Below, piece by piece: positions 1 through 64,000 of a stretch of 64,000 bases of DNA. How positions within the stretch are numbered: position 1 is the stretch's first letter; every line of letters begins with the position of its first letter. The stretch covers positions 231,466-295,465 of the forward strand of contig CADCEC010000001.1 in the NCBI GenBank assembly GCA_902800395.1, given 5' to 3'. A program made the translations under genes and the position numbers. The stretch comes from an uncultured Bacteroidota bacterium. GTDB taxonomy: Bacteria > Bacteroidota > Bacteroidia > Bacteroidales > P3. Below the pieces are notes generated by a model that made no database searches, had not been told where the DNA came from, and saw nothing but the letters and a program-made list of their open reading frames with translations.

Positions 1-269
1 TCGATGCGGTGGGAACACTCCATGTCGGTAGAGTTGTCGGCAATGAAGTGTGTGTGTGGGCATGTGATGTGCTGCGCAACCTTTACTATGTGCAGTTTAA
101 GAATTGTGTCGTTGTTGAAAGCCACGGTAATGAGATCAAGATGCTCGTTCCCTGTGGGAAGAGGGGAGAGTTCAAGGTTGTGATTACGACAATGTTTCGG
201 ACGGTGATGGTGATTCATCGCCTCAAGTGTCCGAATGACGATGCGGAAAAAAATGCGTTTGATGGTCAT
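1..269 (-). CDS. glycosyltransferase-like protein, 3' part beyond window edge
   Basis: Partial gene: 89 codons are visible and the reading frame runs off the left edge. Its ATG (269) overlaps the stop of the next upstream gene as ATGA, which suggests translational coupling. The segment LDLITVAFNNDTILKLH followed by HFIADNSTDMECSHRI resembles the N-terminal GT-A core of Bacteroidota family-2 glycosyltransferases (a hydrophobic strand, then a DNS-type turn). It follows another GT2 gene, so a shared role in surface glycan assembly is plausible. The family call rests on a short segment. Confidence 0.55.
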   Translation of the reverse strand, partial: MTIKRIFFRIVIRTLEAMNHHHRPKHCRNHNLELSPLPTGNEHLDLITVAFNNDTILKLHIVKVAQHITCPHTHFIADNSTDMECSHRI

Positions 270-1183
270 TCTGTTGTTTGTTTTCTTAGTAGTCCCTGTG
301 TGACGTTCCGTCGGAAGGATATCAGTTTGTTGCCTTTGTTGAATTGACCGCGTAAGGCAAAACCTGACCATAAGACGATGGTGGCGGCCCATTTGATGGC
401 TTCTTTGACGAGACGGACGAGGTATTTCTTTTTGCCAATCTGCAGGGTGCGGTAACGCTCGCTGACGCCAATACTATAGGTGAGGCGGTCAAAATAGTCC
501 TGCGTAAGCTTCTTGGGCGGGATGAGGTGGTAGAGAATGGCGGTGGGGAGGTAGTAGAACTTCATGCCGCGCGAGGTCATCTTGTCGAACAAGTCTTTCT
601 CCTCGGCCCCGATGAGGCTGTTTCCCTTACGGCCCAACTCGACGTTGAAGAGCCCTACGGCATCGAAGACGCTCTTGCGGTAGGCGGCATTGCCGCCGCC
701 GGGGAAGGCGTCGCCGGGGAACTCACGTTCTTTCTCGCCAAGATAGAGCTTGCCAGTGACCAGTTGGCGGGTGTAGTGGCTCATCCAGTTGGGCTCCGTG
801 CAGCCGTCGTACTGTGGCAGGATGGGACCTCCGGCGGCGACGGCATAGGTGTTGCGATGGAAGAAGTCGGCATAGGTGCTGAGGTATTCTTTGTTCACCA
901 GAGCGTCGTCGTCGACATAAACGAGGATGTCGCCCTTGGCGTTGCGTATGCCGCAGTTGCGGGCATGGGAAAGTCCTTGGTTGGCTTCAAAGAAATAGTT
1001 GAACCGTATGTCGGGATAGGCGGCTATAAAACGGTTGCACTCAGCTTTGGTGTTATCGCTGCTGTTGTTGTCTACCAGCACAATTTCATATTCCGAGTGT
1101 GGCAGGTCGCCCTCGGCTATGCTTTCCAGTACATTATAGATATACCGGTCTCGGTTGTAGGTGCATAAAATAACACTCAGCAT
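266..1183 (-). CDS. family 2 glycosyltransferase
   Basis: 305 aa, full length. The N-terminus (MLSVILCTYNRDRYIYNVLE) and the VLVDNNSSDNT turn are the nucleotide-binding strands of GT-A family 2 enzymes. YVDDDALV near residue 90 supplies the metal-binding DxD. The fold ends near residue 240; a hydrophobic helix around residues 265-285 suggests membrane association. It probably transfers a nucleotide-activated sugar to a cell-surface glycan; donor and acceptor cannot be read from the sequence. It lies 14 nt downstream of the YfhO gene and overlaps the next GT gene by 4 nt. Confidence 0.9.
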   Translation of the reverse strand: MLSVILCTYNRDRYIYNVLESIAEGDLPHSEYEIVLVDNNSSDNTKAECNRFIAAYPDIRFNYFFEANQGLSHARNCGIRNAKGDILVYVDDDALVNKEYLSTYADFFHRNTYAVAAGGPILPQYDGCTEPNWMSHYTRQLVTGKLYLGEKEREFPGDAFPGGGNAAYRKSVFDAVGLFNVELGRKGNSLIGAEEKDLFDKMTSRGMKFYYLPTAILYHLIPPKKLTQDYFDRLTYSIGVSERYRTLQIGKKKYLVRLVKEAIKWAATIVLWSGFALRGQFNKGNKLISFRRNVTQGLLRKQTTE

Positions 1184-1197
1184 ACACTAAAGAATAC

Positions 1198-3741
1198 TTA
1201 TTTCTTTAATTTTAATTCTTTCCTATATACCAGCACTACGGCGCCAATCATCGTCAGCAGCGTGACGATGGAAATTATTAGCGTGATTCTGTCGAGTTGG
1301 TTCATGCGAGGTGTCTCATTCTTGAATTCGATGACATGGTCGCCGGCGGGGACCTCGAGGGCGCGGAGGATGAAGTTTACTCGGATATACTCTGTGGGCT
1401 TTCCATCGATGTATGCAAACCAGTCAGGGGCATAATGCACCTCGCTGAAGACCGCCAGACGTGTGCCAGAGGTGTGGCTGTGGTACTTCAGATAGTCGGG
1501 GTTGTAAAGTTCCTGGTGCTCCATCGCTATCGCATCTGTCGAATCGGCTTTCCACTTTCCACATTCCACGTTCCATTTGCTTGCGTCGACCACGGCAGTG
1601 GTGGCGGGGTTGAAGTCCTTCAATGCCAAAATTTCCTCGTTGGGGTTGTTGACGGAAAGAATGCTGTCGACAAACCAGCAGTTGCCCAGTGCATTGGGGT
1701 TTCTCAGCACACCGATACCCTGCTTGAACGGCAGCACCAGATAGCGGGCGTTCAGCATGTTCAGTGCGGGCATGCTGACGTTGATTTGCTCCATGCTGAC
1801 AATGTCGTTGTTGGGGTTGTAGCGGCCGAGGTAGAAGTCAATGAGGTTCTGATAGCGGCTCAGCTTGGCGGCGCTGTAGCCACCAATCTGGTGGTGGAAA
1901 GCGCTGGGCTCGGAATCGTTGAAGGTGTTGACGGCGAGATTATACACTCGATAGTAGGTGTCGCCATTTTTCTCGGCCATCATGTCGATGCCGTCGTCAT
2001 AAGGTTGTCTGACTAGTTCCACCTCCTCTTTCTCCACGAAGTTGTCGTTGTTGAGGTAGCGGCGGTCCACCCCCCATAGGTCTATCAACACCAGCGCGCC
2101 TATAATGGCCAGCGCAATGCCGGATTTCTTGATTTTTTTGTTCAGGTAGAGCCAGAGGGTGGCGGCGGCGAGGAGGATGAAGATGATGGAGCGCCAGGAA
2201 TCGCTCATGAAGAGGCTCTTGCGGTCGGCTCTGAGTGCGGAGGAGAGATGGTCGGGCCACTGAGCTTCCACTTGACTGCTGAAGTCGAGGCTTCCGGAAA
2301 GCATCACGGCGAGGATGACCAGCACCAGTGTGGCGGTAGAGATGTACAGGCCTTTGATGATGTGTTTGCGGTCCGTGTCGGAGTTCTTGGGGTCGAAAAC
2401 ATGCTTCAGTGTGAGTGCTGCCATAATGGCCATGCAGGCATTGGCCAGCACCAGTGCCATGCTGGGAGTGCGGAACTTGTTGTAGAGCGGCAGGTGGTTG
2501 AAGAGCCATTCGTTCAACGCCATGAAGTTGCCACCCCAAGAGAGCAGGATGGAAACTATCGATGCCGCCAGAATCCACCAGCGCTCAGGACCTTTCACCA
2601 CCATCATGCCCAGCAGGAAGAGCATAATCACGATGGCACCGAAGTAGACGGGGCCGCTGGTGAACGGTTGTCCACCCCAGTAGAGGGGGGCTTTATCGTC
2701 CCAGGGATATTGATATCCGTTGTCTGCAAAGGTGTTGTAGAGTTTGGAACTCTCGGGGTCGATGGGTTCGAGTGAGCCGCCACCCATAGCCCCGGGGACA
2801 AGCAGGGTGTAGGTCTCGCCGATGCCGTAACTCCAGCTGAAGGCATAATTGATGTCTAGACCGTCGGCCGTATTTTCTGCGGCTTTTTTTGCGCTTTCGC
2901 CATAGAGGTCAGCAGGAGTTACCGTGAGCTCGTTGCCGCCGCGCATGGTGTATTTGGCATATTCTTCATTCACTAGCAATACTCGAGCATTACTACCGAA
3001 AGCCAGACCGGCACCCACAAGCAGGATGGCTATTTTGAGCAGGAAAGATTTGAAACGTTTATTGAGTATGGCGATTACGAGATATGTGATTCCCAAAATA
3101 ATACAGCCGATGGCGGTGTAGAAGGTGATTTGGATGTGGTTGAACGAAATTTGCAGGATGAGTGCCAAAGTGAACAGGAAGGAACCCCATAGCACGCGGC
3201 GATTACGGGTTTTATTGTCGAGTGTGGTGTCGACAGCGCTACGTAGTGTTAGCCATATGCCGGCCAACACGGGAGCCATCATGGTCATGGCATAAGCTTT
3301 TGTGACGTGGCCAGCTTCTATTATAATAAGATTATAACTACCTAGGCCGAATCCCAATGTCCCCACCAACGCCAACCATGGCGAAAGGCCAAAGGCAATC
3401 AATGCCACATAGAACCCAAGTAGGTAGAGAAATATAATGCCCACAGAACCGCTTAATCCTAGGAGTTCGAAATCTAAAATATTTTTTACGGGATTGAATA
3501 CTGAACGTTGTGGATCGTTGGTAATTTGATATCCAGGCATGCCGCTGAACATCGAAGGGGCCCAAGAAGGAATATGTCCAATTTCCTTCTTCGCTTCCCA
3601 TTGCATGTGGGCCATCGCCTCATACTTCTGTATATCACCTTGTCGGATGATTTTGCCTTCTGTGGCAGGCCATAGATAGATGCAGGACACTGCGAAGAGT
3701 GCCACGATGATTCCCACATGAATCCAAATGCTTTTCTTCAT
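1198..3741 (-). CDS. YfhO-family multispanning membrane protein
   Basis: 847 aa, typical length for Bacteroidota YfhO proteins. A first TM helix (residues 7-25) is followed by an extracytoplasmic loop with the family-like stretch FSGMPGYQITNDPQ, about a dozen further hydrophobic helices, a soluble domain (about 590-810) and a last TM helix before the lysine-rich C-terminus. The family has a GT-C-like architecture and is linked to glycosylation of envelope polymers; the substrate here is unknown. The soluble domain contains KWNVECGKWKADS, encoded by a degenerate 7-bp array at 1548-1575. It sits upstream of two glycosyltransferases on the same strand. Confidence 0.85.
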   Translation of the reverse strand: MKKSIWIHVGIIVALFAVSCIYLWPATEGKIIRQGDIQKYEAMAHMQWEAKKEIGHIPSWAPSMFSGMPGYQITNDPQRSVFNPVKNILDFELLGLSGSVGIIFLYLLGFYVALIAFGLSPWLALVGTLGFGLGSYNLIIIEAGHVTKAYAMTMMAPVLAGIWLTLRSAVDTTLDNKTRNRRVLWGSFLFTLALILQISFNHIQITFYTAIGCIILGITYLVIAILNKRFKSFLLKIAILLVGAGLAFGSNARVLLVNEEYAKYTMRGGNELTVTPADLYGESAKKAAENTADGLDINYAFSWSYGIGETYTLLVPGAMGGGSLEPIDPESSKLYNTFADNGYQYPWDDKAPLYWGGQPFTSGPVYFGAIVIMLFLLGMMVVKGPERWWILAASIVSILLSWGGNFMALNEWLFNHLPLYNKFRTPSMALVLANACMAIMAALTLKHVFDPKNSDTDRKHIIKGLYISTATLVLVILAVMLSGSLDFSSQVEAQWPDHLSSALRADRKSLFMSDSWRSIIFILLAAATLWLYLNKKIKKSGIALAIIGALVLIDLWGVDRRYLNNDNFVEKEEVELVRQPYDDGIDMMAEKNGDTYYRVYNLAVNTFNDSEPSAFHHQIGGYSAAKLSRYQNLIDFYLGRYNPNNDIVSMEQINVSMPALNMLNARYLVLPFKQGIGVLRNPNALGNCWFVDSILSVNNPNEEILALKDFNPATTAVVDASKWNVECGKWKADSTDAIAMEHQELYNPDYLKYHSHTSGTRLAVFSEVHYAPDWFAYIDGKPTEYIRVNFILRALEVPAGDHVIEFKNETPRMNQLDRITLIISIVTLLTMIGAVVLVYRKELKLKK
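1548..1575. repeat. heptamer array (CTTTCCA-type, 4 copies) inside YfhO gene
   Basis: Four consecutive 7-bp units (CTTTCCA, CTTTCCA, CATTCCA, CGTTCCA). On the coding (minus) strand they encode part of a W-K/N-V-E-S/C-G-K cycle in the soluble domain. This is a degenerate member of the heptamer family seen repeatedly in the window. Confidence 0.7.
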
Positions 3742-3790
3742 ATTCTTAATATTCTTAACTTTTTACTCTTAATTCTTAAACTCTTAACTT

Positions 3791-5779
3791 TTAGCTTTTT
3801 ACTGTCGGGTATTCCACGCGGACATGGTAGATACTCATCATCTTGGTTTTGAGGAAGCGGCGGATCTTGGCGACGTCGCCGTAGGAGAGGGGGCAGTTCT
3901 CAAGTTGTCCGCTGGCAATCTTGCCGTCGATGAGGCGGTCAATCATCTCGTCGGTGGCCTCCTTGGTATGGGTTTTCAGGCTGCGGCAGGCGGCTTCGAC
4001 GGTGTCGACAATCATTACCACTGCCGTCTCACGCGAGTAGGGACGTGGACCGGGATAACGGAACAGGCTCTCGTCGAATCCCTCGGGATGGCGCTCCTTT
4101 TCTTTAGCATAGAAGTAGCCCGTCATTGTGGTACCATGATGTGTGCGGATGAAGTCTTGCACCTCGGGGGGCAAGTGGTAGCGACGGGCTTCCTCCAGGC
4201 CGTCTGTCACATGTGCGGTAATCATCCGTGCACTCTCGGTGTAGTCCAATTCGTCGTGCGGGTTGAAATCGCCGGTCTGGTTTTCGGTGAAATAGAGGGG
4301 ATTGCGTATTTTCCCGATATCGTGGTAAAGGGCTCCCACTTTTGCCAACAGCACATTGCCCCCGATTTCGCTCACGAGGTCTTCCGTGAGATTGGCGACC
4401 TGCATTGAGTGCTGGAAGGTGCCGGGGGCACGTCGGCTAAGCTCGCGGAGGGCTTTGTTGTTGGTACTGCTTAACTCAAGCAGTGACAATGCCGTCGTCA
4501 TTCCAAAGAATTTCTCGAAGAGATAGATGAGGGGGTAGGCCAGCAGTGTGAGCAGGGCATTGAGGAAGAACATCAGGTACTTGGTGCCTTCGAGGGAGGA
4601 TAGATTGGTCTCCTGGCTCAGCACACCAGCGGTGTAGATAAATGAATAGCTGCCGAAAATCACCATCGCCAACACAAAGAACTGGCTTCTGCGTTCCAGA
4701 CTTCTCACCGCGATGATACTCATCATGCCGGTGACGAGTTGGTAGAAGATGAACTCGAACGAGTTGGGAACCAAGTTGGCGAGGATAATCACCGTGGTGA
4801 GATGGATGTAAAGTGCCACGCGCATGTCGAAGAACACACGCATCAAGATGGGCACGATACAGAGCGGTACAATCAGTATCCATTCGGGTGATTCCCAGGC
4901 CATCATGGCCTCGAAGGCCGACATGAGCAGTACGAGGACGAGCACAAAGGTTACCTTGCGGTTGTCTTCCAGTATGCTATGGCGGGTGTTTTTTAAGAAC
5001 ATATACAATGCCACAAAGGCGATCATTGCCAGTAGCACCTGTCCAGCCATTTGTCCCCATAGGTTGTAGCCGTCAGTGAAGCGGCGGTCGTTCTCTATCT
5101 CGAGGGCGGCGATGCGTCGGCCTTTTTCTTCTGTCACCTCTTCTCCTTTTGCGATGATGAGGTCGCCAGCCATCACCAGCTCGCTTGTGTTGCTGAGTTG
5201 AGACAGACGACTTTGCAGCTCAAGTTGTGTCTGGGTTTCGTCGAGGAGAAGGCTGGGGACGAGGATGCTGTCTCGCAGGAAACCAGGTTCGAGGTCGTCG
5301 CGGGTGATGAAGTCGCCAACCTTGTAGCTGTGACCCTCGTTGCCCGTTTTCCCGTCGAGAACTACTATCTCACGTTCTGCCGAAAGGGGTTCGTCCCATT
5401 CCAGATAACCGCGTCGGTAAATGGAGGCGATAGAGTCTTTCAGTTTGTGTAGTTCGGCGGAGCTGAGGGCGCCTCGACGTTCTTCGAGGTTTTTCAGCGC
5501 TGCAGTGTTGGCGCCGTCGTTGCGGTGGTAGAAAAGAGTGGCCTGAGCCCGCTCACGCTGTTCCTCAGTGGCCATCTCGCCTTTCGATTTTGTCACCGCA
5601 AAATCGTAGGGAGCCACAAGGTCGCTCTCTCTCCAGATACCTCCTACTTTGTAGTCGTAGTGGGCTCCATAGCGGGTATGGGGGAATATGGCGACGATGG
5701 CGACGGAAGTTACGAGCATCGCCAAAATCTTGTATGTCAGTCCTAAATGCCGCACAGCGGCGGATATAATGTTACCCAT
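3791..5779 (-). CDS. 7TM-HD domain phosphohydrolase (PgpH-like, putative c-di-AMP phosphodiesterase)
   Basis: 662 aa. One N-terminal TM helix (about 15-30) leads into an extracytoplasmic 7TMR-HDED-type domain (about 40-225). A block of about seven TM helices (about 230-415) follows, then a cytoplasmic HD domain with the metal motif HDIGK (YHDIGKIRNP) and a distal HH pair (RTHHGTTM). This order is that of the PgpH family, whose studied members hydrolyse c-di-AMP; the nucleotide specificity here is inferred. It starts at ATG 5779, about 22 nt below a -7 box, and is divergent from the exported protein gene at 5920. Confidence 0.88.
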   Translation of the reverse strand: MGNIISAAVRHLGLTYKILAMLVTSVAIVAIFPHTRYGAHYDYKVGGIWRESDLVAPYDFAVTKSKGEMATEEQRERAQATLFYHRNDGANTAALKNLEERRGALSSAELHKLKDSIASIYRRGYLEWDEPLSAEREIVVLDGKTGNEGHSYKVGDFITRDDLEPGFLRDSILVPSLLLDETQTQLELQSRLSQLSNTSELVMAGDLIIAKGEEVTEEKGRRIAALEIENDRRFTDGYNLWGQMAGQVLLAMIAFVALYMFLKNTRHSILEDNRKVTFVLVLVLLMSAFEAMMAWESPEWILIVPLCIVPILMRVFFDMRVALYIHLTTVIILANLVPNSFEFIFYQLVTGMMSIIAVRSLERRSQFFVLAMVIFGSYSFIYTAGVLSQETNLSSLEGTKYLMFFLNALLTLLAYPLIYLFEKFFGMTTALSLLELSSTNNKALRELSRRAPGTFQHSMQVANLTEDLVSEIGGNVLLAKVGALYHDIGKIRNPLYFTENQTGDFNPHDELDYTESARMITAHVTDGLEEARRYHLPPEVQDFIRTHHGTTMTGYFYAKEKERHPEGFDESLFRYPGPRPYSRETAVVMIVDTVEAACRSLKTHTKEATDEMIDRLIDGKIASGQLENCPLSYGDVAKIRRFLKTKMMSIYHVRVEYPTVKS

Positions 5780-5800
5780 AGGTTACAAAAATTGCAACTG

Positions 5801-5808
5801 CAAAAGTA
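5801..5808 (-). promoter_or_regulatory. -7 box for the 7TM-HD gene
   Basis: On the minus strand this reads TACTTTTG followed by C, matching the Bacteroidota TAnnTTTG -7 consensus. It is 22 nt upstream of the 7TM-HD start codon. Confidence 0.6.
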
Positions 5809-5831
5809 CTAAAAAAAATGAATCCGCTGAT

Positions 5832-5854
5832 GAAAAATTTTTTTTTCATCTTTG
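5832..5854 (+). promoter_or_regulatory. A/T-rich hairpin overlapping a -7-like box upstream of the exported protein gene
   Basis: An inverted repeat of GATGAAAAA and TTTTTCATC runs directly into CATCTTTGCA, a -7-like box with C in place of the first T. The start codon at 5920 lies about 65 nt downstream. The hairpin may be a regulatory site. Confidence 0.45.
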
Positions 5855-5919
5855 CACAATTTTTTTCGTGGTTTTGGGTTACTATTAAAATTTGAATAGA
5901 TAATACAAAAAGTATAAAA

Positions 5920-6681
5920 ATGATGAAAAGAGTTTTCTCGCTGGCTGCTGCCGTGCTGTTCACGGTGAGTGGCGTTTTTGCCCAGAACACCTTCAAGGGC
6001 ATCGTGAAGTACAAGGTTGAGTCTACCGGCACCGTGGCAATGACCATTCCGGAAGCTGCCGCTACCGCTGAAATTAAGGTCGACGGCAACAGCCTTTTCA
6101 CCAAGAGTCCTATTTTCTTGATGAATTATATCGGTGCTGAGTGTGTGCTGATTAACAACCTGAAGAACACTATTTGCATGGACCTCAGCATGTATGTCAG
6201 CTATCTTCGTTCGCAAGGTGCCGAATTCGACTATCAGGGAAGCGGTAAGATTCTGATTAAGGATGAATCTAAGCCCAGTGATTTTGACTCGTTAGAAATT
6301 AAAGATACTGAGCCAGGTCATTTCTATTACGAGTATGTGACCGGCGAGACCAAAGAGATTGCCGGCAAGACGGCCAAGAAGATGATTCGTCACCAGTATG
6401 ACGAGGATGGCGTCGACCATCCTATGGTGATGTGGTACAGCGACGAGATTGGTCCAAAAATCAACGTGCTGTTCAGCGGAATCAAGGGTATGCCCTTGGA
6501 GTGCACGCTCGATGCCGGTGAGGGTCGTGCTATCACTTATACCGCTACCGAGATTGTGAACGGCAAGGTGAAAGAAGCCGATTTCCTGCTGCCCGACGGC
6601 TACGATAGCCTGAGCGAAGATGAACTGAAAACCTTCTTTGAACAGTTCCAGGAAGAAATGGAGCTGCTCCAGGGAGAATAA
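5920..6681 (+). CDS. exported protein of unknown function (DUF4412/GLPGLI-like)
   Basis: 253 aa with an SPI signal peptide (residues 1-21, ending SGVFAQ). The mature part alternates strands. It begins FKGIVKYKVES, similar to the opening beta-strand of small Bacteroidota exported proteins of the GLPGLI/DUF4412 kind, and carries a central KEIAGKTAKKM segment followed by an MVMWYSDEIGP segment. The C-terminus is acidic. It probably works in the periplasm; no catalytic motif is visible. It is followed 43 nt later by ftsK on the same strand. Confidence 0.75.
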   Translation: MMKRVFSLAAAVLFTVSGVFAQNTFKGIVKYKVESTGTVAMTIPEAAATAEIKVDGNSLFTKSPIFLMNYIGAECVLINNLKNTICMDLSMYVSYLRSQGAEFDYQGSGKILIKDESKPSDFDSLEIKDTEPGHFYYEYVTGETKEIAGKTAKKMIRHQYDEDGVDHPMVMWYSDEIGPKINVLFSGIKGMPLECTLDAGEGRAITYTATEIVNGKVKEADFLLPDGYDSLSEDELKTFFEQFQEEMELLQGE

Positions 6682-6724
6682 GCAGAGTTAACCATTAATA
6701 GTTAACAGATAACAGTTAAGAGTT

Positions 6725-9310
6725 TTGGCAGGGACAAAGAAGAAGTCTGTAAAGAAGCCAAAGACGTCTCCGAAGCGGAGCGTGAAAGGTAAAGGCAAAG
6801 GGTCTTCCTCCAAGGGGAAGGCTTTTGCCGCTTTTCTGCGCAGCCAGCAGTTTGCCCGCATCCGTGGCGCTTTTTATGTCATGTTTGCGTTGTTCTTGTT
6901 GGTTGCGATGATGGGATACTATGCTACGGGTTGCGGCCGCGAGGCCAACTGGATCGGCAGTTTTGGCGGTGCTGTGGCATCTTTTTTTGCCTGCCGTCTG
7001 TTCGGTATTGGCAGCATGGGATTCTCTCTACTCTTCTTCGTCTACGGCATGCGGCTGTGGGACGTGGTGGTGTTGCCATGGTGGAAGACGCTGGGAAGTA
7101 CGGTTTTCTGGATGTTCTGGCTTTCTGTTACCTTGGGTTACATCGGCGTCCTTTCTGCCGCCGATATCGCTTACGAACCTTATGCCGGCATCGGCTTGAT
7201 GCTCGCTGTCCCGCTCGATGGAATGCTGAGTTGGTGGACGCTGGTGCTGCTGGTGTTTGTGGCGGTATTGTTCCTCATCTTTGTCCATAAGATGGAATTA
7301 CCGGAAATCCATGTGCCCAAAGTGGATTTCAAGAAGGTGGCGGAAGACTTAAAGCGCGTGGGAAGTGAGGAAGAGAAAGAGGAAGGAAGAAAGGAGAAGG
7401 GAGAGAAGGGAAGTGAAAGAACGGGTGTCGTGGACTTGAATGTCGAGCAGCAGCGTGAAGATCAGAAGGCGGAGTTCGACGAAGCTGCATTGAAACTGTT
7501 CCAAAGCCATACGGCTTCGAAAGACCCAGAGACTCCGAAGGCTCCAGAGACTCCGGAAGGACCAGAGACTCCGGAAGAACCCGAGGAGGTTGTTTTCGAT
7601 ATCGATGACGAGTTTGCCAAGTTGAACGAGAAACTCTCTAGCCAGCAGGAGCTTCCCACTACCGACGATGGCATCGACTTTAGGATTGAAGGGGAAACGG
7701 AAACTCAGGATAATCAGGAACCCCCAGATGACCCAGAGGAGCCAGAATCCCTCGAAGAACTCGACGATGACGACTACCGTCGCCATTATGGTGTTGACGA
7801 GCCCTATGACCCGCATCTGGACCTCGCCGACTTTGTGATGCCCGATACCGGCCTCCTCGAGGACTGGGAGGTCGCCAATACCAAGGTGACTAAAGAAGAA
7901 CTGATTGCCAACAAGGATCGCATCGTGCAGACCCTGAAGGACTACGGCATCGAGATTACTGAAATCTCGGCGCAACCCGGTCCCACGGTGACACTCTATA
8001 AAATCAAGCCTGCCCCGGGAGTGCGCATCAGCAAGATTAAAAACCTCGAGGACGACATCGCTCTGAGTCTTGCTGCCTTGGGCATTCGCATCATTGCGCC
8101 TATCCCGGGCGAAAGCAATGTGGGTATTGAGGTGCCCAATGCGAAACCCCAGATTGTGGCCATGAAGACCATGCTGGAGAGCGAAGCTTTCGAGAAGGCG
8201 AAAGAGAAGATGGACCTACCGGTGGCTTTCGGCAAGACCATCTCGAATGAGTGTTTTGTTACCGACCTTGCCAAGATGCCCCACCTTTTGATGGCAGGTG
8301 CTACGGGTACTGGTAAGTCCGTGGGTTTGAACGCTGTGCTGGCTTCGCTGCTCTATACCAAGCATCCCACAGAGTTGAAACTGGTGCTTGTTGACCCCAA
8401 GAAGGTGGAGTTCAGCCTCTATTCGGCTCTCGAACGTCATTATCTGGCTAAGATGCCTGACGAGGAAGAGGCTGTTATCACCGATGTAAAGAAGGTGGTG
8501 CGTACCCTCAACTCGCTCTGTATCGAGATGGATACCCGATATGACCTGCTGAAGCAGGCCAAGGTGAGAAAGATTACCGAATACAACGAGAAGTTCTGCA
8601 AACGCATGCTCAATCCAGAGCATGGACACCGTTACCTGCCTTATATCGTGGTGGTGATTGACGAGTTTGGCGACCTCATCATGACGGCGGGCAAGGAGGT
8701 GGAACTGCCGATAGCGCGACTGGCACAGCTAGCGCGTGCCGTGGGTATCCACTTGATTATCGCTACTCAGCGTCCTACGACAAACATTATCACCGGTACC
8801 ATCAAGGCCAACTTCCCGGCTCGTGTGGCTTTCCGCGTCACTTCAGGCATCGACTCGAAGACCATCCTCGACACCGGCGGCGCACAGCAACTTATCGGTC
8901 GTGGTGATATGCTTATCTCGTTGGCCGGCAAGGATATGATACGTCTGCAGTGTGCTCTTATCGACACACCTGAGATTGAGAAACTGGTGAAGTTCATCGG
9001 TGATCAGCGTGGCTACCCAGAAGGGTTTGAATTACCTGAATATCTGGACGAGAACGAGGAACCTAACAAAGAATTTGATGCGAAGCACAAGGATGAGTTC
9101 TTTAACGATGCCGCCCGATTGGTGGTGGCTTCTCAGTTCGGCAGCACCTCGCTGTTGCAACGCAAGCTGCAACTTGGCTACAACCGCGCTGGCCGCATCA
9201 TCGACCAGTTGGAGGCTGCGGGCATCGTGGGACCGAGCAATGGTTCCAAGCCACGCGATGTGCTCATCCATGATGAAGTGAGTCTCGAAGAATTGCTGAA
9301 GCAGTTATGA
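6725..9310 (+). CDS. ftsK: DNA translocase FtsK/SpoIIIE
   Basis: 861 aa, TTG start. A lysine-rich cytoplasmic N-terminus is followed by four TM helices (about 45-190), a charged Pro/Glu linker with imperfect PETPE repeats (about 255-285), and the motor domain. Walker A is GATGTGKS (about 525-532) and Walker B is VVVIDEFGDL (about 642-651). The C-terminal winged-helix gamma domain (VVASQFGSTSLLQRKLQLGYN region, last 75 residues) reads chromosome polarity sequences. FtsK pumps DNA at the septum during chromosome segregation and dimer resolution. The next ATG is far inside the TM block, so the TTG start is needed. Confidence 0.95.
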   Translation: MAGTKKKSVKKPKTSPKRSVKGKGKGSSSKGKAFAAFLRSQQFARIRGAFYVMFALFLLVAMMGYYATGCGREANWIGSFGGAVASFFACRLFGIGSMGFSLLFFVYGMRLWDVVVLPWWKTLGSTVFWMFWLSVTLGYIGVLSAADIAYEPYAGIGLMLAVPLDGMLSWWTLVLLVFVAVLFLIFVHKMELPEIHVPKVDFKKVAEDLKRVGSEEEKEEGRKEKGEKGSERTGVVDLNVEQQREDQKAEFDEAALKLFQSHTASKDPETPKAPETPEGPETPEEPEEVVFDIDDEFAKLNEKLSSQQELPTTDDGIDFRIEGETETQDNQEPPDDPEEPESLEELDDDDYRRHYGVDEPYDPHLDLADFVMPDTGLLEDWEVANTKVTKEELIANKDRIVQTLKDYGIEITEISAQPGPTVTLYKIKPAPGVRISKIKNLEDDIALSLAALGIRIIAPIPGESNVGIEVPNAKPQIVAMKTMLESEAFEKAKEKMDLPVAFGKTISNECFVTDLAKMPHLLMAGATGTGKSVGLNAVLASLLYTKHPTELKLVLVDPKKVEFSLYSALERHYLAKMPDEEEAVITDVKKVVRTLNSLCIEMDTRYDLLKQAKVRKITEYNEKFCKRMLNPEHGHRYLPYIVVVIDEFGDLIMTAGKEVELPIARLAQLARAVGIHLIIATQRPTTNIITGTIKANFPARVAFRVTSGIDSKTILDTGGAQQLIGRGDMLISLAGKDMIRLQCALIDTPEIEKLVKFIGDQRGYPEGFELPEYLDENEEPNKEFDAKHKDEFFNDAARLVVASQFGSTSLLQRKLQLGYNRAGRIIDQLEAAGIVGPSNGSKPRDVLIHDEVSLEELLKQL

Positions 9311-9333
9311 ATTAAGAGTTAAGAATTAAGAAT
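9310..9333. repeat. heptamer array (AATTAAG/AGTTAAG) between ftsK stop and lipoprotein start
   Basis: Three 7-bp units (AATTAAG, AGTTAAG, AATTAAG) fill the whole gap and abut the next ATG. Confidence 0.7.
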
Positions 9334-9582
9334 ATGAAGAAAAAGTATTTGTTTTTGGGAATGATGGCAGTGGGAATGCTGTTTGCGGTAGGTTGCTCGA
9401 AGGAGAAGACCTGTCGCTGCTCTGTGCTGCACTCCTCCAAGGTGCGTGTCATCAAGATAAAGGGTGGCAACTGCGAGGATATTAAACTCCTACGTTATCA
9501 TACCGATCAGGGAGACCTCAAGATTGACTCGTTGCTTTGCACCGATTACGAATTTGCCATAGACTCAATCTATGATGATTGA
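9334..9582 (+). CDS. small Cys-rich lipoprotein, copy A
   Basis: 82 aa. SPII signal with lipobox AVGC (Cys21). The mature peptide has the spacing CxC-x17-C-x21-C, starting SKEKTCRC. Three other short lipoproteins in the window (starts 9650, 17477 and 58139) share the CxC followed by two later cysteines, though the rest of the sequence is diverged. No function is known to me; paired cysteines suggest disulfides or a metal/cluster site in the periplasm. A thioredoxin-fused MauE-like membrane protein follows shortly downstream. Confidence 0.8.
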   Translation: MKKKYLFLGMMAVGMLFAVGCSKEKTCRCSVLHSSKVRVIKIKGGNCEDIKLLRYHTDQGDLKIDSLLCTDYEFAIDSIYDD

Positions 9583-9649
9583 AGGTCTTATCCCTTCCTT
9601 AAGGAGCGCTGGCATCTTGCTGGCAATAAAAAAGTAAAAGTATATAGAT

Positions 9650-9907
9650 ATGAAGAAAAAATATTTGTTCCTGTCTTTCTTGGTTATAGGAGCTCTTTTT
9701 GTCTCTTGCAGCCGTGAGCACCAGTGCAAGTGCTTCTATTCCGATGACCCAAACGATGAACAGTTTAAGGTCTTCGTCGTCGATGGATCTATTTCTTGCG
9801 ACGACTTTGTGATGATGGGATATGAAGAGCATGTGGCTACCGAAGGAGTGAACTCACTCCAACGTGTCGATACCCTCCGCATCCATTGCCGCGATTTTGG
9901 TGAATAA
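9650..9907 (+). CDS. small Cys-rich lipoprotein, copy B
   Basis: 85 aa. The N-terminus MKKKYLFL is identical to copy A, and the lipobox VSC is followed by SREHQCKC. The cysteine pattern is CxC-x21-C-x29-C. It is probably a tandem duplicate of copy A, 67 nt downstream. Its last codons overlap the likely GTG start of the MauE/thioredoxin gene, suggesting an operon and a functional link to periplasmic thiol chemistry (inference). Confidence 0.8.
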   Translation: MKKKYLFLSFLVIGALFVSCSREHQCKCFYSDDPNDEQFKVFVVDGSISCDDFVMMGYEEHVATEGVNSLQRVDTLRIHCRDFGE

Positions 9908-10787
9908 AGCGAGAACCATAGTCCGCTGGATACTTCGTGTCCTCATTGCCGCCGTATTCGTTTTTTCGGCGGTGGCTAAACTTGTCGGCATCGACCAGTT
10001 TGAACTCTATATCTTCTCCTTTGGGCTCTTCTCACTGAACTTCTGTTTTATCCTGGCCCGACTTTGCATCGGAGCCGAGATGGTGTTGGCCCTCTTCACC
10101 CTATGCGGCTGGTTCCCCCGTACTATGCGACTTCTCACCTCTGGCCTCTTGATTCTCTTCTCCCTTTTCCTTTGCTATGCTGCCCTTATCGGCCGCAATG
10201 ACAACTGTCAATGCTTCGGGCAGATGGTAGACCTCTCTCCCGCATGGTCGCTCCTCAAGAATGCGCTTCTCATCGTTCTTGTGTTACTCTATTACCGTTT
10301 CACTCCTCCCAAGCCCCGCATGCGTCCCCGATGGATAGCCTTCCCATTCCTTTTTGCAGCCGTCCTGATGGCCACCCCATTCGTTGTCTCCATTCCAGAC
10401 AACTGGTACTTCGGCCCGGAGCAGCAACGCTACAGTGAGTACCATCTGCAGGCTTCCCTCGAGGAGGGACAGTTGCGCTTTTGGGGAATGGGAGAGGGAC
10501 GTTGTATTGTAGCTTTCGTCACTCCGCAATGTCCCTATTGCAAACTCGCGCGTCAGAAACTCGATGCCATTGCTTCACGACATAGCATACCCCTGTCGAA
10601 GTTGTTCTATGTGGAACCTCGAGGCAAGGACAACACTCCTGGTGCTCGTACCATCACGACGCAACATTTTCTCGACATCACCTACGGTGCTCGTCCGCTG
10701 GTGATGCTCCTCGACGGCACCAAGGTCATTGCCACCTACCATCTCCGCAACATCGATGAAGACCAGATAGCAAACTTTTTTAAATAA
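9900..10787 (+). CDS. MauE/DoxX-like membrane protein with thioredoxin-like domain
   Basis: 295 aa from GTG 9900, which overlaps the previous stop; an in-frame GTG at 9864 would add 12 residues lacking any signal feature. Four TM helices (about 8-140) carry the CQCFG motif typical of MauE/DoxX-like vitamin-K-epoxide-reductase-style proteins. A fifth helix (about 155-175) follows, then a periplasmic thioredoxin-like domain with TPQCPYCKLARQKL (CPYC active site). It probably passes electrons between the quinone pool and periplasmic dithiols. The two Cys-rich lipoproteins upstream are candidate partners. Confidence 0.75.
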   Translation: MNKARTIVRWILRVLIAAVFVFSAVAKLVGIDQFELYIFSFGLFSLNFCFILARLCIGAEMVLALFTLCGWFPRTMRLLTSGLLILFSLFLCYAALIGRNDNCQCFGQMVDLSPAWSLLKNALLIVLVLLYYRFTPPKPRMRPRWIAFPFLFAAVLMATPFVVSIPDNWYFGPEQQRYSEYHLQASLEEGQLRFWGMGEGRCIVAFVTPQCPYCKLARQKLDAIASRHSIPLSKLFYVEPRGKDNTPGARTITTQHFLDITYGARPLVMLLDGTKVIATYHLRNIDEDQIANFFK

Positions 10788-10823
10788 TATATTATTAATC
10801 ATTATTAAAACACAACAAACATT

Positions 10824-12248
10824 ATGAGTGGATTTTTCGGCGTAGTCTCCGAACACCCCTGTATTTCCGATCTGTTCTACGGAACCGATTATCATTCGCA
10901 TCTGGGCACCAAGCGTGCCGGTATGGCCACCTTTGATGGCACTCAGGCCCATCAGAACATCCACAACATCCAGAACTCGCACTTCCGCCCGAAGTTTTCG
11001 AAGGACCTCCCCGAGATGACTGGAAATGTCGGCATTGGAGTCATCTCCGACACCGAGGCGCAACCCGTGATGGTCAATTCGCATCTGGGCCGCTTCGCCA
11101 TCGCTACCGTCTCCAAAATCAACAACATCGACGCTTTGGAGAAGGACTGCCTGGCAAAGCACCAGCAGTTCACTGACCTCTCCATCGGTCGCACGAACCC
11201 CACCGAACTCGTCGCTCTTCTCATCTCACAGGGCAAGGATTTTGTCGAAGGCATAGAGAATGTCTACAACAATGTCAAAGGCTCTTGCACCATGCTCATC
11301 CTCACGCCCGACGGCATCATCGCCGCCCGTGACCGCTATGGTCGCACGCCTATCGTCATCGGCCGTCGCGGCAACGACTATGCTGTCGCTTCCGAGAGCC
11401 ATTCTTATGTCAACCTCGGTTACGAGACCTGCCGCTTCATCGGTCCTGGCGAGATTGTCAAGATTACCGTTGACGGCGGCATCAAGGTGCTCCGCCCCGC
11501 TGAGCAGAAGAACCAAATTTGCTCCTTCCTCTGGATTTACTACGGTTACCCCTGCACAGAATACGAAGGCATTAATGCCGAAGAGGTGCGCTACAATCTG
11601 GGACGCATCATGGGTCTGCGTGATGACGTTACTCCTGACTTCGTTAGCCCCATTCCTGATTCCGGTATTGGTATGGCTCTAGGTTACAGCAATGGCCGTC
11701 AGATACCCTACAAGCGTGGCCTGCTGAAGTATACCCCCACTTGGAGCCGCTCCTTTATGCCCGTCTCTCAGACCGACCGTTTCCTCGTGGCTAAGATGAA
11801 GCTTATTCCCAGCCGCGCCATGCTTGAGGGCAAAGAGGTGGTTTTCTGCGACGACTCCATCGTTCGTGGTACCCAGCTGCGCGACAATGTCAAAATGCTC
11901 TATGACTACGGTGCCCGCAAAGTGCATGTCCGCATCTCTTGCCCGCCTTTGGTCCATGGCTGTACTTTTTTGAACTTCAGTGAGTCGAAGACCGACCGCG
12001 AGCTTATCACCCGCCGCGTCATCGAGGAACTCGAGGGTACACCTGCCGCCCAGCTTCCGAAGGAGCAGCTTGCCCTGTATCAGAATGCAGAGACCAAGCA
12101 ATATGCCGATATGGTTGAGGTTATCCGTCAGCATGTGGGAGTCGATACCTTGAAATTCAACACTGTCGACGATGTATGCCAAGCCATTGGCCTCCCCAAG
12201 GAGTCCATCTGCACCCACTGCTTCGACGCCAGCTCCTACGGCGACTAA
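10824..12248 (+). CDS. purF: amidophosphoribosyltransferase homologue with Ser in place of the N-terminal nucleophile Cys
   Basis: 474 aa. An N-terminal Ntn-type glutaminase-like domain (1-230) is followed by a phosphoribosyltransferase domain with the PRPP loop VVFCDDSIVRGTQL (about 350). Canonical PurF starts M-C-G-I-F-G with Cys exposed as the N-terminal nucleophile. Here the start is ATG AGT GGA (MSGFFGVVSE), so the Cys is Ser. I recall Bacteroides having a similar Cys-less paralogue beside a normal PurF. It may use free ammonia or have another role. It ends with the Cys-bearing CTHCFD. Confidence 0.8.
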   Translation: MSGFFGVVSEHPCISDLFYGTDYHSHLGTKRAGMATFDGTQAHQNIHNIQNSHFRPKFSKDLPEMTGNVGIGVISDTEAQPVMVNSHLGRFAIATVSKINNIDALEKDCLAKHQQFTDLSIGRTNPTELVALLISQGKDFVEGIENVYNNVKGSCTMLILTPDGIIAARDRYGRTPIVIGRRGNDYAVASESHSYVNLGYETCRFIGPGEIVKITVDGGIKVLRPAEQKNQICSFLWIYYGYPCTEYEGINAEEVRYNLGRIMGLRDDVTPDFVSPIPDSGIGMALGYSNGRQIPYKRGLLKYTPTWSRSFMPVSQTDRFLVAKMKLIPSRAMLEGKEVVFCDDSIVRGTQLRDNVKMLYDYGARKVHVRISCPPLVHGCTFLNFSESKTDRELITRRVIEELEGTPAAQLPKEQLALYQNAETKQYADMVEVIRQHVGVDTLKFNTVDDVCQAIGLPKESICTHCFDASSYGD

Positions 12249-12253
12249 GTAAA

Positions 12254-12282
12254 ATTAAAATTGAAAATTGAGAATTGAAAAT
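12254..12282. repeat. heptamer array (TTGAAAA type) upstream of helical-repeat gene
   Basis: Four units of period 7 (ATTAAAA, TTGAAAA, TTGAGAA, TTGAAAA). They are inverted relative to the array at 12361-12391, which lies inside the signal-peptide coding region of the next gene. Confidence 0.7.
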
Positions 12283-12296
12283 AAAAAAAAACAGTA

Positions 12297-14177
12297 ATGA
12301 GAATAGAACATGCTAACCGCTATTGTAGAATATTGAAAACGGTGCTCTGCGTCAGCATAGTTTTCAGTTTTCAATTCTCAATTTTCAATTCAGCTCAGGC
12401 CCAGCGACCCAAGAAGAAGCCGGCAAAGCCGGCTCCTACCGTCATCTCTGCTGGCGACCTTCTTGCCAACTACGGCCTCGATACCACCCTTGTCAGCGAC
12501 ACTGCTGCGGCGGCCCGTTATCTCGATGAGCAGCCGCAGAACTATGTTGAACTGACCAACCTCTGTGTCTCACTCCGCACCAAGGCCCAGTCCGCTCTCA
12601 ATTCCCTCACCAATGACTATCCTCATCATGACGACCTCGTCTGGATTGACTCCACTATTGTTATTGGCGATTACGCCATCTATGACTACCGCCTCCGACT
12701 TTTTGCCGACTTCATGGGACGCCGCTCTATACAGTATTCCCGTCTTGAGCAGCAGCGCATCGAAGCCGAGAAAGAGGCGGCACGTCTCCGCGCTGAGGAG
12801 GAGGCTCGTCAGCGTCAGCTTGCACTCGACAGACAGGCCGACGACCTCCGTCTTTTCATCGAGCGCCACCACCTCGCCATCCTTGCCGCTTGCGATGGCT
12901 CCGGAATCTCCGACAAGAACAAAATCAAGGAACTCAAGGACCTCTACTACTCCTACCTGATGGTCTACAATAAGTACGACCTCTCTCCATCTCAGGCTAC
13001 CCCCGCTTCCATCGCTCAGCTCGACGAACTTAACTCCTTCCAGAACGACCTCCTCGAGAATGTCCTCGGCCAGAATTCACTACCTTATCGTATCGAGAAT
13101 TTCAAGAACCAGCTCAAGTCTCTTTGCGAGAAAGATTACTCGGACATCTACCGTTCCTATTCACGGGTCTTCAAGCAGACTTCTGTTCCCGTCACCTTTG
13201 CCTCCGTCTCCGAGTACCAGGACTACATCGTCCGCCTCCAGACCATCATCGCCGTGCAGCAGCGCTATGTCCAGACCATTGAACTGCGCAATACTATTGC
13301 CTCTAATTATGATGCTATCCACAATCTATACGCCAAGAAGTACAAGCCGGTCTTCAACGCCTACAAGGATGTGCATCGCACCGTCAATCAGGTTCCCGCT
13401 TTTACCACCAATGCTGAAAGCCTCAACTTTATCCAGTCGCTTACCGACTATGTGGAAGCCCAGCAGCTCTACCTCCAGTATTATTCGCATCTTGAGGACA
13501 TCACTCGCCGTTCCGACACCATTCTCAATGGACAACAGGGGAGTTTTAAGGATGTCTCCCGCGCCTATCGCGAGATTCAGCCTAATCTCATCCCGCTTCC
13601 CAGCTTCAAGAATCCCACCGATGCATTGCTCTACGAGCAGCAGCTCTCGCAGGCGACGCAAATCCAGAACGCCTACCTCACCACCATTGAGATGCGTACC
13701 CTCATCCAGAAACTTGATGACTCTCTTGAAGACAACCGCAAGATTGACCGCACCCTTTGGAATGGCTATAAACTCCTCCGCAAGCAGGTGGACCTTACCC
13801 CAGCCTTCAACACCGTTGAGCGCGCCCGCAGTTTTCTTTTTGTCCTCGACGACTTTGTCGGCCTCCAGCGCCTCTGCTTGAATATCCTCGCCAAACGTCG
13901 CGATGTCGCATCGAACGATAAACAGATTGATCAGCGAGCCTCCACTTTCCGTAATATCGACAAGGCTTATTCCCGCATGATGAAAGCCTATGACGACTTC
14001 GACGATATCGCCAATCTTGAGGATTTCCGTCGCTATGACCGCCAATGCGACCGCATCCTCGAGATGCAGCAAGCATTCCTAACCCTCCTCGGTTCCGAGA
14101 CGGTCAACGATGCCGACTCACGTTTGAAAAAAGAGTCAGATATTTCAAAAATCAAGCTTGTCCTTGGTCTTGACTAA
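12297..14177 (+). CDS. exported helical-repeat protein of unknown function
   Basis: 626 aa. A long signal peptide ends FNSAQAQ; its hydrophobic core (FSFQFSIFNS) is encoded by a period-7 array. After a Lys/Pro-rich start comes a charged coiled-coil stretch (about 145-185), then about six imperfect helical units of about 65-75 residues. Each unit has a Y-x3-Y/F start, a PxF segment, a helix with Q-x3-Q/L-Y and a following TIE/DI-type helix. Corresponding starts include DIYRSYSRVFKQ, PVFNAYKDVHRT, DVSRAYREIQPN and LWNGYKLLRKQV. No enzymatic motif is seen; a periplasmic scaffold role is possible. Confidence 0.7.
   Translation: MRIEHANRYCRILKTVLCVSIVFSFQFSIFNSAQAQRPKKKPAKPAPTVISAGDLLANYGLDTTLVSDTAAAARYLDEQPQNYVELTNLCVSLRTKAQSALNSLTNDYPHHDDLVWIDSTIVIGDYAIYDYRLRLFADFMGRRSIQYSRLEQQRIEAEKEAARLRAEEEARQRQLALDRQADDLRLFIERHHLAILAACDGSGISDKNKIKELKDLYYSYLMVYNKYDLSPSQATPASIAQLDELNSFQNDLLENVLGQNSLPYRIENFKNQLKSLCEKDYSDIYRSYSRVFKQTSVPVTFASVSEYQDYIVRLQTIIAVQQRYVQTIELRNTIASNYDAIHNLYAKKYKPVFNAYKDVHRTVNQVPAFTTNAESLNFIQSLTDYVEAQQLYLQYYSHLEDITRRSDTILNGQQGSFKDVSRAYREIQPNLIPLPSFKNPTDALLYEQQLSQATQIQNAYLTTIEMRTLIQKLDDSLEDNRKIDRTLWNGYKLLRKQVDLTPAFNTVERARSFLFVLDDFVGLQRLCLNILAKRRDVASNDKQIDQRASTFRNIDKAYSRMMKAYDDFDDIANLEDFRRYDRQCDRILEMQQAFLTLLGSETVNDADSRLKKESDISKIKLVLGLD
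12361..12391. repeat. heptamer array (TCAATTC/T) forming a signal-peptide core
   Basis: Four to five period-7 units read in frame as part of the signal peptide of the preceding start. Together with 12254-12282 it forms a facing inverted pair around the start codon. Confidence 0.7.
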
Positions 14178-14181
14178 ATAG

Positions 14182-14215
14182 AGAAACGCCTCAAACCGAT
14201 GTTTGAGGCGTTTCT
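14182..14215. terminator. bidirectional terminator hairpin
   Basis: A perfect 15-bp stem (arms AGAAACGCCTCAAAC and its complement) with loop CGAT lies between the convergent helical-repeat and pepD genes. The left stem base is A-rich and the right stem base T-rich. Confidence 0.85.
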
Positions 14216-14233
14216 GGTTGGATTACCATAAAC

Positions 14234-15703
14234 TTATTTTTTCTTCACCGGCATAGCGGCGAGAGCGGCGACGAGGTAGTCGTAGAATTTCTTGGTGCTG
14301 GGGATGTTGCAGCGCTCGTCAGGGCTGTGGGGACTCTGCAGCGTGGGGCCGAAGGAGATCATTTCCATGTCGGGATATTTGCCGCCGAGCAGACCACACT
14401 CGAGGCCGGCGTGGATGGCGACTACGGCGGGATCTTTCTTGTAGAGTTTCTTGTAGACCTGCTTCATGGTCTTGAGCAGGGTACTCTCCATGTTGGGCTT
14501 CCAACCAGGATAGGCACCGCTGAGTTGGCATTTGCCACCGGCGAGTTCAGCGAGGCAGACGAGGCGCTCGGCGAGGGCTTCCTTGGCGGTGTCAACGGAG
14601 GAACGCAGGAGGGCGTAGACGACGAATTTCTTGCTGGCTGTTGTCTTGGCGATGGCCAGGTTCAGCGAGGTCTCGACAAGGCCTTCCATGTCCTTGCTCA
14701 TGCGGATGACGCCGTTGGGGGCTACCATCATAAGGTTAATGATTTTCTGGGTGCCCTCGTTGTCTATGACGGTGGGGTTCATGCGCACCTTCTCATATTT
14801 CATGAAGAAGTCGGGTTCGACGGCGGCGAGTTCTTTCTTCACCCAGCCGGCTACTTTGTCGAATTCCTTGAGGATGCAGCCTTCGTGCTCCTTAGGCATG
14901 GCGATGACGGCTTCGGCGTCGCGCGGGATAGCGTTGCGCATGTTGCCGCCTTCGAGGCTGATGAGACGGATGCCGCATTCGGCCACCCAGCGGAGGTGAC
15001 GGAAGAGGAGTTTGTTGGCGTTGGCGCGGCCGGTGTTGATTTCCATGCCGGAGTGACCGCCCTTGAGACCGCCGATGGTGAGCTTATAGGCCACCATGCC
15101 CTTGGGTGCTTTCTCGGTTTTGTAGGGGATGGAGAGAGCAGCGTCGATACCGCCGGCGCAGCCGACGTAGAGTTCGCCCTCGGTCTCGGAGTCGAGGTTG
15201 AGGAGGTAGTCGCCGTGGAGCTCGCCTTTCTTCAGGCCGAAGGCACCGGTCATGCCAGTCTCCTCGTCGGTGGTGATGAGGGCCTCGAGGGGTCCGTGCT
15301 TGACAGTCTTGCTGGCGAAAACAGCCATGATGGCGGCTACGCCCATGCCGTCGTCGGCACCGAGAGTGGTGTCGCAAGCATACACCCAGTCACCGACAAT
15401 CTTGGTCTCGATGGGGTCTTTTTCGAAGTTGTGCTTCTTGCCGGCACGGGCCTGGGGCACCATGTCCATGTGGGCCTGCAGAACGACGGGATGGACTTTT
15501 TCCATGCCCTTGGTGGCGGGCTTGCTGAGAATGACATTGCCAACGGCGTCGACACGGCAGGCTATTTTGTTCTTTTTGGCCCAGTCGACAAGGAATTTGC
15601 GCACTTTCTCTTCATGCTTCGAGGGGCGCGGCTGACGGGTAAGAGAGTAGAAGTTTTCCCACAACTCTTTGGGTGCGAGGTCTTTAATTGTTTTTGTTGC
15701 CAT
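14234..15703 (-). CDS. pepD: aminoacyl-histidine dipeptidase (M20 family)
   Basis: 489 aa from ATG 15703 (MATKTIKDLAPKELWENF). I chose this over an upstream in-frame ATG because the -7 box lies between the two. M20 metallopeptidase signatures are present: VVLQAHMDMVP (metal His and catalytic Asp), a GADDGMG bridging Asp, TDEETGMTG (general base Glu and metal ligand), and a C-terminal H residue in SPHSPDERC. The dimerisation domain starts with GGLKGGHSGMEI. It hydrolyses Xaa-His and other dipeptides in the cytosol and supports peptide use. It has its own promoter and a strong terminator. Confidence 0.93.
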   Translation of the reverse strand: MATKTIKDLAPKELWENFYSLTRQPRPSKHEEKVRKFLVDWAKKNKIACRVDAVGNVILSKPATKGMEKVHPVVLQAHMDMVPQARAGKKHNFEKDPIETKIVGDWVYACDTTLGADDGMGVAAIMAVFASKTVKHGPLEALITTDEETGMTGAFGLKKGELHGDYLLNLDSETEGELYVGCAGGIDAALSIPYKTEKAPKGMVAYKLTIGGLKGGHSGMEINTGRANANKLLFRHLRWVAECGIRLISLEGGNMRNAIPRDAEAVIAMPKEHEGCILKEFDKVAGWVKKELAAVEPDFFMKYEKVRMNPTVIDNEGTQKIINLMMVAPNGVIRMSKDMEGLVETSLNLAIAKTTASKKFVVYALLRSSVDTAKEALAERLVCLAELAGGKCQLSGAYPGWKPNMESTLLKTMKQVYKKLYKKDPAVVAIHAGLECGLLGGKYPDMEMISFGPTLQSPHSPDERCNIPSTKKFYDYLVAALAAMPVKKK

Positions 15704-15750
15704 AGTTGTTTTTATTTTAGGTTGATATTTTTTCTTTTGAAAGGAAAGTG

Positions 15751-15758
15751 CAAAGGTA
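15751..15758 (-). promoter_or_regulatory. -7 box for pepD
   Basis: It reads TACCTTTGCA on the minus strand, matching TAnnTTTG, about 48 nt upstream of the pepD start. Confidence 0.65.
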
Positions 15759-15787
15759 CGAATAAAAAATGAAAAATGCAAATAAAA

Positions 15788-16315
15788 TTACAAATGGTTT
15801 AAGTCGAGGTGGTCGAGAATGGAGGTGAGGAGGTTGTCGAGTTCCTGTCGATCTTTAGCTGCTTTACGTGAGAGTGGGGTGGATGGTTGTGAGTTGTATT
15901 GGGTAACGGAGGTGAGCGCCTGCTGGTAGGAGAGGATAATTTCGTTGTGGCGCTGCAAATCGGGATTCAATGGGTCGGTGTCGACGGGCGGTTCGTTGAA
16001 GTCGCGAAGAATTCTGGCCACGGTATCATCGAGCCCTTCACCACGGATAAGGAGAATTTTTGTGGAGGTAAGGGGACGCTCGATGAGGTAATAGCAGAGA
16101 TGGCTGATGCTATCGTGGTAGGTGTATAGCGGCCATGTGGTATCGAGTATGGGGATGTCATCGGTACGCGCAAGGGCTAGGCGATAGAGATGGTTGAGGT
16201 CGTCGGCAAAGAGGTAGTTGGGGGTGTCGGTCTGGAAGAAGAGTATGGAGATATCGTCGAGGAGTGGGCTCTCGTCTTCGAAGTCGTCGTCAAGGATAAA
16301 GGTGTGTTTTTTCAT
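15788..16315 (-). CDS. small cytoplasmic protein, IPExxxVDY-family-like
   Basis: 175 aa, acidic start (MKKHTFILDDDFEDES), no signal peptide. The order of features resembles the Bacteroidota IPExxxVDY family: a leading KHxF/L strand, a hydrophobic FADDLNHLYRLALARTDD segment, an aromatic WPLYTYHD segment and CYYLIERP, then an ILLIRGEG strand. The named IPE motif itself is not obvious, so the call is tentative. It lies 6 nt downstream of the radical SAM gene and is probably co-transcribed with it. Confidence 0.5.
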   Translation of the reverse strand: MKKHTFILDDDFEDESPLLDDISILFFQTDTPNYLFADDLNHLYRLALARTDDIPILDTTWPLYTYHDSISHLCYYLIERPLTSTKILLIRGEGLDDTVARILRDFNEPPVDTDPLNPDLQRHNEIILSYQQALTSVTQYNSQPSTPLSRKAAKDRQELDNLLTSILDHLDLNHL

Positions 16316-16321
16316 GAGGGA

Positions 16322-17224
16322 CTAAATGGATTCAAATGGGTTTTCGTTTGAGAAGTCGGGTCGGTAGTTGTCGCGGGCTTCGAGTTCCTGTATCCAGCCA
16401 TCGGTGAGCCCCAGCTTTTCGGCATGTGCCACCACGGTGGCATACTCCTCTGGGGTGATGCAGCGGTCTAGCGGATGTGGAAGGCCGGGACGTGGCGGGA
16501 AGTATTGTGCCATCAGCGAGAGATGGAGTCCAAAGGGCATAAAGTCGGTCAGCCATTCGAGGCATCGCAAAGAGTTGTCCACCGCTCCAGGCAGGACGAG
16601 ATGCCGCACGATAAGTCCGCGGTAGGCTTTCCCGTCCTCGTCGATTTTAAGGCCTCCGCCCACCTGACGTCGCATCTCACGGAGGGCTGCCTGCGCTACC
16701 TCAGGATAGTCGGGCGCATGGCTGTAGTCTCGAGCCAAATAGGCATCCATGTATTTGAAGTCCGGAAGATAGATGTCCACGAGTCCTTCGAGGCTCCGCA
16801 ACGTCTCTACACTCTCGTAACCACTGCTGTTGTAGACCACTGTGGGAGTGAATCCGCGCTGGCGGACGGCTTTTAGTATCTCGGGTATGCGGTTAGCATA
16901 ATGGGCGGCGGTGACGAAGCCCAGCATGGGAGAGGAAAGCGGAAAGTGGAAAGTGGAAAACATAGTACAGATGCGGTCGGCGATACTTTCTATACTTTCC
17001 ACTTTCCACTTTCCACTTTCCGTTTTACTAATTTGCCAGTTCTGGCAGTAAATGCATTGCAGGTTGCAGTGGGCAAAGAAGAGGTTGACGATGGGGTTCA
17101 GAGGAGGCTCCTCGCCTCGATGAACCACCACGGCGGCTACCTCAAGGTCGGTGGTAGCTCCGCAGAAGCCGCTACCGACAGTGCGGTCTACATTACATGC
17201 TCGTGGACAAAGACTACACTTCAT
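16322..17224 (-). CDS. PflX-like radical SAM protein (COG1313 type)
   Basis: 300 aa. An N-terminal Cys-rich knuckle (MKCSLCPRACNVDR...GFCG) precedes the radical SAM cluster motif CNLQCIYC (CxxxCxxC) near residue 53, as in PflX/COG1313 proteins, which resemble pyruvate-formate-lyase activases. Substrate unknown. Two blocks of 7-bp repeats lie within the gene, coding KTESGKWKVES and STFHFPLS in frame in the segment just after the cluster loop; relatives are not expected to carry these. It is followed by a small Bacteroidota protein and preceded by a lipoprotein and hydE on the same strand. Confidence 0.8.
   Translation of the reverse strand: MKCSLCPRACNVDRTVGSGFCGATTDLEVAAVVVHRGEEPPLNPIVNLFFAHCNLQCIYCQNWQISKTESGKWKVESIESIADRICTMFSTFHFPLSSPMLGFVTAAHYANRIPEILKAVRQRGFTPTVVYNSSGYESVETLRSLEGLVDIYLPDFKYMDAYLARDYSHAPDYPEVAQAALREMRRQVGGGLKIDEDGKAYRGLIVRHLVLPGAVDNSLRCLEWLTDFMPFGLHLSLMAQYFPPRPGLPHPLDRCITPEEYATVVAHAEKLGLTDGWIQELEARDNYRPDFSNENPFESI
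16934..17021. repeat. facing inverted pair of heptamer arrays inside radical SAM gene
   Basis: 16934-16961 holds four GGAAAGT-type units; 16994-17021 holds four ACTTTCC units. The two 28-bp blocks are near-perfect inverted repeats with a 32-bp loop, and both are translated in frame. Confidence 0.8.
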
Positions 17225-17246
17225 AACCTATAACCCATAACCCGTT

Positions 17247-17477
17247 TTATTCCCAGTCGCATACAGAGTAGAATCGGTAAAGACTTCCTTCGAGGTAGAT
17301 CATATTGTCGCAGGTGACATTGCGGGCATCAACTTCTTCTTCGGTATAAGTGTGGCTGCTGCCGTCATACCCTTGACAGACGCAGTTTTTATGGCAGGCG
17401 GTGAGAAAAAACAGCGAGAGTAGAGCGGCCGTTAGGGACATTAAAGACTTTAAGGATTTTAGGGACATTAAAGACAT
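17247..17477 (-). CDS. small Cys-rich lipoprotein, copy C
   Basis: 76 aa from ATG 17477; a TTG at 17504 would overlap the hydE stop and add nine residues. The signal peptide reads MSLMSLKSLKSLMSL then AALLSLFFLTAC, the first part being encoded by a 9-bp array. The mature peptide HKNCVCQGYDG shows CxC-x21-C-x16-C, the same layout as copies A, B and D. Function unknown; it is the last gene after hydE, upstream of the PflX-like gene. Confidence 0.75.
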   Translation of the reverse strand: MSLMSLKSLKSLMSLTAALLSLFFLTACHKNCVCQGYDGSSHTYTEEEVDARNVTCDNMIYLEGSLYRFYSVCDWE

Positions 17478-17517
17478 AAGGACATATAAATTATCAATTA
17501 TCAATTCTCAATTCTCA
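17437..17517. repeat. 9-bp array followed by heptamer array at hydE/lipoprotein junction
   Basis: 17437-17490 carries about six 9-bp units (GACATTAAA-like), which encode the S-L-M/K repeats of the lipoprotein signal. 17491-17517 carries period-7 TCAATTA/C units, which encode the last residues (RIEN) and supply the TGA stop of hydE. Confidence 0.75.
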
Positions 17518-18517
17518 TTTTTCGATAGTCTCCTCTGTCGACGGGTGTCTCGAAACCAATGGCACCGAGGCGGGCACGGATGTCGGCGACGGTCTCGGCG
17601 GCTTCAGAGCCGGTGGAGAGTTTGTTGTTGTAGATGGAGTAGAGCGCACGGGTGTCCTGCGGAGAAAGATTGGGCATGATGACATTGGCACCGGCGGCGA
17701 TGGCGCGCTCGCGTCCTGTGGGGTGGAGGGTGCCGAGGGCTGTGGTGGCGGGAAGGAGGACGTTCGGGAGCAGCAGGCGCAGGATGGCAATAAGGCGTAA
17801 CGTGAGTTCGATGCTGCCTGCGGGATGGTGCTCGAAGGGAGTTCCTGCGGCAGGGATGAAGGGACCGATACCTACCATCTCGGGTCGGAAGTCAGCAATG
17901 AAAGCAAGGTCTTTCTTGAGGGTCTCCAGCGTCTGGAAAGGAGAACCTACCATGAATCCTGTGCCCACTTGGTAGCCGAGGTCGCGCAAGTCCTGAAGAC
18001 ATTGCATGCGGTGCTCGAAGCTCATCTCTGAAGGATGCAGCCGTTCATAGTGTGCTTTGTCAGCAGTCTCGTGACGCAGCAGGTAGCGGTCGGCACCGGC
18101 CTCACGTAGACGGCGGAAGCTTTCGCGGCCGCGCTCGCCGAGCGAGAGGGTGACGGCACAGTCGGGGTAACGATGTTTTATCTCTGCAACCCAGTCGCAG
18201 AGCACCTCGTCGGTGAACCACGCATCCTCGCCGCCCTGCAGTACGAAGGTGCGGAATCCTAGCTCATGGCCTGTCCGGCAGCAGTCGAGGATTTGCTCCT
18301 TGGTGAGGCGGTATCTTTGTTGTCTGTGGCTGAACCGCAAACCGCAGTAGAGGCAGTTGTTCTTGCAGTGACTGGAAATCTCGATAAGGCCGCGGAGGAA
18401 GATATTGTGCCCATAGACGCGGTCGCGCAATTCGGCCGCCTGTATGAAGAGATTGTCAACGGCCACCGGGTCCGAGGTGGTTAGCAGGTAGTCGATATCA
18501 AGGGAGGAGATATTCAT
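17501..18517 (-). CDS. hydE: [FeFe]-hydrogenase maturase HydE (radical SAM)
   Basis: 338 aa from ATG 18517 (MNISSLDIDYLL). The radical SAM motif is HCKNNCLYCGLR (CxxxCxxC). Other HydE-type features include RGLIEISSHC before the cluster, QGGED after it, a GFMVGSPFQT segment and GPFIPAAGTPF. HydE takes part in building the diiron subcluster of [FeFe]-hydrogenase, so the organism probably makes or uses H2. hydF and hydG are not in the window. It starts 19 nt inside the 3' end of the GH20 gene, and its stop is supplied by a heptamer array. Confidence 0.85.
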   Translation of the reverse strand: MNISSLDIDYLLTTSDPVAVDNLFIQAAELRDRVYGHNIFLRGLIEISSHCKNNCLYCGLRFSHRQQRYRLTKEQILDCCRTGHELGFRTFVLQGGEDAWFTDEVLCDWVAEIKHRYPDCAVTLSLGERGRESFRRLREAGADRYLLRHETADKAHYERLHPSEMSFEHRMQCLQDLRDLGYQVGTGFMVGSPFQTLETLKKDLAFIADFRPEMVGIGPFIPAAGTPFEHHPAGSIELTLRLIAILRLLLPNVLLPATTALGTLHPTGRERAIAAGANVIMPNLSPQDTRALYSIYNNKLSTGSEAAETVADIRARLGAIGFETPVDRGDYRKMRIEN

Positions 18518-20351
18518 AGACGGAATCTTGCGGTGTATCGTGATAGACGGGAAGGAGCTTAAGTGTGGTGTTGGGGGCAATCAGGAAAGGACTGACGTAG
18601 ACTTGCGAGTTGCGCGAGGGGGTGGTGCCGTCGGTGGTGTAGAAGATATAGGTGTTCGGCACCTCGGTGGAGATGGTCACGGAGAAGGTGTTGTCGTCGA
18701 TTTTGCGGGTGTGGACGATGGGGATAAAGGACCCCTCGCAGTAGCTGTATCCTTTGGCACGGAGGCGTATCTTCTGGTCTTCTACATTGCGGCGGAAACG
18801 GTTCCATGTCTGGCTTTCGCCGGGGGACCAGAGGACTTCACTGAAGGCCAGCAGTCGCGGCAGCAGCATGTATTCTACCACATCTTCCGTGGTGAAGTAT
18901 TCGGTGGAGAGGATACACAGGGCTCCTATGATGTTGAGGGCGTTGCGTTTGGGGGTGGAGAGGGGTATAGGATCGAAGGAATAGACATGCGCGAGGGTGC
19001 TGATGCCGTCGCGAGCCTCGGGTTGGTGGTCGGGGTTACCCTGATAGCGGCTGAAAAGGCAGTAGTCGGGCGGACACATGATGACCTTGTTGCCTGCTTG
19101 TGCAGCACCGACGCCCGAAGAGAGACTCTGTGCACCGACGATGGCTCCCGGGACGAGAGGGGCGTCATAGGGGAGATTCCACGAGAGGGGGGTACGGTCG
19201 AGCTCGCGGAGGTGCTGTGCCGCCTGACGAAGGAACCACACGAAGAGTTGCTCTTCGTCTCGGAGGTGGTTGTCCATCATGCACTTGCGGCATTTATAGC
19301 AGCTTCTCCAATTGTCCATCGATGTCTCGTGTCCACCGATATGGACGTATTTCGATGGGAAGAGTTCGGCTATCTCGTCGAGGATGTCATTGATGAAGAG
19401 GAGGGTGGAATCATTGCCGGCACAAAGGATGGGTGCGGTGCCGGAAATGGCGCCGTAGGGAATGGTATAGCGGCCGTTGTCGCACGAGAACTGGGGATAG
19501 GCTGCGAGGATGGGAGAGCAGTGGCCTGGCAGCTCGATGGCGGGAATCACCTCGATGCCCAGCGAGGCGGCATAGTTGACAATCTCGGCGATATCCTCTT
19601 TGGAATAGAATCCGCCATAGGTGGCTCGCTCGTTGGGACGCGGGACGATGGTGTCGTTCCAACCCTTGTTGCGGTGGTAGACGCGCCATGAGCCCACTGT
19701 GTTCAGCAACGGGTATTTCTTCGAGGGGATACGCCAGGCGTGGTTGTCGGCGAGGTGCCACACGAAACGGTTCATCTTGTAGTTGGCCATCAAGTCGAGC
19801 AACTTCTTGATGAAGAGGGGGGAGTAGTAGTGGCTGCAGACATCAAGGAGGAGTCCGCGCCAGGCGTATCGCGGATAGTCGACCACCATGCAGGCCGGAA
19901 GTGTGATGGGATCGTAGGAACGCTCGAGAATGTCGGAGGGCAGCATCTGAATGAAGGTCTGGTAGGCGTAGAAAAGACCTTGCTCCGTGTTTGCCGCAAG
20001 GGTGATGCTGTCGGGGGTAATATGCAGACGGTAGCCTTCGTTGCCCAGTTGGGGGTCAAGGGAGTCGCGGACGATAAGCTGCATGACGCTCTGCTCGTTC
20101 TTACTCACCAGTTTGGGCTGTATGTGCCCGTGACGGAGCGAATTGAGGATGTATTTGACGGTGTTGGAGTTCTGCCCGAGTCCGGAGATGGCGATGGAGA
20201 TATTGTCCTCGAGGAGGAACACCTGGTCGGTCATCTCGATGGAGACAGGTTCGGGGATTATTTTTAGGTCGTTGACCTTGACGGTCTTGCTGCAACCCAT
20301 CGCCAGCAGCAACACCAGTCCCATGACTCCCAGTAAACCATTTTTTCTCAT
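18498..20351 (-). CDS. GH20-like lipoprotein (hexosaminidase fold, altered active site)
   Basis: 617 aa from ATG 20351 (MRKNGLLGVMG), with 20360 an alternative; lipobox AMGC. An N-terminal GH20b-like domain (about 30-160) is followed by the TIM barrel (YPRYAWRGLLLDVCSHY, then LLDLMANYKMNRFVWHLAD). The catalytic motif, normally H-x-G-G-D-E, reads HIGGHETS: Glu is kept but the Asp that assists the N-acetyl group is His (codon CAC). The later W-(D/N)-E region reads SWNLP. Either an unusual specificity or a non-catalytic glycan-binding role is possible. Confidence 0.8.
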   Translation of the reverse strand: MRKNGLLGVMGLVLLLAMGCSKTVKVNDLKIIPEPVSIEMTDQVFLLEDNISIAISGLGQNSNTVKYILNSLRHGHIQPKLVSKNEQSVMQLIVRDSLDPQLGNEGYRLHITPDSITLAANTEQGLFYAYQTFIQMLPSDILERSYDPITLPACMVVDYPRYAWRGLLLDVCSHYYSPLFIKKLLDLMANYKMNRFVWHLADNHAWRIPSKKYPLLNTVGSWRVYHRNKGWNDTIVPRPNERATYGGFYSKEDIAEIVNYAASLGIEVIPAIELPGHCSPILAAYPQFSCDNGRYTIPYGAISGTAPILCAGNDSTLLFINDILDEIAELFPSKYVHIGGHETSMDNWRSCYKCRKCMMDNHLRDEEQLFVWFLRQAAQHLRELDRTPLSWNLPYDAPLVPGAIVGAQSLSSGVGAAQAGNKVIMCPPDYCLFSRYQGNPDHQPEARDGISTLAHVYSFDPIPLSTPKRNALNIIGALCILSTEYFTTEDVVEYMLLPRLLAFSEVLWSPGESQTWNRFRRNVEDQKIRLRAKGYSYCEGSFIPIVHTRKIDDNTFSVTISTEVPNTYIFYTTDGTTPSRNSQVYVSPFLIAPNTTLKLLPVYHDTPQDSVYEYLLP

Positions 20352-20461
20352 AATTCCCATGGTTCTCTTTGCTCCTATTGTTTCTAATAAACACTTTAAC
20401 GAAAACGCCTTTCTTTTATTGTATTGGTACAATATTTCTTTCGTGCGGGCGTTATTCACAT

Positions 20462-21994
20462 ATGGCATCATTGAAAAAGCTTCTCTCCGACTCGGTCATC
20501 TATGGCTTGAGCAGCATCGTGGGCAGGTTCCTCAACTACCTGCTCGTTCCCCTCTACACCTACCACATCTCCGCCGCCTCGGGTGGCTACGGCGTCGTCA
20601 CCAACATCTACGCCTATACCGCCCTGCTGCTGGTGATTCTCACCTTCGGCATGGAGACCACCTTCTTCTATTTCGCGAATAAGGAAGGCGAGAATGGCAA
20701 GAATGTTTTCTCCACCGCTTTGGGCTCGGTAGGCTCGGTGAGTTTCCTTTTCGTTCTTGGTGTTCTCGCTCTGCTGGGCCCCATCTCCAATGCTATGGGC
20801 TACGGGGCTCACCCCGAGTATATTGCGGTGATGTCCGTCGTCGTTGCGCTGGATGCCTTCCAGGCACTGCTCTTTGCCCGACTGCGTTACGAGAACAAGG
20901 CGTGGAAATTCGCCGCACTGAAGCTCTCCTTCATCGTCCTCAACATCGCCCTCAACCTCTTCGTCTTCCTCGTGGCTCCCAAACTGCAGCACCTGCCCTT
21001 CATGCAGTGGTACGATGAGCAGAACAATGTCGGCTATATCTTCTATATCAACCTCCTTTGCACCGCCCTCGTCACCTTCGGCTTCTGGCGCGAACTCAAA
21101 GACTTTAAACTTTCCACTTTCCACTTTCCACTTTTGAAGCGCATGCTCAAGTACACCTGGCCGCTGCTCATCTTCGGCATCGTGGGCATCCTCAACCAGG
21201 TGTTGGACAAGATACTCTTCCCCTTCCTCTATCCCGGCGCCGATATGCGTGAGCAACTGGGCATCTATGGCGCCTGCGTGAAGATTGCCATGATTATGGC
21301 TATGATTACCCAAGCCTTTCGCTATGCCTATGAGCCGTTTGTCTTTGCCGGAGGAAAGGGGGAGAAGTCGAAAGAGAGCCAGGCCCTCGTGATGAAGTAT
21401 TTCGTCATGTTCACCCTGCTGGCCTTCATGGTGGTGGTGTGCTATATGGACGTGTTCCGCTACATCATCCGGCGCGACTACTGGGAGGGCCTGCGGGCTG
21501 TCCCCATCGTCATGATGGCCGAGATACTCATGGGCGTCTATTTCAACCTCTCCTTCTGGTACAAGCTGACGGCGAAGACCTACTGGGGCGCCATCATGAG
21601 CGCCATCGGCTGTGGCGTGCTGGTACTTGTCAACGTGCTGCTCGTGCCGAAGATTGGCTATATGGCCTGCGCCTGGGGCGGATTGGCGGGCTACGGCACC
21701 TGCGTGCTGCTCAGTTACTTCATCGGCCAGCGCCACTACCGCGTGCCCTATCCCGTGCCTGCCATCCTCGGCTGGTTCGCTCTCGCCCTCGCCCTCTACT
21801 TCCTCCGCGCCACCCCTCCCGATACACTTTCCACTTTCCACTTTCCACTTTTTACTTTCGATAGTCTCTGGCTTCGATTGGCGTACAACACGTTGTTGTT
21901 TGCGGTCTTTGCCGCCGCACTCCTCTGGAGCGAGCGTGCCCTTGTCCGCCGCGTGATGGGGAAGTTGCTCCACCGCCTTCCTAAAAACAAATAA
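20462..21994 (+). CDS. polysaccharide flippase-like protein (MATE/Wzx superfamily)
   Basis: 510 aa from ATG 20462 (MASLKKLLSDSVIYGLSS). About 12-14 hydrophobic helices and the N-terminal GRFLNYLLVPLYTYHIS segment are typical of Wzx/MurJ-superfamily exporters in Bacteroidota. It probably moves lipid-linked glycan precursors across the inner membrane. Two in-frame 7-bp arrays encode KLSTFHFPLL (about residue 220, before a TM helix) and TLSTFHFPLF (about residue 460), in inter-helix loops. It is divergent from the GH20 gene and followed 16 nt later by an AlaX-type gene. Confidence 0.85.
   Translation: MASLKKLLSDSVIYGLSSIVGRFLNYLLVPLYTYHISAASGGYGVVTNIYAYTALLLVILTFGMETTFFYFANKEGENGKNVFSTALGSVGSVSFLFVLGVLALLGPISNAMGYGAHPEYIAVMSVVVALDAFQALLFARLRYENKAWKFAALKLSFIVLNIALNLFVFLVAPKLQHLPFMQWYDEQNNVGYIFYINLLCTALVTFGFWRELKDFKLSTFHFPLLKRMLKYTWPLLIFGIVGILNQVLDKILFPFLYPGADMREQLGIYGACVKIAMIMAMITQAFRYAYEPFVFAGGKGEKSKESQALVMKYFVMFTLLAFMVVVCYMDVFRYIIRRDYWEGLRAVPIVMMAEILMGVYFNLSFWYKLTAKTYWGAIMSAIGCGVLVLVNVLLVPKIGYMACAWGGLAGYGTCVLLSYFIGQRHYRVPYPVPAILGWFALALALYFLRATPPDTLSTFHFPLFTFDSLWLRLAYNTLLFAVFAAALLWSERALVRRVMGKLLHRLPKNK
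21110..21130. repeat. heptamer array (CTTTCCA x3) in flippase gene
   Basis: Exactly 21 bp, so seven codons (one full L-S-T-F-H-F-P cycle) are added without a frame change. Confidence 0.8.
21826..21860. repeat. heptamer array (ACTTTCC x3 plus two diverged units) in flippase gene
   Basis: A second array in the same gene, near the last TM helices, again read as S-T-F-H-F-P-L. Confidence 0.8.
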
Positions 21995-22010
21995 TCTGCA
22001 GTATATCAGT

Positions 22011-22478
22011 ATGGAAACACCTATTCTCAACGAGCATAATAAAGAAGAGTACCCGCCGATGCATACGGCGGAGCATATCTTGAACCAGACCATGGTGCGG
22101 ATGTTCGGCTGTCCGCGGTCGAGGAACGCGCACATCGAGCGCAAGAAGAGCAAATGCGACTACCTGCTTGATGCCTGCCCCACGGAGGAGCAGGTGCAGG
22201 AGATTGAGCGCCGCGTGAACGAGGTGATAGGCCGTCATCTGAATGTCAGCTACGAGTTCGTGAAGAGGGGAGAGGTGCCGCCCGAGGTGGACCTCTGGAA
22301 GCTCCCTGACGACGCCAGCGAGACGCTGCGCCTCGTGCGCATCGGCGACTACGACCTCTGCGCCTGCGTCGGCACCCATGTGCAGAACACTTCCGAAATC
22401 GGCACCTTCCGCATCCTCTCCCACGACTACAACGCCGACACCCACACCTGGCGCATGCGGTTCAAACTGGTAGAATGA
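22011..22478 (+). CDS. AlaX-type trans-editing domain protein
   Basis: 155 aa. HTAEH near residue 18 and CACVGTH near residue 118 are the HxxxH and CxxxH zinc-site halves of the alanyl/threonyl-tRNA synthetase editing domain. RSRNAHIERKKSKCDYLLD fits the strand region between them. It probably deacylates mischarged tRNA in the cytosol. The 38 nt of its 3' end recur, with five silent or stop-type changes, at 23439-23476, just after the next gene. Confidence 0.8.
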   Translation: METPILNEHNKEEYPPMHTAEHILNQTMVRMFGCPRSRNAHIERKKSKCDYLLDACPTEEQVQEIERRVNEVIGRHLNVSYEFVKRGEVPPEVDLWKLPDDASETLRLVRIGDYDLCACVGTHVQNTSEIGTFRILSHDYNADTHTWRMRFKLVE

Positions 22479-22562
22479 CCACAGGTAGTGTGAAATTAAT
22501 TTGTCCGTTTCGAAAAAAAAGTACTGCAAAACAAAACACATATTAGTTAAATATTATCATTT

Positions 22563-23435
22563 ATGGCTTCTATCAATATTATCCGCCCTCCGAAAGTCAA
22601 AGTAGACGGGAAAGGCAAAAGTTTCTGGTCCCAGATAGGCATGATCATCATCGGTACCACCATCTCGCTGGTGCTCACCATCGTAGCTGCCCAGATACTC
22701 GAACGACACCAGCGTGCCAAAGACCGCCGCCTGTCGGCACTCATGGTGATGGCAAGCATCGAGAATTTCGCCAACGACCAGCTCGACGGAATCGCAAGGC
22801 TGGAACAAGCCGATTCTGTTTGCACATGGCTGTTGAGTATGCCGGTCGATGAGCTGGAATTGTTGCCTGAGAGCGAACTGAACATGCTGATGAGAACAGC
22901 CTCTTTTAACTTCCAAATCGTCTATGACCGGGCGGCGGAAAGCATCTTCTCCAGCACTCTCGAGACTTGGAAAAACATGGGAAGCTTCCAGTTTATCAAC
23001 AATGTGGAATACTGCTTCGACTACATGCGTGTCATGGCAGACGAATGGAACAAATGGATGGAAGAAGACGGAGCGCAGGAAGACATGATACTCAAGAATC
23101 CCGACCAATATCCAGGGAAATACCGTTGCACAAAAGTGCTGCGAAACCCCGCAATGCGCGAATCCATGGGGCTGAAGCATAACAAGATATGCTACCTGAA
23201 ATTCAATGCCAACCATCTGCTATACATGAACAAAAAGAATATGGCTGTAATCGGTATCAGCGAAGAGGAACTACATGATTTCATTGAAGAATCCCGACGG
23301 GAGATTGTCATTGATGCTCCAGTACCCATAGCTGCTGATTACTACACCCCACTCCTCTCACCCGACAGCATCACCACCGTCTCCACCTACAAAGCCCACC
23401 TCGACAGCATAAAAGCCGTAATGAACATCCGGTAA
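22563..23435 (+). CDS. single-TM protein of unknown function
   Basis: 290 aa. A short Lys/Pro-rich cytoplasmic N-terminus, one TM helix (about 22-44, QIGMIIIGTTISLVLTIVAA), then a charged helical region (about 45-260) outside the membrane. It lies between the AlaX gene and a diverged copy of the AlaX 3' end, so it looks like an inserted accessory gene. I do not recognise the family. Confidence 0.65.
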   Translation: MASINIIRPPKVKVDGKGKSFWSQIGMIIIGTTISLVLTIVAAQILERHQRAKDRRLSALMVMASIENFANDQLDGIARLEQADSVCTWLLSMPVDELELLPESELNMLMRTASFNFQIVYDRAAESIFSSTLETWKNMGSFQFINNVEYCFDYMRVMADEWNKWMEEDGAQEDMILKNPDQYPGKYRCTKVLRNPAMRESMGLKHNKICYLKFNANHLLYMNKKNMAVIGISEEELHDFIEESRREIVIDAPVPIAADYYTPLLSPDSITTVSTYKAHLDSIKAVMNIR

Positions 23436-23438
23436 TCG

Positions 23439-23476
23439 CCCACACCTGGCGTATGCGGTTCAAGTTGGTGGAATAA
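23439..23476 (+). pseudogene. diverged 38-nt copy of the AlaX gene 3' end
   Basis: It aligns without gaps to 22441-22478, with 33 of 38 positions identical. All five differences are third-position or otherwise synonymous (CGC/CGT, AAA/AAG, CTG/TTG, GTA/GTG, TGA/TAA), so both copies encode HTWRMRFKLVE and a stop. The copy must come from a homologous allele that was under coding selection. Confidence 0.85.
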
Positions 23477-23493
23477 TTATATAGGATTGTTGA

Positions 23494-23961
23494 CTAATCT
23501 TGGATTACAACTCCGGGAATGTCTATGATAAAATCTTCTATAGCATTTACTATTCCCTGAAGCAACTCATCTGGGCAAAAAAATAGGTCTGCAGTCAAGT
23601 ATTCCCGAATAGTAGTAAACATTGCCCCGTCAAAAACCTCTCCGTTCAATCCAACTACTTCGTCCCAAAAATACGTAAAAGCTTCATTTATTTCTTCCCA
23701 CAAGTGATATGGCACAACAAAGCCTAGCCGATTGTTGACAACTTCATAAAGTACCTCTTCTGTGAATGCATTTTCTTGATAAGGAGAAATGAACTTTTTT
23801 ATGTTGGGACTATTTGTCATCCCTATCGCACTGACATCATGAGGCTGATAGAAATCCAGGAATGCATCGTCGTTGTCGATGGGTATTCGTATATCCGATA
23901 CAGATGTCACGTTCATCCTTATCGGTTGGCTGTAATCTATTATATCAACAACGTCATACAT
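23494..23961 (-). CDS. acidic protein of unknown function, third gene of accessory cassette
   Basis: 155 aa, strongly acidic, no signal peptide or TM helix. It overlaps the end of the deiminase-like gene by 8 nt, so the two are probably translated together. The A/T-rich codon use matches the other two cassette genes and differs from the GC-rich surroundings. I recognise no family; small acidic proteins after an enzyme gene are sometimes immunity or partner proteins, but nothing in the sequence shows that here. Confidence 0.6.
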   Translation of the reverse strand: MYDVVDIIDYSQPIRMNVTSVSDIRIPIDNDDAFLDFYQPHDVSAIGMTNSPNIKKFISPYQENAFTEEVLYEVVNNRLGFVVPYHLWEEINEAFTYFWDEVVGLNGEVFDGAMFTTIREYLTADLFFCPDELLQGIVNAIEDFIIDIPGVVIQD

Positions 23962-24793
23962 AAATATCCCAAGAAATACAATTTAATGCCCCGCCTTTCC
24001 TTACGGCTTCAAGAGATGGGATGCCAACTACTTTGCATTCTGGCAAAGTCGCTGATATCTGCTGTAATGCTTGTTCGTCCTCAGGAATACCTAATCGTGG
24101 AACCAGCACAAGATTCTCGACTTTCAAAAAGTTGATGTATGCCCAGCTGCGTCGATGTTTTACAGATCCTTTGTACTTCAATGGTATCACATCAAAGGAT
24201 GAATCAAGTATTTTGCGATATTTCCTATAGAAATAAGGAGAGAAGTCGTCATAGTTTGTCAGTAAGACCTTATTGTCGCCAATATAATGTATAATACCAT
24301 CGCAGTGGCCTAAATATTCCTTTCTATCCCACGGAAGAAAAATGATATCACATTGGAAAGCACATTTGAGCAATTCCCTTACCTCGTCGGGAGACTTGCC
24401 TTTGTTCTCTGCAAAAACTTTTTCAGTCATCACAACCTTGTCACCACAGATGACGACATTCCCTCCATCAATCACCAAATCCAAGAACTGAGCATACTGT
24501 CCAAAATGGTGTTGTATAGATTCTATAGAAGAAACGTCTGTTATTGTACGTCTATAGTATGGTGTCTGCAAATAATCGGGATTGTATCTGTAATAAATCA
24601 ATCGGTCATTATCGATTTGAATAGGCATATAATCGCGACACCAGATATCTTTAGTATTGTCTAAAACCCCATACGGAATATTGTGTTCCTTCAATGTGTC
24701 CGTGATACTTTGAAATAGCATAGGGCATTTTCTTGACAGGAGATCGGAGAAAAATACGACTTTGCGGCGTTTTGGAGGGGGGAATACTGCCAT
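23954..24793 (-). CDS. PAD/agmatine-deiminase-family guanidino-group modifying enzyme
   Basis: 279 aa, shorter than classical agmatine deiminase (about 340-370). Family motifs appear in order: IWCRDYMPI (about 50), IDGGNVVICGD (about 108), YLGHCDGIIHY (about 160, catalytic His and Asp) and a C-terminal KGGALNCIS with the nucleophile Cys. All catalytic positions appear intact, so it probably hydrolyses a guanidinium group (agmatine, arginine or a modified side chain). There is no signal peptide, so it is cytosolic. It is the middle gene of an A/T-rich cassette. Confidence 0.75.
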   Translation of the reverse strand: MAVFPPPKRRKVVFFSDLLSRKCPMLFQSITDTLKEHNIPYGVLDNTKDIWCRDYMPIQIDNDRLIYYRYNPDYLQTPYYRRTITDVSSIESIQHHFGQYAQFLDLVIDGGNVVICGDKVVMTEKVFAENKGKSPDEVRELLKCAFQCDIIFLPWDRKEYLGHCDGIIHYIGDNKVLLTNYDDFSPYFYRKYRKILDSSFDVIPLKYKGSVKHRRSWAYINFLKVENLVLVPRLGIPEDEQALQQISATLPECKVVGIPSLEAVRKGGALNCISWDIYV

Positions 24794-24797
24794 ATTG

Positions 24798-25532
24798 TTA
24801 TTTTTCTTTAATGTCTAATCGTTTAAATTGCCAGGGCCTCATATCACGTCTATAATTGATTCCATTAATCCTTAAGATTTCCTCATTATGTATTATTTCA
24901 TCTTTTGCTATTTCCACTTTTCTCATCTCCTGTGTGTATTCTGCAACATTCTGTCTTGGAATCTGGACTATTTTATTGTAAACATCTTTTCCCTTATCAA
25001 GTTTTATCCATTCGATAGTTGTCTTTTTGTCTCCATTGAACAGAATTCCTCCAAAAAACATATCATCAAAAATATGCGTTGAATGAGGGTCGAAATATAT
25101 TATATCGTTAGAAATATTATCATTTTTTCTTAAAACTCTATATGACCTTATAAGAAACGAGGCTCTGTATCCTTTTCCCTCATTCTCAAAAGTCACGTCG
25201 ACACCAGATTGATGAAGATTCAGACTTCCAAATTCAAAATAAGGGAGTTCCCCATTATTGAGCTCTTTTATTTTAGATTTGGTACGCTCTTTTCTATGAT
25301 ACATTATGTAGTTTTTAATAGGACCAGCCTCTTCGTGGTAATACAATTCTATTGAACCTAAATCAATGATGTATTCTTTATTTACGAGAAAGTATCCATT
25401 AAGGAGTATCTCTTTTGCACATGGTTCAAAACACTCTGTCACAGCATTATCATCCCATACTTTTCCCTCTTTTTTTATCATTTCAGTTCTTCGGGAGTCG
25501 AATTCTTTTAAAATGTTGATTAGGTTTTCCAT
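24798..25532 (-). CDS. protein of unknown function, first gene of accessory cassette
   Basis: 244 aa, cytosolic, Lys/Glu-rich. The central region reads IIDLGSIELYYHEE, then IMYHRKERTKSK, then LNLHQSGVDVTFEN and YRASFLIRSYR. The order of a strand, an H-x-G-V-D-x-T-F motif and an L-I-R-S/G strand recalls a group of uncharacterised Bacteroidota proteins, perhaps related to the 3-methyladenine glycosylase (AAG) fold; this is a weak impression. It ends 4 nt before the deiminase-like gene, and the cassette promoter is just upstream. Confidence 0.6.
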   Translation of the reverse strand: MENLINILKEFDSRRTEMIKKEGKVWDDNAVTECFEPCAKEILLNGYFLVNKEYIIDLGSIELYYHEEAGPIKNYIMYHRKERTKSKIKELNNGELPYFEFGSLNLHQSGVDVTFENEGKGYRASFLIRSYRVLRKNDNISNDIIYFDPHSTHIFDDMFFGGILFNGDKKTTIEWIKLDKGKDVYNKIVQIPRQNVAEYTQEMRKVEIAKDEIIHNEEILRINGINYRRDMRPWQFKRLDIKEK

Positions 25533-25572
25533 GATTGGTTTGCTTTAATGATTAAACTTTTTTTTTCAAGTG

Positions 25573-25580
25573 CAAAGGTA
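25573..25580 (-). promoter_or_regulatory. -7 box of the accessory cassette
   Basis: The minus strand reads TACCTTTGCA, about 41 nt upstream of the 244-aa gene start. It matches the housekeeping TAnnTTTG consensus, so the cassette should be constitutively readable. Confidence 0.6.
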
Positions 25581-25655
25581 TATCCGTTTTTCGGAACGGC
25601 CAAGGATTTTTTGTTAAGGTTCCTTAAAGATTCGCAAAAAGTTATTTATAAAAAG

Positions 25656-25677
25656 AGGGTGCCCGATTGGACACCCT
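25656..25677. terminator. duplicate copy of the groEL terminator hairpin
   Basis: The hairpin AGGGTGCCC/GGACACCCT differs at one base from the hairpin at 26550-26571, next to groEL. It lies between the accessory cassette and a groEL 3' remnant. Confidence 0.75.
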
Positions 25678-25794
25678 TTGCTGTTGTGGATAGTAGCAGT
25701 ATTGACTTATCTCCTTCTGCCTGCTAGCAGGCTTTGAACACCTTTGAAATTATTAAATCTAGTGAAAAACTACTGTCTACTTAACTACTAATTT

Positions 25795-25836
25795 AGTACA
25801 TTCCGCCCATGCCGAATGGCGGGGCCGCCCCCGTTT
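25795..25836 (-). pseudogene. remnant of a groEL 3' end
   Basis: Read on the minus strand it gives GAAPPFGMGGMY and a stop, a GroEL-type Gly/Met tail unlike the resident tail just before GMGGMY. No open groEL frame continues upstream. It is flanked by the terminator copy at 25656, so the pair repeats the order of groEL end then terminator. Confidence 0.75.
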
Positions 25837-25880
25837 TTCCTGTCTTGAAAAAAATATTTCGGCATGTCAATATTTTGTTG

Positions 25881-25888
25881 TATCTTTG
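25881..25888 (+). promoter_or_regulatory. -7 box for hicBA
   Basis: TATCTTTG followed by CA, with a TTTTG tract just upstream; it lies 23 nt before the hicB start. Confidence 0.65.
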
Positions 25889-25910
25889 CAATTTGAAAAA
25901 CAACGTGAAA

Positions 25911-26291
25911 ATGATGGAAACTAAGCGCAGAAACAACACAATTGAAATCGATAAAGACAAGTTCCGGTTCGATGTCGATGTGTATATTTTCAGGGAAGAA
26001 GAGCATCTGACAGCCTATTGCCCATCGCTCGATCTTGCAACAACGGGTACTGACTTCCAGGATGCGGTGAAGAACTTCTACGAGTGCTTGCAACTGCATG
26101 TGGAGTGTTGCCTTGAAATGGGAACATTTGAGGAGGATCTTAAGGAGCACGGTTGGAAAGTCGGCGAAAAGAAGATTGTGCCACCATCGTTCCGCACACA
26201 GCTCCGCAACCGTCAGCTGTCAGGACTGCTCCAAAGCAACACCAATTATGAGCGTATCTCCGCTCCTGTTAGAATTGCTGCTCTCGCATGA
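25911..26291 (+). CDS. hicB: HicB-family antitoxin
   Basis: 126 aa from ATG 25911; a second ATG follows at 25914. The partial RNase-H-like HicB fold is visible as DVDVYIFREEEHLTAYCPSL then DLATTGTDFQDAVKNFYECL. HicB normally binds and inhibits HicA and represses its own promoter. Its stop overlaps the hicA start (ATGA). The antitoxin-first order is common in Bacteroidota. The upstream in-frame extension runs through the groEL remnant and the promoter and is rejected. Confidence 0.85.
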   Translation: MMETKRRNNTIEIDKDKFRFDVDVYIFREEEHLTAYCPSLDLATTGTDFQDAVKNFYECLQLHVECCLEMGTFEEDLKEHGWKVGEKKIVPPSFRTQLRNRQLSGLLQSNTNYERISAPVRIAALA

Positions 26292-26521
26292 AAAAGTTGT
26301 CAAATATCACGCTAAAAGAGTTTCGCGCCATTTTGACGGCTCTCGGCTTGCACAAGATGCGGACAAAAGGCGGACATGAAGCATGGGTACGGGAAGGCTT
26401 GAAGCGCACAGTCATTATTCAAACCCATGTTGACCCTGTCTCAGAACTAGTGGTGAGAAAAACTATCAACGACCTCGGCATCAGCCGTGAGAAATTTATT
26501 GAAATGCTGGAGTCGTTATAA
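26288..26521 (+). CDS. hicA: HicA-family mRNA interferase toxin
   Basis: 77 aa, normal length. The compact dsRBD-like fold has GGHEAWVR with the catalytic His near residue 30, followed by TVIIQTHVDPVSELVVRKTIND. HicA cleaves mRNA when not held by HicB. It is translationally coupled to hicB. The module sits between two copies of the groEL 3' end and terminator. Confidence 0.88.
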   Translation: MKKLSNITLKEFRAILTALGLHKMRTKGGHEAWVREGLKRTVIIQTHVDPVSELVVRKTINDLGISREKFIEMLESL

Positions 26522-26549
26522 TATTCATGTTAATAGCATAAAACAAACA

Positions 26550-26571
26550 AGGGTGCCCAATTGGACACCCT
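26550..26571. terminator. groEL terminator hairpin
   Basis: Stem AAGGGTGCCC/GGACACCCTT with loop AATT, palindromic enough to serve both hicA (plus) and groEL (minus). A one-base variant is at 25656-25677. Confidence 0.7.
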
Positions 26572-26604
26572 TTGATTGTTGATATTGCTCTCCGCGAGCA
26601 CGCG

Positions 26605-28420
<1,816 letters not shown>

Positions 28421-28690
28421 TTAAATGATAGCGTAGATGTCGCTTTCTTTCATGATCATCAGCTTCTCGCCGTCGATTTCGATCTCGGTGCCGCTGTACT
28501 TGCCGTAGAGGACGTTGTCGCCCACCTTGACGGTCATCTCATGGTCTTTGGTGCCCTTGCCCACGGCGAGGACTTCGCCGCGCTGCGGTTTCTCCTTGGC
28601 GGTGTCGGGGATGATGATGCCGCTGGCGGTCTTCTGTTCAGCCTCGGCGGGACGCACGAGGACTCTGTCTGCTAAAGGTTTGATGTTCAT
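28421..28690 (-). CDS. groS: co-chaperonin GroES (Cpn10)
   Basis: 89 aa, full length. [21 protein letters not shown] and the mobile loop [10 protein letters not shown] are typical, with [21 protein letters not shown] near the C-terminus. It caps the GroEL cage. First gene of groES-groEL; its upstream region carries an 11-bp-period inverted repeat. No CIRCE element was found. Confidence 0.97.
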
Positions 28691-28891
28691 AATGTTTATA
28701 TTTTAATTGTTTTATTGTCTGAATTGTTTGAGTTTCTTTTTGCTGCGTCAGCCACTCAAGCATTAACGCATTCACGCAATCAAGCAATCAACAACCGTGC
28801 CAAACCCCATAAAACTGCCAACCACTGCCACCGACTGACAAATTGTCAGCAGTAAAGTGTCAAGATGCTTCTAAATAAATCATTTGTATGT
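28691..28891. other. non-coding leader region of groES
   Basis: About 200 bp with no convincing ORF. It has an A/T-rich stretch next to groES, a run of short CAAGC/AATCA-type imperfect repeats (28756-28795) and nothing else I can name. Confidence 0.5.
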
Positions 28892-28953
28892 TATATGTTC
28901 AGTATTTGTTCAGTATTTGTTCAGTAAAACACTGAACAAATACTGAACATATA
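28892..28953. repeat. 11-bp-period inverted array upstream of groES
   Basis: Units of TTCAGTATTTG repeat with period 11 and then face their complement. The outer arms (28892-28914 and 28931-28953) are a perfect 23-bp inverted repeat with a 16-nt loop. The arrangement resembles the array at 63687-63782. Confidence 0.8.
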
Positions 28954-28970
28954 CCGTAGAACAATCGCAA

Positions 28971-29020
28971 AAAAGAACTGCCACATGTTGACGATTCGTC
29001 ATCCATGTGGCAGTTCTTTT
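28971..29020. terminator. strong terminator of the second ECF operon
   Basis: A perfect 17-bp stem (arms AAAAGAACTGCCACATG and its complement) with a 16-nt loop, A-run on one side and T-run on the other. It lies 20 nt beyond the stop of the 422-aa lipoprotein. Confidence 0.85.
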
Positions 29021-29039
29021 GCAATGGGTGTTGTTGTTA

Positions 29040-30308
29040 TTAGTCGTTGTATTCGTAGGTCCAGCGGATGGTGCTGCCGTCGGTCCATGTCATTTGGGCA
29101 GTGGCAATGGTGCCATCGGCGTTGTAGGTGTGGGAAATCCACATCTCAGGTCCCTGCCCATAGATGTGAGTCAGGTTGTGACGACTCCAAAATGTTTTCC
29201 ATGGAAGGAATGTATTGTATCCCGGCAGCAGCGATGTGGTGCCTGTGGAGATGCCGTAAGGCTGTGAGGCGATGTCATACTCGTAAGCCTCAATCAGAAC
29301 ATCCCATATACTTGTCTTGTGGATAAGGTCGCCATTGATCCAGACGAGGTAATAGTCAAACCGTCTTATGCCGTTGGGGATTACATAGCCTGAGCGTACA
29401 AAATGTTGGAAATCGCCGACGCTATCGTAGAAGAAGTCGAGGCCCTCGGTTCCCCTTTCTACAAAGTTGAGGTAATCAGGAAGGAAGTACCAATCCAACC
29501 CAAGGAACTCTTTGTAGTAATAACTCCCTACATTATAAACGTTGTAGGCATGGTCGGTTTGGAATTCCTGAGAGAGGCGTCCACTATCATCGTAAATGTA
29601 TTGGAATTCTTTAACCAGATTGCTGTCATTATCGTATAAATACATCGAGGTGCGGAGCCCACTCGCGTAGGTGAGGACTGCAGTGTTGTGGACATGGAGG
29701 ACAGAGTCGACCGTAATGCCGTCTAACATGTACAAGATAGTCTCTTCATCCATGTCGACATGGGTCAATAGGTTGCCATTCCAGTCGTAGTTGTAGACTA
29801 CATGAAGGCCATAATTATTTTCGTATTCTGGTCTCCAGTATCTGGAAATGATTTGTCCCGACCCGCAGGATTTGGTCATGGTGACGCGACTCAGCCGTTT
29901 CATGTTTTCCTGGGATTGCGGGGCGTTGGCATAGGCGGTGCCGTGGTAGGTGTGGGTCTTGATATCGTAGGTCACTGTGACGGTGCGACCGTCGTCTTCC
30001 ATTTGGGCCATCCAGCGCTTCATTTCCTCGCGGGAGGTGGTGCTGTAAGTGACGGCCTCCTTGGTGGCACTCTTGGTGGCGTGGTGGGCGTTGTGGAAGG
30101 TGACGCTGCTGCCGCCCTCGGCATAGTCGCAAAACTGGTCGAGCAGGGCGTCCCATTCGGCTTCTGTGGTGAGGTGGACGGTAGTGGTGGTCTGTTCGGC
30201 CACCGTGTAGACGATATCGCGCTCGTGGCGCAGTTCTTCCTTGTCTTTGTTGCAGGCCGCAACGGTGAACACGGCGGCCAGCAGGGCGAAAAATCTGATG
30301 GTTTTCAT
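29040..30308 (-). CDS. lipoprotein with shared N-terminal domain plus C-terminal YD-like strands
   Basis: 422 aa, lipobox VAAC (Cys19). The N-terminal domain (about 30-130; VHLTTEAEWDALLDQFCDY, then STTSREEMKRWMAQME and VTVTYD...GTAY) is shared with the lipoproteins at 31111 and 34285. The rest (140-422) is Tyr/Asp-rich, with repeated strand motifs such as VVYNYDWNGNLLTHVD, YIYDDSGRLSQEF and HTYNADGTIATAQMTW, resembling RHS/YD-type strands. It is the last gene of the sigma-led operon starting at 33505. Probably surface or periplasmic; function unknown. Confidence 0.75.
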   Translation of the reverse strand: MKTIRFFALLAAVFTVAACNKDKEELRHERDIVYTVAEQTTTTVHLTTEAEWDALLDQFCDYAEGGSSVTFHNAHHATKSATKEAVTYSTTSREEMKRWMAQMEDDGRTVTVTYDIKTHTYHGTAYANAPQSQENMKRLSRVTMTKSCGSGQIISRYWRPEYENNYGLHVVYNYDWNGNLLTHVDMDEETILYMLDGITVDSVLHVHNTAVLTYASGLRTSMYLYDNDSNLVKEFQYIYDDSGRLSQEFQTDHAYNVYNVGSYYYKEFLGLDWYFLPDYLNFVERGTEGLDFFYDSVGDFQHFVRSGYVIPNGIRRFDYYLVWINGDLIHKTSIWDVLIEAYEYDIASQPYGISTGTTSLLPGYNTFLPWKTFWSRHNLTHIYGQGPEMWISHTYNADGTIATAQMTWTDGSTIRWTYEYND

Positions 30309-30319
30309 GTCGTATTTCT

Positions 30320-31108
30320 TTATAGTCTGAATCCGATTCGTGTCGTTATCATGATGGGGATGATTTCTCCGAGGAGGAAGTTCTGCTTCCCGTCGGTCAA
30401 GTCGGCCGGGTACGGGTGGGTGTTGACGCTATAGTCCTCGACACCTGATATTTGGTGGCTGCCGAGATACCACAGCCCGGCATCGAACTGCCAGCGCCAG
30501 GCGAAGCGATAGCCCACCCCGAGGTGGAAGGCCACAGCCACGGTGGTGGTGTAGTGGTCGGTATAGATATAGTCGTAGAGCGTTTGTCCCTGTATCACCA
30601 GCGGCTGTTGCCCATCCCGCAGTGTAGCGCCGCGGTCGGTGACGATGAGGCAGTCCGCACCCGCCTGAGCTTCGACGAAAAAGCACCGGCCATTGGTTGT
30701 GGGCCACTCATACCTCAGGCCTGCCATCAGCGGCAGGTTGATATAGCCGGGCAGGGTGAACTTCACCTCGCTGAAGTTGCTCTCCAGGGCTTTCCGTGTC
30801 TCAAAAAGACTGGTCTTGATGTCGCTGCCCATGTCGTTGTAGATGAAGTCGAAGCTCAGCAGCAGGCTGAGGTGGTCGTAGTCCGACATGGGTCTGCACC
30901 ATTGCACACCGAGCATGCCGCCCTGTCCTGCACCGCCCCACGGCCCTTTTGTCGCCAGGCCCCATTGGTTGCTGGCAAGGTCGGACTGCGCAAATTCGCC
31001 CATCGGGAACGACCAGCCGCCGGTGAGGGTGAACCGGGTGTTCTGCGCCATTGCCATGTTGGCAGACAGCATCACGAGGGTCAATAATATAGAAGAGAGA
31101 TGTTTCAT
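30320..31108 (-). CDS. outer-membrane beta-barrel-like protein
   Basis: 262 aa with an SPI signal (ending NMAMAQ). Alternating amphipathic strands, glycine-rich turns and a terminal aromatic/Leu strand (IMITTRIGFRL) fit a porin-like or PorT-type barrel. Bounded closely on both sides (11 nt and 2 nt) by lipoprotein genes that share a domain, it may be their outer-membrane partner. No family name can be given. Confidence 0.7.
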   Translation of the reverse strand: MKHLSSILLTLVMLSANMAMAQNTRFTLTGGWSFPMGEFAQSDLASNQWGLATKGPWGGAGQGGMLGVQWCRPMSDYDHLSLLLSFDFIYNDMGSDIKTSLFETRKALESNFSEVKFTLPGYINLPLMAGLRYEWPTTNGRCFFVEAQAGADCLIVTDRGATLRDGQQPLVIQGQTLYDYIYTDHYTTTVAVAFHLGVGYRFAWRWQFDAGLWYLGSHQISGVEDYSVNTHPYPADLTDGKQNFLLGEIIPIMITTRIGFRL

Positions 31109-31110
31109 AT

Positions 31111-32280
31111 TCAGTCAACGTATTCAAAAGTCCAACTGACGTGGCTGCCGTCGGTCCAGCGCGGTATGACCGCCGTGGCGGCACGGCCCGCAGCGTCGTG
31201 GGTGTACTGCAGCTCAAAGTCGCCATAGTCGCTCCCGCACCAGTCGACACGCGAGATGTTGTGACTGCTCCACAGGTTCTGCGGCCAGAAGACTCCGGTG
31301 TAGTAGGGCAGCAGTACATGTACGCCGATGACGATACCGCGCGGACGCAAGGAATTGTCGTATTCAAAGTTGACTACCGGCTGTCCGTCTTCGTTGACAA
31401 AATGGGCCACATCTCCGTTCTCCCATTCGGCGACGGCACCCCAGACGGTGACGGGCTCCATCACGTCCGAGCCATACTGCGAAGCCATGAAGGTGTGTAC
31501 GGGGCAGACGGGTTTCCCCTCTTCGTTGTAGACAAAGGTGTAGACCCCGCCGTTGTCCCACGGGAACTCTTGCACCGCCAATCTGCCGCCCAGGTAGGTG
31601 TTTCTTACGTCGCCTATCGCTGTGCATAAGCCGTTCTGGTAGGTGAGGATGGCGGTGCTGTGATCCACCGAGGTGTCGCTGGTGCCGTCGAGGCTTCGCC
31701 AAACGGAGAACCACTCCTCGTCCACCGAGGTCAGCAGGTCGCCGTCCCACGTGTAGGTATAGACGATATGACGCTCCCAGCTGGCCATGCCTGTGGAGTC
31801 GAAGGTTTGATCGAAGGTGACGCGGCTCAGGCGCGGACCCTCGTCCTGCGTCGGTGGGGCGACGGCATAGGCGGTGCCGTTCCAGGTGCCCGTCTCGCGG
31901 TTGTAGGTCACGGTGACGGTCTTGCCGGCATCTTCCATGCGGCGCATCCAGGCTTTCATCTCCTCGCGGCTGGTGGTGGAGAACTTTGTAGCCTCCTTGG
32001 AAGGTGTGCCGGAAGTGTGTCCGTTGTGGTAGAAGGTGACGGCTTGGCCCTGCTCGGCATAGTCGCAGAAGCGGTCGAGCAGCGCATCGAGGTTCTGGTT
32101 TGAGGTGATGTCGGCTTCGATGGGTGTGACTGGAGTTGTCGGATTGGCCACGACATAGGTTATAGTGTTGCGGGAAGTGCTGTCGCTCTCCGGTTCGCAG
32201 GCCGCAAGGGTGATCACAGCGGCCAGCAGGGCGAGGAATAATGTTGAATGATGAATGTTGAATGATGAACGGTGTTTCAT
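31111..32280 (-). CDS. lipoprotein, paralogue of the 422-aa protein
   Basis: 389 aa from ATG 32280. The signal MKHRSSFNIHHSTLFLALLA ends in a lipobox TLAAC and includes residues coded by a period-7 array. The N-terminal domain (about 45-150) has LDALLDRFCDYAEQGQAVTF, STTSREEMKAWMRRME and GKTVTVTY, as in the lipoproteins at 29040 and 34285. The C-terminal half has YD-like strands (YTYTWDGDLLTSVD, QYTHDAAGRAATAV), as in the 422-aa protein. Fourth gene of the operon headed by the sigma gene at 33505. Confidence 0.75.
   Translation of the reverse strand: MKHRSSFNIHHSTLFLALLAAVITLAACEPESDSTSRNTITYVVANPTTPVTPIEADITSNQNLDALLDRFCDYAEQGQAVTFYHNGHTSGTPSKEATKFSTTSREEMKAWMRRMEDAGKTVTVTYNRETGTWNGTAYAVAPPTQDEGPRLSRVTFDQTFDSTGMASWERHIVYTYTWDGDLLTSVDEEWFSVWRSLDGTSDTSVDHSTAILTYQNGLCTAIGDVRNTYLGGRLAVQEFPWDNGGVYTFVYNEEGKPVCPVHTFMASQYGSDVMEPVTVWGAVAEWENGDVAHFVNEDGQPVVNFEYDNSLRPRGIVIGVHVLLPYYTGVFWPQNLWSSHNISRVDWCGSDYGDFELQYTHDAAGRAATAVIPRWTDGSHVSWTFEYVD
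32240..32267. repeat. heptamer array (AATGTTG/AATGATG) in a lipoprotein signal
   Basis: Four period-7 units read as the F-N-I-H-H-S-T part of the signal peptide of the 389-aa lipoprotein. Confidence 0.75.
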
Positions 32281-32288
32281 ATCTTTAT

Positions 32289-32370
32289 AATTCTCAATTA
32301 TCAATTCTCAATTCTCAATTCTCAATTTTCAATTTTCAATTTTCAATTCTCAATTCTCAATTTTCAATTT
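32289..32370. repeat. long heptamer array (TCAATTC/TCAATTT, about 11 units)
   Basis: The longest heptamer array in the window. It fills the gap between two lipoprotein genes and extends into the upstream one, where it encodes the final KLKIEN and the TGA stop. Confidence 0.85.
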
Positions 32371-32769
32371 ATCCAGTTGGTAGTCGAGTAACGCCTGGTA
32401 CTGTACCGAGTCCTCGATGCGGTAGAAAGCTATGGTGCGGTCCGCGTGTACGGCCATAGCGCGCCAGGCGGGGCGCACGTCGCGCTTGACGCGCCTAGCG
32501 GGGTGGTCAATCTCTCCCATCCACGAGGTGACGCCCTCGGAGGTGCGGATGTCGAACTCGGTCTTGAGGCTCTGCCAGGCAGCACTGTCGTCGGCCACGA
32601 GGATGACGACGTCGGTCTTCACCGTGTCGCAGAGCTGGAAGCCCTTGACTTGCGCCACCGTGAGGTCTTGCCGTGCTGCATACTGCCGGTACAACGGCAC
32701 CTCCTCCACCTCACGCGAGCAGGACAGGAATGCCAGAGACAGCAGTAATATGAATAATAGGCGTTTCAT
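32350..32769 (-). CDS. small lipoprotein, third gene of ECF operon 2
   Basis: 139 aa, lipobox FLSC. Clear paralogue of the 160-aa protein at 35035. Shared features are a Y-x-x-Y-A-x-R-Q-(D/E)-L start, a VKGFQLCDTVKTDVVIL strand (VDGFKLSDSVRIDVVML in the other copy), EFDIR, SW(M/L)G, NPARR/HPARR and AFYRI-x-D ending in a Y-x-A-L-(L/I)-D-Y-Q helix. Its start overlaps the 93-aa gene by 4 nt. Periplasmic; function unknown, possibly the sensor or ligand of the anti-sigma-like protein. Confidence 0.75.
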   Translation of the reverse strand: MKRLLFILLLSLAFLSCSREVEEVPLYRQYAARQDLTVAQVKGFQLCDTVKTDVVILVADDSAAWQSLKTEFDIRTSEGVTSWMGEIDHPARRVKRDVRPAWRAMAVHADRTIAFYRIEDSVQYQALLDYQLDKLKIEN

Positions 32770-33047
32770 AATGTCTCTGTTGTCAAGATGTTCGAGGCTA
32801 CCTTAGCCCAATGGCCTTCGGCGATGCCGCTGCGGTTGCAGGCGACGTAGTCGTAATCTTTTGAAGTTGAAGGTTGAAAGTTGAAGATTGAAAATCCGGC
32901 GACTACCAACACGGCCACGGTGGCCAGCGCCGTGCGGCGTTGGTGTCGGCGGCGCAGCCATGCGGGGTAGTCCTGCCGCAGTCGCTGCTGAAGGCCCTGT
33001 TGCTCCTCCTGTTCCCAGATGCTGTCGAATGTCATTTTGTGTTCCAT
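32766..33047 (-). CDS. 93-aa single-TM protein, putative anti-sigma factor (operon 2)
   Basis: A cytoplasmic N-terminal helix (FDSIWEQEEQQGL, then DYPAWLRRRHQRR), one TM helix (about 41-53), then a short periplasmic tail with V-x-C-N-R-x-x-I-A and a final W-x-x-x-A helix. The same layout and residues are in the 93-aa protein at 35522. Overlapping the sigma gene by 16 nt is the classical anti-sigma position. It is too short for a full ZAS domain and has no zinc motif. A period-7 array codes FSIFNFQPST after the TM helix in this copy only. Confidence 0.7.
   Translation of the reverse strand: MEHKMTFDSIWEQEEQQGLQQRLRQDYPAWLRRRHQRRTALATVAVLVVAGFSIFNFQPSTSKDYDYVACNRSGIAEGHWAKVASNILTTETL
32864..32894. 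repeat. heptamer array (AAGTTGA type) in the 93-aa gene
   Basis: Four units and part of a fifth (AAGTTGA, AGGTTGA, AAGTTGA, AGATTGA). The paralogue at 35522 has no such array at this place. Confidence 0.75.
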
Positions 33048-33505
33048 TGTTCTCTCAGTTTTTCTTTTATCCGCATCAGGCGTATGCCTACGTGGTTCTT
33101 TGTCATGCCAGTCTTGCGGCCAATCTCTTTGTAGCCGTAGCCCTCAAGGTGCATGGTGACGATGGTGTGGTCGGGCTCGGGTAGGAGGGCTATGAGTTCG
33201 TGGAGTGTATCGTGGAGGGAGTTGTCGGGAGCGGGTTCGTCGTAGTCGTCGGGGACGGGGGAGGGTGGGGGAGTGCGCCGCTGGAGATCGATGCAGGTGC
33301 TGCGTGCCACGCGCCATATCCATCCAGCCTGCTTCGGAGCCAGCGTGATGCTGAAGAGCTTCTCCCGCTGATTCCACAGCGCCAACATGGTCTCCTGCAG
33401 CAGGTCGTCGACCTCCAGGCCGTCACCACTATAGCGGCGGCATACCGAGAAGAGCAACCCGCGGTAGCGGAGCATCAGCTCGTGGAATGTTTCTGTATCC
33501 TTCAC
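33032..33505 (-). CDS. ECF-type RNA polymerase sigma factor (operon 2)
   Basis: 157 aa from GTG 33505. Sigma region 2 (LMLRYRGLLFSVCRRYSGDG, then DDLLQETMLALWNQREK) and region 4 (LLPEPDHTIVTMHLEGYGYKEIGRKTGMTKNHVG helix-turn-helix) are intact. It is paralogous to 35800-36264. The GTG lies 2 nt after the end of a CGTTATTATAG box, so the mRNA may be almost leaderless. It probably directs its own operon and others with the same box. Confidence 0.88.
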   Translation of the reverse strand: MKDTETFHELMLRYRGLLFSVCRRYSGDGLEVDDLLQETMLALWNQREKLFSITLAPKQAGWIWRVARSTCIDLQRRTPPPSPVPDDYDEPAPDNSLHDTLHELIALLPEPDHTIVTMHLEGYGYKEIGRKTGMTKNHVGIRLMRIKEKLREQWNTK

Positions 33506-33506
33506 A

Positions 33507-33543
33507 CTATAATAACGAATTTCGGAGCCCCAAAATTACAACC
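33507..33543 (-). promoter_or_regulatory. ECF-type promoter, operon 2
   Basis: The minus strand has GGTTGTAATTTTG then CGTTATTATAG, with 23 nt from the T of TGTA to the C of CGTT. The same boxes and spacing are found upstream of 36264 and (with TTCTTATTAG) 34173. Confidence 0.65.
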
Positions 33544-33566
33544 ATCCCTAAAAAAAAAGCAAAAAA

Positions 33567-33592
33567 AAGCGCCTGCCAACCGGCAGGCGCTT
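33567..33592 (-). terminator. rho-independent terminator of the 183-aa lipoprotein gene
   Basis: An 11-bp stem AAGCGCCTGCC with loop AACC, followed in the minus direction by a long U-run. Confidence 0.85.
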
Positions 33593-33621
33593 CATTCGCA
33601 ATTCTTTTATTAACCTTTATT

Positions 33622-34173
33622 TTACTCGTTGTTACGGCTGAAGTTGAGGGTGAGGGTGAGGGGGGTCTCGTCATCAACGTAGAAGAGGTTCAGGTTGAAG
33701 GTGATGATGTCGGTGGCGTCGTCATAGGTGAACTCCAGAGGAGCGATGGTCTCTTCGCCGTCCATGTCCTCAGCGGCAACGGTCAGGTGGCCGGTGTGGG
33801 TGGCACCTTCGTAGGTATACTCATAGGAGACACCGGTAATCTGCTCCAGTTCGCCCTCGCCGCCGCCAAAGGCCATGACATTCTCGGGGAAGCTGAAGTG
33901 GGCATACTGGCCGTCGAAGTTCAGACCGAACACATAGGTCTCTTCAGCAGTGCTGTCCATGCAGGGGATGTCGGTGCCCAGCAGGTTGCTGAGGAACTCG
34001 CTGGTGGTCACGGTGTAGGTCCAGTTGGTGTTGTGGAGGTCGGAAGTGCTCTTCACACGGGCACCGCCGTTGACGGGGTCGGTGTTGCCGCCGTTGTTGA
34101 CATCGTCTTTCTGGCAAGCGGTGAAGGAGAGGGTCAGGGCTGCAAGGGCAGCGATAAACAAGGTCTTTTTCAT
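33622..34173 (-). CDS. monocistronic lipoprotein of unknown function
   Basis: 183 aa, lipobox FTAC (Cys20), then a Gly/Asn linker and a lipocalin-like run of strands (NWTYTVTTSEFLSN, YVFGLNFDGQYAHFSF, VSYEYTYEGATHTGHLTV, ITFNLNLFYV, LTLTLNFSR). The fold is plausibly a small beta-barrel as in lipocalin-like Bacteroidota lipoproteins. It has its own ECF-type promoter (34219-34254) and a strong terminator, so it appears to be a separate target of the neighbouring sigma factors. Confidence 0.75.
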   Translation of the reverse strand: MKKTLFIAALAALTLSFTACQKDDVNNGGNTDPVNGGARVKSTSDLHNTNWTYTVTTSEFLSNLLGTDIPCMDSTAEETYVFGLNFDGQYAHFSFPENVMAFGGGEGELEQITGVSYEYTYEGATHTGHLTVAAEDMDGEETIAPLEFTYDDATDIITFNLNLFYVDDETPLTLTLNFSRNNE

Positions 34174-34218
34174 GATGTTTTTTTTAATGTTTGTGATTAT
34201 TTGATTTGTTTCTTTTCG

Positions 34219-34254
34219 CTAATAAGAACGGAATAACTTTTGAAAAAACTACAG
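34219..34254 (-). promoter_or_regulatory. ECF-type promoter of the monocistronic lipoprotein
   Basis: The minus strand has CTGTAGTTTTTTC then CGTTCTTATTAG, with the same 23-nt spacing from TGTA to CGTT as at the two sigma genes. Confidence 0.55.
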
Positions 34255-34284
34255 ACGGCTGAAATTTTTTTTTCTTTTCTCTTT

Positions 34285-34995
34285 TCACTTTTCATTTTCC
34301 ACTTGAAGGCTGAGGGTTTGGAAGGGTGTGCCGTTGAGGTCGGTGTGGGTGCCGGCAACACCTACGAGCTGCAGTTCGGCGCCGATGAGGAGTGCGACAT
34401 CGCCTTCGGGGGTCTCGCTCTCGTTCCACATCATCATGCCGTGGACGGTGAGGATGAGGGTGCTGCCGTCGGCGAGTTGCATGGCCCATACGGCTCCTCC
34501 CAGCGGCGGATTCTCGAGCACGGGGGTGGGGGCGAGGACGAGGGTGCCGGTGTAGAGCTGTGCCTGCTGGGCATCGTCCTGTCCGAGGTTGACATAGGCG
34601 GTGCCGTTCCAGGTGCCGTTATCGTAGGTTACGCGAACGGTCTTGCCGGCTTTCTCCATCTCTTTCATCCAGGCTTTGAGCTCCTCGCGGTCGGAGGTGG
34701 AGATGGTGGTGGGTGTGTCGGAGGCGTTGCCTTTCATCTGCGAAGGACGGGTACCGACGAACATCACCTGTTCGCCGCTCTGCGTGTAGTCGCAGAAGCG
34801 GTCGAGGAGGGCGTCGAATTCGGCCTCGGTGGTGAGGCGGACGGTGGTACCGTCAAAGACGGAGAGGGCGCTGTGCTCCGAAACGGTGTAGAATATCTCT
34901 CGAGTCTGGTTGTTGCTCTCAGAGTTTTCCTTTTCGCAGGACGTCATGCCCGCTAACCCCATTGTCAACATCAATGCAATGAATATCTTTTTCAT
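34285..34995 (-). CDS. lipoprotein with the shared N-terminal domain (operon 1)
   Basis: 236 aa, lipobox MTSC (Cys20). The domain (about 30-140) shows VRLTTEAEFDALLDRFCDY, STSDREELKAWMKEME and GKTVRVTYDNGTWNGTAY, matching the lipoproteins at 29040 and 31111. After it comes a short strand-rich region instead of the YD-like half. It is the last gene of the operon starting at 36264, occupying the place held in operon 2 by the 389-aa lipoprotein. Confidence 0.78.
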   Translation of the reverse strand: MKKIFIALMLTMGLAGMTSCEKENSESNNQTREIFYTVSEHSALSVFDGTTVRLTTEAEFDALLDRFCDYTQSGEQVMFVGTRPSQMKGNASDTPTTISTSDREELKAWMKEMEKAGKTVRVTYDNGTWNGTAYVNLGQDDAQQAQLYTGTLVLAPTPVLENPPLGGAVWAMQLADGSTLILTVHGMMMWNESETPEGDVALLIGAELQLVGVAGTHTDLNGTPFQTLSLQVENEK

Positions 34996-35034
34996 ATTAA
35001 TATCAATTCTTAATTCTTTATTTATTCGTCATTT

Positions 35035-35517
35035 TTAGTTCTTCATTCTCTCTATCTGGTAGTCGATAAGGGCATCGTACTGAGCCTCGTTATCGATGCG
35101 GTAGAAGGCGACGGTGCGTCTCTCGTGCGAGGCGATGACGCGCAACAGGGGCTGTCCGTTCCATTCGGTGCGCCGTGCGGGATTCTCGGTGTCGCCGAGC
35201 CAGCTCACGGAGCCTTCCTCGCCGCGGATGTCGAATTCTGCGCAGAGCTGCTGCCAGTCCTCATCGTTCTCGGCCTGCAGCATGACGACATCGATGCGCA
35301 CACTGTCGCTGAGCTTGAAGCCGTCGACCTCGGCTACCTTGAGCTCCTGCCGATGGGCGTAGTGCTGATAGAAGGCACTTGCGGAGGGCTCTCCTTCGCG
35401 CGAGCAGCTGGCGAGCGTAATGAAGAATGAAAAATGAAGAATGAAGAATAGGCTTGCGCCAAACATTGACGCCAACCGTTTTCTATTCTTTATTCTTATA
35501 ATATTGTCGTTTCTCAT
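35035..35517 (-). CDS. small lipoprotein, third gene of ECF operon 1
   Basis: 160 aa. The long N-terminus MRNDNIIRIKNRKRLASM leads into a hydrophobic core FFILHFSFFITLASC coded partly by a period-7 array, with the lipid Cys in LASC. It is the paralogue of the 139-aa lipoprotein at 32350 (shared YxxYAxRQxL, GF-x-L-x-D-(S/T)V, EFDIR, SWLGD, NPARR, AFYRID). It lies 4 nt after the 93-aa gene. Confidence 0.75.
   Translation of the reverse strand: MRNDNIIRIKNRKRLASMFGASLFFILHFSFFITLASCSREGEPSASAFYQHYAHRQELKVAEVDGFKLSDSVRIDVVMLQAENDEDWQQLCAEFDIRGEEGSVSWLGDTENPARRTEWNGQPLLRVIASHERRTVAFYRIDNEAQYDALIDYQIERMKN
35419..35450. repeat. heptamer array (AATGAAG/AATGAAA) in a lipoprotein signal
   Basis: Four units and part of a fifth of period 7, read on the minus strand as F-F-I-L-H-F-S-F-F-I in the signal core. 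Confidence 0.78.
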
Positions 35518-35521
35518 TTCT

Positions 35522-35803
35522 TTATCCTTTAAACGTTACCAGCATCTCATCAGCCATATCGACCCAATACTGGTCGGCGATATTGGCGCGGTTGCAGTAG
35601 GCCACGGTGTAGCTGTCGTGACCAGTCTGAGCGCCTGTCAGCAAGGGTAGGGTGGCCCCTGCCGCCATCAGCACCAGTGCGGCGGTGCCCATGTTGCGGC
35701 GCCGACGGGCGCGCCAGGCGGGGTATTCGGCAGAGAGGCTTTCGGTGTATTTCTCGACCTCGGCCTTTTCCCACAGTTCGTCAAAATGTTTCTCGTCAAT
35801 CAT
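35522..35803 (-). CDS. 93-aa single-TM protein, putative anti-sigma factor (operon 1)
   Basis: N-terminal FDELWEKAEVEKY and EYPAWRARRRRN, one TM helix (about 39-57), and a tail SYTVAYCNRANIADQYW. It aligns along its whole length with the 93-aa protein at 32766. It overlaps the sigma gene as ATGA. The conserved periplasmic V-x-C-N-R-x-x-I-A motif marks the pair as a family of its own. Confidence 0.72.
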   Translation of the reverse strand: MIDEKHFDELWEKAEVEKYTESLSAEYPAWRARRRRNMGTAALVLMAAGATLPLLTGAQTGHDSYTVAYCNRANIADQYWVDMADEMLVTFKG

Positions 35804-36264
35804 ATCATTGCTTTTCTTAGTTTCTCTTTGATGCGGACCAGGCGGACGCTGACGTTCTTCTCGGTCATCTCCAGTGTCTTGCCTATCTCCTCGTAGCTGT
35901 AGCCTTCGAGTTGCATGGTCACTATCGTGCGGTCGGGTTCCTCAAGACGGGCTATCTGCTCGTGCAACTCGTGCAGCAGGCTGTTGTCTTCGTCTTGCTG
36001 GTCGTATCCTTCGGGCAGGGAGTCGGTCTCCTCGTAGTGCCGCAGGGCGTCGATCACTGCGTTGCGGGCTATCTTCCATGTCAGCGCTGCCTGCTGGATG
36101 TTCCCCAGCGCCAGCAGCCGCTCGTGGTTGCGCCAGAGAGCGATAGTGGCCTCTTGAATCAAGTCGTCAACATCCAACCCTCTGTGTCTGAACCGACTGC
36201 AGAGAGTGAACAGCAATCCCCGATAGCGGTGGAGCAGTTCTTCGAATGGATCCTTTGTTCTCAC
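35800..36264 (-). CDS. ECF-type RNA polymerase sigma factor (operon 1)
   Basis: 154 aa from GTG 36264. Region 2: ELLHRYRGLLFTLCSRF and DDLIQEATIALWRNHERLL. Region 4: LEEPDRTIVTMQLEGYSYEEIGKTLEMTEKNVSVR. Closely similar to the sigma factor at 33032. The GTG comes 3 nt after the +1 predicted from a CGTTATTATAG box (36266-36277), so the transcript may be nearly leaderless. It is divergent from the acyl-CoA synthetase gene. Confidence 0.88.
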   Translation of the reverse strand: MRTKDPFEELLHRYRGLLFTLCSRFRHRGLDVDDLIQEATIALWRNHERLLALGNIQQAALTWKIARNAVIDALRHYEETDSLPEGYDQQDEDNSLLHELHEQIARLEEPDRTIVTMQLEGYSYEEIGKTLEMTEKNVSVRLVRIKEKLRKAMI

Positions 36265-36265
36265 G

Positions 36266-36303
36266 CCTATAATAACGCAAAAAACAGGCCAAAAACTACA
36301 ACC
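36266..36303 (-). promoter_or_regulatory. ECF-type promoter, operon 1
   Basis: The minus strand has GGTTGTAGTTTTTGG then CGTTATTATAGG, with the same 23-nt distance as at 33507-33543. The sequence between the boxes is unrelated in the two copies, so conservation is confined to the boxes. Confidence 0.65.
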
Positions 36304-36337
36304 CCACTATTTTTTTTTCAAAAAAAATAAAAAATTT

Positions 36338-36365
36338 CAATTTTCAATTATCAATTATCAATTTT
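36338..36365. repeat. heptamer array (CAATTTT/CAATTAT x4)
   Basis: Four period-7 units just upstream of the -7 box of the acyl-CoA synthetase gene. Confidence 0.75.
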
Positions 36366-36371
36366 ATTTCG

Positions 36372-36379
36372 TATCTTTG
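36372..36379 (+). promoter_or_regulatory. -7 box of the acyl-CoA synthetase gene
   Basis: TATCTTTG followed by C, a full match to TAnnTTTG, about 36 nt before the start codon. Confidence 0.7.
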
Positions 36380-36414
36380 CAAATTATTCTGAAACAAATA
36401 AAATATAAAAAGAT

Positions 36415-38487
36415 ATGATAGCAAAAGAATTACTGAATCCCCGTAGCATCGTCATTTGCGGTGCTTCCAGTGATGTACATAAACCCGGCGGCAAATCTCT
36501 GAAGAACCTCTTGGAGAGTCCCTTCAAGGGTCAGATTTACGCCGTGAACCCCAAAGAGACCGAGGTGCAGGGCGTGAAATGCTACACCAAGGTCGAGGAT
36601 CTGCCGCAGGTCGACTGCGCCATCCTCTGCATCGCCGCCAAGTTCTGTGCCCAGACAGTCGACGTGCTGGCCAAGGAGAAGGGCTGCAAAGGCTTCATCA
36701 TCGTCAGCGCCGGCTTCTCGGAGGAGAGCCATGAGGGTGCCGAAATCGAGAAGCATATCGTTGACACCATCAACAGTGTCGGCGGCTCGCTCATCGGCCC
36801 CAACTGCACCGGCTTCCTCAACGTGAACTATGCCGGCTGCTTCGACACTCCCATTCCTCCGCTGGATCCCAAGGGTGTGGATTTCATCACCGGTAGCGGT
36901 GCCACTGCCGTGTTTATTAAGGAGTACGGCATGAGCAATGGTCTCAAGTTCAACAGTGTGTGGGCTGTGGGCAACAGCGCCCAGCTGGGTATCGAGGATG
37001 TCCTCGAGCATCTCGACGAGACCTTCGACCCCGTGAAATCCTCGCATGTCATCATGCTTTATATGGAGAAGATTGGCGACCCGCAGCGTCTGCTCAAGCA
37101 TAGCCGCAGCCTTATCAACAAGGGCTGCCATATCGCCGCCATCAAGAGCGGTGGTTCTGCCGCCGGCAGCCGTGCCGCCTCGTCGCACACTGGCGCTTTG
37201 GCCACCAACGACGCCGCCGTCGACGCTCTCTTCCGCAAGGCCGGCATCGTGCGCTGCCAGAACCGTCAGGAACTGACCACCGTCTGCGCCGTCTTTATGT
37301 ACCCCGAGTTGAAGGGCAAACGCTGCGCCGTGGTCACCCACGCCGGCGGCCCCGCCGTGATGCTCACCGACGTGCTGTCGAACGGCGGCATGGAGGTCCC
37401 CAGCCTGAAAGACCATCCCGCCAGCCCCGCTCTGTTGGAGAAACTCTTCGGTGGTTCCTCGGTGGGCAACCCCATCGACTTCCTGGCTACCGGCACTGCC
37501 GAACAACTCGGCTATATCCTCGACACCGTCGAGAACGAATACACCGACATCGACTTCTCGGTGGTCATCTTCGGCTCGCCGGGACTCTTCAGCAACAAGG
37601 AGGTCTATGACCTGCTCGACCAGAAGATGCGCACCTGCAAGAAGCCCATCTTCCCCGTGCTGCCTTCCATCATCAACGTCAAGAGCGAGATTGAGGACTT
37701 CATCGCCAAGGGCAACATCAACTTCCCCGAGGAGTGCGTGCTCGGCAACGCCCTCGTGAAGGTCTACAACACTCCCAAGCCCCAGCCCGAGAACGTCGAG
37801 CTGCCCAAGATTGACGTGGCCCGTATCCGCGCCACCGTCGACCGTTGCAAGGATGGCTACATGGAGATTTCGGACTACAACGAGCTGCTCGATGCCGCCG
37901 GCATCAGCCGCAAGAAGAGCGTGGAGGTGAGCAAGAAAGAGGACGCCCTGGCCTTTGCCAAGGAGGTGGGCTGCTCGAAGGATGTGCCCCTCGTGATGAA
38001 GGTCGTCGGCCCGCTGCACAAGAGCGACGTGGGCGGCGTTACCCTCGGCGTAAAGGACCTCGACACTGTGGCCAAGGAGTTCGACCGCCTCATCGTCATC
38101 CCCGAGACCTATGCCGTGGAGATGTACCCGATGCTCGACGGTACCGACGTCTACATCGGTGCCATCCGCGACGAGAAGTTTGGACATCAGATATTCTTCG
38201 GCTTGGGTGGTATCTTCATCGAAGTGCTCAAGGACGTGCAGAGCGCCCTCGCCCCCATCACTGCTGCCGAGGCCAAGGAGATGCTCAAGCAGCTCAAGGG
38301 ATACAAGATTCTCGAAGGTGTGCGTGGTCAGGAGGGCGTGAACCTCGACCTCTATGCCGAACAGGTGGCTCGCGTCAGCGCTCTCGTACAGGCCGCTCCC
38401 GAGATTGCCGAGATGGACCTCAACCCGTTGCTGGGTAACCCGCGTTACGTCACAGCCGTCGACGCCCGCATTCGTTTGGAGAAATGA
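36415..38487 (+). CDS. ADP-forming acetate/acyl-CoA synthetase, fused alpha-beta subunits
   Basis: 690 aa. The CoA-binding domain comes first (NPRSIVICGASSDVHKPGGK), then two ligase-CoA domains with the phosphorylated His in SSHTGALATND (about 262), then the ATP-grasp beta part (residues about 480-690, VPLVMKVVGPLHKSDVGGVTLG). It converts acyl-CoA, ADP and phosphate to acid, CoA and ATP, a substrate-level phosphorylation step common in fermenters. Acyl specificity cannot be read. Its stop overlaps the start of the barrel protein gene (ATGA). Confidence 0.92.
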   Translation: MIAKELLNPRSIVICGASSDVHKPGGKSLKNLLESPFKGQIYAVNPKETEVQGVKCYTKVEDLPQVDCAILCIAAKFCAQTVDVLAKEKGCKGFIIVSAGFSEESHEGAEIEKHIVDTINSVGGSLIGPNCTGFLNVNYAGCFDTPIPPLDPKGVDFITGSGATAVFIKEYGMSNGLKFNSVWAVGNSAQLGIEDVLEHLDETFDPVKSSHVIMLYMEKIGDPQRLLKHSRSLINKGCHIAAIKSGGSAAGSRAASSHTGALATNDAAVDALFRKAGIVRCQNRQELTTVCAVFMYPELKGKRCAVVTHAGGPAVMLTDVLSNGGMEVPSLKDHPASPALLEKLFGGSSVGNPIDFLATGTAEQLGYILDTVENEYTDIDFSVVIFGSPGLFSNKEVYDLLDQKMRTCKKPIFPVLPSIINVKSEIEDFIAKGNINFPEECVLGNALVKVYNTPKPQPENVELPKIDVARIRATVDRCKDGYMEISDYNELLDAAGISRKKSVEVSKKEDALAFAKEVGCSKDVPLVMKVVGPLHKSDVGGVTLGVKDLDTVAKEFDRLIVIPETYAVEMYPMLDGTDVYIGAIRDEKFGHQIFFGLGGIFIEVLKDVQSALAPITAAEAKEMLKQLKGYKILEGVRGQEGVNLDLYAEQVARVSALVQAAPEIAEMDLNPLLGNPRYVTAVDARIRLEK

Positions 38488-39131
38488 AAAAGTTTGTGAC
38501 ATTGATAGCCCTGATGGTGACCCTGCTTTTTTCCGGCAGGGTCACCGCTCAGCTATCTATCAACGCTGCCTATATTCATCAAGAGCATACCTTCAACTAC
38601 CAGAACGGCTCGTTAGACAGTCTGTTGGGTCATATCGACTACATGAACGGAGGTATGCTGGGTGTGTCGCTGAACGTGACGCTGCTGGGGGACGTGGGAA
38701 TTGCTCCCGGTGCGTATATCAGTTTCGCCCAGGCGAAATCGTTGCTTGGCGATACGACGTGGAGTAGTGGTAATTCTGGCTCTGATCGATACACCACCTC
38801 CAATTTTAATATCAAGTTTCCGTTCTACCTGAATTTTAAGCTGCCACTGAGCGAACATGCCGATGTGCTCATCTTCGGTGGCCCGGTGTTCAATATCGGT
38901 CTCTCCAAGTTGGCTGGTTACAAGGATGTGGCTACGCAAGTGACGCTCCACTGCGATATGGGTGGCACTCTTGGTGTCGGACTTCAGGTGGGTATCTTCC
39001 GTATATATGTCGGCTATAATGTCGAAATGATTGACCGCGAAGACTTCAGCCTCGCCAATAAGCAGTCTGTAAAGAAAGCCTGGGAAGGCAGCACCCTTTT
39101 TGCCGGTGTGGGTATCTCTTTCGGCAAGTAG
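38484..39131 (+). CDS. outer-membrane beta-barrel-like protein
   Basis: 215 aa with an SPI signal (ending GRVTAQ). Alternating strands (LSINAAYIHQ, LGVSLNVTLLGDVGIAPGAYISF, NIKFPFYLNFKLPL, TLGVGLQVGIFRIYVGYNVEMI) end in LFAGVGISFGK, typical of small 8-strand Bacteroidota barrels. Translationally coupled to the acyl-CoA synthetase gene, an odd pairing. It ends 2 nt from the convergent pyrC stop. Confidence 0.75.
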   Translation: MKKFVTLIALMVTLLFSGRVTAQLSINAAYIHQEHTFNYQNGSLDSLLGHIDYMNGGMLGVSLNVTLLGDVGIAPGAYISFAQAKSLLGDTTWSSGNSGSDRYTTSNFNIKFPFYLNFKLPLSEHADVLIFGGPVFNIGLSKLAGYKDVATQVTLHCDMGGTLGVGLQVGIFRIYVGYNVEMIDREDFSLANKQSVKKAWEGSTLFAGVGISFGK

Positions 39132-39133
39132 TG

Positions 39134-40453
39134 TTATTTGCTGAAACGCAGCGCCTCCCCGTTCCCTATAGTATCTTCTCCGTTGACCCACACACGTTCG
39201 ATATGGGTGTGGAAAGTCTGCCCTTCGAGGGGGCTCCAGCCGCACTTATATAATAATGATTCGCGCGTGACGGTCTCCTTCACACCAGGACGCACCAGTA
39301 CCAGGTCGGCCTTGTAGCCTTTTCGGATGAATCCGCGTCCCTCGATGCCGAAGAGCAGGGCGGGGTTGTGGCACATTTTCTGGACGATAAGCGTTAGCAG
39401 CGCCTCGTCGTTGATGGCGGCTTCCAGCATCATCTGCAACGAGTGCTGGATGCTGGGGATGCCGCTGGGGGCGTCGAAGTAAGGCTTCTGCTTGGCCTCG
39501 AGTGTATGGGGGGCGTGGTCGGTGGCGATGGTGTCGATGAGGTCGTCCTCGAGGGCGGCCCACAGCGCCAGGCGGTCGTCGTTGCTTTTGATGGCGGGGT
39601 TGCACTTGATTTTGTTGCCCAGTTCGGCATAGTCGCGGTCGTCGAACCATAGGTGGTTGGGCGTAACCTCGGCGGTGATATGCTTTTTCTCGAGGTCGAA
39701 ATTGCTGAGCAGCGAGAGCTCGGTGGCCGTGCTGATATGTGCCACATGGAAGCGGGTGCCGTACTTGCGGGCGCGCTCGATGGCATGGTAGGTGGAGAGG
39801 AAGCAGGCCTCACTGTTGCGAATCTTGGGATGCAGCGCTGCTGTTTCCTCGGGAGTACCTTGGTATTCACGTTTGGCATTGGCGAGGTTGGCCTGGATGA
39901 CCTCCTCCTGCTCGCAGTGTGCCACGATGAGTTTTCTGGCATCACGGAAGAGGTGGTCGAGTTGCTCGGGATTGTTCACCAGCATGTTGCCCGTCGAGGA
40001 GCCGAGGAAGAGTTTGATGGCGGCATAGCGTTTAGGGTCGATGGCCAGCAGGTCGTCAATGTTGTCGTTGGTGGCCCCCAGCATGAATCCGTAGTTGACG
40101 GCAGAGTCGCGAGCTGCCAACGCTTCTTTGGCCTCCAGGGCCTCCAATGTGGTGGTCAGTGGCTTGGTATTCGGCATGTCGACCACGGAGGTGACACCGC
40201 CGGCCCGTGCTGCACGGCTTTCGCTGTAGAAGGTGCCGGCAGGATTCTCCGACTGACCGCCGTCACGGAAATGCACATGGGTGTCGATGACACCCGGCAT
40301 GAGAATCATGCCGGTGGCGTCGATGACTTCGGAATATTCGGAGTATTCTGAGTTCTCCGAGATTTCTACTATTTTGTCGTCCTCGATAAGGACGCTGCCA
40401 ACGAAAATGCGGCCCTCGTTAACGATGGTCGCATTATGAATTAAAGTTTTCAT
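39134..40453 (-). CDS. pyrC: dihydroorotase
   Basis: 439 aa from ATG 40453 (MKTLIHNATIVNEGRIF). Amidohydrolase metal motif DTHVHFRDGG near residue 60, further metal His in VAHCEQEE and FHVAHIST, and IATDHAPHT near residue 300. It closes carbamoyl-aspartate to dihydroorotate in pyrimidine synthesis. Residues 33-41 (SENSEYSEYSE) before the metal motif come from a 9-bp array. It lies 2 nt downstream of the WG-repeat gene, a surprising operon partner. Confidence 0.93.
   Translation of the reverse strand: MKTLIHNATIVNEGRIFVGSVLIEDDKIVEISENSEYSEYSEVIDATGMILMPGVIDTHVHFRDGGQSENPAGTFYSESRAARAGGVTSVVDMPNTKPLTTTLEALEAKEALAARDSAVNYGFMLGATNDNIDDLLAIDPKRYAAIKLFLGSSTGNMLVNNPEQLDHLFRDARKLIVAHCEQEEVIQANLANAKREYQGTPEETAALHPKIRNSEACFLSTYHAIERARKYGTRFHVAHISTATELSLLSNFDLEKKHITAEVTPNHLWFDDRDYAELGNKIKCNPAIKSNDDRLALWAALEDDLIDTIATDHAPHTLEAKQKPYFDAPSGIPSIQHSLQMMLEAAINDEALLTLIVQKMCHNPALLFGIEGRGFIRKGYKADLVLVRPGVKETVTRESLLYKCGWSPLEGQTFHTHIERVWVNGEDTIGNGEALRFSK
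40332..40361. repeat. 9-bp array in pyrC
   Basis: Three units (GAATATTCG, GAGTATTCT, GAGTTCTCC) plus GAG, read in frame as repeated S-E-Y/N. Confidence 0.7.
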
Positions 40454-40455
40454 AC

Positions 40456-41808
40456 TTAGAACTTCTTCCCTTCTGCCCAGCGGCGGCCGGCGATGGCGGC
40501 TTCTGCCGAGGTGTTGTATTGGTTTTTCACCACAAACTGGCCAGTGTGGTCGATACAGCCCCATTTGCCGTCCATCTTGGCTGGTGCCACACGGTTGTTC
40601 CACACATGGGTGAAGAGTTTGGCATCCTGAAGGGTGGGCTTGATGACCCACTGACCCTCATAGTCGACATAGCCCCAGGCTTGGGTGCCGGGATCCATGA
40701 TAGGATAGAGCCAGTGACCGAGTTCCTGATGGGTGTCCCATTCATTGCCAGCCTGCCAAGCTTCGCTGCTGAGGTTGAAGACATTGCGAGAGAGAGCCTC
40801 GCCAGTATCGCTTACCACCATCCAGTAGCCATCGTATTTCGCGGTGGCGAAGAGTCCGGTGTCATTGGCAAAGTGCGAAGCATCCTCGTAGATGGGCTGT
40901 ATGCGCCATTCGCCGCTCCAGTCCACCCAGCCCCATTTTCCGTCGGAGGGATTGCTGACGGGTAGACGCCAGCCTTCCAGTGTGCGACCATGCTCATATT
41001 GGCGAAGGGCGTAGGCTGCATCCTCTTTGGTGAAGAAGATGAAGGTGGAGATAATCTCACCGTCACGGTTGATGTTGCCCCAGCGGCCTTCCTGCTTCAC
41101 CTGGGTGTATTCGTAACTGTTGTCGTCACCGAAAGCCACCTGCTCAGTGAACTGCGGTTGTACGGCCCAGCGACCGAGGTAGTCCACGAAGCCCCACAGG
41201 CCCGTCTGGGGATTGGTGACGGCGGTACGCCATTTGTAGTAGTTGCGACCGATGGCCCACTGCTCACCAGCCTCGGCAGCCTGTTCGGGGGTCATGAAGA
41301 TGTTATTAATGACCAGCACGCCGCGGCCGTCGATGCAGCCCCATCGGCCTTCTTTCTTGACGGGAGCGTAGCTCTTGGGGTCTTTGCCTTCGTGGGGGAG
41401 GGTCTTCTCATAAACGGGCTGGTATTTCCAGCGTCCATAGTAATCCACGAACCCCCAGAGACCATCGCTCTGGTTGCGGGCGGGATAGACCCATTTGCCA
41501 GGCTCGCTCTGGATTTCCCACTCATGGCCGGCCTCACGGGCCACCTCCTTGGTGGGGAAGAGGTTGCGGCAGATGAGGTTACCGTCCACGTCAATACAGC
41601 CCCAACGGCCGTCAATCTTCACTGGTGCCCATTTTCGGGTATTGCCCTCAAACTCGCCGGCACGCTGGAACGTGGGGGCAATTTTCCATGTCCCATTGTC
41701 GTTCTGGTAGCCAAAACATTGCAGAGAGCTCTCATAAACAAGTTTTTGCGCATTAGTCCCAATGCCGGTTATCAAGGCTGCAAAAAGCAGAATGCAGGTG
41801 CGTTTCAT
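40456..41808 (-). CDS. exported WG-repeat protein
   Basis: 450 aa with a signal peptide (MKRTCILLFAALITGIGTNA). The mature part is ten WG-type units arranged as five A-B pairs of about 85 residues. Type A reads W-G-F/Y-V-D-Y-x-G-x-W-x-x-x-P, as in LWGFVDYYGRWKYQP. Type B reads R/K-W-G-C-I-D-x-x-G, followed by an A-x-E-A-G-x-x-W helix, as in RWGCIDGRGVLV. It is probably a periplasmic or surface interaction module. It has its own promoter and is divergent from the PLP lyase gene. Confidence 0.85.
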   Translation of the reverse strand: MKRTCILLFAALITGIGTNAQKLVYESSLQCFGYQNDNGTWKIAPTFQRAGEFEGNTRKWAPVKIDGRWGCIDVDGNLICRNLFPTKEVAREAGHEWEIQSEPGKWVYPARNQSDGLWGFVDYYGRWKYQPVYEKTLPHEGKDPKSYAPVKKEGRWGCIDGRGVLVINNIFMTPEQAAEAGEQWAIGRNYYKWRTAVTNPQTGLWGFVDYLGRWAVQPQFTEQVAFGDDNSYEYTQVKQEGRWGNINRDGEIISTFIFFTKEDAAYALRQYEHGRTLEGWRLPVSNPSDGKWGWVDWSGEWRIQPIYEDASHFANDTGLFATAKYDGYWMVVSDTGEALSRNVFNLSSEAWQAGNEWDTHQELGHWLYPIMDPGTQAWGYVDYEGQWVIKPTLQDAKLFTHVWNNRVAPAKMDGKWGCIDHTGQFVVKNQYNTSAEAAIAGRRWAEGKKF

Positions 41809-41834
41809 CTATAAATATGTATTATTTCAAAATG

Positions 41835-41842
41835 CAAAAATA
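41835..41842 (-). promoter_or_regulatory. -7 box of the WG-repeat gene
   Basis: The minus strand reads TATTTTTGCA, 27 nt upstream of the start codon. Confidence 0.6.
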
Positions 41843-41857
41843 CAAATTTTACGCGAT

Positions 41858-41902
41858 ATGGCAAAAATTATTTTTCCATGTCGTATTTTTTTCGTATTTT
41901 TG
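41858..41902 (+). promoter_or_regulatory. promoter with inverted ATGGCAAAA element, PLP lyase gene
   Basis: ATGGCAAAA faces TTTTTCCATGTCG, and 11 nt later comes TATTTTTGCA (-7 box 41895-41902). The same layout with the same 11-nt gap occurs before the ROK kinase gene (54303-54348). Confidence 0.6.
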
Positions 41903-41948
41903 CATCCTCAAAATGACAAATAAAATGAATCATTAAATTGTATAACAA

Positions 41949-43154
41949 ATGAACAAATTTGATCCCGCAACCGCTATTCAGCGTATCGATGGCCGCGATG
42001 CCAACCGTGGTGTGAACCCCGCAATCTGCGACAGCGCCACCTTCACCTTCCCTGAGGCTCACCTCATGACCGAGACCTTCCACGGCGAAACCGAGGGTTA
42101 TTTCCTCTACAGCCGTCACTGGAATCCTTCCAACCTTGCTCTCTGCCAGCGCCTAGCTGCCATGGAAGGCACTGAGATGGCTTGGGTTACCGGTTCCGGT
42201 CTGGCCGCCATCACCAGCGCTCTGTTGCACGAAGTCAACGCCGGCGACCACATCGTGGCCAGCATGACCACCTACGGCGGAACCTTCGCCTTCATGGCCA
42301 ACTACCTGAAGAAGTTCAACGTCAACTGCACATTTGTCAATATGCAGAACCTCGACGCTGTGAAGAAAGCCCTCGCCGAGCACCCCAACACCAAGGTTGT
42401 CTACACCGAGACCATGAACAACCCCCTGCTCCGCATCGCCAACATCCCCGAACTGAGCAAGATGGCTCATGCCGCCGGTGCCAAGCTCATTGTCGACAAC
42501 ACCTTTACCCCCATGATTTTCAGCCCCTGCCGTCTGGGTGCCGACGTCACCGTCTACTCGATGACCAAGTACATCAACGGTACCAACGACTGCGTCGCCG
42601 GTGCCATCTGCGGCAGCGCCGAGTATATCAACAGCCTGATTGATGTGAACAACGGTACTTGCATGCTCCTTGGCCCCGTGCTGGATCCCATGCGCAGCGC
42701 CTCCATCAATAAGAACCTCCACACTCTCCATATCCGCATGAAGAAGCACGGCGAGAACGCCATGTACCTGGCTAAGCGCTTTAAAGAGGTGGGATTCAAG
42801 TACAACTACCCCGGTTTGCCCGAGCATCCCGACTACGAGCTGTTCTGCAGCATGATGAACGAGGGTTACGGCTTCGGTGGCATGATCAGCATCGACATGG
42901 GTACTGCCGACCGCGCCAGCAAGATCATGGAGCTCATGCAGCAGAAGGGCGTCGGCTACCTCGCCGTCTCGCTGGGCTACTTCAAGACTCTCTTCAGCAA
43001 CTCCGGCAAGAGCACCAGCTCCGAGGTTCCCGAGGATATCCAGAAGGAGATGGGCATGAGTGAAGGCCTTATCCGCTTCTCCATGGGTCTCGACAACGAC
43101 ATCGAAGCCACCTTCCAGCTGATTAAGGAAAGTGTGGACGCTTTCAACAAGTAA
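41949..43154 (+). CDS. PLP-dependent Cys/Met metabolism lyase (methionine gamma-lyase-like)
   Basis: 401 aa. The Cys/Met-metabolism PLP fold is seen in GSGLAAITSALLHE (phosphate-binding loop), VYTETMNNPLLRIANIPEL, AKLIVDNTFTPM (PLP Asp) and TVYSMTKYINGTND (Schiff-base Lys). It could be a methionine gamma-lyase giving methanethiol, ammonia and 2-oxobutyrate, or a related sulfur enzyme; substrate residues are not resolved by eye. Monocistronic promoter upstream; followed by elbB after a palindromic gap. Confidence 0.88.
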   Translation: MNKFDPATAIQRIDGRDANRGVNPAICDSATFTFPEAHLMTETFHGETEGYFLYSRHWNPSNLALCQRLAAMEGTEMAWVTGSGLAAITSALLHEVNAGDHIVASMTTYGGTFAFMANYLKKFNVNCTFVNMQNLDAVKKALAEHPNTKVVYTETMNNPLLRIANIPELSKMAHAAGAKLIVDNTFTPMIFSPCRLGADVTVYSMTKYINGTNDCVAGAICGSAEYINSLIDVNNGTCMLLGPVLDPMRSASINKNLHTLHIRMKKHGENAMYLAKRFKEVGFKYNYPGLPEHPDYELFCSMMNEGYGFGGMISIDMGTADRASKIMELMQQKGVGYLAVSLGYFKTLFSNSGKSTSSEVPEDIQKEMGMSEGLIRFSMGLDNDIEATFQLIKESVDAFNK

Positions 43155-43166
43155 ATTATTCTATAA

Positions 43167-43204
43167 ATAGTGCCTATAGTTACTATAGTTCCTATAGGCA
43201 CTAT
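43167..43204. repeat. 9-bp array and 13-bp inverted repeat between the PLP lyase and elbB
   Basis: Units such as CCTATAGTT and ACTATAGTT repeat with period 9. The outer 13 bp (43167-43179 and 43192-43204) are perfectly inverted around a 12-nt loop. Possible attenuator or processing hairpin. Confidence 0.75.
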
Positions 43205-43216
43205 AATTTTATTAAT

Positions 43217-43894
43217 ATGAAAAAGATAGCAGTTATCCTTTCCGGTTGTGGCAACCGCGATGGCAGCGAGTTGCAGGAGAGCCTCTCCCTACTTCTGTCC
43301 ATCGACCGCCGCGGATGGCAGTATCAGTGTTTCGCCCCCGAGGGCTTCTTCGAGGTGGTCCCTCACATCGATGTCGAGGAGACCGAGGAGGAGGGCACTA
43401 TGCTTGATATGGAACAACGCGACATCTTCGTCGAGAGTGCCCGCATCGCCCGTGGTAACCTGCTGCCCCTCGAGCAGTATCGCCCAGCCGACTACGACGC
43501 CCTAGCCCTCCCCGGAGGTATGGGCGCTGCCCGCAACCTCTCCACCTTCGCCTTCGACGGTCCTCGTATGGAGGTCATTGACAGTGTGCAGGACGCCATC
43601 CTCGAGACCTATCGCGCCGAAAAACCTGTCCTGGCCATGTGCATTGCGCCCATGGTTGTGGCTAAGGTGCTGGGACGCTACGAGGTGGAGCTCACCCTCG
43701 GTCCCGACAACAATCAGGCCTCTGGCATCGCCAAGGGCTTCGGCTGTAAGATCCGCGCCTGCGGCCCCACCGACGTCTGCGTCGACACCGAGCATAAGGT
43801 GCTCACCACACCGGCCTATATGGCCGCCACGCATATTAGCGAAATCTTCGACGGCGCCGAAAACCTCGTCGCCGCGCTAGAGGAGATGAGATAA
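43217..43894 (+). CDS. elbB: ElbB-type DJ-1/PfpI superfamily glyoxalase
   Basis: 225 aa. It starts MKKIAVILSGCGNRDGSELQ, with SGCG..DGSE characteristic of ElbB. ALPGGMGAARNLSTF and AMCIAPMV (nucleophile Cys in the elbow) complete the DJ-1 core. The E. coli relative is linked to isoprenoid production and has glyoxalase activity; the role here is inferred from the family. It ends before a bidirectional terminator. Confidence 0.87.
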   Translation: MKKIAVILSGCGNRDGSELQESLSLLLSIDRRGWQYQCFAPEGFFEVVPHIDVEETEEEGTMLDMEQRDIFVESARIARGNLLPLEQYRPADYDALALPGGMGAARNLSTFAFDGPRMEVIDSVQDAILETYRAEKPVLAMCIAPMVVAKVLGRYEVELTLGPDNNQASGIAKGFGCKIRACGPTDVCVDTEHKVLTTPAYMAATHISEIFDGAENLVAALEEMR

Positions 43895-43899
43895 AAGAT

Positions 43900-43927
43900 A
43901 AGAGCCTCGCAGATGCGGGGCTCTTTT
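43900..43927. terminator. terminator hairpin between elbB and the TPR gene
   Basis: AAGAGCCTCGC pairs with GCGGGGCTCTT and is followed by T-runs; it serves the convergent gene pair. Confidence 0.75.
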
Positions 43928-43955
43928 AGATTTATGGATTTCGCAAAGTGAGAGT

Positions 43956-44669
43956 TTACTTCGCTTCGGCGATGCCGATGTAATAGTCGATAGTGGGATA
44001 TTCGACACTCTGCGGATACTGGGTCTTGATGACATTGAAGTGTTTCAAAGCACCTTCGTTGTCATTCTGCATCAGGCAGCACATGCCAGCCTTGAACAGG
44101 GCGGCGGGAGCAGTCATGTCGTTGGGATTGGTCTCGGCCGATTTCACATAGAGCTCAATGGCTTTCTTGTTGTTGCCTTTCTCTACATAAGCGTCGGCTT
44201 CGGCCATCAACTTGATAGAAGCGGTGTAGTAGTCTTTTCCGCTATAATCTTCAAGGTATTTGATGGCATCGTCGTATTTGCCAAGACGAAGGGCGCAAAC
44301 ACCAGCGTAGTATCTGTAGGTGTTCACAATGGCGGGAGTGCTGTGCAGCAGCGAACCGGAATGCTTGTCGATGAGTTTCTTGAAGCCGGCGTGCTTGCCA
44401 TCGCCATCGAGAGCCTTCTGCAACTCTTCGGCGTTATTGTTGTCGATGCCCGACATGTAGTAGTTCTCAGCATAGAAGCCGTCCTGGGCAGCAGCCTTCT
44501 GTGCGTTGGGGGTAAAGACAAAGGCACGGAGGCAGAAGAAAGCGGCAATCACCACGATAGCTGTGCCACAGATGGTGAGCATCTTCTGGTTTTTCTTGAC
44601 GAACTCTTGGGCGCGAATCAGGAAATTGGATTCCATCTCGACGTTCTTCTCTTCAATTTGTTCTTTCAT
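43956..44669 (-). CDS. membrane-anchored TPR protein (YfgM/BamD-like layout)
   Basis: 237 aa. A charged cytoplasmic N-terminus (MKEQIEEKNVEMES), one TM helix (about 31-52) and a periplasmic region with three to four TPR-like units (YRYYAGVCALRLGKYDDAIKYLED, ADAYVEKGNNKKAIELYVKSAET, FKAGMCCLMQNDNEGALKHFNVI). Such proteins assist folding or complex assembly at the inner membrane. Own -7 box upstream. Confidence 0.82.
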   Translation of the reverse strand: MKEQIEEKNVEMESNFLIRAQEFVKKNQKMLTICGTAIVVIAAFFCLRAFVFTPNAQKAAAQDGFYAENYYMSGIDNNNAEELQKALDGDGKHAGFKKLIDKHSGSLLHSTPAIVNTYRYYAGVCALRLGKYDDAIKYLEDYSGKDYYTASIKLMAEADAYVEKGNNKKAIELYVKSAETNPNDMTAPAALFKAGMCCLMQNDNEGALKHFNVIKTQYPQSVEYPTIDYYIGIAEAK

Positions 44670-44713
44670 TATGATTGATTTTTTGTTCTCAATAAATAAA
44701 AAATTTCGAGGTG

Positions 44714-44721
44714 CAAAAGTA
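44714..44721 (-). promoter_or_regulatory. -7 box of the TPR gene
   Basis: The minus strand reads TACTTTTGCA, about 45 nt before the start codon. Confidence 0.6.
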
Positions 44722-44880
44722 CAAAAAAATTGAAAAATACGAATTGAAAAATGAAAAATAATTTCCTAACATCCTGTTTGTAAAAAAAAATATTTTTTCT
44801 TTACTGTTGTTAATGAGAGTGTTGTGTGTAAGTTATGGAGAAAGAATAAAGAAATATTTTTTTCTTAAATATATTTTTCA

Positions 44881-44888
44881 TATCTTTG
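44881..44888 (+). promoter_or_regulatory. -7 box of the DHOD-like gene
   Basis: TATCTTTG followed by CA lies in a very A/T-rich divergent intergenic region, 76 nt before the start codon. Confidence 0.65.
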
Positions 44889-44964
44889 CAGATTGAAAAA
44901 GTGTGAGTAGAAAGTGTTGTGTTGAATAGAAATTTGTAATAATTAGCAGAAAAAAAACTGTCAG

Positions 44965-45948
44965 ATGAATACACAGACCAAATACCTGGGACTCGACCTC
45001 AAGAGCCCGATTATTGTCGGAAGTTGCGGCCTCACCGCCGATGTGCAGAAGATGGTGGAGATGGAGAATGCCGGTGCCGGTGCCGTTGTGCTTAAGTCTG
45101 TCTTTGAAGAGCAGATTATCTACGATATCAAGAAAAATACCCACATTGTGGCACCCACCGACAACTATGGCGACAGCTACGAGTATATTGCCATGCATGT
45201 GGCCGACGACTCGCTGGGAAAACATTTCCAGATGATTCGCGACGCCAAAAGCGCCCTTACCATCCCTGTCATCGGTTCCATTAACTGCTTCTCCTATGAG
45301 AACTGGCTTACCTATGCCATCAAGTTCCAGGAGGCCGGTTGTGATGCCCTCGAGCTCAATATGGCCATTCTTCCCTACGAGACCTCCCTCTCGTCCGATG
45401 ACGTAGAGCGTACTTTCACTCAGATTATCAACACTCTCCGCAAATCCATCTCTATTCCCATCTCCATTAAGGTGGGCACCTACTTCACCGATATGGCCAA
45501 GCAGATGCAGCAGCTCAGTTGGATGGGTATTCAGGGTGTGACGATGTTCAACAAGAGTGTTCAAGTGGACATCGATATCGAAAACGAAACCCTCAAGAAC
45601 GCCTCCTATCTCTCCAATCCGGAGGATCTCTACAATACTCTCCGTTGGGTGGCCATCCTGAGCAAGAAGATGCGTTGCGACATTTCTGCCTCTACGGGCG
45701 TTTACACTGCCGACGATGTGGTCAAGATGCTCCTGGCCGGTGCCACCACTGTGCAGGTCGTCAGCAGTCTATATAAGAACGGTATCGACACTCTCCGCGG
45801 ACTCAATGAGGGACTGCAATCGTGGATGCAGAAGAAAGGCTACGACGAAATCAAGCAGTTCCGCGGTAAGCTCGCCGTCCAGCCCAACGACAAAGCCTCT
45901 GTGGCCATGCGTACCCAGTTTATGAAATACTTCGCAGAGATAGTCTAA
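44965..45948 (+). CDS. dihydroorotate dehydrogenase-like flavoprotein
   Basis: 327 aa. A TIM-barrel start YLGLDLKSPIIVGSCGLT, then SINCFSYENW, CDALELNMAILPYE and a C-terminal FMN phosphate-type segment AGATTVQVVSSLYKNG. This matches the DHOD-like proteins annotated in Bacteroidota that differ from the true PyrD. Its catalytic Cys/Ser position is not clear, so the substrate is uncertain. It heads an operon with a four-helix-bundle protein, KdsA and an exonuclease. Confidence 0.8.
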   Translation: MNTQTKYLGLDLKSPIIVGSCGLTADVQKMVEMENAGAGAVVLKSVFEEQIIYDIKKNTHIVAPTDNYGDSYEYIAMHVADDSLGKHFQMIRDAKSALTIPVIGSINCFSYENWLTYAIKFQEAGCDALELNMAILPYETSLSSDDVERTFTQIINTLRKSISIPISIKVGTYFTDMAKQMQQLSWMGIQGVTMFNKSVQVDIDIENETLKNASYLSNPEDLYNTLRWVAILSKKMRCDISASTGVYTADDVVKMLLAGATTVQVVSSLYKNGIDTLRGLNEGLQSWMQKKGYDEIKQFRGKLAVQPNDKASVAMRTQFMKYFAEIV

Positions 45949-46003
45949 AGACCCTAAAACCTGGAATATCACCCTCAAAACTAATAACTAAAACCCTATT
46001 ACA

Positions 46004-46453
46004 ATGGATCAGCAAGAAGAAAAAATCGTCAGCTTCTTCCGCTTCGAAGACCTGCGTGTCTACGCCAAAGCCACCGACTATGCCACTTGGCTGGCTTCTA
46101 ATGTGGGCACTCCCCGCAACGACAACGAGAAAGCTCTTGTGAACTCGTTCTGCCACTCTTCCTACGACATCGCTCTCAACATTGCTGAGGGTTCCAGCCG
46201 TAGCAAAAGTCAGTTCGACCACTACCTCAAAATCTCCAAGACCGCTATCCGCGAATGTGTTGTCTACACCGAAGTGGCTCACAACCTGGGTCTGATGAAC
46301 GAGGAGCAGTTCAATCAGTCGCGTGAGTACCTCATGGAACTCACCCGCATGCTCGGTGCCCTTATCATCTCCTTGCAGCGCTCCGCCGAACGTCGCCACG
46401 AGTCCTCCGATGACAGCGACGACTATGCCAGCAACGATGACATGTCCTACTAG
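46004..46453 (+). CDS. four-helix-bundle protein (23S rRNA intervening-sequence protein family)
   Basis: 149 aa. The family pattern is F-x-x-L-x-V-Y-x-K-A then F-x-x-S-x-x-D-I-x-x-N-I-A-E-G-S-S-R and F-x-x-Y-L-x-I-x-x-x-S/T-x-x-E, seen here as FEDLRVYAKATDYA, IALNIAEGSSRSKSQF and YLKISKTAIRECVVY. It has a longer acidic Ser/Asp tail. First seen encoded in rRNA intervening sequences, these proteins also occur as ordinary genes; their role is unclear. It lies 3 nt before kdsA. Confidence 0.85.
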   Translation: MDQQEEKIVSFFRFEDLRVYAKATDYATWLASNVGTPRNDNEKALVNSFCHSSYDIALNIAEGSSRSKSQFDHYLKISKTAIRECVVYTEVAHNLGLMNEEQFNQSREYLMELTRMLGALIISLQRSAERRHESSDDSDDYASNDDMSY

Positions 46454-46456
46454 ACC

Positions 46457-47278
46457 ATGTATCCGAGCTTACCATTATTGAAATACACTGAGACCGGCAA
46501 TTTCTTCCTGATTGCCGGTCCTTGTGTCATAGAGGACCACGAGAACCCCTTCCAGGTCTGCGCCAGGCTTAAGGAGATTACTGACCGCCTGCAGATTCCT
46601 TTCGCCTTCAAGGCTTCCTACCGTAAGGCCAACCGCTCCTCCGTTACCTCCTTCACCGGCATCGGTGACAGAGAGGGACTGGAACTTTTAGGCGAAATCC
46701 GCAAGCAGTTTGGCGTCCCCGTGGTCACCGACATCCATTCCGAGGAGGAGGCCGCGATGGCTGCCGAGTATGTCGACATCCTGCAAATTCCCGCCTTCCT
46801 CTGCCGTCAGACCGAGTTGCTTCACGCTGCCGCCCGCACAGGAAAATGTGTGAATGTTAAGAAGGGACAGTTCCTTTCACCTGAGGCTATGGAACAGGTG
46901 GCCGGCAAGATGCGCGCCTTCGGCAGCAGCAACTTCATGCTCACCGAACGCGGCACCACCTTCGGCTATCAGGACCTTGTGGTCGACTTCCGCGGTGTAC
47001 CCACCATGCAGCACAACGGTGTCCCCGTGGTGGTCGACATCACCCACTCGCTACAGCAGCCCAATCAGAGCGCAGGTGTTACCGGTGGCCGTCCCGACAT
47101 GATTGAGACCATCGGCCGTGCCGCTATCGCCGTGGGTGCCGATGGCATCTTTATGGAGACGCACCCCGACCCCGCCCACGCCAAGAGCGACGGTGCCAAC
47201 ATGCTTCGCCTCGACCTGGCCGAACAACTCCTTGAGCATCTGGTGGCTATCAGAAAAACAATAAACAATCTAGTCTAA
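46457..47278 (+). CDS. kdsA: 3-deoxy-8-phosphooctulonate synthase (KDO-8-P synthase)
   Basis: 273 aa. FFLIAGPCVIEDHENPFQVC, FKASYRKANRSS, VVTDIHSEEEA, QIPAFLCRQTELL, NVKKGQFLSPEAM and IFMETHPDPAHAKSDG are the KdsA signatures. It condenses arabinose-5-phosphate and PEP for LPS inner-core KDO in the cytosol. Operon position: after the four-helix-bundle gene, before the exonuclease, with a 9-bp array in the latter gap. Confidence 0.96.
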   Translation: MYPSLPLLKYTETGNFFLIAGPCVIEDHENPFQVCARLKEITDRLQIPFAFKASYRKANRSSVTSFTGIGDREGLELLGEIRKQFGVPVVTDIHSEEEAAMAAEYVDILQIPAFLCRQTELLHAAARTGKCVNVKKGQFLSPEAMEQVAGKMRAFGSSNFMLTERGTTFGYQDLVVDFRGVPTMQHNGVPVVVDITHSLQQPNQSAGVTGGRPDMIETIGRAAIAVGADGIFMETHPDPAHAKSDGANMLRLDLAEQLLEHLVAIRKTINNLV

Positions 47279-47287
47279 ATAGTTAAA

Positions 47288-47314
47288 CTAGTGATACTAG
47301 TACAACTAGAAAAA
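47288..47314. repeat. 9-bp array (CTAGNNNNN x3) before the exonuclease
   Basis: CTAGTGATA, CTAGTACAA and CTAGAAAAA follow the kdsA stop. The same CTAG-led 9-bp units fill the gap at 55311-55355. Confidence 0.75.
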
Positions 47315-47320
47315 AACACT

Positions 47321-48178
47321 ATGAATCTTAACCTCACCAAACCTATCGTATTCTTCGACCTCGAAACCACCGGCGTCATCGTCGGCCACGACCATATTGT
47401 TGAAATATGCCTCCATAAGGTCATGCCCGACGGCAGCACCGACACCCGCGTCGAGCGCGTCCGCCCTGTCGACCAAAATGGCAAGACCGTCCACATCCCC
47501 GAATTCACCACCGCCATCCACGGCATCTCTGATGACGATGTCAAGGATAAGCCCACGTTCAAGGAACTGGCCTCCAGCCTTAAGGAATACATTGGCGATG
47601 CCGACCTCGCCGGTTACAACTCCAACAAGTTCGACGTGCCCCTCCTCGTTGAGGAATTCCTCCGCGTGGGCGTCGACTTCGACCTCCGCTGTCGCCGTCT
47701 GGTTGACGTGCAGAATATCTTCCACCAGATGGAGCAGCGCACCCTTGTGGCCGCCTACAAGTTTTACTGCGGTAAGGACTTGGAGAACGCCCACTCCGCC
47801 GCTGCCGACACCATTGCTACCTACGAGGTGCTTAAAGCGCAGCTCGACCGCTACCAGGGCGTCGACTACAAGGACCGCTCCGGCAGGATTACGCAGCCTG
47901 TGGTCAACAACATGGAAGCCCTCAGTCGTTTCACTGCCAACAGCCAATGGGCCGATCTTGTAGGTCATATTGGCTACGATGCCAAGCACCGCGAGGTGTT
48001 CAACTTCGGCAAGCACAAAGGGGAGACTGTTGAGGATGTCTTCGAGAAAGAACCTTCCTACTATGATTGGATGATGAAGTCCGACTTTCCCCTCTCCACC
48101 AAGAAACTTATCACCGAGATTTGGGACCGTAAAAAGCAGAGGAAACTCGACCAGCTGAAAGCCCACTTCGGTAACTAA
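47321..48178 (+). CDS. DEDDh 3'-5' exonuclease (DNA Pol III epsilon-like)
   Basis: 285 aa from ATG 47321 (MNLNLTKPIVFFDLETTGV); the upstream in-frame ATG lies in the repeat array. Exo motifs are FDLETTG (DxE), HGISDDD/YNSNKFDVPLL (D) and HSAAADTIATYEVL (H..D). A C-terminal region (about 200-285, FNFGKHKGETVEDVFEKEPSYYDWMM) resembles the extension found in many Bacteroidota epsilon-like exonucleases. Probable proofreading or repair nuclease. Confidence 0.87.
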   Translation: MNLNLTKPIVFFDLETTGVIVGHDHIVEICLHKVMPDGSTDTRVERVRPVDQNGKTVHIPEFTTAIHGISDDDVKDKPTFKELASSLKEYIGDADLAGYNSNKFDVPLLVEEFLRVGVDFDLRCRRLVDVQNIFHQMEQRTLVAAYKFYCGKDLENAHSAAADTIATYEVLKAQLDRYQGVDYKDRSGRITQPVVNNMEALSRFTANSQWADLVGHIGYDAKHREVFNFGKHKGETVEDVFEKEPSYYDWMMKSDFPLSTKKLITEIWDRKKQRKLDQLKAHFGN

Positions 48179-48194
48179 TAGATTAAATCGCATC

Positions 48195-48230
48195 AAAAAA
48201 ACAGGCACCTTAAAAGATGCCTGTTTTTTT
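48195..48230. terminator. bidirectional terminator
   Basis: Arms AAAAAAACAGGCA and TGCCTGTTTTTTT around a 10-nt loop, between the convergent exonuclease and DUF2807-like genes. Confidence 0.85.
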
Positions 48231-48241
48231 TTATCGGTTGC

Positions 48242-49450
48242 TCAGAAGGTGTAGGTGAGTCCCATCATGCGTATCTGGGGAGCGTTGGCTGAGGACTTGT
48301 AGGTGGGCAGGAGGTCGATGAAGAACTCCAGTCTGTGCAGGCTTCCGAGGCCGACTCCTATGGAGGCGCGGACGTTGAAGTGGTTGAGGATGTCGACTTT
48401 CTCAAGATTGGTGTGGCTATGGTTGTCGGCGTCGAGGCTCGAGGAGCGGAGGCGCGGTGTGAAGTTGTAGGTGGGGGAGAGGCTGGCGTAGAAGAGTACA
48501 TTCTTCCAAGGGTTGTATTTCAGTCTAACGGGCAAGCCGATGGACCAGTAATAGAGACTCTGGCGCGGCGGCGTGGCACCGAAGGAGGGGTCGAGCACCA
48601 ACTGGTCGTCCTGGGCGGCGACGACGTTGTCGAGTTGCATCCAGGTGGCGCTGGCGTCGATATTGATGTTCCAGGACCAATGTTTGCTGATGGGGAAGTC
48701 GCTGATTTGTCCTAGAATGTGGAATTCGAAGGCGTGGTTGGTGTTGTAGGGCGATCCCTGCTGGTTGCTGGAGAAGGCCATGGGCAGGGCAATGTTGAGG
48801 CCGAGACCGATGTACATGCCATGCATCTTCGGGGCGCGGTCGTAGTCGGACTGTTTGTATTCGCCCCGAATGTCGCCCTTGGTGACAGTGCTGTGGGCGT
48901 AGGCGCCGACGTCGGTCTTACCGCCCATGACATGGCGCAGGTCGAGGGTAGCATTGGTGAGCATGACGTCGATCCTGCCGCGGTTGATGAGGGTGTCGAC
49001 GATGAGGACAGCGCCGGAGTCGGCAGTGATGTCGAGTCGGGTGGAGTCGAAGTCGAAGTAGGCGATGGTGAGGCGGGCGTTCTCCTCGAGCCGGATGTTA
49101 TCGATGGGCTGCGCGGTGAAGATTTCCACCACCGTGGTGCGGGGCATCCACTGGTTCTGCAGCAGTGTGTAGTAGCAGTCGCGTTTGCTGACTTTCTTTA
49201 CGCTCAACAGGTTGGGTTCTTCTCCCTCTTCAAAGTAGTTGGCGCAGGGAGTGGTGATGACCACACGGGTGGGCGTCCCTACGGGCACCTGGATGAGGCG
49301 GGCATCCCAGCCGCTCTGGATGACGAGGTTGCTGACGAGGAACTCGTGCTCGAAGTTCTGCTCGATTTGGTAGAGGTCCTGGGCCTTTGCGGAATTGAAA
49401 GATGAAAAATGATAAATGAAAAACAGGAGGATGAGGACTAATCGTTTCAT
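48242..49450 (-). CDS. exported protein with GIN/DUF2807-like domain and C-terminal barrel
   Basis: 402 aa. Signal peptide MKRLVLILLFFIYHFSSFNSA (ending KAQ), its core coded partly by a period-7 array. Residues 30-200 show the ladder of short strands of head-GIN/DUF2807 domains (LVSNLVIQSGWDARLIQ, VVEIFTAQPIDNIRLEE, LDITADSGAVLIVDTLINRG, GDIRGEYKQSD). The last 190 residues look like an outer-membrane barrel ending RMMGLTYTF. Third gene of the ECF operon at 50592. Confidence 0.72.
   Translation of the reverse strand: MKRLVLILLFFIYHFSSFNSAKAQDLYQIEQNFEHEFLVSNLVIQSGWDARLIQVPVGTPTRVVITTPCANYFEEGEEPNLLSVKKVSKRDCYYTLLQNQWMPRTTVVEIFTAQPIDNIRLEENARLTIAYFDFDSTRLDITADSGAVLIVDTLINRGRIDVMLTNATLDLRHVMGGKTDVGAYAHSTVTKGDIRGEYKQSDYDRAPKMHGMYIGLGLNIALPMAFSSNQQGSPYNTNHAFEFHILGQISDFPISKHWSWNINIDASATWMQLDNVVAAQDDQLVLDPSFGATPPRQSLYYWSIGLPVRLKYNPWKNVLFYASLSPTYNFTPRLRSSSLDADNHSHTNLEKVDILNHFNVRASIGVGLGSLHRLEFFIDLLPTYKSSANAPQIRMMGLTYTF
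49393..49423. repeat. heptamer array in a signal peptide
   Basis: Units AATTGAA, AGATGAA, AAATGAT, AAATGAA; read on the minus strand as F-I-Y-H-F-S-S-F-N-S. Confidence 0.72.
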
Positions 49451-49469
49451 GTTGATATTGTTTTTATGG

Positions 49470-50105
49470 TTAGAATTCGATGTTTGTCAGGGTGAGAGGG
49501 GTGCGGGGCTCGGTGCCGAAGGTGGCGGCGAGGAAGTTCTGGAAGGCCGTGTTCGGGGACGGGACATTGCTGATGTCGCAGTTGCTGCAGATCATCTGGG
49601 TACTGGTGCGTCGGTGGATGCGGGGCTCGTCGTTCGAAGCAAGGGGCGTCTCGATGGGTTTGGACAGTACGATGGGCACCACGGTGGGTTCGGTTTTCGT
49701 TGCTATGACAGTATCGGGTTCGGGCGTGTTTTTTTCTGCGTAGTATTCGGCCTCTCTCGTTACGGTCTTTGCCATCGTCTTTCTTTTCGTGGCTTTCTGT
49801 TTTTCCGCCGGCATCTCCTTCGGGGCGATTTTTCCATCTTGCGGAGCGAGGGAGGGTGTCTCGTTGCGGGCCATCAGGAGGGGTGCTGCCTCGGGTTGAC
49901 GAAAGAGGGCAGGCAGGGTGATGAGGAGCAGCAGGAGGGCTGCCGCTGCCGCGCTTGCCCATACGGGCCAGAGACGGCGGGTCTTGTGAGTGGCCTCTGG
50001 AGCGGCGGAGGCCTCGAGGAGGCGGCGCAACTCTTCCTGGCGGCGGCGGTTGGCCTTGGCGGTGCGCTTGGCAGCGAATAGTTCTTGCAATTCTTTATCT
50101 TCCAT
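49470..50105 (-). CDS. single-TM putative anti-sigma factor (operon 3)
   Basis: 211 aa. A basic cytoplasmic N-terminus (ELQELFAAKRTAKANRRRQEELRRLL), TM helix (about 49-67), then a low-complexity Pro/Thr/Lys periplasmic region and a tail with MICSNCDISNVPSPNTAFQNFL. It overlaps the sigma gene by 11 nt. No relation in sequence to the 93-aa pair, so it belongs to a different anti-sigma group. Confidence 0.7.
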   Translation of the reverse strand: MEDKELQELFAAKRTAKANRRRQEELRRLLEASAAPEATHKTRRLWPVWASAAAAALLLLLITLPALFRQPEAAPLLMARNETPSLAPQDGKIAPKEMPAEKQKATKRKTMAKTVTREAEYYAEKNTPEPDTVIATKTEPTVVPIVLSKPIETPLASNDEPRIHRRTSTQMICSNCDISNVPSPNTAFQNFLAATFGTEPRTPLTLTNIEF

Positions 50106-50592
50106 GGTTTGTCATTTTTCTTAGGTTATCGAGAGCCCTCGAGAGGGTGGTGTAGACATTGGCGCTGCTCATTCCCAGTCGGCGTTGCATCTCGCTGTGG
50201 TTTAGATTGTCGATGTATTTCATTTTCACCGCTTCGCGCTGCACTTCGGGCAGACGCTCCATCATGAGGTCAAGTTGCGAGGCTCGTTCCTCGATGAGGG
50301 CGGCTTCGGCGATGAGTGCCTCGTCGGGATTCTCGGCCAGCACTTCTATGTTGGGAGTGGCGATGTCGTGATGCTTGCGCAGGAAGGAGATGCAGCGGTT
50401 CTTGACGGTTTGCATGGCGTAGCCTTCGAGGTTCAGCACATGTTGCAGCTGGTCGCGTTTTTGCCAGATTTCGATGACGGTCTCCTGTACGGTATCCTCA
50501 GCGTCGGCGACCGTCGGCAGCAGTTTCTCAGCCGTGAGTTGCATGACGGGCTGCAAGCCGATGAGGGTGTTGAGGAGTTCGTTTTGTGTCAT
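50095..50592 (-). CDS. ECF-type RNA polymerase sigma factor (operon 3)
   Basis: 165 aa from ATG 50592 (MTQNELLNTLIGLQPVMQ). Region 2 DAEDTVQETVIEIWQKRDQL and region 4 LPEVQREAVKMKYIDNLNHSEMQRRLGMSSANVYTTLSR are clear. The helix-turn-helix differs from those of the other two sigma factors. Upstream boxes (TGTAAGATTTTG and CGTCATATAG) fit an autoregulated ECF promoter. Confidence 0.88.
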   Translation of the reverse strand: MTQNELLNTLIGLQPVMQLTAEKLLPTVADAEDTVQETVIEIWQKRDQLQHVLNLEGYAMQTVKNRCISFLRKHHDIATPNIEVLAENPDEALIAEAALIEERASQLDLMMERLPEVQREAVKMKYIDNLNHSEMQRRLGMSSANVYTTLSRALDNLRKMTNHGR

Positions 50593-50611
50593 CGATTTTT
50601 CTGTTGCTTTA

Positions 50612-50647
50612 CCTATATGACGCAAAACTTGTCAAAATCTTACAAAA
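50612..50647 (-). promoter_or_regulatory. ECF-type promoter, operon 3
   Basis: The minus strand has TTTTGTAAGATTTTG then CGTCATATAGG, 22 nt from TGTA to CGTC. It resembles but does not equal the promoters of operons 1 and 2, and uses the classical CGTC -10. Confidence 0.5.
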
Positions 50648-50662
50648 AAAAATGAAAAAAAA

Positions 50663-52225
50663 TTATTTTGCCTCGCAGCCAAGGATTTCGATGCGGCGGG
50701 CCATGGCGGCAGGGAGGCCGTAGATAGGGTCGGAGGATTGGCTCTCGGTGGTGGGAGCAATGGCGCCGTGAGGCTTCTGAATAATGGCAAGGTGACCGTT
50801 GTCGAGGGCATCCTCGAACATGCCGCCTCTCCACGCGCGTATCATATTAATAAAGGAGGCGATGCGACGGCGCGAGAGGTTGTGGTTGTAGTCCTCTTTG
50901 TAGACAGGACTGGCGAAGCCGGCGATGGTGATGGTGATGCTGCGACCCTCGTCGAGCTGGGCTTCCACATAGTCGAAGAGCGCCTCCACACGGTTGTAGT
51001 TGCCCACTACGCAGGTGTCGAAGAAGAGGGACATCAGGGCGGAATCGGCGGCATTGCGTTGATGGGCGATATACTCGTTTCGCAACGCGGCATAGCGGTG
51101 CTGACACTGGGTATAGGTGGTTGTAGTCGTTACCTCGCGGCTCTGCGGGTCGGGTTCGTCGTTGTGGAAATAGAGGAAGAGGGGGAACATAAAGGAGTTA
51201 AGAGTTAAGAGTTGAGAGTTAAGAGTTGAAGTGTCGATGGTGTCTAAGGATGCAATGGGTTCTTCAATTACCCACAGACTACTGTCTACCGCCCATCGGT
51301 AGAGGTCATTGCAGCAGGAGGAGTCGGTGAGGTAGTAGCTGTCGGTACGGTTGGAGGCTAGGTAGCCCGCCAGTGGGCGGTTGGTGGTGCTGTCGTAAGA
51401 GGTGATGGTGAAATAGAGGTCGTTCTCGGGACTGTTGAGGCAGGCACAGACGCTCTCGGCCTTCTGCCATGTGTTGCGCTGGCCTACAGCACAGTAGATG
51501 TCGTGGCCGCCAAGTCCGCCTTCGCGGTTGCTGCTGAAATAGAGCACGCCGTTGCGTTGGTCGTAGAAGGGAGTGAGCTCGTCATGTGCCGTGTTGACCT
51601 GAGGACCGAGATTGACGCACTCCTGTGCTCGGCCGTTCTTGATGAGGCTGTACCAGATGTCCGTCCCGCCGAGTCCGCCGGGACGGTCGCTGACGAAGTA
51701 GAGGATGATGGTGCTGTCGGCCAGTCGCCCCACAGCGGGATGCGTCGAGGTGGTGCCAGGGAGATTCACGGGTCCTTTAAGCCTCACGGGAGCCTCCCAT
51801 CCTCGGCGTTTCTTATGTTTGGCAAACCATATCTCACAATTCATGGTCTCCACATCGCCGCGGGTGAAGTAGATGTCGTGTGTCCAAGGGTCAAAGGCAA
51901 GGTTGCCTGTGTGGTCGCGGCGGTTGTTGAGACCCCAGCGGTCTTCGTGGGGCTTCCCCAGGCGACCGTTGCGGGCGATGCGTGCCTGGTAGACCTGCAT
52001 CACAGGACCGCCGATGTCGAACTGACTGTTTTTGCCTGAGGAGTGCTCCATGGAGGAATAGACCAGCACAGTGTCGCCGAGTTGGAAGGCTCCTGTCTCG
52101 CTGCCCGTGGTGTTGACGGGCTTCTCGAGGTGTGTCACGGTGTACTGCGCTTGGACAGAGTGGAAAGCGATGCTGACGCACGCCAACATTACCATCTTTA
52201 TTATCTTTCCACTTTTCAATTTCAT
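50663..52225 (-). CDS. PD40/OmpA-like protein, probable type IX secretion partner of PorP/SprF
   Basis: 520 aa from ATG 52225 (52249 would overlap porP). Signal peptide ends VSIAFHSVQAQ. PD40-type beta-propeller strands (YFVSDRPGGLGGTDIWYSL, YFSSNREGGLGGHDIYCAV) fill residues 60-320. A C-terminal OmpA-like segment follows (ITIAGFASPVYKEDYNHNLS, then RRRIASFI), which would bind peptidoglycan. This order fits PorE-like proteins that pair with PorP/SprF in type IX secretion. A heptamer array gives an in-frame TSTLNSQLLTLNS insert near residue 333. Confidence 0.75.
   Translation of the reverse strand: MKLKSGKIIKMVMLACVSIAFHSVQAQYTVTHLEKPVNTTGSETGAFQLGDTVLVYSSMEHSSGKNSQFDIGGPVMQVYQARIARNGRLGKPHEDRWGLNNRRDHTGNLAFDPWTHDIYFTRGDVETMNCEIWFAKHKKRRGWEAPVRLKGPVNLPGTTSTHPAVGRLADSTIILYFVSDRPGGLGGTDIWYSLIKNGRAQECVNLGPQVNTAHDELTPFYDQRNGVLYFSSNREGGLGGHDIYCAVGQRNTWQKAESVCACLNSPENDLYFTITSYDSTTNRPLAGYLASNRTDSYYLTDSSCCNDLYRWAVDSSLWVIEEPIASLDTIDTSTLNSQLLTLNSFMFPLFLYFHNDEPDPQSREVTTTTTYTQCQHRYAALRNEYIAHQRNAADSALMSLFFDTCVVGNYNRVEALFDYVEAQLDEGRSITITIAGFASPVYKEDYNHNLSRRRIASFINMIRAWRGGMFEDALDNGHLAIIQKPHGAIAPTTESQSSDPIYGLPAAMARRIEILGCEAK
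51196..51230. repeat. heptamer array (AGTTAAG/AGTTGAG x5) in the PD40/OmpA gene
   Basis: 35 bp of period 7. A perfect array of this unit would contain in-frame stops; the G variants present keep the frame open, suggesting selection on the translated copy. Confidence 0.78.
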
Positions 52226-52235
52226 CTTTCCACTT
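52204..52235. repeat. heptamer array at the porP end / PD40 start
   Basis: CTTTCCACTTTTCAATTTCA-type units of period 7 surround the start codon of the PD40/OmpA gene. Confidence 0.65.
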
Positions 52236-53241
52236 ATATGATGGGACATGGCAGTGCGCGTTTGGTGTTGTCTTTCTTTCCGATGCGGTAGATAACGCCT
52301 ATTTCGAAGGCACCGAGGGTGTGGCTGGCTTCAGCGAGGGTGGAGAGGTTGGCATCGTAGCTGAAAGCGAAGGTCCAGGAAAGCCAGTCGACGGCGAGGT
52401 TCACCGAGAGGGCATCGCCGTGGCGGCCGAGGAGTCCGGCACTGAAGGCAAGGTAGTTGCTGGGTCGTTCGTTGACGTACCATTTTACGTCGGCACCATA
52501 GACCAATTCGCTGAAGTTTCCTTGGTGCTGGTAGCCCACTACGGGTTGCAAACCCCACTGTGACAGCCAGCGCCATTCGCCGCGGGCGTAGAGGTTCCAC
52601 TTGCGGCTCAGGCGTGTGTCGCTCATGCCGAGGTATGAAATATCGGGCTCGTTGATGTTGCGGATGGAAAAACCTACTTTGGTGTAGATGCTTTCGGTAT
52701 GTTGGCAGAACCAAGCGATGCCGGCACCAAGGGTGGGGTAGAGGGCTTTCTCTCGCGTGAAGGACTCCGTTCCGTCTGGGAGGACGATGTCCTGTGGATT
52801 GAATCCTGTCTGACCGACACCCAACTCACCTGCCACAGAGATAAGATTGTCGCCGTTACCAACAGCCTGGTAGTAGGAGAGAATGGCGGAGGCGGAGGTG
52901 GAGCCGTAGTCGAGATCGCCGGCGCGGTCGGCGCTGACCCAGAGGCCGGCACTGAGGCCGTTCTTGTTGCGTTTGCTGCGCATCAGGCTCAACTCGCCCG
53001 TCACGCTGATGGTTTGGAAGGGAGTGGTGACGCTGGCCCACTGGTTGCGGTAGACGGCGCCAAAGCGCCCCTGCCCGTCGAAGAAGCCGCTGTAGGCGGG
53101 ATTGAAAAGCAGCGGGTCGAGGTCGAGGAAGGAGAAGTGGATGTCCTGCGCGTGTAACAAGTGGAAAGTGGAAAGTGGAAAGTGGAAAGCGATGCTGACG
53201 CATGCCACAATAACAATTTTTTTTATCTTTCCACTTTCCAC
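52234..53241 (-). CDS. porP: PorP/SprF-family type IX secretion outer-membrane protein
   Basis: 335 aa from GTG 53241. DPLLFNPAYSGFFDGQGRFGAVYRNQW is the family hallmark (NPAxxG then YRxQW), followed by barrel strands such as GLSAGLWVSADRAGDLDYG and VGFSIRNINEPDISYLG. It is linked to gliding/type IX secretion as an outer-membrane component. The GTG start and signal core (AFHFPLSTFHLLHAQ) are both made by facing heptamer arrays. It lies 15 nt downstream of tsaD and is followed by its PD40/OmpA partner. Confidence 0.85.
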   Translation of the reverse strand: MESGKIKKIVIVACVSIAFHFPLSTFHLLHAQDIHFSFLDLDPLLFNPAYSGFFDGQGRFGAVYRNQWASVTTPFQTISVTGELSLMRSKRNKNGLSAGLWVSADRAGDLDYGSTSASAILSYYQAVGNGDNLISVAGELGVGQTGFNPQDIVLPDGTESFTREKALYPTLGAGIAWFCQHTESIYTKVGFSIRNINEPDISYLGMSDTRLSRKWNLYARGEWRWLSQWGLQPVVGYQHQGNFSELVYGADVKWYVNERPSNYLAFSAGLLGRHGDALSVNLAVDWLSWTFAFSYDANLSTLAEASHTLGAFEIGVIYRIGKKDNTKRALPCPII

Positions 53242-53254
53242 TTTCAGCTTTCCT
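53161..53254. repeat. facing inverted heptamer arrays at the porP start
   Basis: 53161-53188 has four GTGGAAA units; 53227-53254 has CTTTCCA, CTTTCCA, CTTTCAG, CTTTCCT. They are separated by about 38 bp. The right block supplies the GTG start and M-E-S-G-K; the left block supplies the signal-peptide core. Confidence 0.82.
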
Positions 53255-53256
53255 CT

Positions 53257-54270
53257 TTATCGGGTGTAGGGTGGCAAAGATATGTCGGCGAATTCGCCTT
53301 TGATGTACTTGAAATAGCCGGCGATGCCTACCATGGCGGCATTGTCGGTGCAGAACTTGAAGGGCGGGATGAAAGCCTGCCAATGGTGTTTCTGGCAGAT
53401 GTGCTCCAACTCGCTTCTCAGCAGGCTGTTGGCGCTGACACCGCCGGCAATGGCCACCTGCCGCACCTTATGTTCGATAGCGGCACGCTCCACTTTCTTG
53501 ATGAGGAATCCCACGATGGTCTTCTGGATAGAGGCGCAGAGGTCGGCCTTGTGCTTCTCAATGAAGTCGGGGTCTTCTTTCAGCCTATCTCGTAGGAAAT
53601 AAAGGAACGAGGTCTTGATGCCGCTGAAAGAGTAGTCGTAGCCAGGAATTTGCGGTGTGGCGAAGTGGTAGGTGTCGGGATTACCTTCTTTGGCCAGTCG
53701 GTCGATAATGGGGCCACCGGGGTAGCCGAGGTCCATAATCTTCGCAGCCTTGTCGATGGCCTCGCCGGCGGCATCGTCGATGGTCTGCCCTAGTATTTCC
53801 ATGTCGAAGTGACTGTGAAGTAGTAGTATCTGCGTATGACCACCGGAAACGAGCAAGCAGATGAACGGAAACTGGGGCGCCGGCATCTTGCCGGCATCCT
53901 CCGGCTTCTGGATGAAATGGCTCAGCACATGCGCCTGCAAATGATTCACCTCGATAAGGGGTTTCTTTAATGCCTGTCCGAAGCTCTTGGCGAAGCTCAC
54001 GCCCACCATCAGGCTGCCCATCAGTCCTGGGCCGCGGGTGAAGGCTACGGCGTCGATGTCCTCTTTGCGGATGCTCGCCTCGCGGATGGCACCGTCGACT
54101 ACGGGGATGATATTCTGCTGGTGTGCGCGGGAGGCCAACTCTGGCACCACGCCGCCATACTGTTCGTGAACCTTCTGGCTGGCAATGACATTCGAGAGCA
54201 GCATATCGTCACGCAGTACCGCCGCCGAAGTGTCGTCGCAACTGGATTCTATAGCTAAAATAACACTCAT
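53257..54270 (-). CDS. tsaD: tRNA N6-adenosine threonylcarbamoyltransferase
   Basis: 337 aa from ATG 54270 (MSVILAIESSCDDTSAAV). EVNHLQAHVLSHF gives the HxxxH metal site, PFICLLVSGGHTQI and DDAAGEAIDKAAK the ASKHA nucleotide site, and VAIAGGVSANSLLR completes the fold. It makes t6A37 of ANN-decoding tRNAs with TsaB/TsaC/TsaE; essential in most bacteria. First gene before porP, with a divergent promoter shared with the ROK gene region. Confidence 0.97.
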   Translation of the reverse strand: MSVILAIESSCDDTSAAVLRDDMLLSNVIASQKVHEQYGGVVPELASRAHQQNIIPVVDGAIREASIRKEDIDAVAFTRGPGLMGSLMVGVSFAKSFGQALKKPLIEVNHLQAHVLSHFIQKPEDAGKMPAPQFPFICLLVSGGHTQILLLHSHFDMEILGQTIDDAAGEAIDKAAKIMDLGYPGGPIIDRLAKEGNPDTYHFATPQIPGYDYSFSGIKTSFLYFLRDRLKEDPDFIEKHKADLCASIQKTIVGFLIKKVERAAIEHKVRQVAIAGGVSANSLLRSELEHICQKHHWQAFIPPFKFCTDNAAMVGIAGYFKYIKGEFADISLPPYTR

Positions 54271-54279
54271 AATATTTTG

Positions 54280-54287
54280 CAAAAATA
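54280..54287 (-). promoter_or_regulatory. -7 box of tsaD
   Basis: The minus strand reads TATTTTTGCA, 10 nt upstream of the ATG; a very short leader is implied. Confidence 0.6.
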
Positions 54288-54302
54288 CTAAACTTGTCGG
54301 AA

Positions 54303-54348
54303 ATGGCAAAATATTTTTTTGCCATGTCGCAAAAAGTGTGTATTTTTG
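54303..54348 (+). promoter_or_regulatory. promoter with inverted ATGGCAAAA element, ROK kinase gene
   Basis: A perfect 9-bp inverted repeat ATGGCAAAA/TTTTGCCAT, then GTCG, then 11 nt, then TATTTTTGCA (-7 box 54341-54348). It matches the layout at 41858-41902. Confidence 0.62.
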
Positions 54349-54375
54349 CACTTTAAAAATAAATGTACAATTGAT

Positions 54376-55314
54376 ATGAAATATTCTATCGGAGTGGATA
54401 TGGGTGGCACCAACACCGACATGGGTTTGGTGTCGGAAGAAGGAAAGATTGTTCAGCGTCGAAACATCCCGACCAACGCTTATACGGAACTTGAGCCCTA
54501 TGTGCGCGACATGATGCGTGAAATACAGGCTATGGTGGAGGAGCAGCGTAAGGCTGACGGCGAAGCCTTAGAACTGGAAGGCATCGGCATTGGTGCGCCG
54601 AACGGCAATTTCTATACAGGCTGCGTGGACAACGCTCCGAATCTCACCATCAAGGGTGTATTGGATTTCGGCAAGGAAATTAAGAAATACCTTCCTGTAC
54701 CCGTGGTGCTTAGCAACGACGCCAACGCTGCCGCCTATGGAGAGTATGTCTACGGTGGTGCCCGTGGCATGAAACATTTCATTATGTTTACCCTCGGCAC
54801 AGGTGTGGGTAGCGGCATTGTGGTGGATGGTAAGTTAGTGCACGGCAGCACCGGCGGTGCCGGCGAGCTGGGCCACAATATCCTTGTCCCCCATGGTCGC
54901 AAGTGCTCCTGCGGTCGCGAAGGTTGCCTTGAGACCTACACTTCGGCTCGAGGCATTATTCAGACCTACTGTGAGTTGAAGGGTGTTCCCGTCACTACCG
55001 AGGTCACTAGCAAGATGATTGGTGAACTGGCACATCAGGGTGACCCCATTGCATTGAAGACTTGGGAGACAGTGGGCGAACAACTGGGATTGGCAATGGC
55101 TAACAGCGTCACCTTCTCGGCCCCCGAGGCCATCTTCCTCATGGGCGGTCCCGCCCAGGTGGGAGAACCTCTGCTGAAGCCCCTGCGTGCTGCTTTCGAG
55201 AAATACCTGCTGAATATCTACGCCGGCAGTTGTCAGATTCGCACGAGCGAACTGAAAGCCAACGAGGTGGCTATCCTCGGCGCCGCCGCACTCATTAAGA
55301 TGCCCAAAAACTAG
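54376..55314 (+). CDS. ROK-family sugar kinase (glucokinase-like)
   Basis: 312 aa from ATG 54376 (MKYSIGVDMGGTNTDMGLV, the ATP phosphate-1 loop). VVLSNDANAAAYGEY has the catalytic Asp, TLGTGVGSGIVVDG the phosphate-2 loop, and CSCGREGCLETY the ROK zinc site. It probably phosphorylates glucose or a related hexose in the cytosol; next to a GH92 mannosidase, mannose or another hexose is possible. Its TAG stop is the first CTAG unit of a 9-bp array. Confidence 0.93.
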   Translation: MKYSIGVDMGGTNTDMGLVSEEGKIVQRRNIPTNAYTELEPYVRDMMREIQAMVEEQRKADGEALELEGIGIGAPNGNFYTGCVDNAPNLTIKGVLDFGKEIKKYLPVPVVLSNDANAAAYGEYVYGGARGMKHFIMFTLGTGVGSGIVVDGKLVHGSTGGAGELGHNILVPHGRKCSCGREGCLETYTSARGIIQTYCELKGVPVTTEVTSKMIGELAHQGDPIALKTWETVGEQLGLAMANSVTFSAPEAIFLMGGPAQVGEPLLKPLRAAFEKYLLNIYAGSCQIRTSELKANEVAILGAAALIKMPKN

Positions 55315-55355
55315 AAAGACTAGAATAACTAGAAAAACCAGACGTACTAGAAAAA
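55311..55355. repeat. 9-bp array (CTAGAAAAA x5) between ROK and GH92 genes
   Basis: Five 9-bp units (CTAGAAAGA, CTAGAATAA, CTAGAAAAA, CCAGACGTA, CTAGAAAAA) exactly fill the gap. They supply the ROK stop and touch the GH92 ATG. Confidence 0.85.
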
Positions 55356-58124
55356 ATGAAAAGAGCATTTATTATCCTTCTGGCGGTAGTGCTTTTCGCC
55401 GCCTGTGGCGAAAAAACATTGACCTCCTATGTCAACCCCTTCGTCGGCACCGACGGCCACGGACACACCTTCCCCGGCGCCATCGTCCCCTTCGGCCAAA
55501 TCCAGCCTTCGCCCGACACCCGTCTGGAAGGCTGGGACGGCTGCAGCGCCTATCACTACTCCGACGACACCATCTATGGCTTCTCCCACACCCACCTCAG
55601 TGGCACCGGCTGCGAGGACTACGGCGATGTGCTGCTCATGCCGGTGGACGAACTTCAGATGCGCGACATCAAGTTTGGCGATTCCATGCGGCTGAACTAC
55701 TGCTTCGCGTTTTCCCATAATGACGAGGCGGCTCAACCTGGATATTACAGCGTAAAACCCTTCGAAGGACGTATTACGACTGTTAAACAGGTGGAACTCA
55801 CCGCCGACCGCCGTGTGGCCTACCACCGTTACACATTCGGGCAGAGAATGAATGGCATTGTGCTCGACCTGCGTCATCGCGACGTGCTGCTGAGTGGCAA
55901 AATTATGCAGAAAGACGGCCTTATCGTGGGCTGGCGTGAGAGTTCGGCATGGAATCCCGACCAGCATCTTCATTTCGCCATCCGCAGCAGTGTACCTATC
56001 GAAGGAGTTAGAATGAGTGATGATTCTACCCAGGCGGTTCTGCTTTTGCCCAATGGCACCGAGCAGGTGGAGTTGCAGGTGGCCATCAGTGGTGTCGATA
56101 TCCAAGGCGCTATCAACAACCTTAATGTCGCCCAATATAAGGACTTCGACGCTGCCCGCCGCGGGGCCGACAGCACTTGGGAGGCCGCCCTCGGCAAGCT
56201 GAAAGTGGAAGGCGGCACCGATGAGCAGAAGCGCTGCTTCTACACCGCTCTCTACCATTGCATGACCTCGCCCTACCTCTGGAGTGACGCCGACGGACGC
56301 TACCGCGGCACCGACAACCAGATACATACCGTCGACCCCGGCCGCGAGGTCTATACCGTCTTCTCCCTCTGGGACACCTACCGCGCTCTGCATCCCTTGC
56401 TGACGCAGATAGAGCCCGAGCGCACGGTCGACTTCGTCTATACCGCCATGAAGAACTTCGAGCAGGGTGGGGAACTCCCCATGTGGGAACTGGCCAGCCA
56501 CGAGACCCACTGCATGATAGGTTACCACGCCGTCCCTATGCTCCTCGAAGCCTATATCTATTTGGCCGAATCTGACGGCACCATCGCCGGCTATACCCCC
56601 AAGCAGTTGCTCGACGCTATGGTGGCCACCAGCAACCGCACTGAGGCCCACCGTGCATATGGCAAGCAAGGATATCTCTCGTCTGAACTCGATAACGAGT
56701 CCGTCAGCAAGACCCTCGAATACGCCTATGATGACTGGTGCATAGCGAGGATGGCAGAAATTGCCGGCGATACTGCTACTGCCCGCAACTACTGGATTCG
56801 CTGCCAGAGTTGGCAGAACATCATCGACAGCAATGGCTTTGCCCATCCCAAGCGCAACGGCGGCTGGGTGACGCCCTTCAACCCCACTGAGGTGAACAAC
56901 CACTTCACGGAGGCCAACTCTTGGCAGTACAGCACTTACGTACCGCACGACATCGATGCGTGGGTCGAACATATAGGTGGCAAGAACCAAGCAATCGCCT
57001 TCTTGGATAGCCTTTTCGAGGGCCACAACGCCATGAGTGGACGTGATCAGGCCGATGTTACTGGCCTCATCGGAATGTACGCCCACGGCAACGAGCCCTC
57101 CCACCATGCCGCCTGGCTCTATGCTCTCCTCGGCCAGCCTGAGAAAACGGAGAAGTATGTCCACAAGATTCTCAACGAACTCTATACCAGCAAGCCTGAC
57201 GGCCTCTGCGGCAACGAGGACTGTGGCCAGATGAGTGCCTGGTATGTGCTGGCCTCCCTCGGTCGCTACGAAGTCTGTCCGGGTAGCGGCATTTGGGTGG
57301 AAACCAAACCCATCTTCACCTGTCACTTCCCACTTTCCACTTCCCGCTTTCCACTTTCCACTTTCTCCGATTCCCTCCGCATCACTCCCTGCCCCATTTT
57401 CGACGATTGGCGCCAGCAGGTAACCGATTCCCGTCAGGTCAGCCTCTCTCTTCCCGGCTATTCCGATGCCGAGATTCTATACGGTAAAAACATGATTTGC
57501 CCCGATTGCGAAGACCTATTCCATCCCTACACGGAGCCCATCAAGGTCACTGGTCGGGATTTGGGAGAGTATGTCGTCGCTAAGGCCAAGGTCAAAGGAC
57601 GCTTGATGAGCCAGACCGTGACGCAGAATTACAGCCGTGTGCAGACCGACATGAAAGTGACCTATCTCACGCAGCCTGCTCCGCAATACACCGAGAATGG
57701 CCCCGAGGGTATGGTCGACGGCGTATTCGGCAACGCCAACTATCGCATCGGTGGTTGGCAGGGCTGGCAAGGAGACATGGTGGCTGTGATCGAGCTCGAG
57801 AAAGTGAAAACCGTCAAGCATGTCGGTGCCCATTGTTTGGAAAACATGCGCTCGTGGATTTTCTTCCCGAAGAGTGTCAGTGTGGAATACAGCATTGACG
57901 GACAAATATGGAAGCCTTATGGCGAGGTGAAGAACACACAATTCGCACCCGTACATGATCGACAGGAGGAAAGCGTGGTGCATTGCTTCGCTGTGAACGG
58001 CTCGGCTCAGGCCAAATATTTGAAAATTACGCTCCACAACTATGGCCTATTGCCCAGCTGGCACATCAGTGCCGGCCAGCAGGCGTGGCTCTTTGTGGAC
58101 GAACTGGAAATATGGAAACTTTAA
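55356..58124 (+). CDS. GH92 alpha-mannosidase lipoprotein with C-terminal F5/8-type domain
   Basis: 922 aa, lipobox FAAC. The GH92 start SYVNPFVGTDGHGHTFPGA and PFGQIQPSPDTRLEGWDGCS, FSHTHLSGTGC, and the C-terminal catalytic WELASHETHCMIGYH and GNEDCGQMSAWYVL motifs are present. The enzymes remove alpha-mannose from glycans such as host N-glycans using Ca2+. Residues about 656-672 (HFPLSTSRFPLSTF) come from an in-frame heptamer array within the catalytic region. A discoidin-like domain (VEYSIDGQIWKPYGEV) ends the protein. Confidence 0.92.
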   Translation: MKRAFIILLAVVLFAACGEKTLTSYVNPFVGTDGHGHTFPGAIVPFGQIQPSPDTRLEGWDGCSAYHYSDDTIYGFSHTHLSGTGCEDYGDVLLMPVDELQMRDIKFGDSMRLNYCFAFSHNDEAAQPGYYSVKPFEGRITTVKQVELTADRRVAYHRYTFGQRMNGIVLDLRHRDVLLSGKIMQKDGLIVGWRESSAWNPDQHLHFAIRSSVPIEGVRMSDDSTQAVLLLPNGTEQVELQVAISGVDIQGAINNLNVAQYKDFDAARRGADSTWEAALGKLKVEGGTDEQKRCFYTALYHCMTSPYLWSDADGRYRGTDNQIHTVDPGREVYTVFSLWDTYRALHPLLTQIEPERTVDFVYTAMKNFEQGGELPMWELASHETHCMIGYHAVPMLLEAYIYLAESDGTIAGYTPKQLLDAMVATSNRTEAHRAYGKQGYLSSELDNESVSKTLEYAYDDWCIARMAEIAGDTATARNYWIRCQSWQNIIDSNGFAHPKRNGGWVTPFNPTEVNNHFTEANSWQYSTYVPHDIDAWVEHIGGKNQAIAFLDSLFEGHNAMSGRDQADVTGLIGMYAHGNEPSHHAAWLYALLGQPEKTEKYVHKILNELYTSKPDGLCGNEDCGQMSAWYVLASLGRYEVCPGSGIWVETKPIFTCHFPLSTSRFPLSTFSDSLRITPCPIFDDWRQQVTDSRQVSLSLPGYSDAEILYGKNMICPDCEDLFHPYTEPIKVTGRDLGEYVVAKAKVKGRLMSQTVTQNYSRVQTDMKVTYLTQPAPQYTENGPEGMVDGVFGNANYRIGGWQGWQGDMVAVIELEKVKTVKHVGAHCLENMRSWIFFPKSVSVEYSIDGQIWKPYGEVKNTQFAPVHDRQEESVVHCFAVNGSAQAKYLKITLHNYGLLPSWHISAGQQAWLFVDELEIWKL
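57324..57365. repeat. heptamer array (CACTTTC x6) in the GH92 gene
   Basis: Six period-7 units, 42 bp, so 14 codons (two full H-F-P-L-S-T-x cycles) are read without a frame change. Confidence 0.85.
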
Positions 58125-58138
58125 TATCAGAAATCAAT

Positions 58139-58369
58139 ATGAAGAAACGTCTTGTTATCCCCGCAGCACTTGCTTTCTCGGCTCTCTGCTTCTCTTCTTG
58201 CGACAACAAACTCTGCTACTGCTATGAGCGTACTTCCGACGGGGTACTGCACGAATCGAAGGTTTATGTCGACAACGATACTCCGTGCAACTCCTTGTCG
58301 AGAGGTGACCGCGGTTGCATCGAAAGCAGCGAACGCGGAACCATCAACCCCGATGATATCGCCAAATAA
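58139..58369 (+). CDS. small Cys-rich lipoprotein, copy D
   Basis: 76 aa from ATG 58139. Signal MKKRLVIPAALAFSALCFSSC; mature DNKLCYCYERTSDG with CxC-x21-C-x9-C. It has the same cysteine layout as copies A-C. It lies 14 nt after the GH92 gene and ends at the base adjoining the convergent phosphodiester-glycosidase stop. Confidence 0.75.
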   Translation: MKKRLVIPAALAFSALCFSSCDNKLCYCYERTSDGVLHESKVYVDNDTPCNSLSRGDRGCIESSERGTINPDDIAK

Positions 58370-59236
58370 CTACAGCACTAGGATGGCGTTAGACACTGGC
58401 CGCTCGCCCTCGTGGTCGTGCTCTCCATTGTCGGAGGGGTAGTTCACCACGCCATTGTCTTTGATATACATGGTGCTCGAACCACCGCCGTCCAGGTTGA
58501 TGGCGGAAGAGCATCCGAGCCACCGCATCACACGCTGCAACTCGAAGAGCGTCAACCCTTCGGCATGCTCTTTGAAACGTCCGTCGGCCACGAATAGAAT
58601 ATATGAGCCGTCGGGACGGCGTCCCAAGGCCGTGCGGTTGTGACGTTTGGTGACGAAGGTGCGGTCGGTGCGTTGCGGCACATCTTTCCCTTTCCACACC
58701 AGCATGGGCCCTGCTGTCATCACATCGCGCTCTTTCATCTTCTCTTCACTCATCCGGTTGCTGTCAGGGACCGAGAGGACGGGTCTTCCGTTGCGGAGCG
58801 CCAGGGTGGCGTACTGGTAGTATTTCCTGTTGATGGAATCGGCCTTCCCGGGGGTATTCTCGCCAAGCTGGATACCGTCGATGCGGAGGTAGCAGACCGG
58901 GTTACCCAAATCCATGTCGAAATAGCTCCCGTTGATGGCGGCAAGGGCCTCGGAATGCTCCGCGAAAACAGAAACCCCCGTTAACATGGTGTCGCTCACA
59001 AATGCCAGCCGTCGGGGAGACCCCACAGGTACTTCGATGACGAAGAAATGCTGCGGAGAGCAAAAGAGTTCGCCTTCGCCAAAGTGGTAACGTTTCAGCA
59101 CGAAACCGTCGAGGCTGTCCACGCTCCATTCAGCGTTGACAACACGAATAGAGTCGTTGGGATTGAAATCGTTTTGCGAACAGGCGGAAAGGCCAGTAAT
59201 GATAAGTATAAAGAGATATAGAATTTTTTTCTTCAT
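58370..59236 (-). CDS. phosphodiester glycosidase-family lipoprotein (NAGPA/DUF2233)
   Basis: 288 aa, lipobox LSAC (Cys19). AAINGSYFDMDLGNPVCYLRIDG, RTALGRRPDGSYILFVADGR and INLDGGGSSTMYIKDNGVVNYPSD are the signatures of the NAGPA-type phosphodiester glycosidase domain. These enzymes cleave sugar-1-phosphodiesters such as uncovered GlcNAc-phosphate in polymers. Its ATG overlaps the tamB-like stop... that is, the two minus-strand genes share ATGA at 59233-59236, so it is translated after the TamB gene. Confidence 0.85.
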   Translation of the reverse strand: MKKKILYLFILIITGLSACSQNDFNPNDSIRVVNAEWSVDSLDGFVLKRYHFGEGELFCSPQHFFVIEVPVGSPRRLAFVSDTMLTGVSVFAEHSEALAAINGSYFDMDLGNPVCYLRIDGIQLGENTPGKADSINRKYYQYATLALRNGRPVLSVPDSNRMSEEKMKERDVMTAGPMLVWKGKDVPQRTDRTFVTKRHNRTALGRRPDGSYILFVADGRFKEHAEGLTLFELQRVMRWLGCSSAINLDGGGSSTMYIKDNGVVNYPSDNGEHDHEGERPVSNAILVL

Positions 59237-62200
59237 TTTTTCTTTTTCTTCTTTCGTTTGAACAAGTCGCCCCAGCTGTCGAAATCTTTGGTGAGCTTTA
59301 GTCCGAGGCCTTGCTTGTAGGGAAGGTCGATACGGGTATAGTCGTTGGTGTTGGTACGATTGTAGGCATATAGGTGAAGCACTGAACTCAGTCGGTAGCC
59401 TATCAGAGCGTCGATAACAGCACCGCCCACGGAACTTGCTTCAATATCGCGGCTCTGTCCACCGTAACCCAAAGTACTCTCTACATACCAGCGACCCCAG
59501 TCTTTGCTGATATTGACATCGAATTGTTGGTTGGTCTGGTCGGTAGCCGACTTGTAGTCGATGTTGACATCTACGAATTGTACCATATCGGATAGGCTGT
59601 TGCCGACAATGGATGTCACAATGCCCAGAGGATTTCCACCGGCCGACGGCGAATCGCTGCCCACATTGTAGAAACTTCCTGAGATGAGCAGGGAGACCGT
59701 CTGGTTCATCATGTCTCGTTCGCTCTTCCGGTCGATATAGGCGAATACCTCTTCTTCCACGCTCGGGTCGGCATTGGGCAATCGTAGGTCGAAGCCGATA
59801 TTGGGATCTTTCAGGGTTCCGGAGATGGCGATGATACTCTCCACTTGTATGTATTTCTGCGTGTTGTCGACGGACGAAAGGCTGCCGGTCAGTGTGGAAA
59901 GGTTGACACGTTGGGAATAGACTGCACGCAGGTCGAATCGTGCATCGGGAACATTACCCTGGAAATTCAAGCTGCTCCCCTTTTCGATGGAGAATCTCTT
60001 TTCGTACACCGAAAGCAGGCCCACTTTTATCGTACCGGATGTGATTTCGTAGTTTCCTATCATCTTGGCTCCATTTGTACTGTTGAAGCTTAGATGCAGG
60101 TCTCCAGCGCCGGAGGCTCCCACATTTGCTCCCACCTCTCGGAAATCCATGGGAAGGTTGATTTTCGCATCGGGAGTGATGCTTAAATCTAGCTCCAGGT
60201 TAAGGTCTGTCTTCTTTTTCTTCTTTGTGGTGGCCTGTTCTTCTCCGATGGATTTATCGCTGACGAAAGTGATGTAGTTCTGCGACTTGACTTGCTGATG
60301 ATAGCTGACAGGAACAGTGATGTCACATCCAGAATTGGTTCGAGCACGGACATCGATATTGAGGTTGTCGATTGTGCCGGTCGCTCTCCCGTCGACCGAT
60401 GCCAGCAACTTCCCGTAGAATTGATCACCGCTCTTCTTGTTTAGAACCAATAAGTTGTCGGTGGCCAGACGGACATCCAGCTGGATTTTTTTGTCGTTGG
60501 TGAGTTTGATGATTCCGTTAGCAGTGGCCTTGTTATTAAGCGGGTCAAGAAGGTCGAAGTCTTTGAGCGTGATGATGTTGTTCTTAAACTGAATGCTGTC
60601 GGCAAAGTGATAGGTGACATCGGTGATGTCAACCTTCAATTCGCCATTGTCCACTATGGCTTCTCCAATAAATTGGGGATTTGCAATTTGACCGCTTACT
60701 TCAATATTCCCGTGCAACTGGCCTCCAATATGGCTTGTGAAAGTGGACAGCAATGGCTGTATTACAGCAAGCTCAAAACTATTAAAGCTTACTTTAAAGT
60801 TAAGGTCAGGAGTTTTCTTGTCTAACCCCAGCCATCCAAAAGCCTGGATTTGGTTGCTCATGAGTCTTAGGATAAGGTTGTCGCGCTCGGAGTTCCAGTG
60901 GCTGCTTAACTTCACCTCCCCGAGATGCTGATTGTTCACCTGACAACTGTCAATGACCAAATCCGAATTGAAATATAGCGTGCTTTGGAAGCCGTTTAAT
61001 GCAAAGTTTCCGTTGATGACTCCGTCGATGGTGATGGGACTGTTCTGCAGTACCATCTCACACAAATGGCTGAGGTTGAAATGGTCGAAGTTGAGCTCAA
61101 CGCAGTCTGTGAGCTGACCATTGAATTGCAGACAGGCATTGATACCCTGCCCGTGGCTTTCCAGTCGTAATTGTTCTCCGTTGAGCTGCAATTGTCCGGT
61201 AATACCCCTCCGCAGGGTGATGTCTTTGGCACTCAGTTTCCAAGGGGTCTTGCCGACATAGAAGTAGGGCTTCGTAACAGCGATACTGTCGTCTTCCATC
61301 TCAAGTTGCAGGTCACCATGCGTAGCCATCTCGTTATTTCCCCATTTGAGCCCGACAGAGGAGGCCTCGCGGCTACTGTTGATTCTGGCAGTTAACTGCT
61401 CAAACAGCGTCATTTTCCCAACAGTCAGGCTCTGAGCATCGACCTGCAGCTCATACCTGTTTCTCCAAGGGCGTCCGCTGATGCCTACGTCTTCTAGCAT
61501 CACGGGTCCGACACGTAGAGAATCGCTGATTAACACCAGCTTCAGTTGTTCGCTGAAGTTGTATGAGCCATCGATGACAGTCCCTTGGGAAATAGAGACA
61601 TTCTTCACCAAGCTGTGCAGTAGTCGTCCGTCGTCTTTCCACGTCACGCGGTATGAGAACACGTCTTCTTTCAACCGATCTAACATAGTGGCGTCGAATT
61701 CATCGGAAGTGTTGATAATATTGGGGAGGTATTGATGTTTAAAATAGCGGAGAATCAAGGGCAGGTCTTCATAGTTGAAATGTCCTTTGACTGTGGCATT
61801 GGCAAAATCGCTCTGTAAGAGCATCTCTTTCCCTGTGGGATCTGCCTCGACGCTTATCTCTACTTGGCCAAAATTCAGGTCGCCGTATCGGATGTCCGTA
61901 GCGGTCAACTGTCCGTCCATGTCGTTGAGGGTTTCTCCCGAGATAGAAGCCTTCATGTGGGTGGCGAAAGGGTGGGGGAGGAGTCCGAGGTCAAAGTTGT
62001 CGATATCGATATCGGCGGTGTATTGCTTCTCCTCGCCCGTGAGGTTGGCTTCCACAGTGGCGGTGAGGTCGGCCATCGTATCGTTGGATTCCACTTTGGC
62101 AATCAGCCGGCCTCTCTTTAGTTCTCCCGAAAGGTAGGTCGTTGTGAGTTTATGACCCTTCACCACGCTGTTGGTGAGATGACCGTTCATAACCAGCGAA

Positions 62201-63582
62201 AGTTTTCGTGGCCAGCTCTTCAAATCCTTCAGGTCTCCGTTCCATGCAGCGTCTACCGACACATCGAATCCTGTATGGGTTATCCATTCGTTTTCCAGAA
62301 GTGTGAGATCCATTTTATCACTTTGGGCATCAAGGGAAACAGTATACCCTTTGGGCGTATGGTGAAGCATGGCGTCAGCCCTGAATCGCCCCAGCCCACA
62401 ATCTGCCAGGAGGTTCGCAGCCAGATGCTCTTTGATTCCACCTTGTATGGTGGCAATCATATCGACATGGTCAACCTCATTAAGTATCTTGTTCGCCGAT
62501 TTCCCCAATTTTATCTTTTCCAGCAAAGGCTGCAGGTCGTTTCGGTTGGTCTTGAGGTGTTCTATGTCTAGGTCAAATACGGTATTCTTCATTTTAGGCA
62601 AACCTGCAATGGTGCCGGAAATCTGAGCCGAAGATTCATTACCCCAGCGGATATTCATATCCGTGGTTATCGAGTCAATAGTGCCTGTCGCCGTTCCTTC
62701 GGCCTCCACGGTGGCATTGATTCCCCAGAGTGCGGGTGCCCAGTAGGCCACATCGCTCATCGCCACCTGCGTGCCGGGCTTGATGTCCACCTCGTGCCGC
62801 ACAGTGTTCACATATCCTTTGATGCCTTTCCAGTCGTTGTATTTCAACGTGGCGTTAAGGTAGATGTGACTTTCGGGGGTCTCGACCTTCAGGTTATTGG
62901 CAACAATATTGTATCTGTTCACATGGATTTGTCCGCTGAGGTTATCCACACGGAAACCGCTCTTCTCACGTGTGCTGAGATGTGAAATATTGCAGGTTAC
63001 ATCGTCGTTGACAACCAGCACGTCTTTGAATTTTGCATGGATGTCAAAGAATTCCATGTGCGGAATCTGCACCCCGTGGGCATACACCTTTCCCCGCTTG
63101 TCGGGCAGGTCCATGCGGTAGTGTACATTGTCCAGATCCAGTGTCTTGACCTTTACCGTGAAGGGAGCATGTTTCTCCTTTTTCTTTTCCGATTTGAAAT
63201 AGTCAATCAGGAACTGCAGATTTGTTTTGTGATTTTCGATGGCGAAATGGTAGTAGGCATTCTTCAGGTACACTCGGTCGAAATCGAGGGTTTGGTCGCT
63301 GTAAGGGAATGTTCTGAAAGACGCTTTGAGTTGGTCTGCCACCAGCAGCGTGTCGCCCGTCGGCGAAATCCACAGCAGGTTGTCGGCAATCAGGTGGTCG
63401 AAGGGCATCGCATGAAGAGACCCGATATACACCTTGCCGCCCCACTCCTTCGAGAAATAACTGCCAGCCAGCGCACCCAAGTACGACTGCACAACGGAGA
63501 AATTCACCAACGCCACCAGGATGTAAATCGTTAACCCCAGCGTCAGCAGTACCCGCCGTACTATCTTCCATGTTTTCTTCAC
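59233..63582 (-). CDS. tamB: TamB-like translocation/assembly (AsmA/DUF490) protein
   Basis: 1449 aa. An N-terminal TM anchor (about 7-28) precedes a very long beta-rich periplasmic body with repeated strand motifs (for instance FDLDIEHLKTNRNDLQP and VSFNSFELAVIQPLLS). The C-terminal DUF490 domain (about 1030-1420) contains LSITPDAKINLPMDFR, SGTIKVGLLSVYEKRF and DLRLPNADPSVEEEV. TamB bridges the two membranes and is implicated in lipid transport and outer-membrane protein assembly. It ends with a run of Lys codons. Upstream is an A/T-rich non-coding region with an 11-bp array. Confidence 0.9.
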   Translation of the reverse strand: MKKTWKIVRRVLLTLGLTIYILVALVNFSVVQSYLGALAGSYFSKEWGGKVYIGSLHAMPFDHLIADNLLWISPTGDTLLVADQLKASFRTFPYSDQTLDFDRVYLKNAYYHFAIENHKTNLQFLIDYFKSEKKKEKHAPFTVKVKTLDLDNVHYRMDLPDKRGKVYAHGVQIPHMEFFDIHAKFKDVLVVNDDVTCNISHLSTREKSGFRVDNLSGQIHVNRYNIVANNLKVETPESHIYLNATLKYNDWKGIKGYVNTVRHEVDIKPGTQVAMSDVAYWAPALWGINATVEAEGTATGTIDSITTDMNIRWGNESSAQISGTIAGLPKMKNTVFDLDIEHLKTNRNDLQPLLEKIKLGKSANKILNEVDHVDMIATIQGGIKEHLAANLLADCGLGRFRADAMLHHTPKGYTVSLDAQSDKMDLTLLENEWITHTGFDVSVDAAWNGDLKDLKSWPRKLSLVMNGHLTNSVVKGHKLTTTYLSGELKRGRLIAKVESNDTMADLTATVEANLTGEEKQYTADIDIDNFDLGLLPHPFATHMKASISGETLNDMDGQLTATDIRYGDLNFGQVEISVEADPTGKEMLLQSDFANATVKGHFNYEDLPLILRYFKHQYLPNIINTSDEFDATMLDRLKEDVFSYRVTWKDDGRLLHSLVKNVSISQGTVIDGSYNFSEQLKLVLISDSLRVGPVMLEDVGISGRPWRNRYELQVDAQSLTVGKMTLFEQLTARINSSREASSVGLKWGNNEMATHGDLQLEMEDDSIAVTKPYFYVGKTPWKLSAKDITLRRGITGQLQLNGEQLRLESHGQGINACLQFNGQLTDCVELNFDHFNLSHLCEMVLQNSPITIDGVINGNFALNGFQSTLYFNSDLVIDSCQVNNQHLGEVKLSSHWNSERDNLILRLMSNQIQAFGWLGLDKKTPDLNFKVSFNSFELAVIQPLLSTFTSHIGGQLHGNIEVSGQIANPQFIGEAIVDNGELKVDITDVTYHFADSIQFKNNIITLKDFDLLDPLNNKATANGIIKLTNDKKIQLDVRLATDNLLVLNKKSGDQFYGKLLASVDGRATGTIDNLNIDVRARTNSGCDITVPVSYHQQVKSQNYITFVSDKSIGEEQATTKKKKKTDLNLELDLSITPDAKINLPMDFREVGANVGASGAGDLHLSFNSTNGAKMIGNYEITSGTIKVGLLSVYEKRFSIEKGSSLNFQGNVPDARFDLRAVYSQRVNLSTLTGSLSSVDNTQKYIQVESIIAISGTLKDPNIGFDLRLPNADPSVEEEVFAYIDRKSERDMMNQTVSLLISGSFYNVGSDSPSAGGNPLGIVTSIVGNSLSDMVQFVDVNIDYKSATDQTNQQFDVNISKDWGRWYVESTLGYGGQSRDIEASSVGGAVIDALIGYRLSSVLHLYAYNRTNTNDYTRIDLPYKQGLGLKLTKDFDSWGDLFKRKKKKKK

Positions 63583-64000
63583 TACACTCCTATAACTAAA
63601 AAAGATATCTTTTATTATATATATTGTGGTGTTTTTTTGAATTTCGACGTAAAACTTTTCTTCTTAGTCATTTTGTTCTCATTTCGACCACATTTCTACC
63701 ATTGTTCGACCATAAAAATGGTTAAACAATGGTTAAACAATGGTTAAACAATGGTCGAACAATGGTCGAACAATGGTAGAACAGGGTTATTTGACGGCTT
63801 AAGTGTGTTGAAATCAGTGTATTATTTTGATTTTTGTATTTTTTTTCAGTTTTTTGCCTTGAAACGGCCGATTTTTGTCTAATTTTCCCTTTTTGGGGGT
63901 CAAAAAAATCCTGTCTAGGCTGGTTTTAGATATTTTTTTTCAAAATAATTGTGCTGATTTTCAGCCTTGTTACAAATAAAATGAAATTTTTTGAAAAAAA
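63583..64000. other. A/T-rich non-coding region upstream of tamB
   Basis: About 420 bp without a convincing ORF. It holds a 14-bp palindrome AAAAGATATCTTTT at 63600-63613, the 11-bp array described separately, and T/A-rich sequence to the window edge. The tamB promoter must lie here, but I see no clear TAnnTTTG box close to the start. Confidence 0.55.
63687..63782. repeat. 11-bp-period array with inverted arm
   Basis: Six direct units (AATGGTTAAAC x3, AATGGTCGAAC x2, AATGGTAGAAC) at 63717-63782 face about two and a half inverted units at 63687-63713. 63694-63713 and 63762-63781 are a perfect 20-bp inverted repeat. The layout resembles the array upstream of groES. Confidence 0.85.

Follow-up and report, generated by a model that had tools for sequence, protein, structure and literature searches.

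A rumen-dwelling, uncultured Bacteroidales bacterium carries short DNA repeats with a 7-letter unit scattered over its chromosome, in genes as well as in the gaps between them, which raises the question of what these arrays are and how they came to lie there. The window analyzed here is a stretch of 64,000 nucleotides of this chromosome, in which our own scan, concordant with Tandem Repeats Finder, found 26 period-7 arrays at a score of at least 10. All 19 positions given in an earlier note lie on these independently found arrays or within 3 nt of one. Exact lag-7 runs of at least 10 matches number 15 in the window, while 10 dinucleotide shuffles average 0.0; among lags 4-13, the others gave 0-4 such runs, and the multiples 14 and 21 gave 8 and 9.

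The excess extends to the genome at large: a sample of 40 stretches (800 kb out of 2.41 Mb) holds 144 exact lag-7 runs versus 2 in one shuffle, and the runner-up below lag 14 is lag 11, with 36. When mismatches are tolerated, 864 kb of the same genome contain 221 arrays of period 7 (25.6 per 100 kb), 60 of period 9, 44 of period 11 and 42 of period 8. Tandem 7-nt units thus occur well above chance, whereas 338 kb from other Bacteroidales genera contain 3 period-7 arrays and 50 kb of Escherichia coli none. Within the genus, the load is uneven, from about 43 per 100 kb in G002 to 5.7 in G015, with 2 arrays in 31 kb of G009 and none in 30 kb of G022. The earlier description of scattered arrays with an exact period of 7 and several units was therefore borne out by the scans of the window and the genome; the units that it named are real, yet they are few out of the 56 unit classes present in the 864 kb.

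Arrays and palindromes of the window

1548..1575, minus strand: lone in-gene array, CTTTCCA
6695..6724, unstranded: array AGTTAAC in a gap
9305..9333, unstranded: array TTAAGAA over the stop codon of a plus-strand gene
12251..12390, unstranded: inverted pair (AAAATTG)n ... (AATTTTC)n, with TGCGTCAGC ahead of the right arm; this arm translates to the signal-peptide-like MRIEHANRYCRILKTVLCVSIVFSFQFSIFNSAQAQ
16931..17021, minus strand: inverted pair (GGAAAGT)n ... (ACTTTCC)n inside a radical-SAM-like gene (16322-17224, minus; Pfam PF04055 match under its cut-off)
17485..17523, unstranded: array TATCAAT over a gene end
21102..21134, plus strand: lone in-gene array, ACTTTCC
21825..21858, plus strand: lone in-gene array, CACTTTC, kept in G036 (the same genome as L018, 100% over 19 kb)
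28304..28415, unstranded: inverted pair (TAAAGTT)n ... (CTTTAAA)n between two genes
32240..32269, unstranded: array AATGTTG/AATGATG at the start of a minus-strand gene
32289..32370, unstranded: array AATTCTC, at 11.6 copies the longest in the window, over the stop of a minus-strand gene
32866..32895, unstranded: array GTTGAAG in a short, weakly called gene
34265..34304, unstranded: array CTTTTCA/TTTTCTC over a gene end
35419..35449, unstranded: array AATGAAG at the start of a minus-strand gene
36322..36363, unstranded: array ATCAATT between divergent called genes
43167..43205, unstranded: palindrome with 9-nt tandem arms (CTATAGTTA)
49396..49423, unstranded: array TGAAAAA at the start of a minus-strand gene
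51195..51227, unstranded: lone in-gene array, GAGTTAA in plus reading
52159..52235, unstranded: array with GCTGACGCA core at the start of a minus-strand gene (50663-52249)
53159..53258, unstranded: 100-bp hairpin (AAGTGGA)n - cgat - GCTGACGCA - spacer - (CTTTCCA)n
57316..57365, plus strand: lone in-gene array, CACTTTC, in a GH92-like gene

The 100-bp hairpin covers a gap and the beginning of a PorP/SprF-like gene (52234-53241, minus; PF11751), where the encoded sequence resembles a signal peptide; the hairpin translates to IKKIVIVACVSIAFHFPLSTFHLLHAQ and folds at -43.9 kcal/mol (z -7.96); the related array at 52159..52235 is 85.5-85.7% identical to portions of it over 69-77 nt. In the radical-SAM-like gene, the 34-nt middle between the two arms includes, by eye, a stretch that is conserved in array-free orthologs. 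At the site of the array at 21102..21134, the orthologs of L135 and L139 have TTTTCAA and CTTTCAA, respectively, and others have degenerate arrays or lack one, with lengths that are equal or differ by -3. The gap that holds the palindrome with 9-nt arms is occupied in other genomes by hairpins whose 7- or 9-nt arms are built from other units (by eye).

Unit words, polarity and dispersal

The arrays are more than plain microsatellites. One of their strands is nearly free of C (2-4%), and the dominant heptamer word varies between species of the genus. Three successive copies of AAAGTGG have 138 overlapping matches in the window's own genome (G000) and none across 79 genomes from other genera, and this class makes up 46 of 221 arrays there versus none of 101 in G002; three copies of AGTGGGT have 76 matches in G012 and 0-16 in each of 40 other genomes of the genus. 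Units vary also at orthologous sites, where they match exactly in 9 of 39 array pairs and differ in 30, with the C-poor strand reversed in 8. The locus alone can therefore not dictate the unit. Nevertheless, zero unit difference is found in 23% of orthologous pairs versus 8% of random pairs from the same two genomes. In a sample of one genome per species, one array differs by 14 bp between L046 and L037 (97% alike) and one likewise between L057 and L069 (93% alike). Near gene stops the C-poor strand is the sense strand in a ratio of 38:6, and near starts the 3' end of the C-poor strand points into the variable stretch in a trend of 11:5 that is not significant alone; along contigs, orientation has no consistent sign by eye, and replication strand was rejected as its cause.

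Many arrays form long palindromes. A complementary stretch (score of at least 14, at most 120 nt away) lies 3' of the C-poor strand for 31/220 arrays in G000, 33/100 in G002, 20/48 in G012 and 8/37 in G036, and 5' of it for 6, 1, 0 and 0, respectively, so that 14-42% of arrays per genome have a partner arm; in the own genome lone arrays are the majority (189/220 without a partner arm at this score). Among neighboring inverted arrays at most 120 bp apart, the C-poor arm comes first in 67 and second in 1 (16:0 in the own genome, 21:0 in G002, 8:0 in G012, 6:0 in G036, 3:0 in G015 and 13:1 in other relatives); the 67 include some orthologous copies and hence are not all independent. The layout is 5'-(C-free heptamer)n, 0-6 nt, GCTGNCGCA in some copies, loop, (reverse-complement heptamer)n-3'. 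Of the 67 hairpins, 28 have the GCTGNCGCA core in the loop, by either arm. With at least 7 of 8 fixed letters and within 12 nt of an array, it adjoins about 9% of 582 arrays, on the C-poor strand in 53 cases and on the opposite strand in 2; read on the opposite strand it is TGCGTCAGC, which includes CGTC, and a variant, TGCGTAGC, includes GTAG. All four hairpins that were folded gave z of -6.4 to -9.7.

Whole hairpins are dispersed within genomes. Those of L194 and L196 occupy unrelated sites and share 97.5% identity across 80 bp, and a second copy in the sample (at least 75% identity across at least 80% of the hairpin length) exists for 7/8 hairpins in G012, 5/19 in G002 and 5/12 in G000; at this threshold, none was found in the small sets of G036 (0/4) and G015 (0/3). 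Hairpins have thus been copied between unrelated sites, which slippage without dispersal does not provide for. The earlier note mentions none of the following: a C-free strand, inverted pairing in one order, the GCTGNCGCA core, dispersed whole hairpins and units specific to a species.

Copies inside genes

Both locations named in the earlier note were recovered: 141 of the 221 arrays lie between genes and 80 inside called genes, according to a crude caller of our own (codon log-odds, greedy) that called 74% of the sample as coding and missed AT-rich genes. Likewise, CTTTCCA (the AAAGTGG class) is indeed stop-free on both strands and hence tolerable within genes, and because 7 and 3 share no factor, a stop-free unit remains stop-free in every frame. 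Arrays of the AAAGTGG class lie within genes in 38 cases and between genes in 8, and those of the AAACTTT class, with TAA on both strands, in 0 and 20, a contrast that is partly built in, as the caller cannot put a stop-bearing array inside an open frame; partly by construction, too, 73 of the 80 in-gene arrays have a stop-free sense-strand unit. Supplying stop codons at gene ends was rejected as the entire function, with 38/46 of the stop-free AAAGTGG arrays in genes; stops therefore filter the arrays and do not explain them.

Hairpins are found in frame in genes for RadA, TruA, dihydroorotase and topoisomerase III, and lone arrays in those for AlaRS, PurL and FolC. The topoisomerase III of L046 is 30 residues longer than those of L037 (97% alike), L016 and L015, with 106 nt at a place where L016 has 16; the insertion would read as the peptide VKSDELGVKSDELG, and that in RadA as LPTTHYPLPT (predicted translations). 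In-frame presence relative to element-free orthologs was thus found for TopB (+30 aa) and for RadA and TruA of G012. Between flanking motifs, 30/30 RadA sequences are open in one frame; 5/29 length differences (-97 or -106) are not multiples of 3, in sequences whose flank aligned just in part. For TruA, 28 of 30 sequences matched the search pattern and 2 did not. Two lone arrays, in AlaRS (L107 8543) and FolC (L110 12652), have a net length of 0 relative to array-free orthologs, which looks like overwriting rather than insertion, and pure insertion as the origin of every array was rejected with several such in-gene sites at hand.

Known repeats and competing explanations

Dispersed heptamer arrays occur in cyanobacteria as short tandemly repeated repetitive (STRR) sequences, for which we know of neither hairpin arms nor in-frame copies. 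The earlier note knew of no named element of this kind; heptanucleotide repeats are, in fact, already in the literature (PMC4679880, PMC4692102). Most bacterial genomes are described as having more of them than of any other class of long simple repeat (Mrazek 2007, cited in PMC4679880), with GGGAATC studied in Xanthomonas and Nostoc and a mention of Calothrix heptanucleotides (PMC4692102), and TAACTGA in Beggiatoaceae and five Bacteroidetes (PMC4679880). As far as the consulted parts of these papers go, such repeats share the period of 7, dispersal and a mainly intergenic location, with inverted pairs noted in Xanthomonas, but have one main unit per genome (near variants being rare in Beggiatoaceae) rather than 56 classes, and they differ from the present arrays in the C-free strand, the fixed arm order, the loop core and the in-frame enzyme hairpins.

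The best reading of the hairpins by analogy is a resemblance to the Rickettsia palindromic elements, which are about 150 bp long with a conserved peptide (Ogata 2000, 2002, cited in PMC10969869). By that description, both are small, long-armed palindromes, dispersed between genes and in frame in unrelated conserved genes, and translated, whereas the arms here are tandem heptamers whose unit varies by species and locus, and a conserved element sequence and peptide are lacking. BrickBuilt and 464/PgRS of Porphyromonas gingivalis are likewise Bacteroidales miniature inverted-repeat elements with tandem repeats, although their 23- and 41-nt units are described as internal to short terminal inverted repeats, while here the inverted arms are the tandem repeat proper (PMC4596501). 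REP and REPIN sequences, palindromes tagged with GTAG or CGTC (PMC3733652; see also PMC3116915), are also short, dispersed and in part intragenic, and the motifs in TGCGTCAGC and TGCGTAGC recall their tags; however, REP stems are given as 5-13 bp long and tagged terminally (PMC3733652), as opposed to long tandem stems with the motif in the loop. By title and abstract start, none of the open-licence PMC papers listed gives an account of tandem-heptamer palindromes in Bacteroidales, the consulted parts of PMC4666352 and PMC12699852 hold nothing matching the family, literature matches listed for the core 9-mer look, by title, like primers and constructs, and Rfam has no match within the window. 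Heptamer repeats as such were known before, and no listed paper describes their combination with hairpins, polarity, core and in-frame copies.

A family of small, gene-less mobile palindromes of about 70-120 bp, whose arms are tandem heptamers turning over concertedly, is probably, by a modest degree, the right explanation. New copies would arise by copy-and-insert through a putative activity of the host or the element. Copies with stop-free arms, mostly AAAGTGG in the own species, would survive in length-tolerant protein loops, and those bearing TAA or TGA mainly between genes. Slippage and misaligned copying in 7-nt steps would homogenize the unit within arms, and copying between arms would preserve the hairpin, so that the unit drifts and the structure persists. 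Lone arrays might be solo arms, decayed hairpins or hairpin seeds, the last becoming hairpins when the C-poor strand folds back at its 3' end and is extended by copying. Several observations count against mobile palindromes: most own-genome arrays are partnerless, the core accompanies few arrays, some sites have a net length of 0, the radical-SAM arms lie around a conserved stretch, and the load in the genus is uneven. In addition, no clear target-site duplication was seen by eye at the sites inspected, and no transposase was found, PF01797 being the family counted. The Y1 (RAYT-type) transposase (PF01797) is absent from 12/41 genomes, including G019 (a draft that is 81% complete) and G008, which have a hairpin and a lone array, respectively, at the RadA site; its distribution has no clear link to the hairpins.

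If the mobile palindrome is real, it would be a selfish element that is expressed as part of housekeeping enzymes (RadA, TruA, dihydroorotase, topoisomerase III), which is easier because period 7 keeps a stop-free unit stop-free in all frames, and it would provide a natural experiment on loop gain in proteins. The system also offers a handle on why bacterial repeats favor period 7, because arrays, hairpins and species words can be compared at orthologous sites in about 40 related genomes.

Plain slippage, in which the polymerase slips by 7 nt and arrays grow or shrink where tolerated without moving, is unlikely. The dominance of period 7 over neighboring periods with many units agrees with it, 7 nt having been proposed as a possible polymerase-interacting length (Mrazek 2007, cited in PMC4679880), as do the 14-bp differences between close relatives, the homogenized arms, the majority of lone arrays and the closer units of orthologous arrays, as expected of local descent. 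Yet it leaves unexplained the C-free strand, the 67:1 arm order, the common loop core, the nearly identical hairpins at unrelated sites and a unit that is frequent in one genome and absent from the sample of the next.

It is improbable that the hairpins are functional RNA or DNA signals under selection for structure, for example, bidirectional transcription terminators or mRNA stabilizers. Their folding is strong, arrays at stops are oriented, and at one gap seven genomes have hairpins with five different units (by eye). Of 59 hairpins, 25 lie between genes and 8 over gene ends, but 26 are inside called genes, some for conserved enzymes, many orthologs have none, and just 1 of the 33 outside genes lies between convergent genes.

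About as improbable is the idea that species of this genus have a trans-acting activity by which a C-free heptamer word particular to the species is written at 3' ends genome-wide, in gaps as well as in loop-coding stretches, and older arrays are rewritten to the word in current use; the odds of this idea are lowered by the closer units of orthologous arrays as compared with random pairs. If true, hairpins, arrays and segments of essential proteins would be re-authored in concert during species divergence, in a bacterial analogue of a templated end-addition system. Still less credit is due to a version that overwrites gaps, adding heptamers from a genome-specific template to 3' ends of broken or single-stranded DNA at both gap ends: C-poor 3' ends do face the variable stretch, at stops and in inverted pairs and as a trend at starts, in-gene replacements are of equal length and units are species-specific, but 56 unit classes coexist in one genome, orthologous arrays are more alike than random pairs, entire hairpins are copied with their loops, and no template RNA or enzyme was identified. 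Least probable of all are contingency loci, with frameshifts of 7 nt up or down in in-gene arrays toggling proteins, for although in-gene units are stop-free and close relatives differ by 14 bp, the hosts examined include RadA, TruA, AlaRS, PurL and FolC rather than surface proteins, and the length differences at the examined in-gene sites and the TruA site are all multiples of 3.

The period-7 excess and its distribution

All 19 period-7 arrays listed in the earlier note are present, at positions within 3 nt of those given there, and our own scan of the window found 26. Self-matches at a lag of 7 far exceed those of shuffled sequences in the window, in 800 kb of its own genome and in 80 related loci. 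Elsewhere, three arrays were found in 20 stretches of other Bacteroidales genera (338 kb, one short stretch being all N) and none in 50 kb of E. coli K-12. These scans, taken against one another, establish that the excess is real and that it is a property of the host genus or close kin. The genome around the window comprises 2.41 Mb in 21 contigs (the window lies in contig 1). One of its proteins has its named relatives, among the 80 kept, in metagenome genomes of uncultured rumen and gut Bacteroidales; Candidatus Colimorpha merdihippi is among them, at 91%.

The array load is uneven, with 26 arrays per 100 kb in the source genome and 43, 20, 15 and 6 in its congeners G002, G012, G036 and G015, respectively; about one third of the source genome and one tenth of each of these four were read, and each species is represented by one draft genome, most or all of them metagenome-derived. 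Loads are low in G022 (none in 30 kb) and G009 (two in 31 kb).

The 221 arrays in 864 kb of the source genome fall into 56 unit classes. The G-rich array strand is nearly C-free in all five genomes measured, C making up 2.2 to 3.9% of it. According to our own gene caller, 80 arrays lie in genes and 141 outside; the sense-strand unit is stop-free in 73 of the former, which is partly so by construction, and a stop occurs on at least one strand in 128 of the latter. In gaps between co-oriented genes, the C-poor strand is the sense strand in 38/44 arrays at gene stops, 16/19 touching both genes, 20/37 in mid-gap and 5/16 near starts, the last figure alone not being significant.

Hairpin anatomy and in-frame copies in enzyme genes

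Where reverse-complementary arrays are neighbours within 120 bp, the C-poor arm precedes the C-rich arm in 67 cases and follows it in one (binomial 5e-19 if independent, a value that is too small because the hairpin counts include orthologous copies). A complementary stretch is much more common 3' than 5' of the C-poor strand. Directly 3' of the C-poor arm, 53 of 582 arrays have the core GCTGNCGCA with at least 7 of the 8 fixed letters matching, compared with 2 on the opposite strand; the core is found at either arm in 28 of the 67 hairpins. At the threshold used, no partner arm was found for 189 of 220 arrays in the source genome and for 58 to 78% in three other genomes.

Near some gene starts, core and array can be read as part of a signal-peptide-like start, CVSI followed by FHFPLST or FQFSIFN:
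window 53190-53241
window 52172 (by eye)
window 12348
loci of G002, G012 and G015 (by eye)

Among 59 hairpins with loops of up to 60 nt, 26 are contained in called genes, 8 run over the end of a gene and 25 are intergenic. The AGTGGGT hairpin is located inside RadA (TIGR00416) and TruA (TIGR00071) of G012, hairpins of other units in dihydroorotase (NF006688; sampled locus L025 and its orthologs in L038, L043 and L050), and one of the source genome in the fumarate reductase/succinate dehydrogenase flavoprotein gene (TIGR01811, L109). The topoisomerase III (NF005829) of L046 has VIGAVKSDELGVKSDELGVKSEADATQELKTPNSKLITEF at the place of VLGEVEKVEF in L037, the two genomes being 97% alike.

Across 30 genomes the RadA and TruA loops are short in most, and the rest carry hairpins or arrays of differing units. 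By eye, these are AGTGGGT (G012), AGTGTTT (G002), AATGATG (source genome) and AATTCGG (G015) in TruA, and AGTGGGT (G012, G019), AAAGTGG-like (G008) and AATTCCG (G015) in RadA, where G007 has an 8-mer hairpin. The RadA reading frame is open in 30/30; its length differences are multiples of 3 in 24/29, the other five coming from partly aligned flanks, as are all those printed for TruA and 100 of 125 listed hairpin comparisons, gaps included.

Other species have an unrelated palindrome (CCTCACCCCC, CCCCTCTCC / GGAGAGGGG) in these tolerant loops:
L253, TruA site
L227, RadA site
L194 18520-18560

Unit differences, dispersal and probable origin

At orthologous sites the units differ. In FolC (L110 12652), (ACTTTCC)n of the source genome corresponds to (AATTTTC)n in G002 and to a shorter array or none in others, length being equal in five of the six orthologs shown. 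In AlaRS (L107 8543), the source genome and G036 have AAAGTGG, G002 has an AAAATTG-like array and three others have none, with equal length in all compared. Among 39 orthologous array pairs, the unit is identical in 9, the net length is 0 in 14 and the strand is opposite in 8. As a set, their units are closer than random pairs from the same genomes, and therefore descent contributes too.

AAAGTGG (= CTTTCCA), the commonest class, accounts for 46/221 sampled arrays in the source genome, 4/48 in G012, 7/37 in G036, 0/101 in G002 and 0/13 in G015. Three consecutive units, searched genome-wide in the source genome and in 79 genomes of other genera, have 138 matches in the former and none in the latter, with one mismatch allowed and overlapping matches counted. 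The control, the same pattern reversed, is also a unit of the source genome and has 21 matches there. AGTGGGT x3 has 76 matches in G012 and 0 to 16 in each of 40 other genomes of the genus.

Whole hairpins are also dispersed. G012 carries the AGTGGGT-armed hairpin at sites that are unrelated to one another; two copies (L194, L196) share 97.5% identity over 80 bp, with matching order of variant units, and further copies are 83-91% identical. Another copy within the sample (at least 75% identity over at least 80% of the length) exists for 7/8 hairpins in G012, 5/19 in G002, 5/12 in the source genome, 0/4 in G036 and 0/3 in G015.

The strongest rival explanation is that plain slippage makes the arrays, and slippage very likely operates in any case. 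The demonstrated parts fit a mobile palindromic element that would work like the Rickettsia palindromic elements (RPE) and whose arms would evolve concertedly in 7-nt steps; lone arrays would be remains or seeds of such an element. The heptamer hairpins are not classed as RPE, because the conserved element sequence was looked for here and not found, or as REP, from which they are set apart by stem length and by the position of the tag.

Other repeats and window features

A second element, about 90 nt long and likewise dispersed, has a fixed core CAAGGTGTTCAGTTCCCCTTCGGGGTG, read in one frame as HPEGELNTLKKKKNAVKK, and lies within five called genes of the sample. A genome search gave 11 matches in the source genome, 6 in G002 and hits in 10/41 genomes overall, a few matches covering the array part only. 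By eye, CTTTCCA-like heptamers flank the source-genome copies on both sides and other units flank those of G002 and G015; the element may insert into heptamer arrays. Loci:
L126:12051-12145
L097:10158-10248
L089:8312-8401
L113:5599-5683
L096:9950-10027
L312-L338

One gap in seven genomes holds, by eye, five different tandem-armed hairpins with units of 7 or 9 nt, and thus the hairpin structure is not bound to period 7:
window 43167-43205
orthologous gaps in L009, L010, L012, L028, L041 and L200

Period 11 is the second most frequent below 14 (exact runs), and inverted 11-nt tandem arrays are present:
window 28892-28954, TATTTGTTCAG / CTGAACAAATA, about 200 nt from gene 28421-28690

Three adjacent minus-strand ORFs missed by our gene caller, in a low-GC region (GC 0.47 over 24-28 kb), are perhaps foreign:
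window 23494-25532

AAAGTTT arrays in direct orientation recur with about 50-100 nt between them and are partly common to several genome places:
L103:13678-14160
L104:3859-4088
L125:8825-9040
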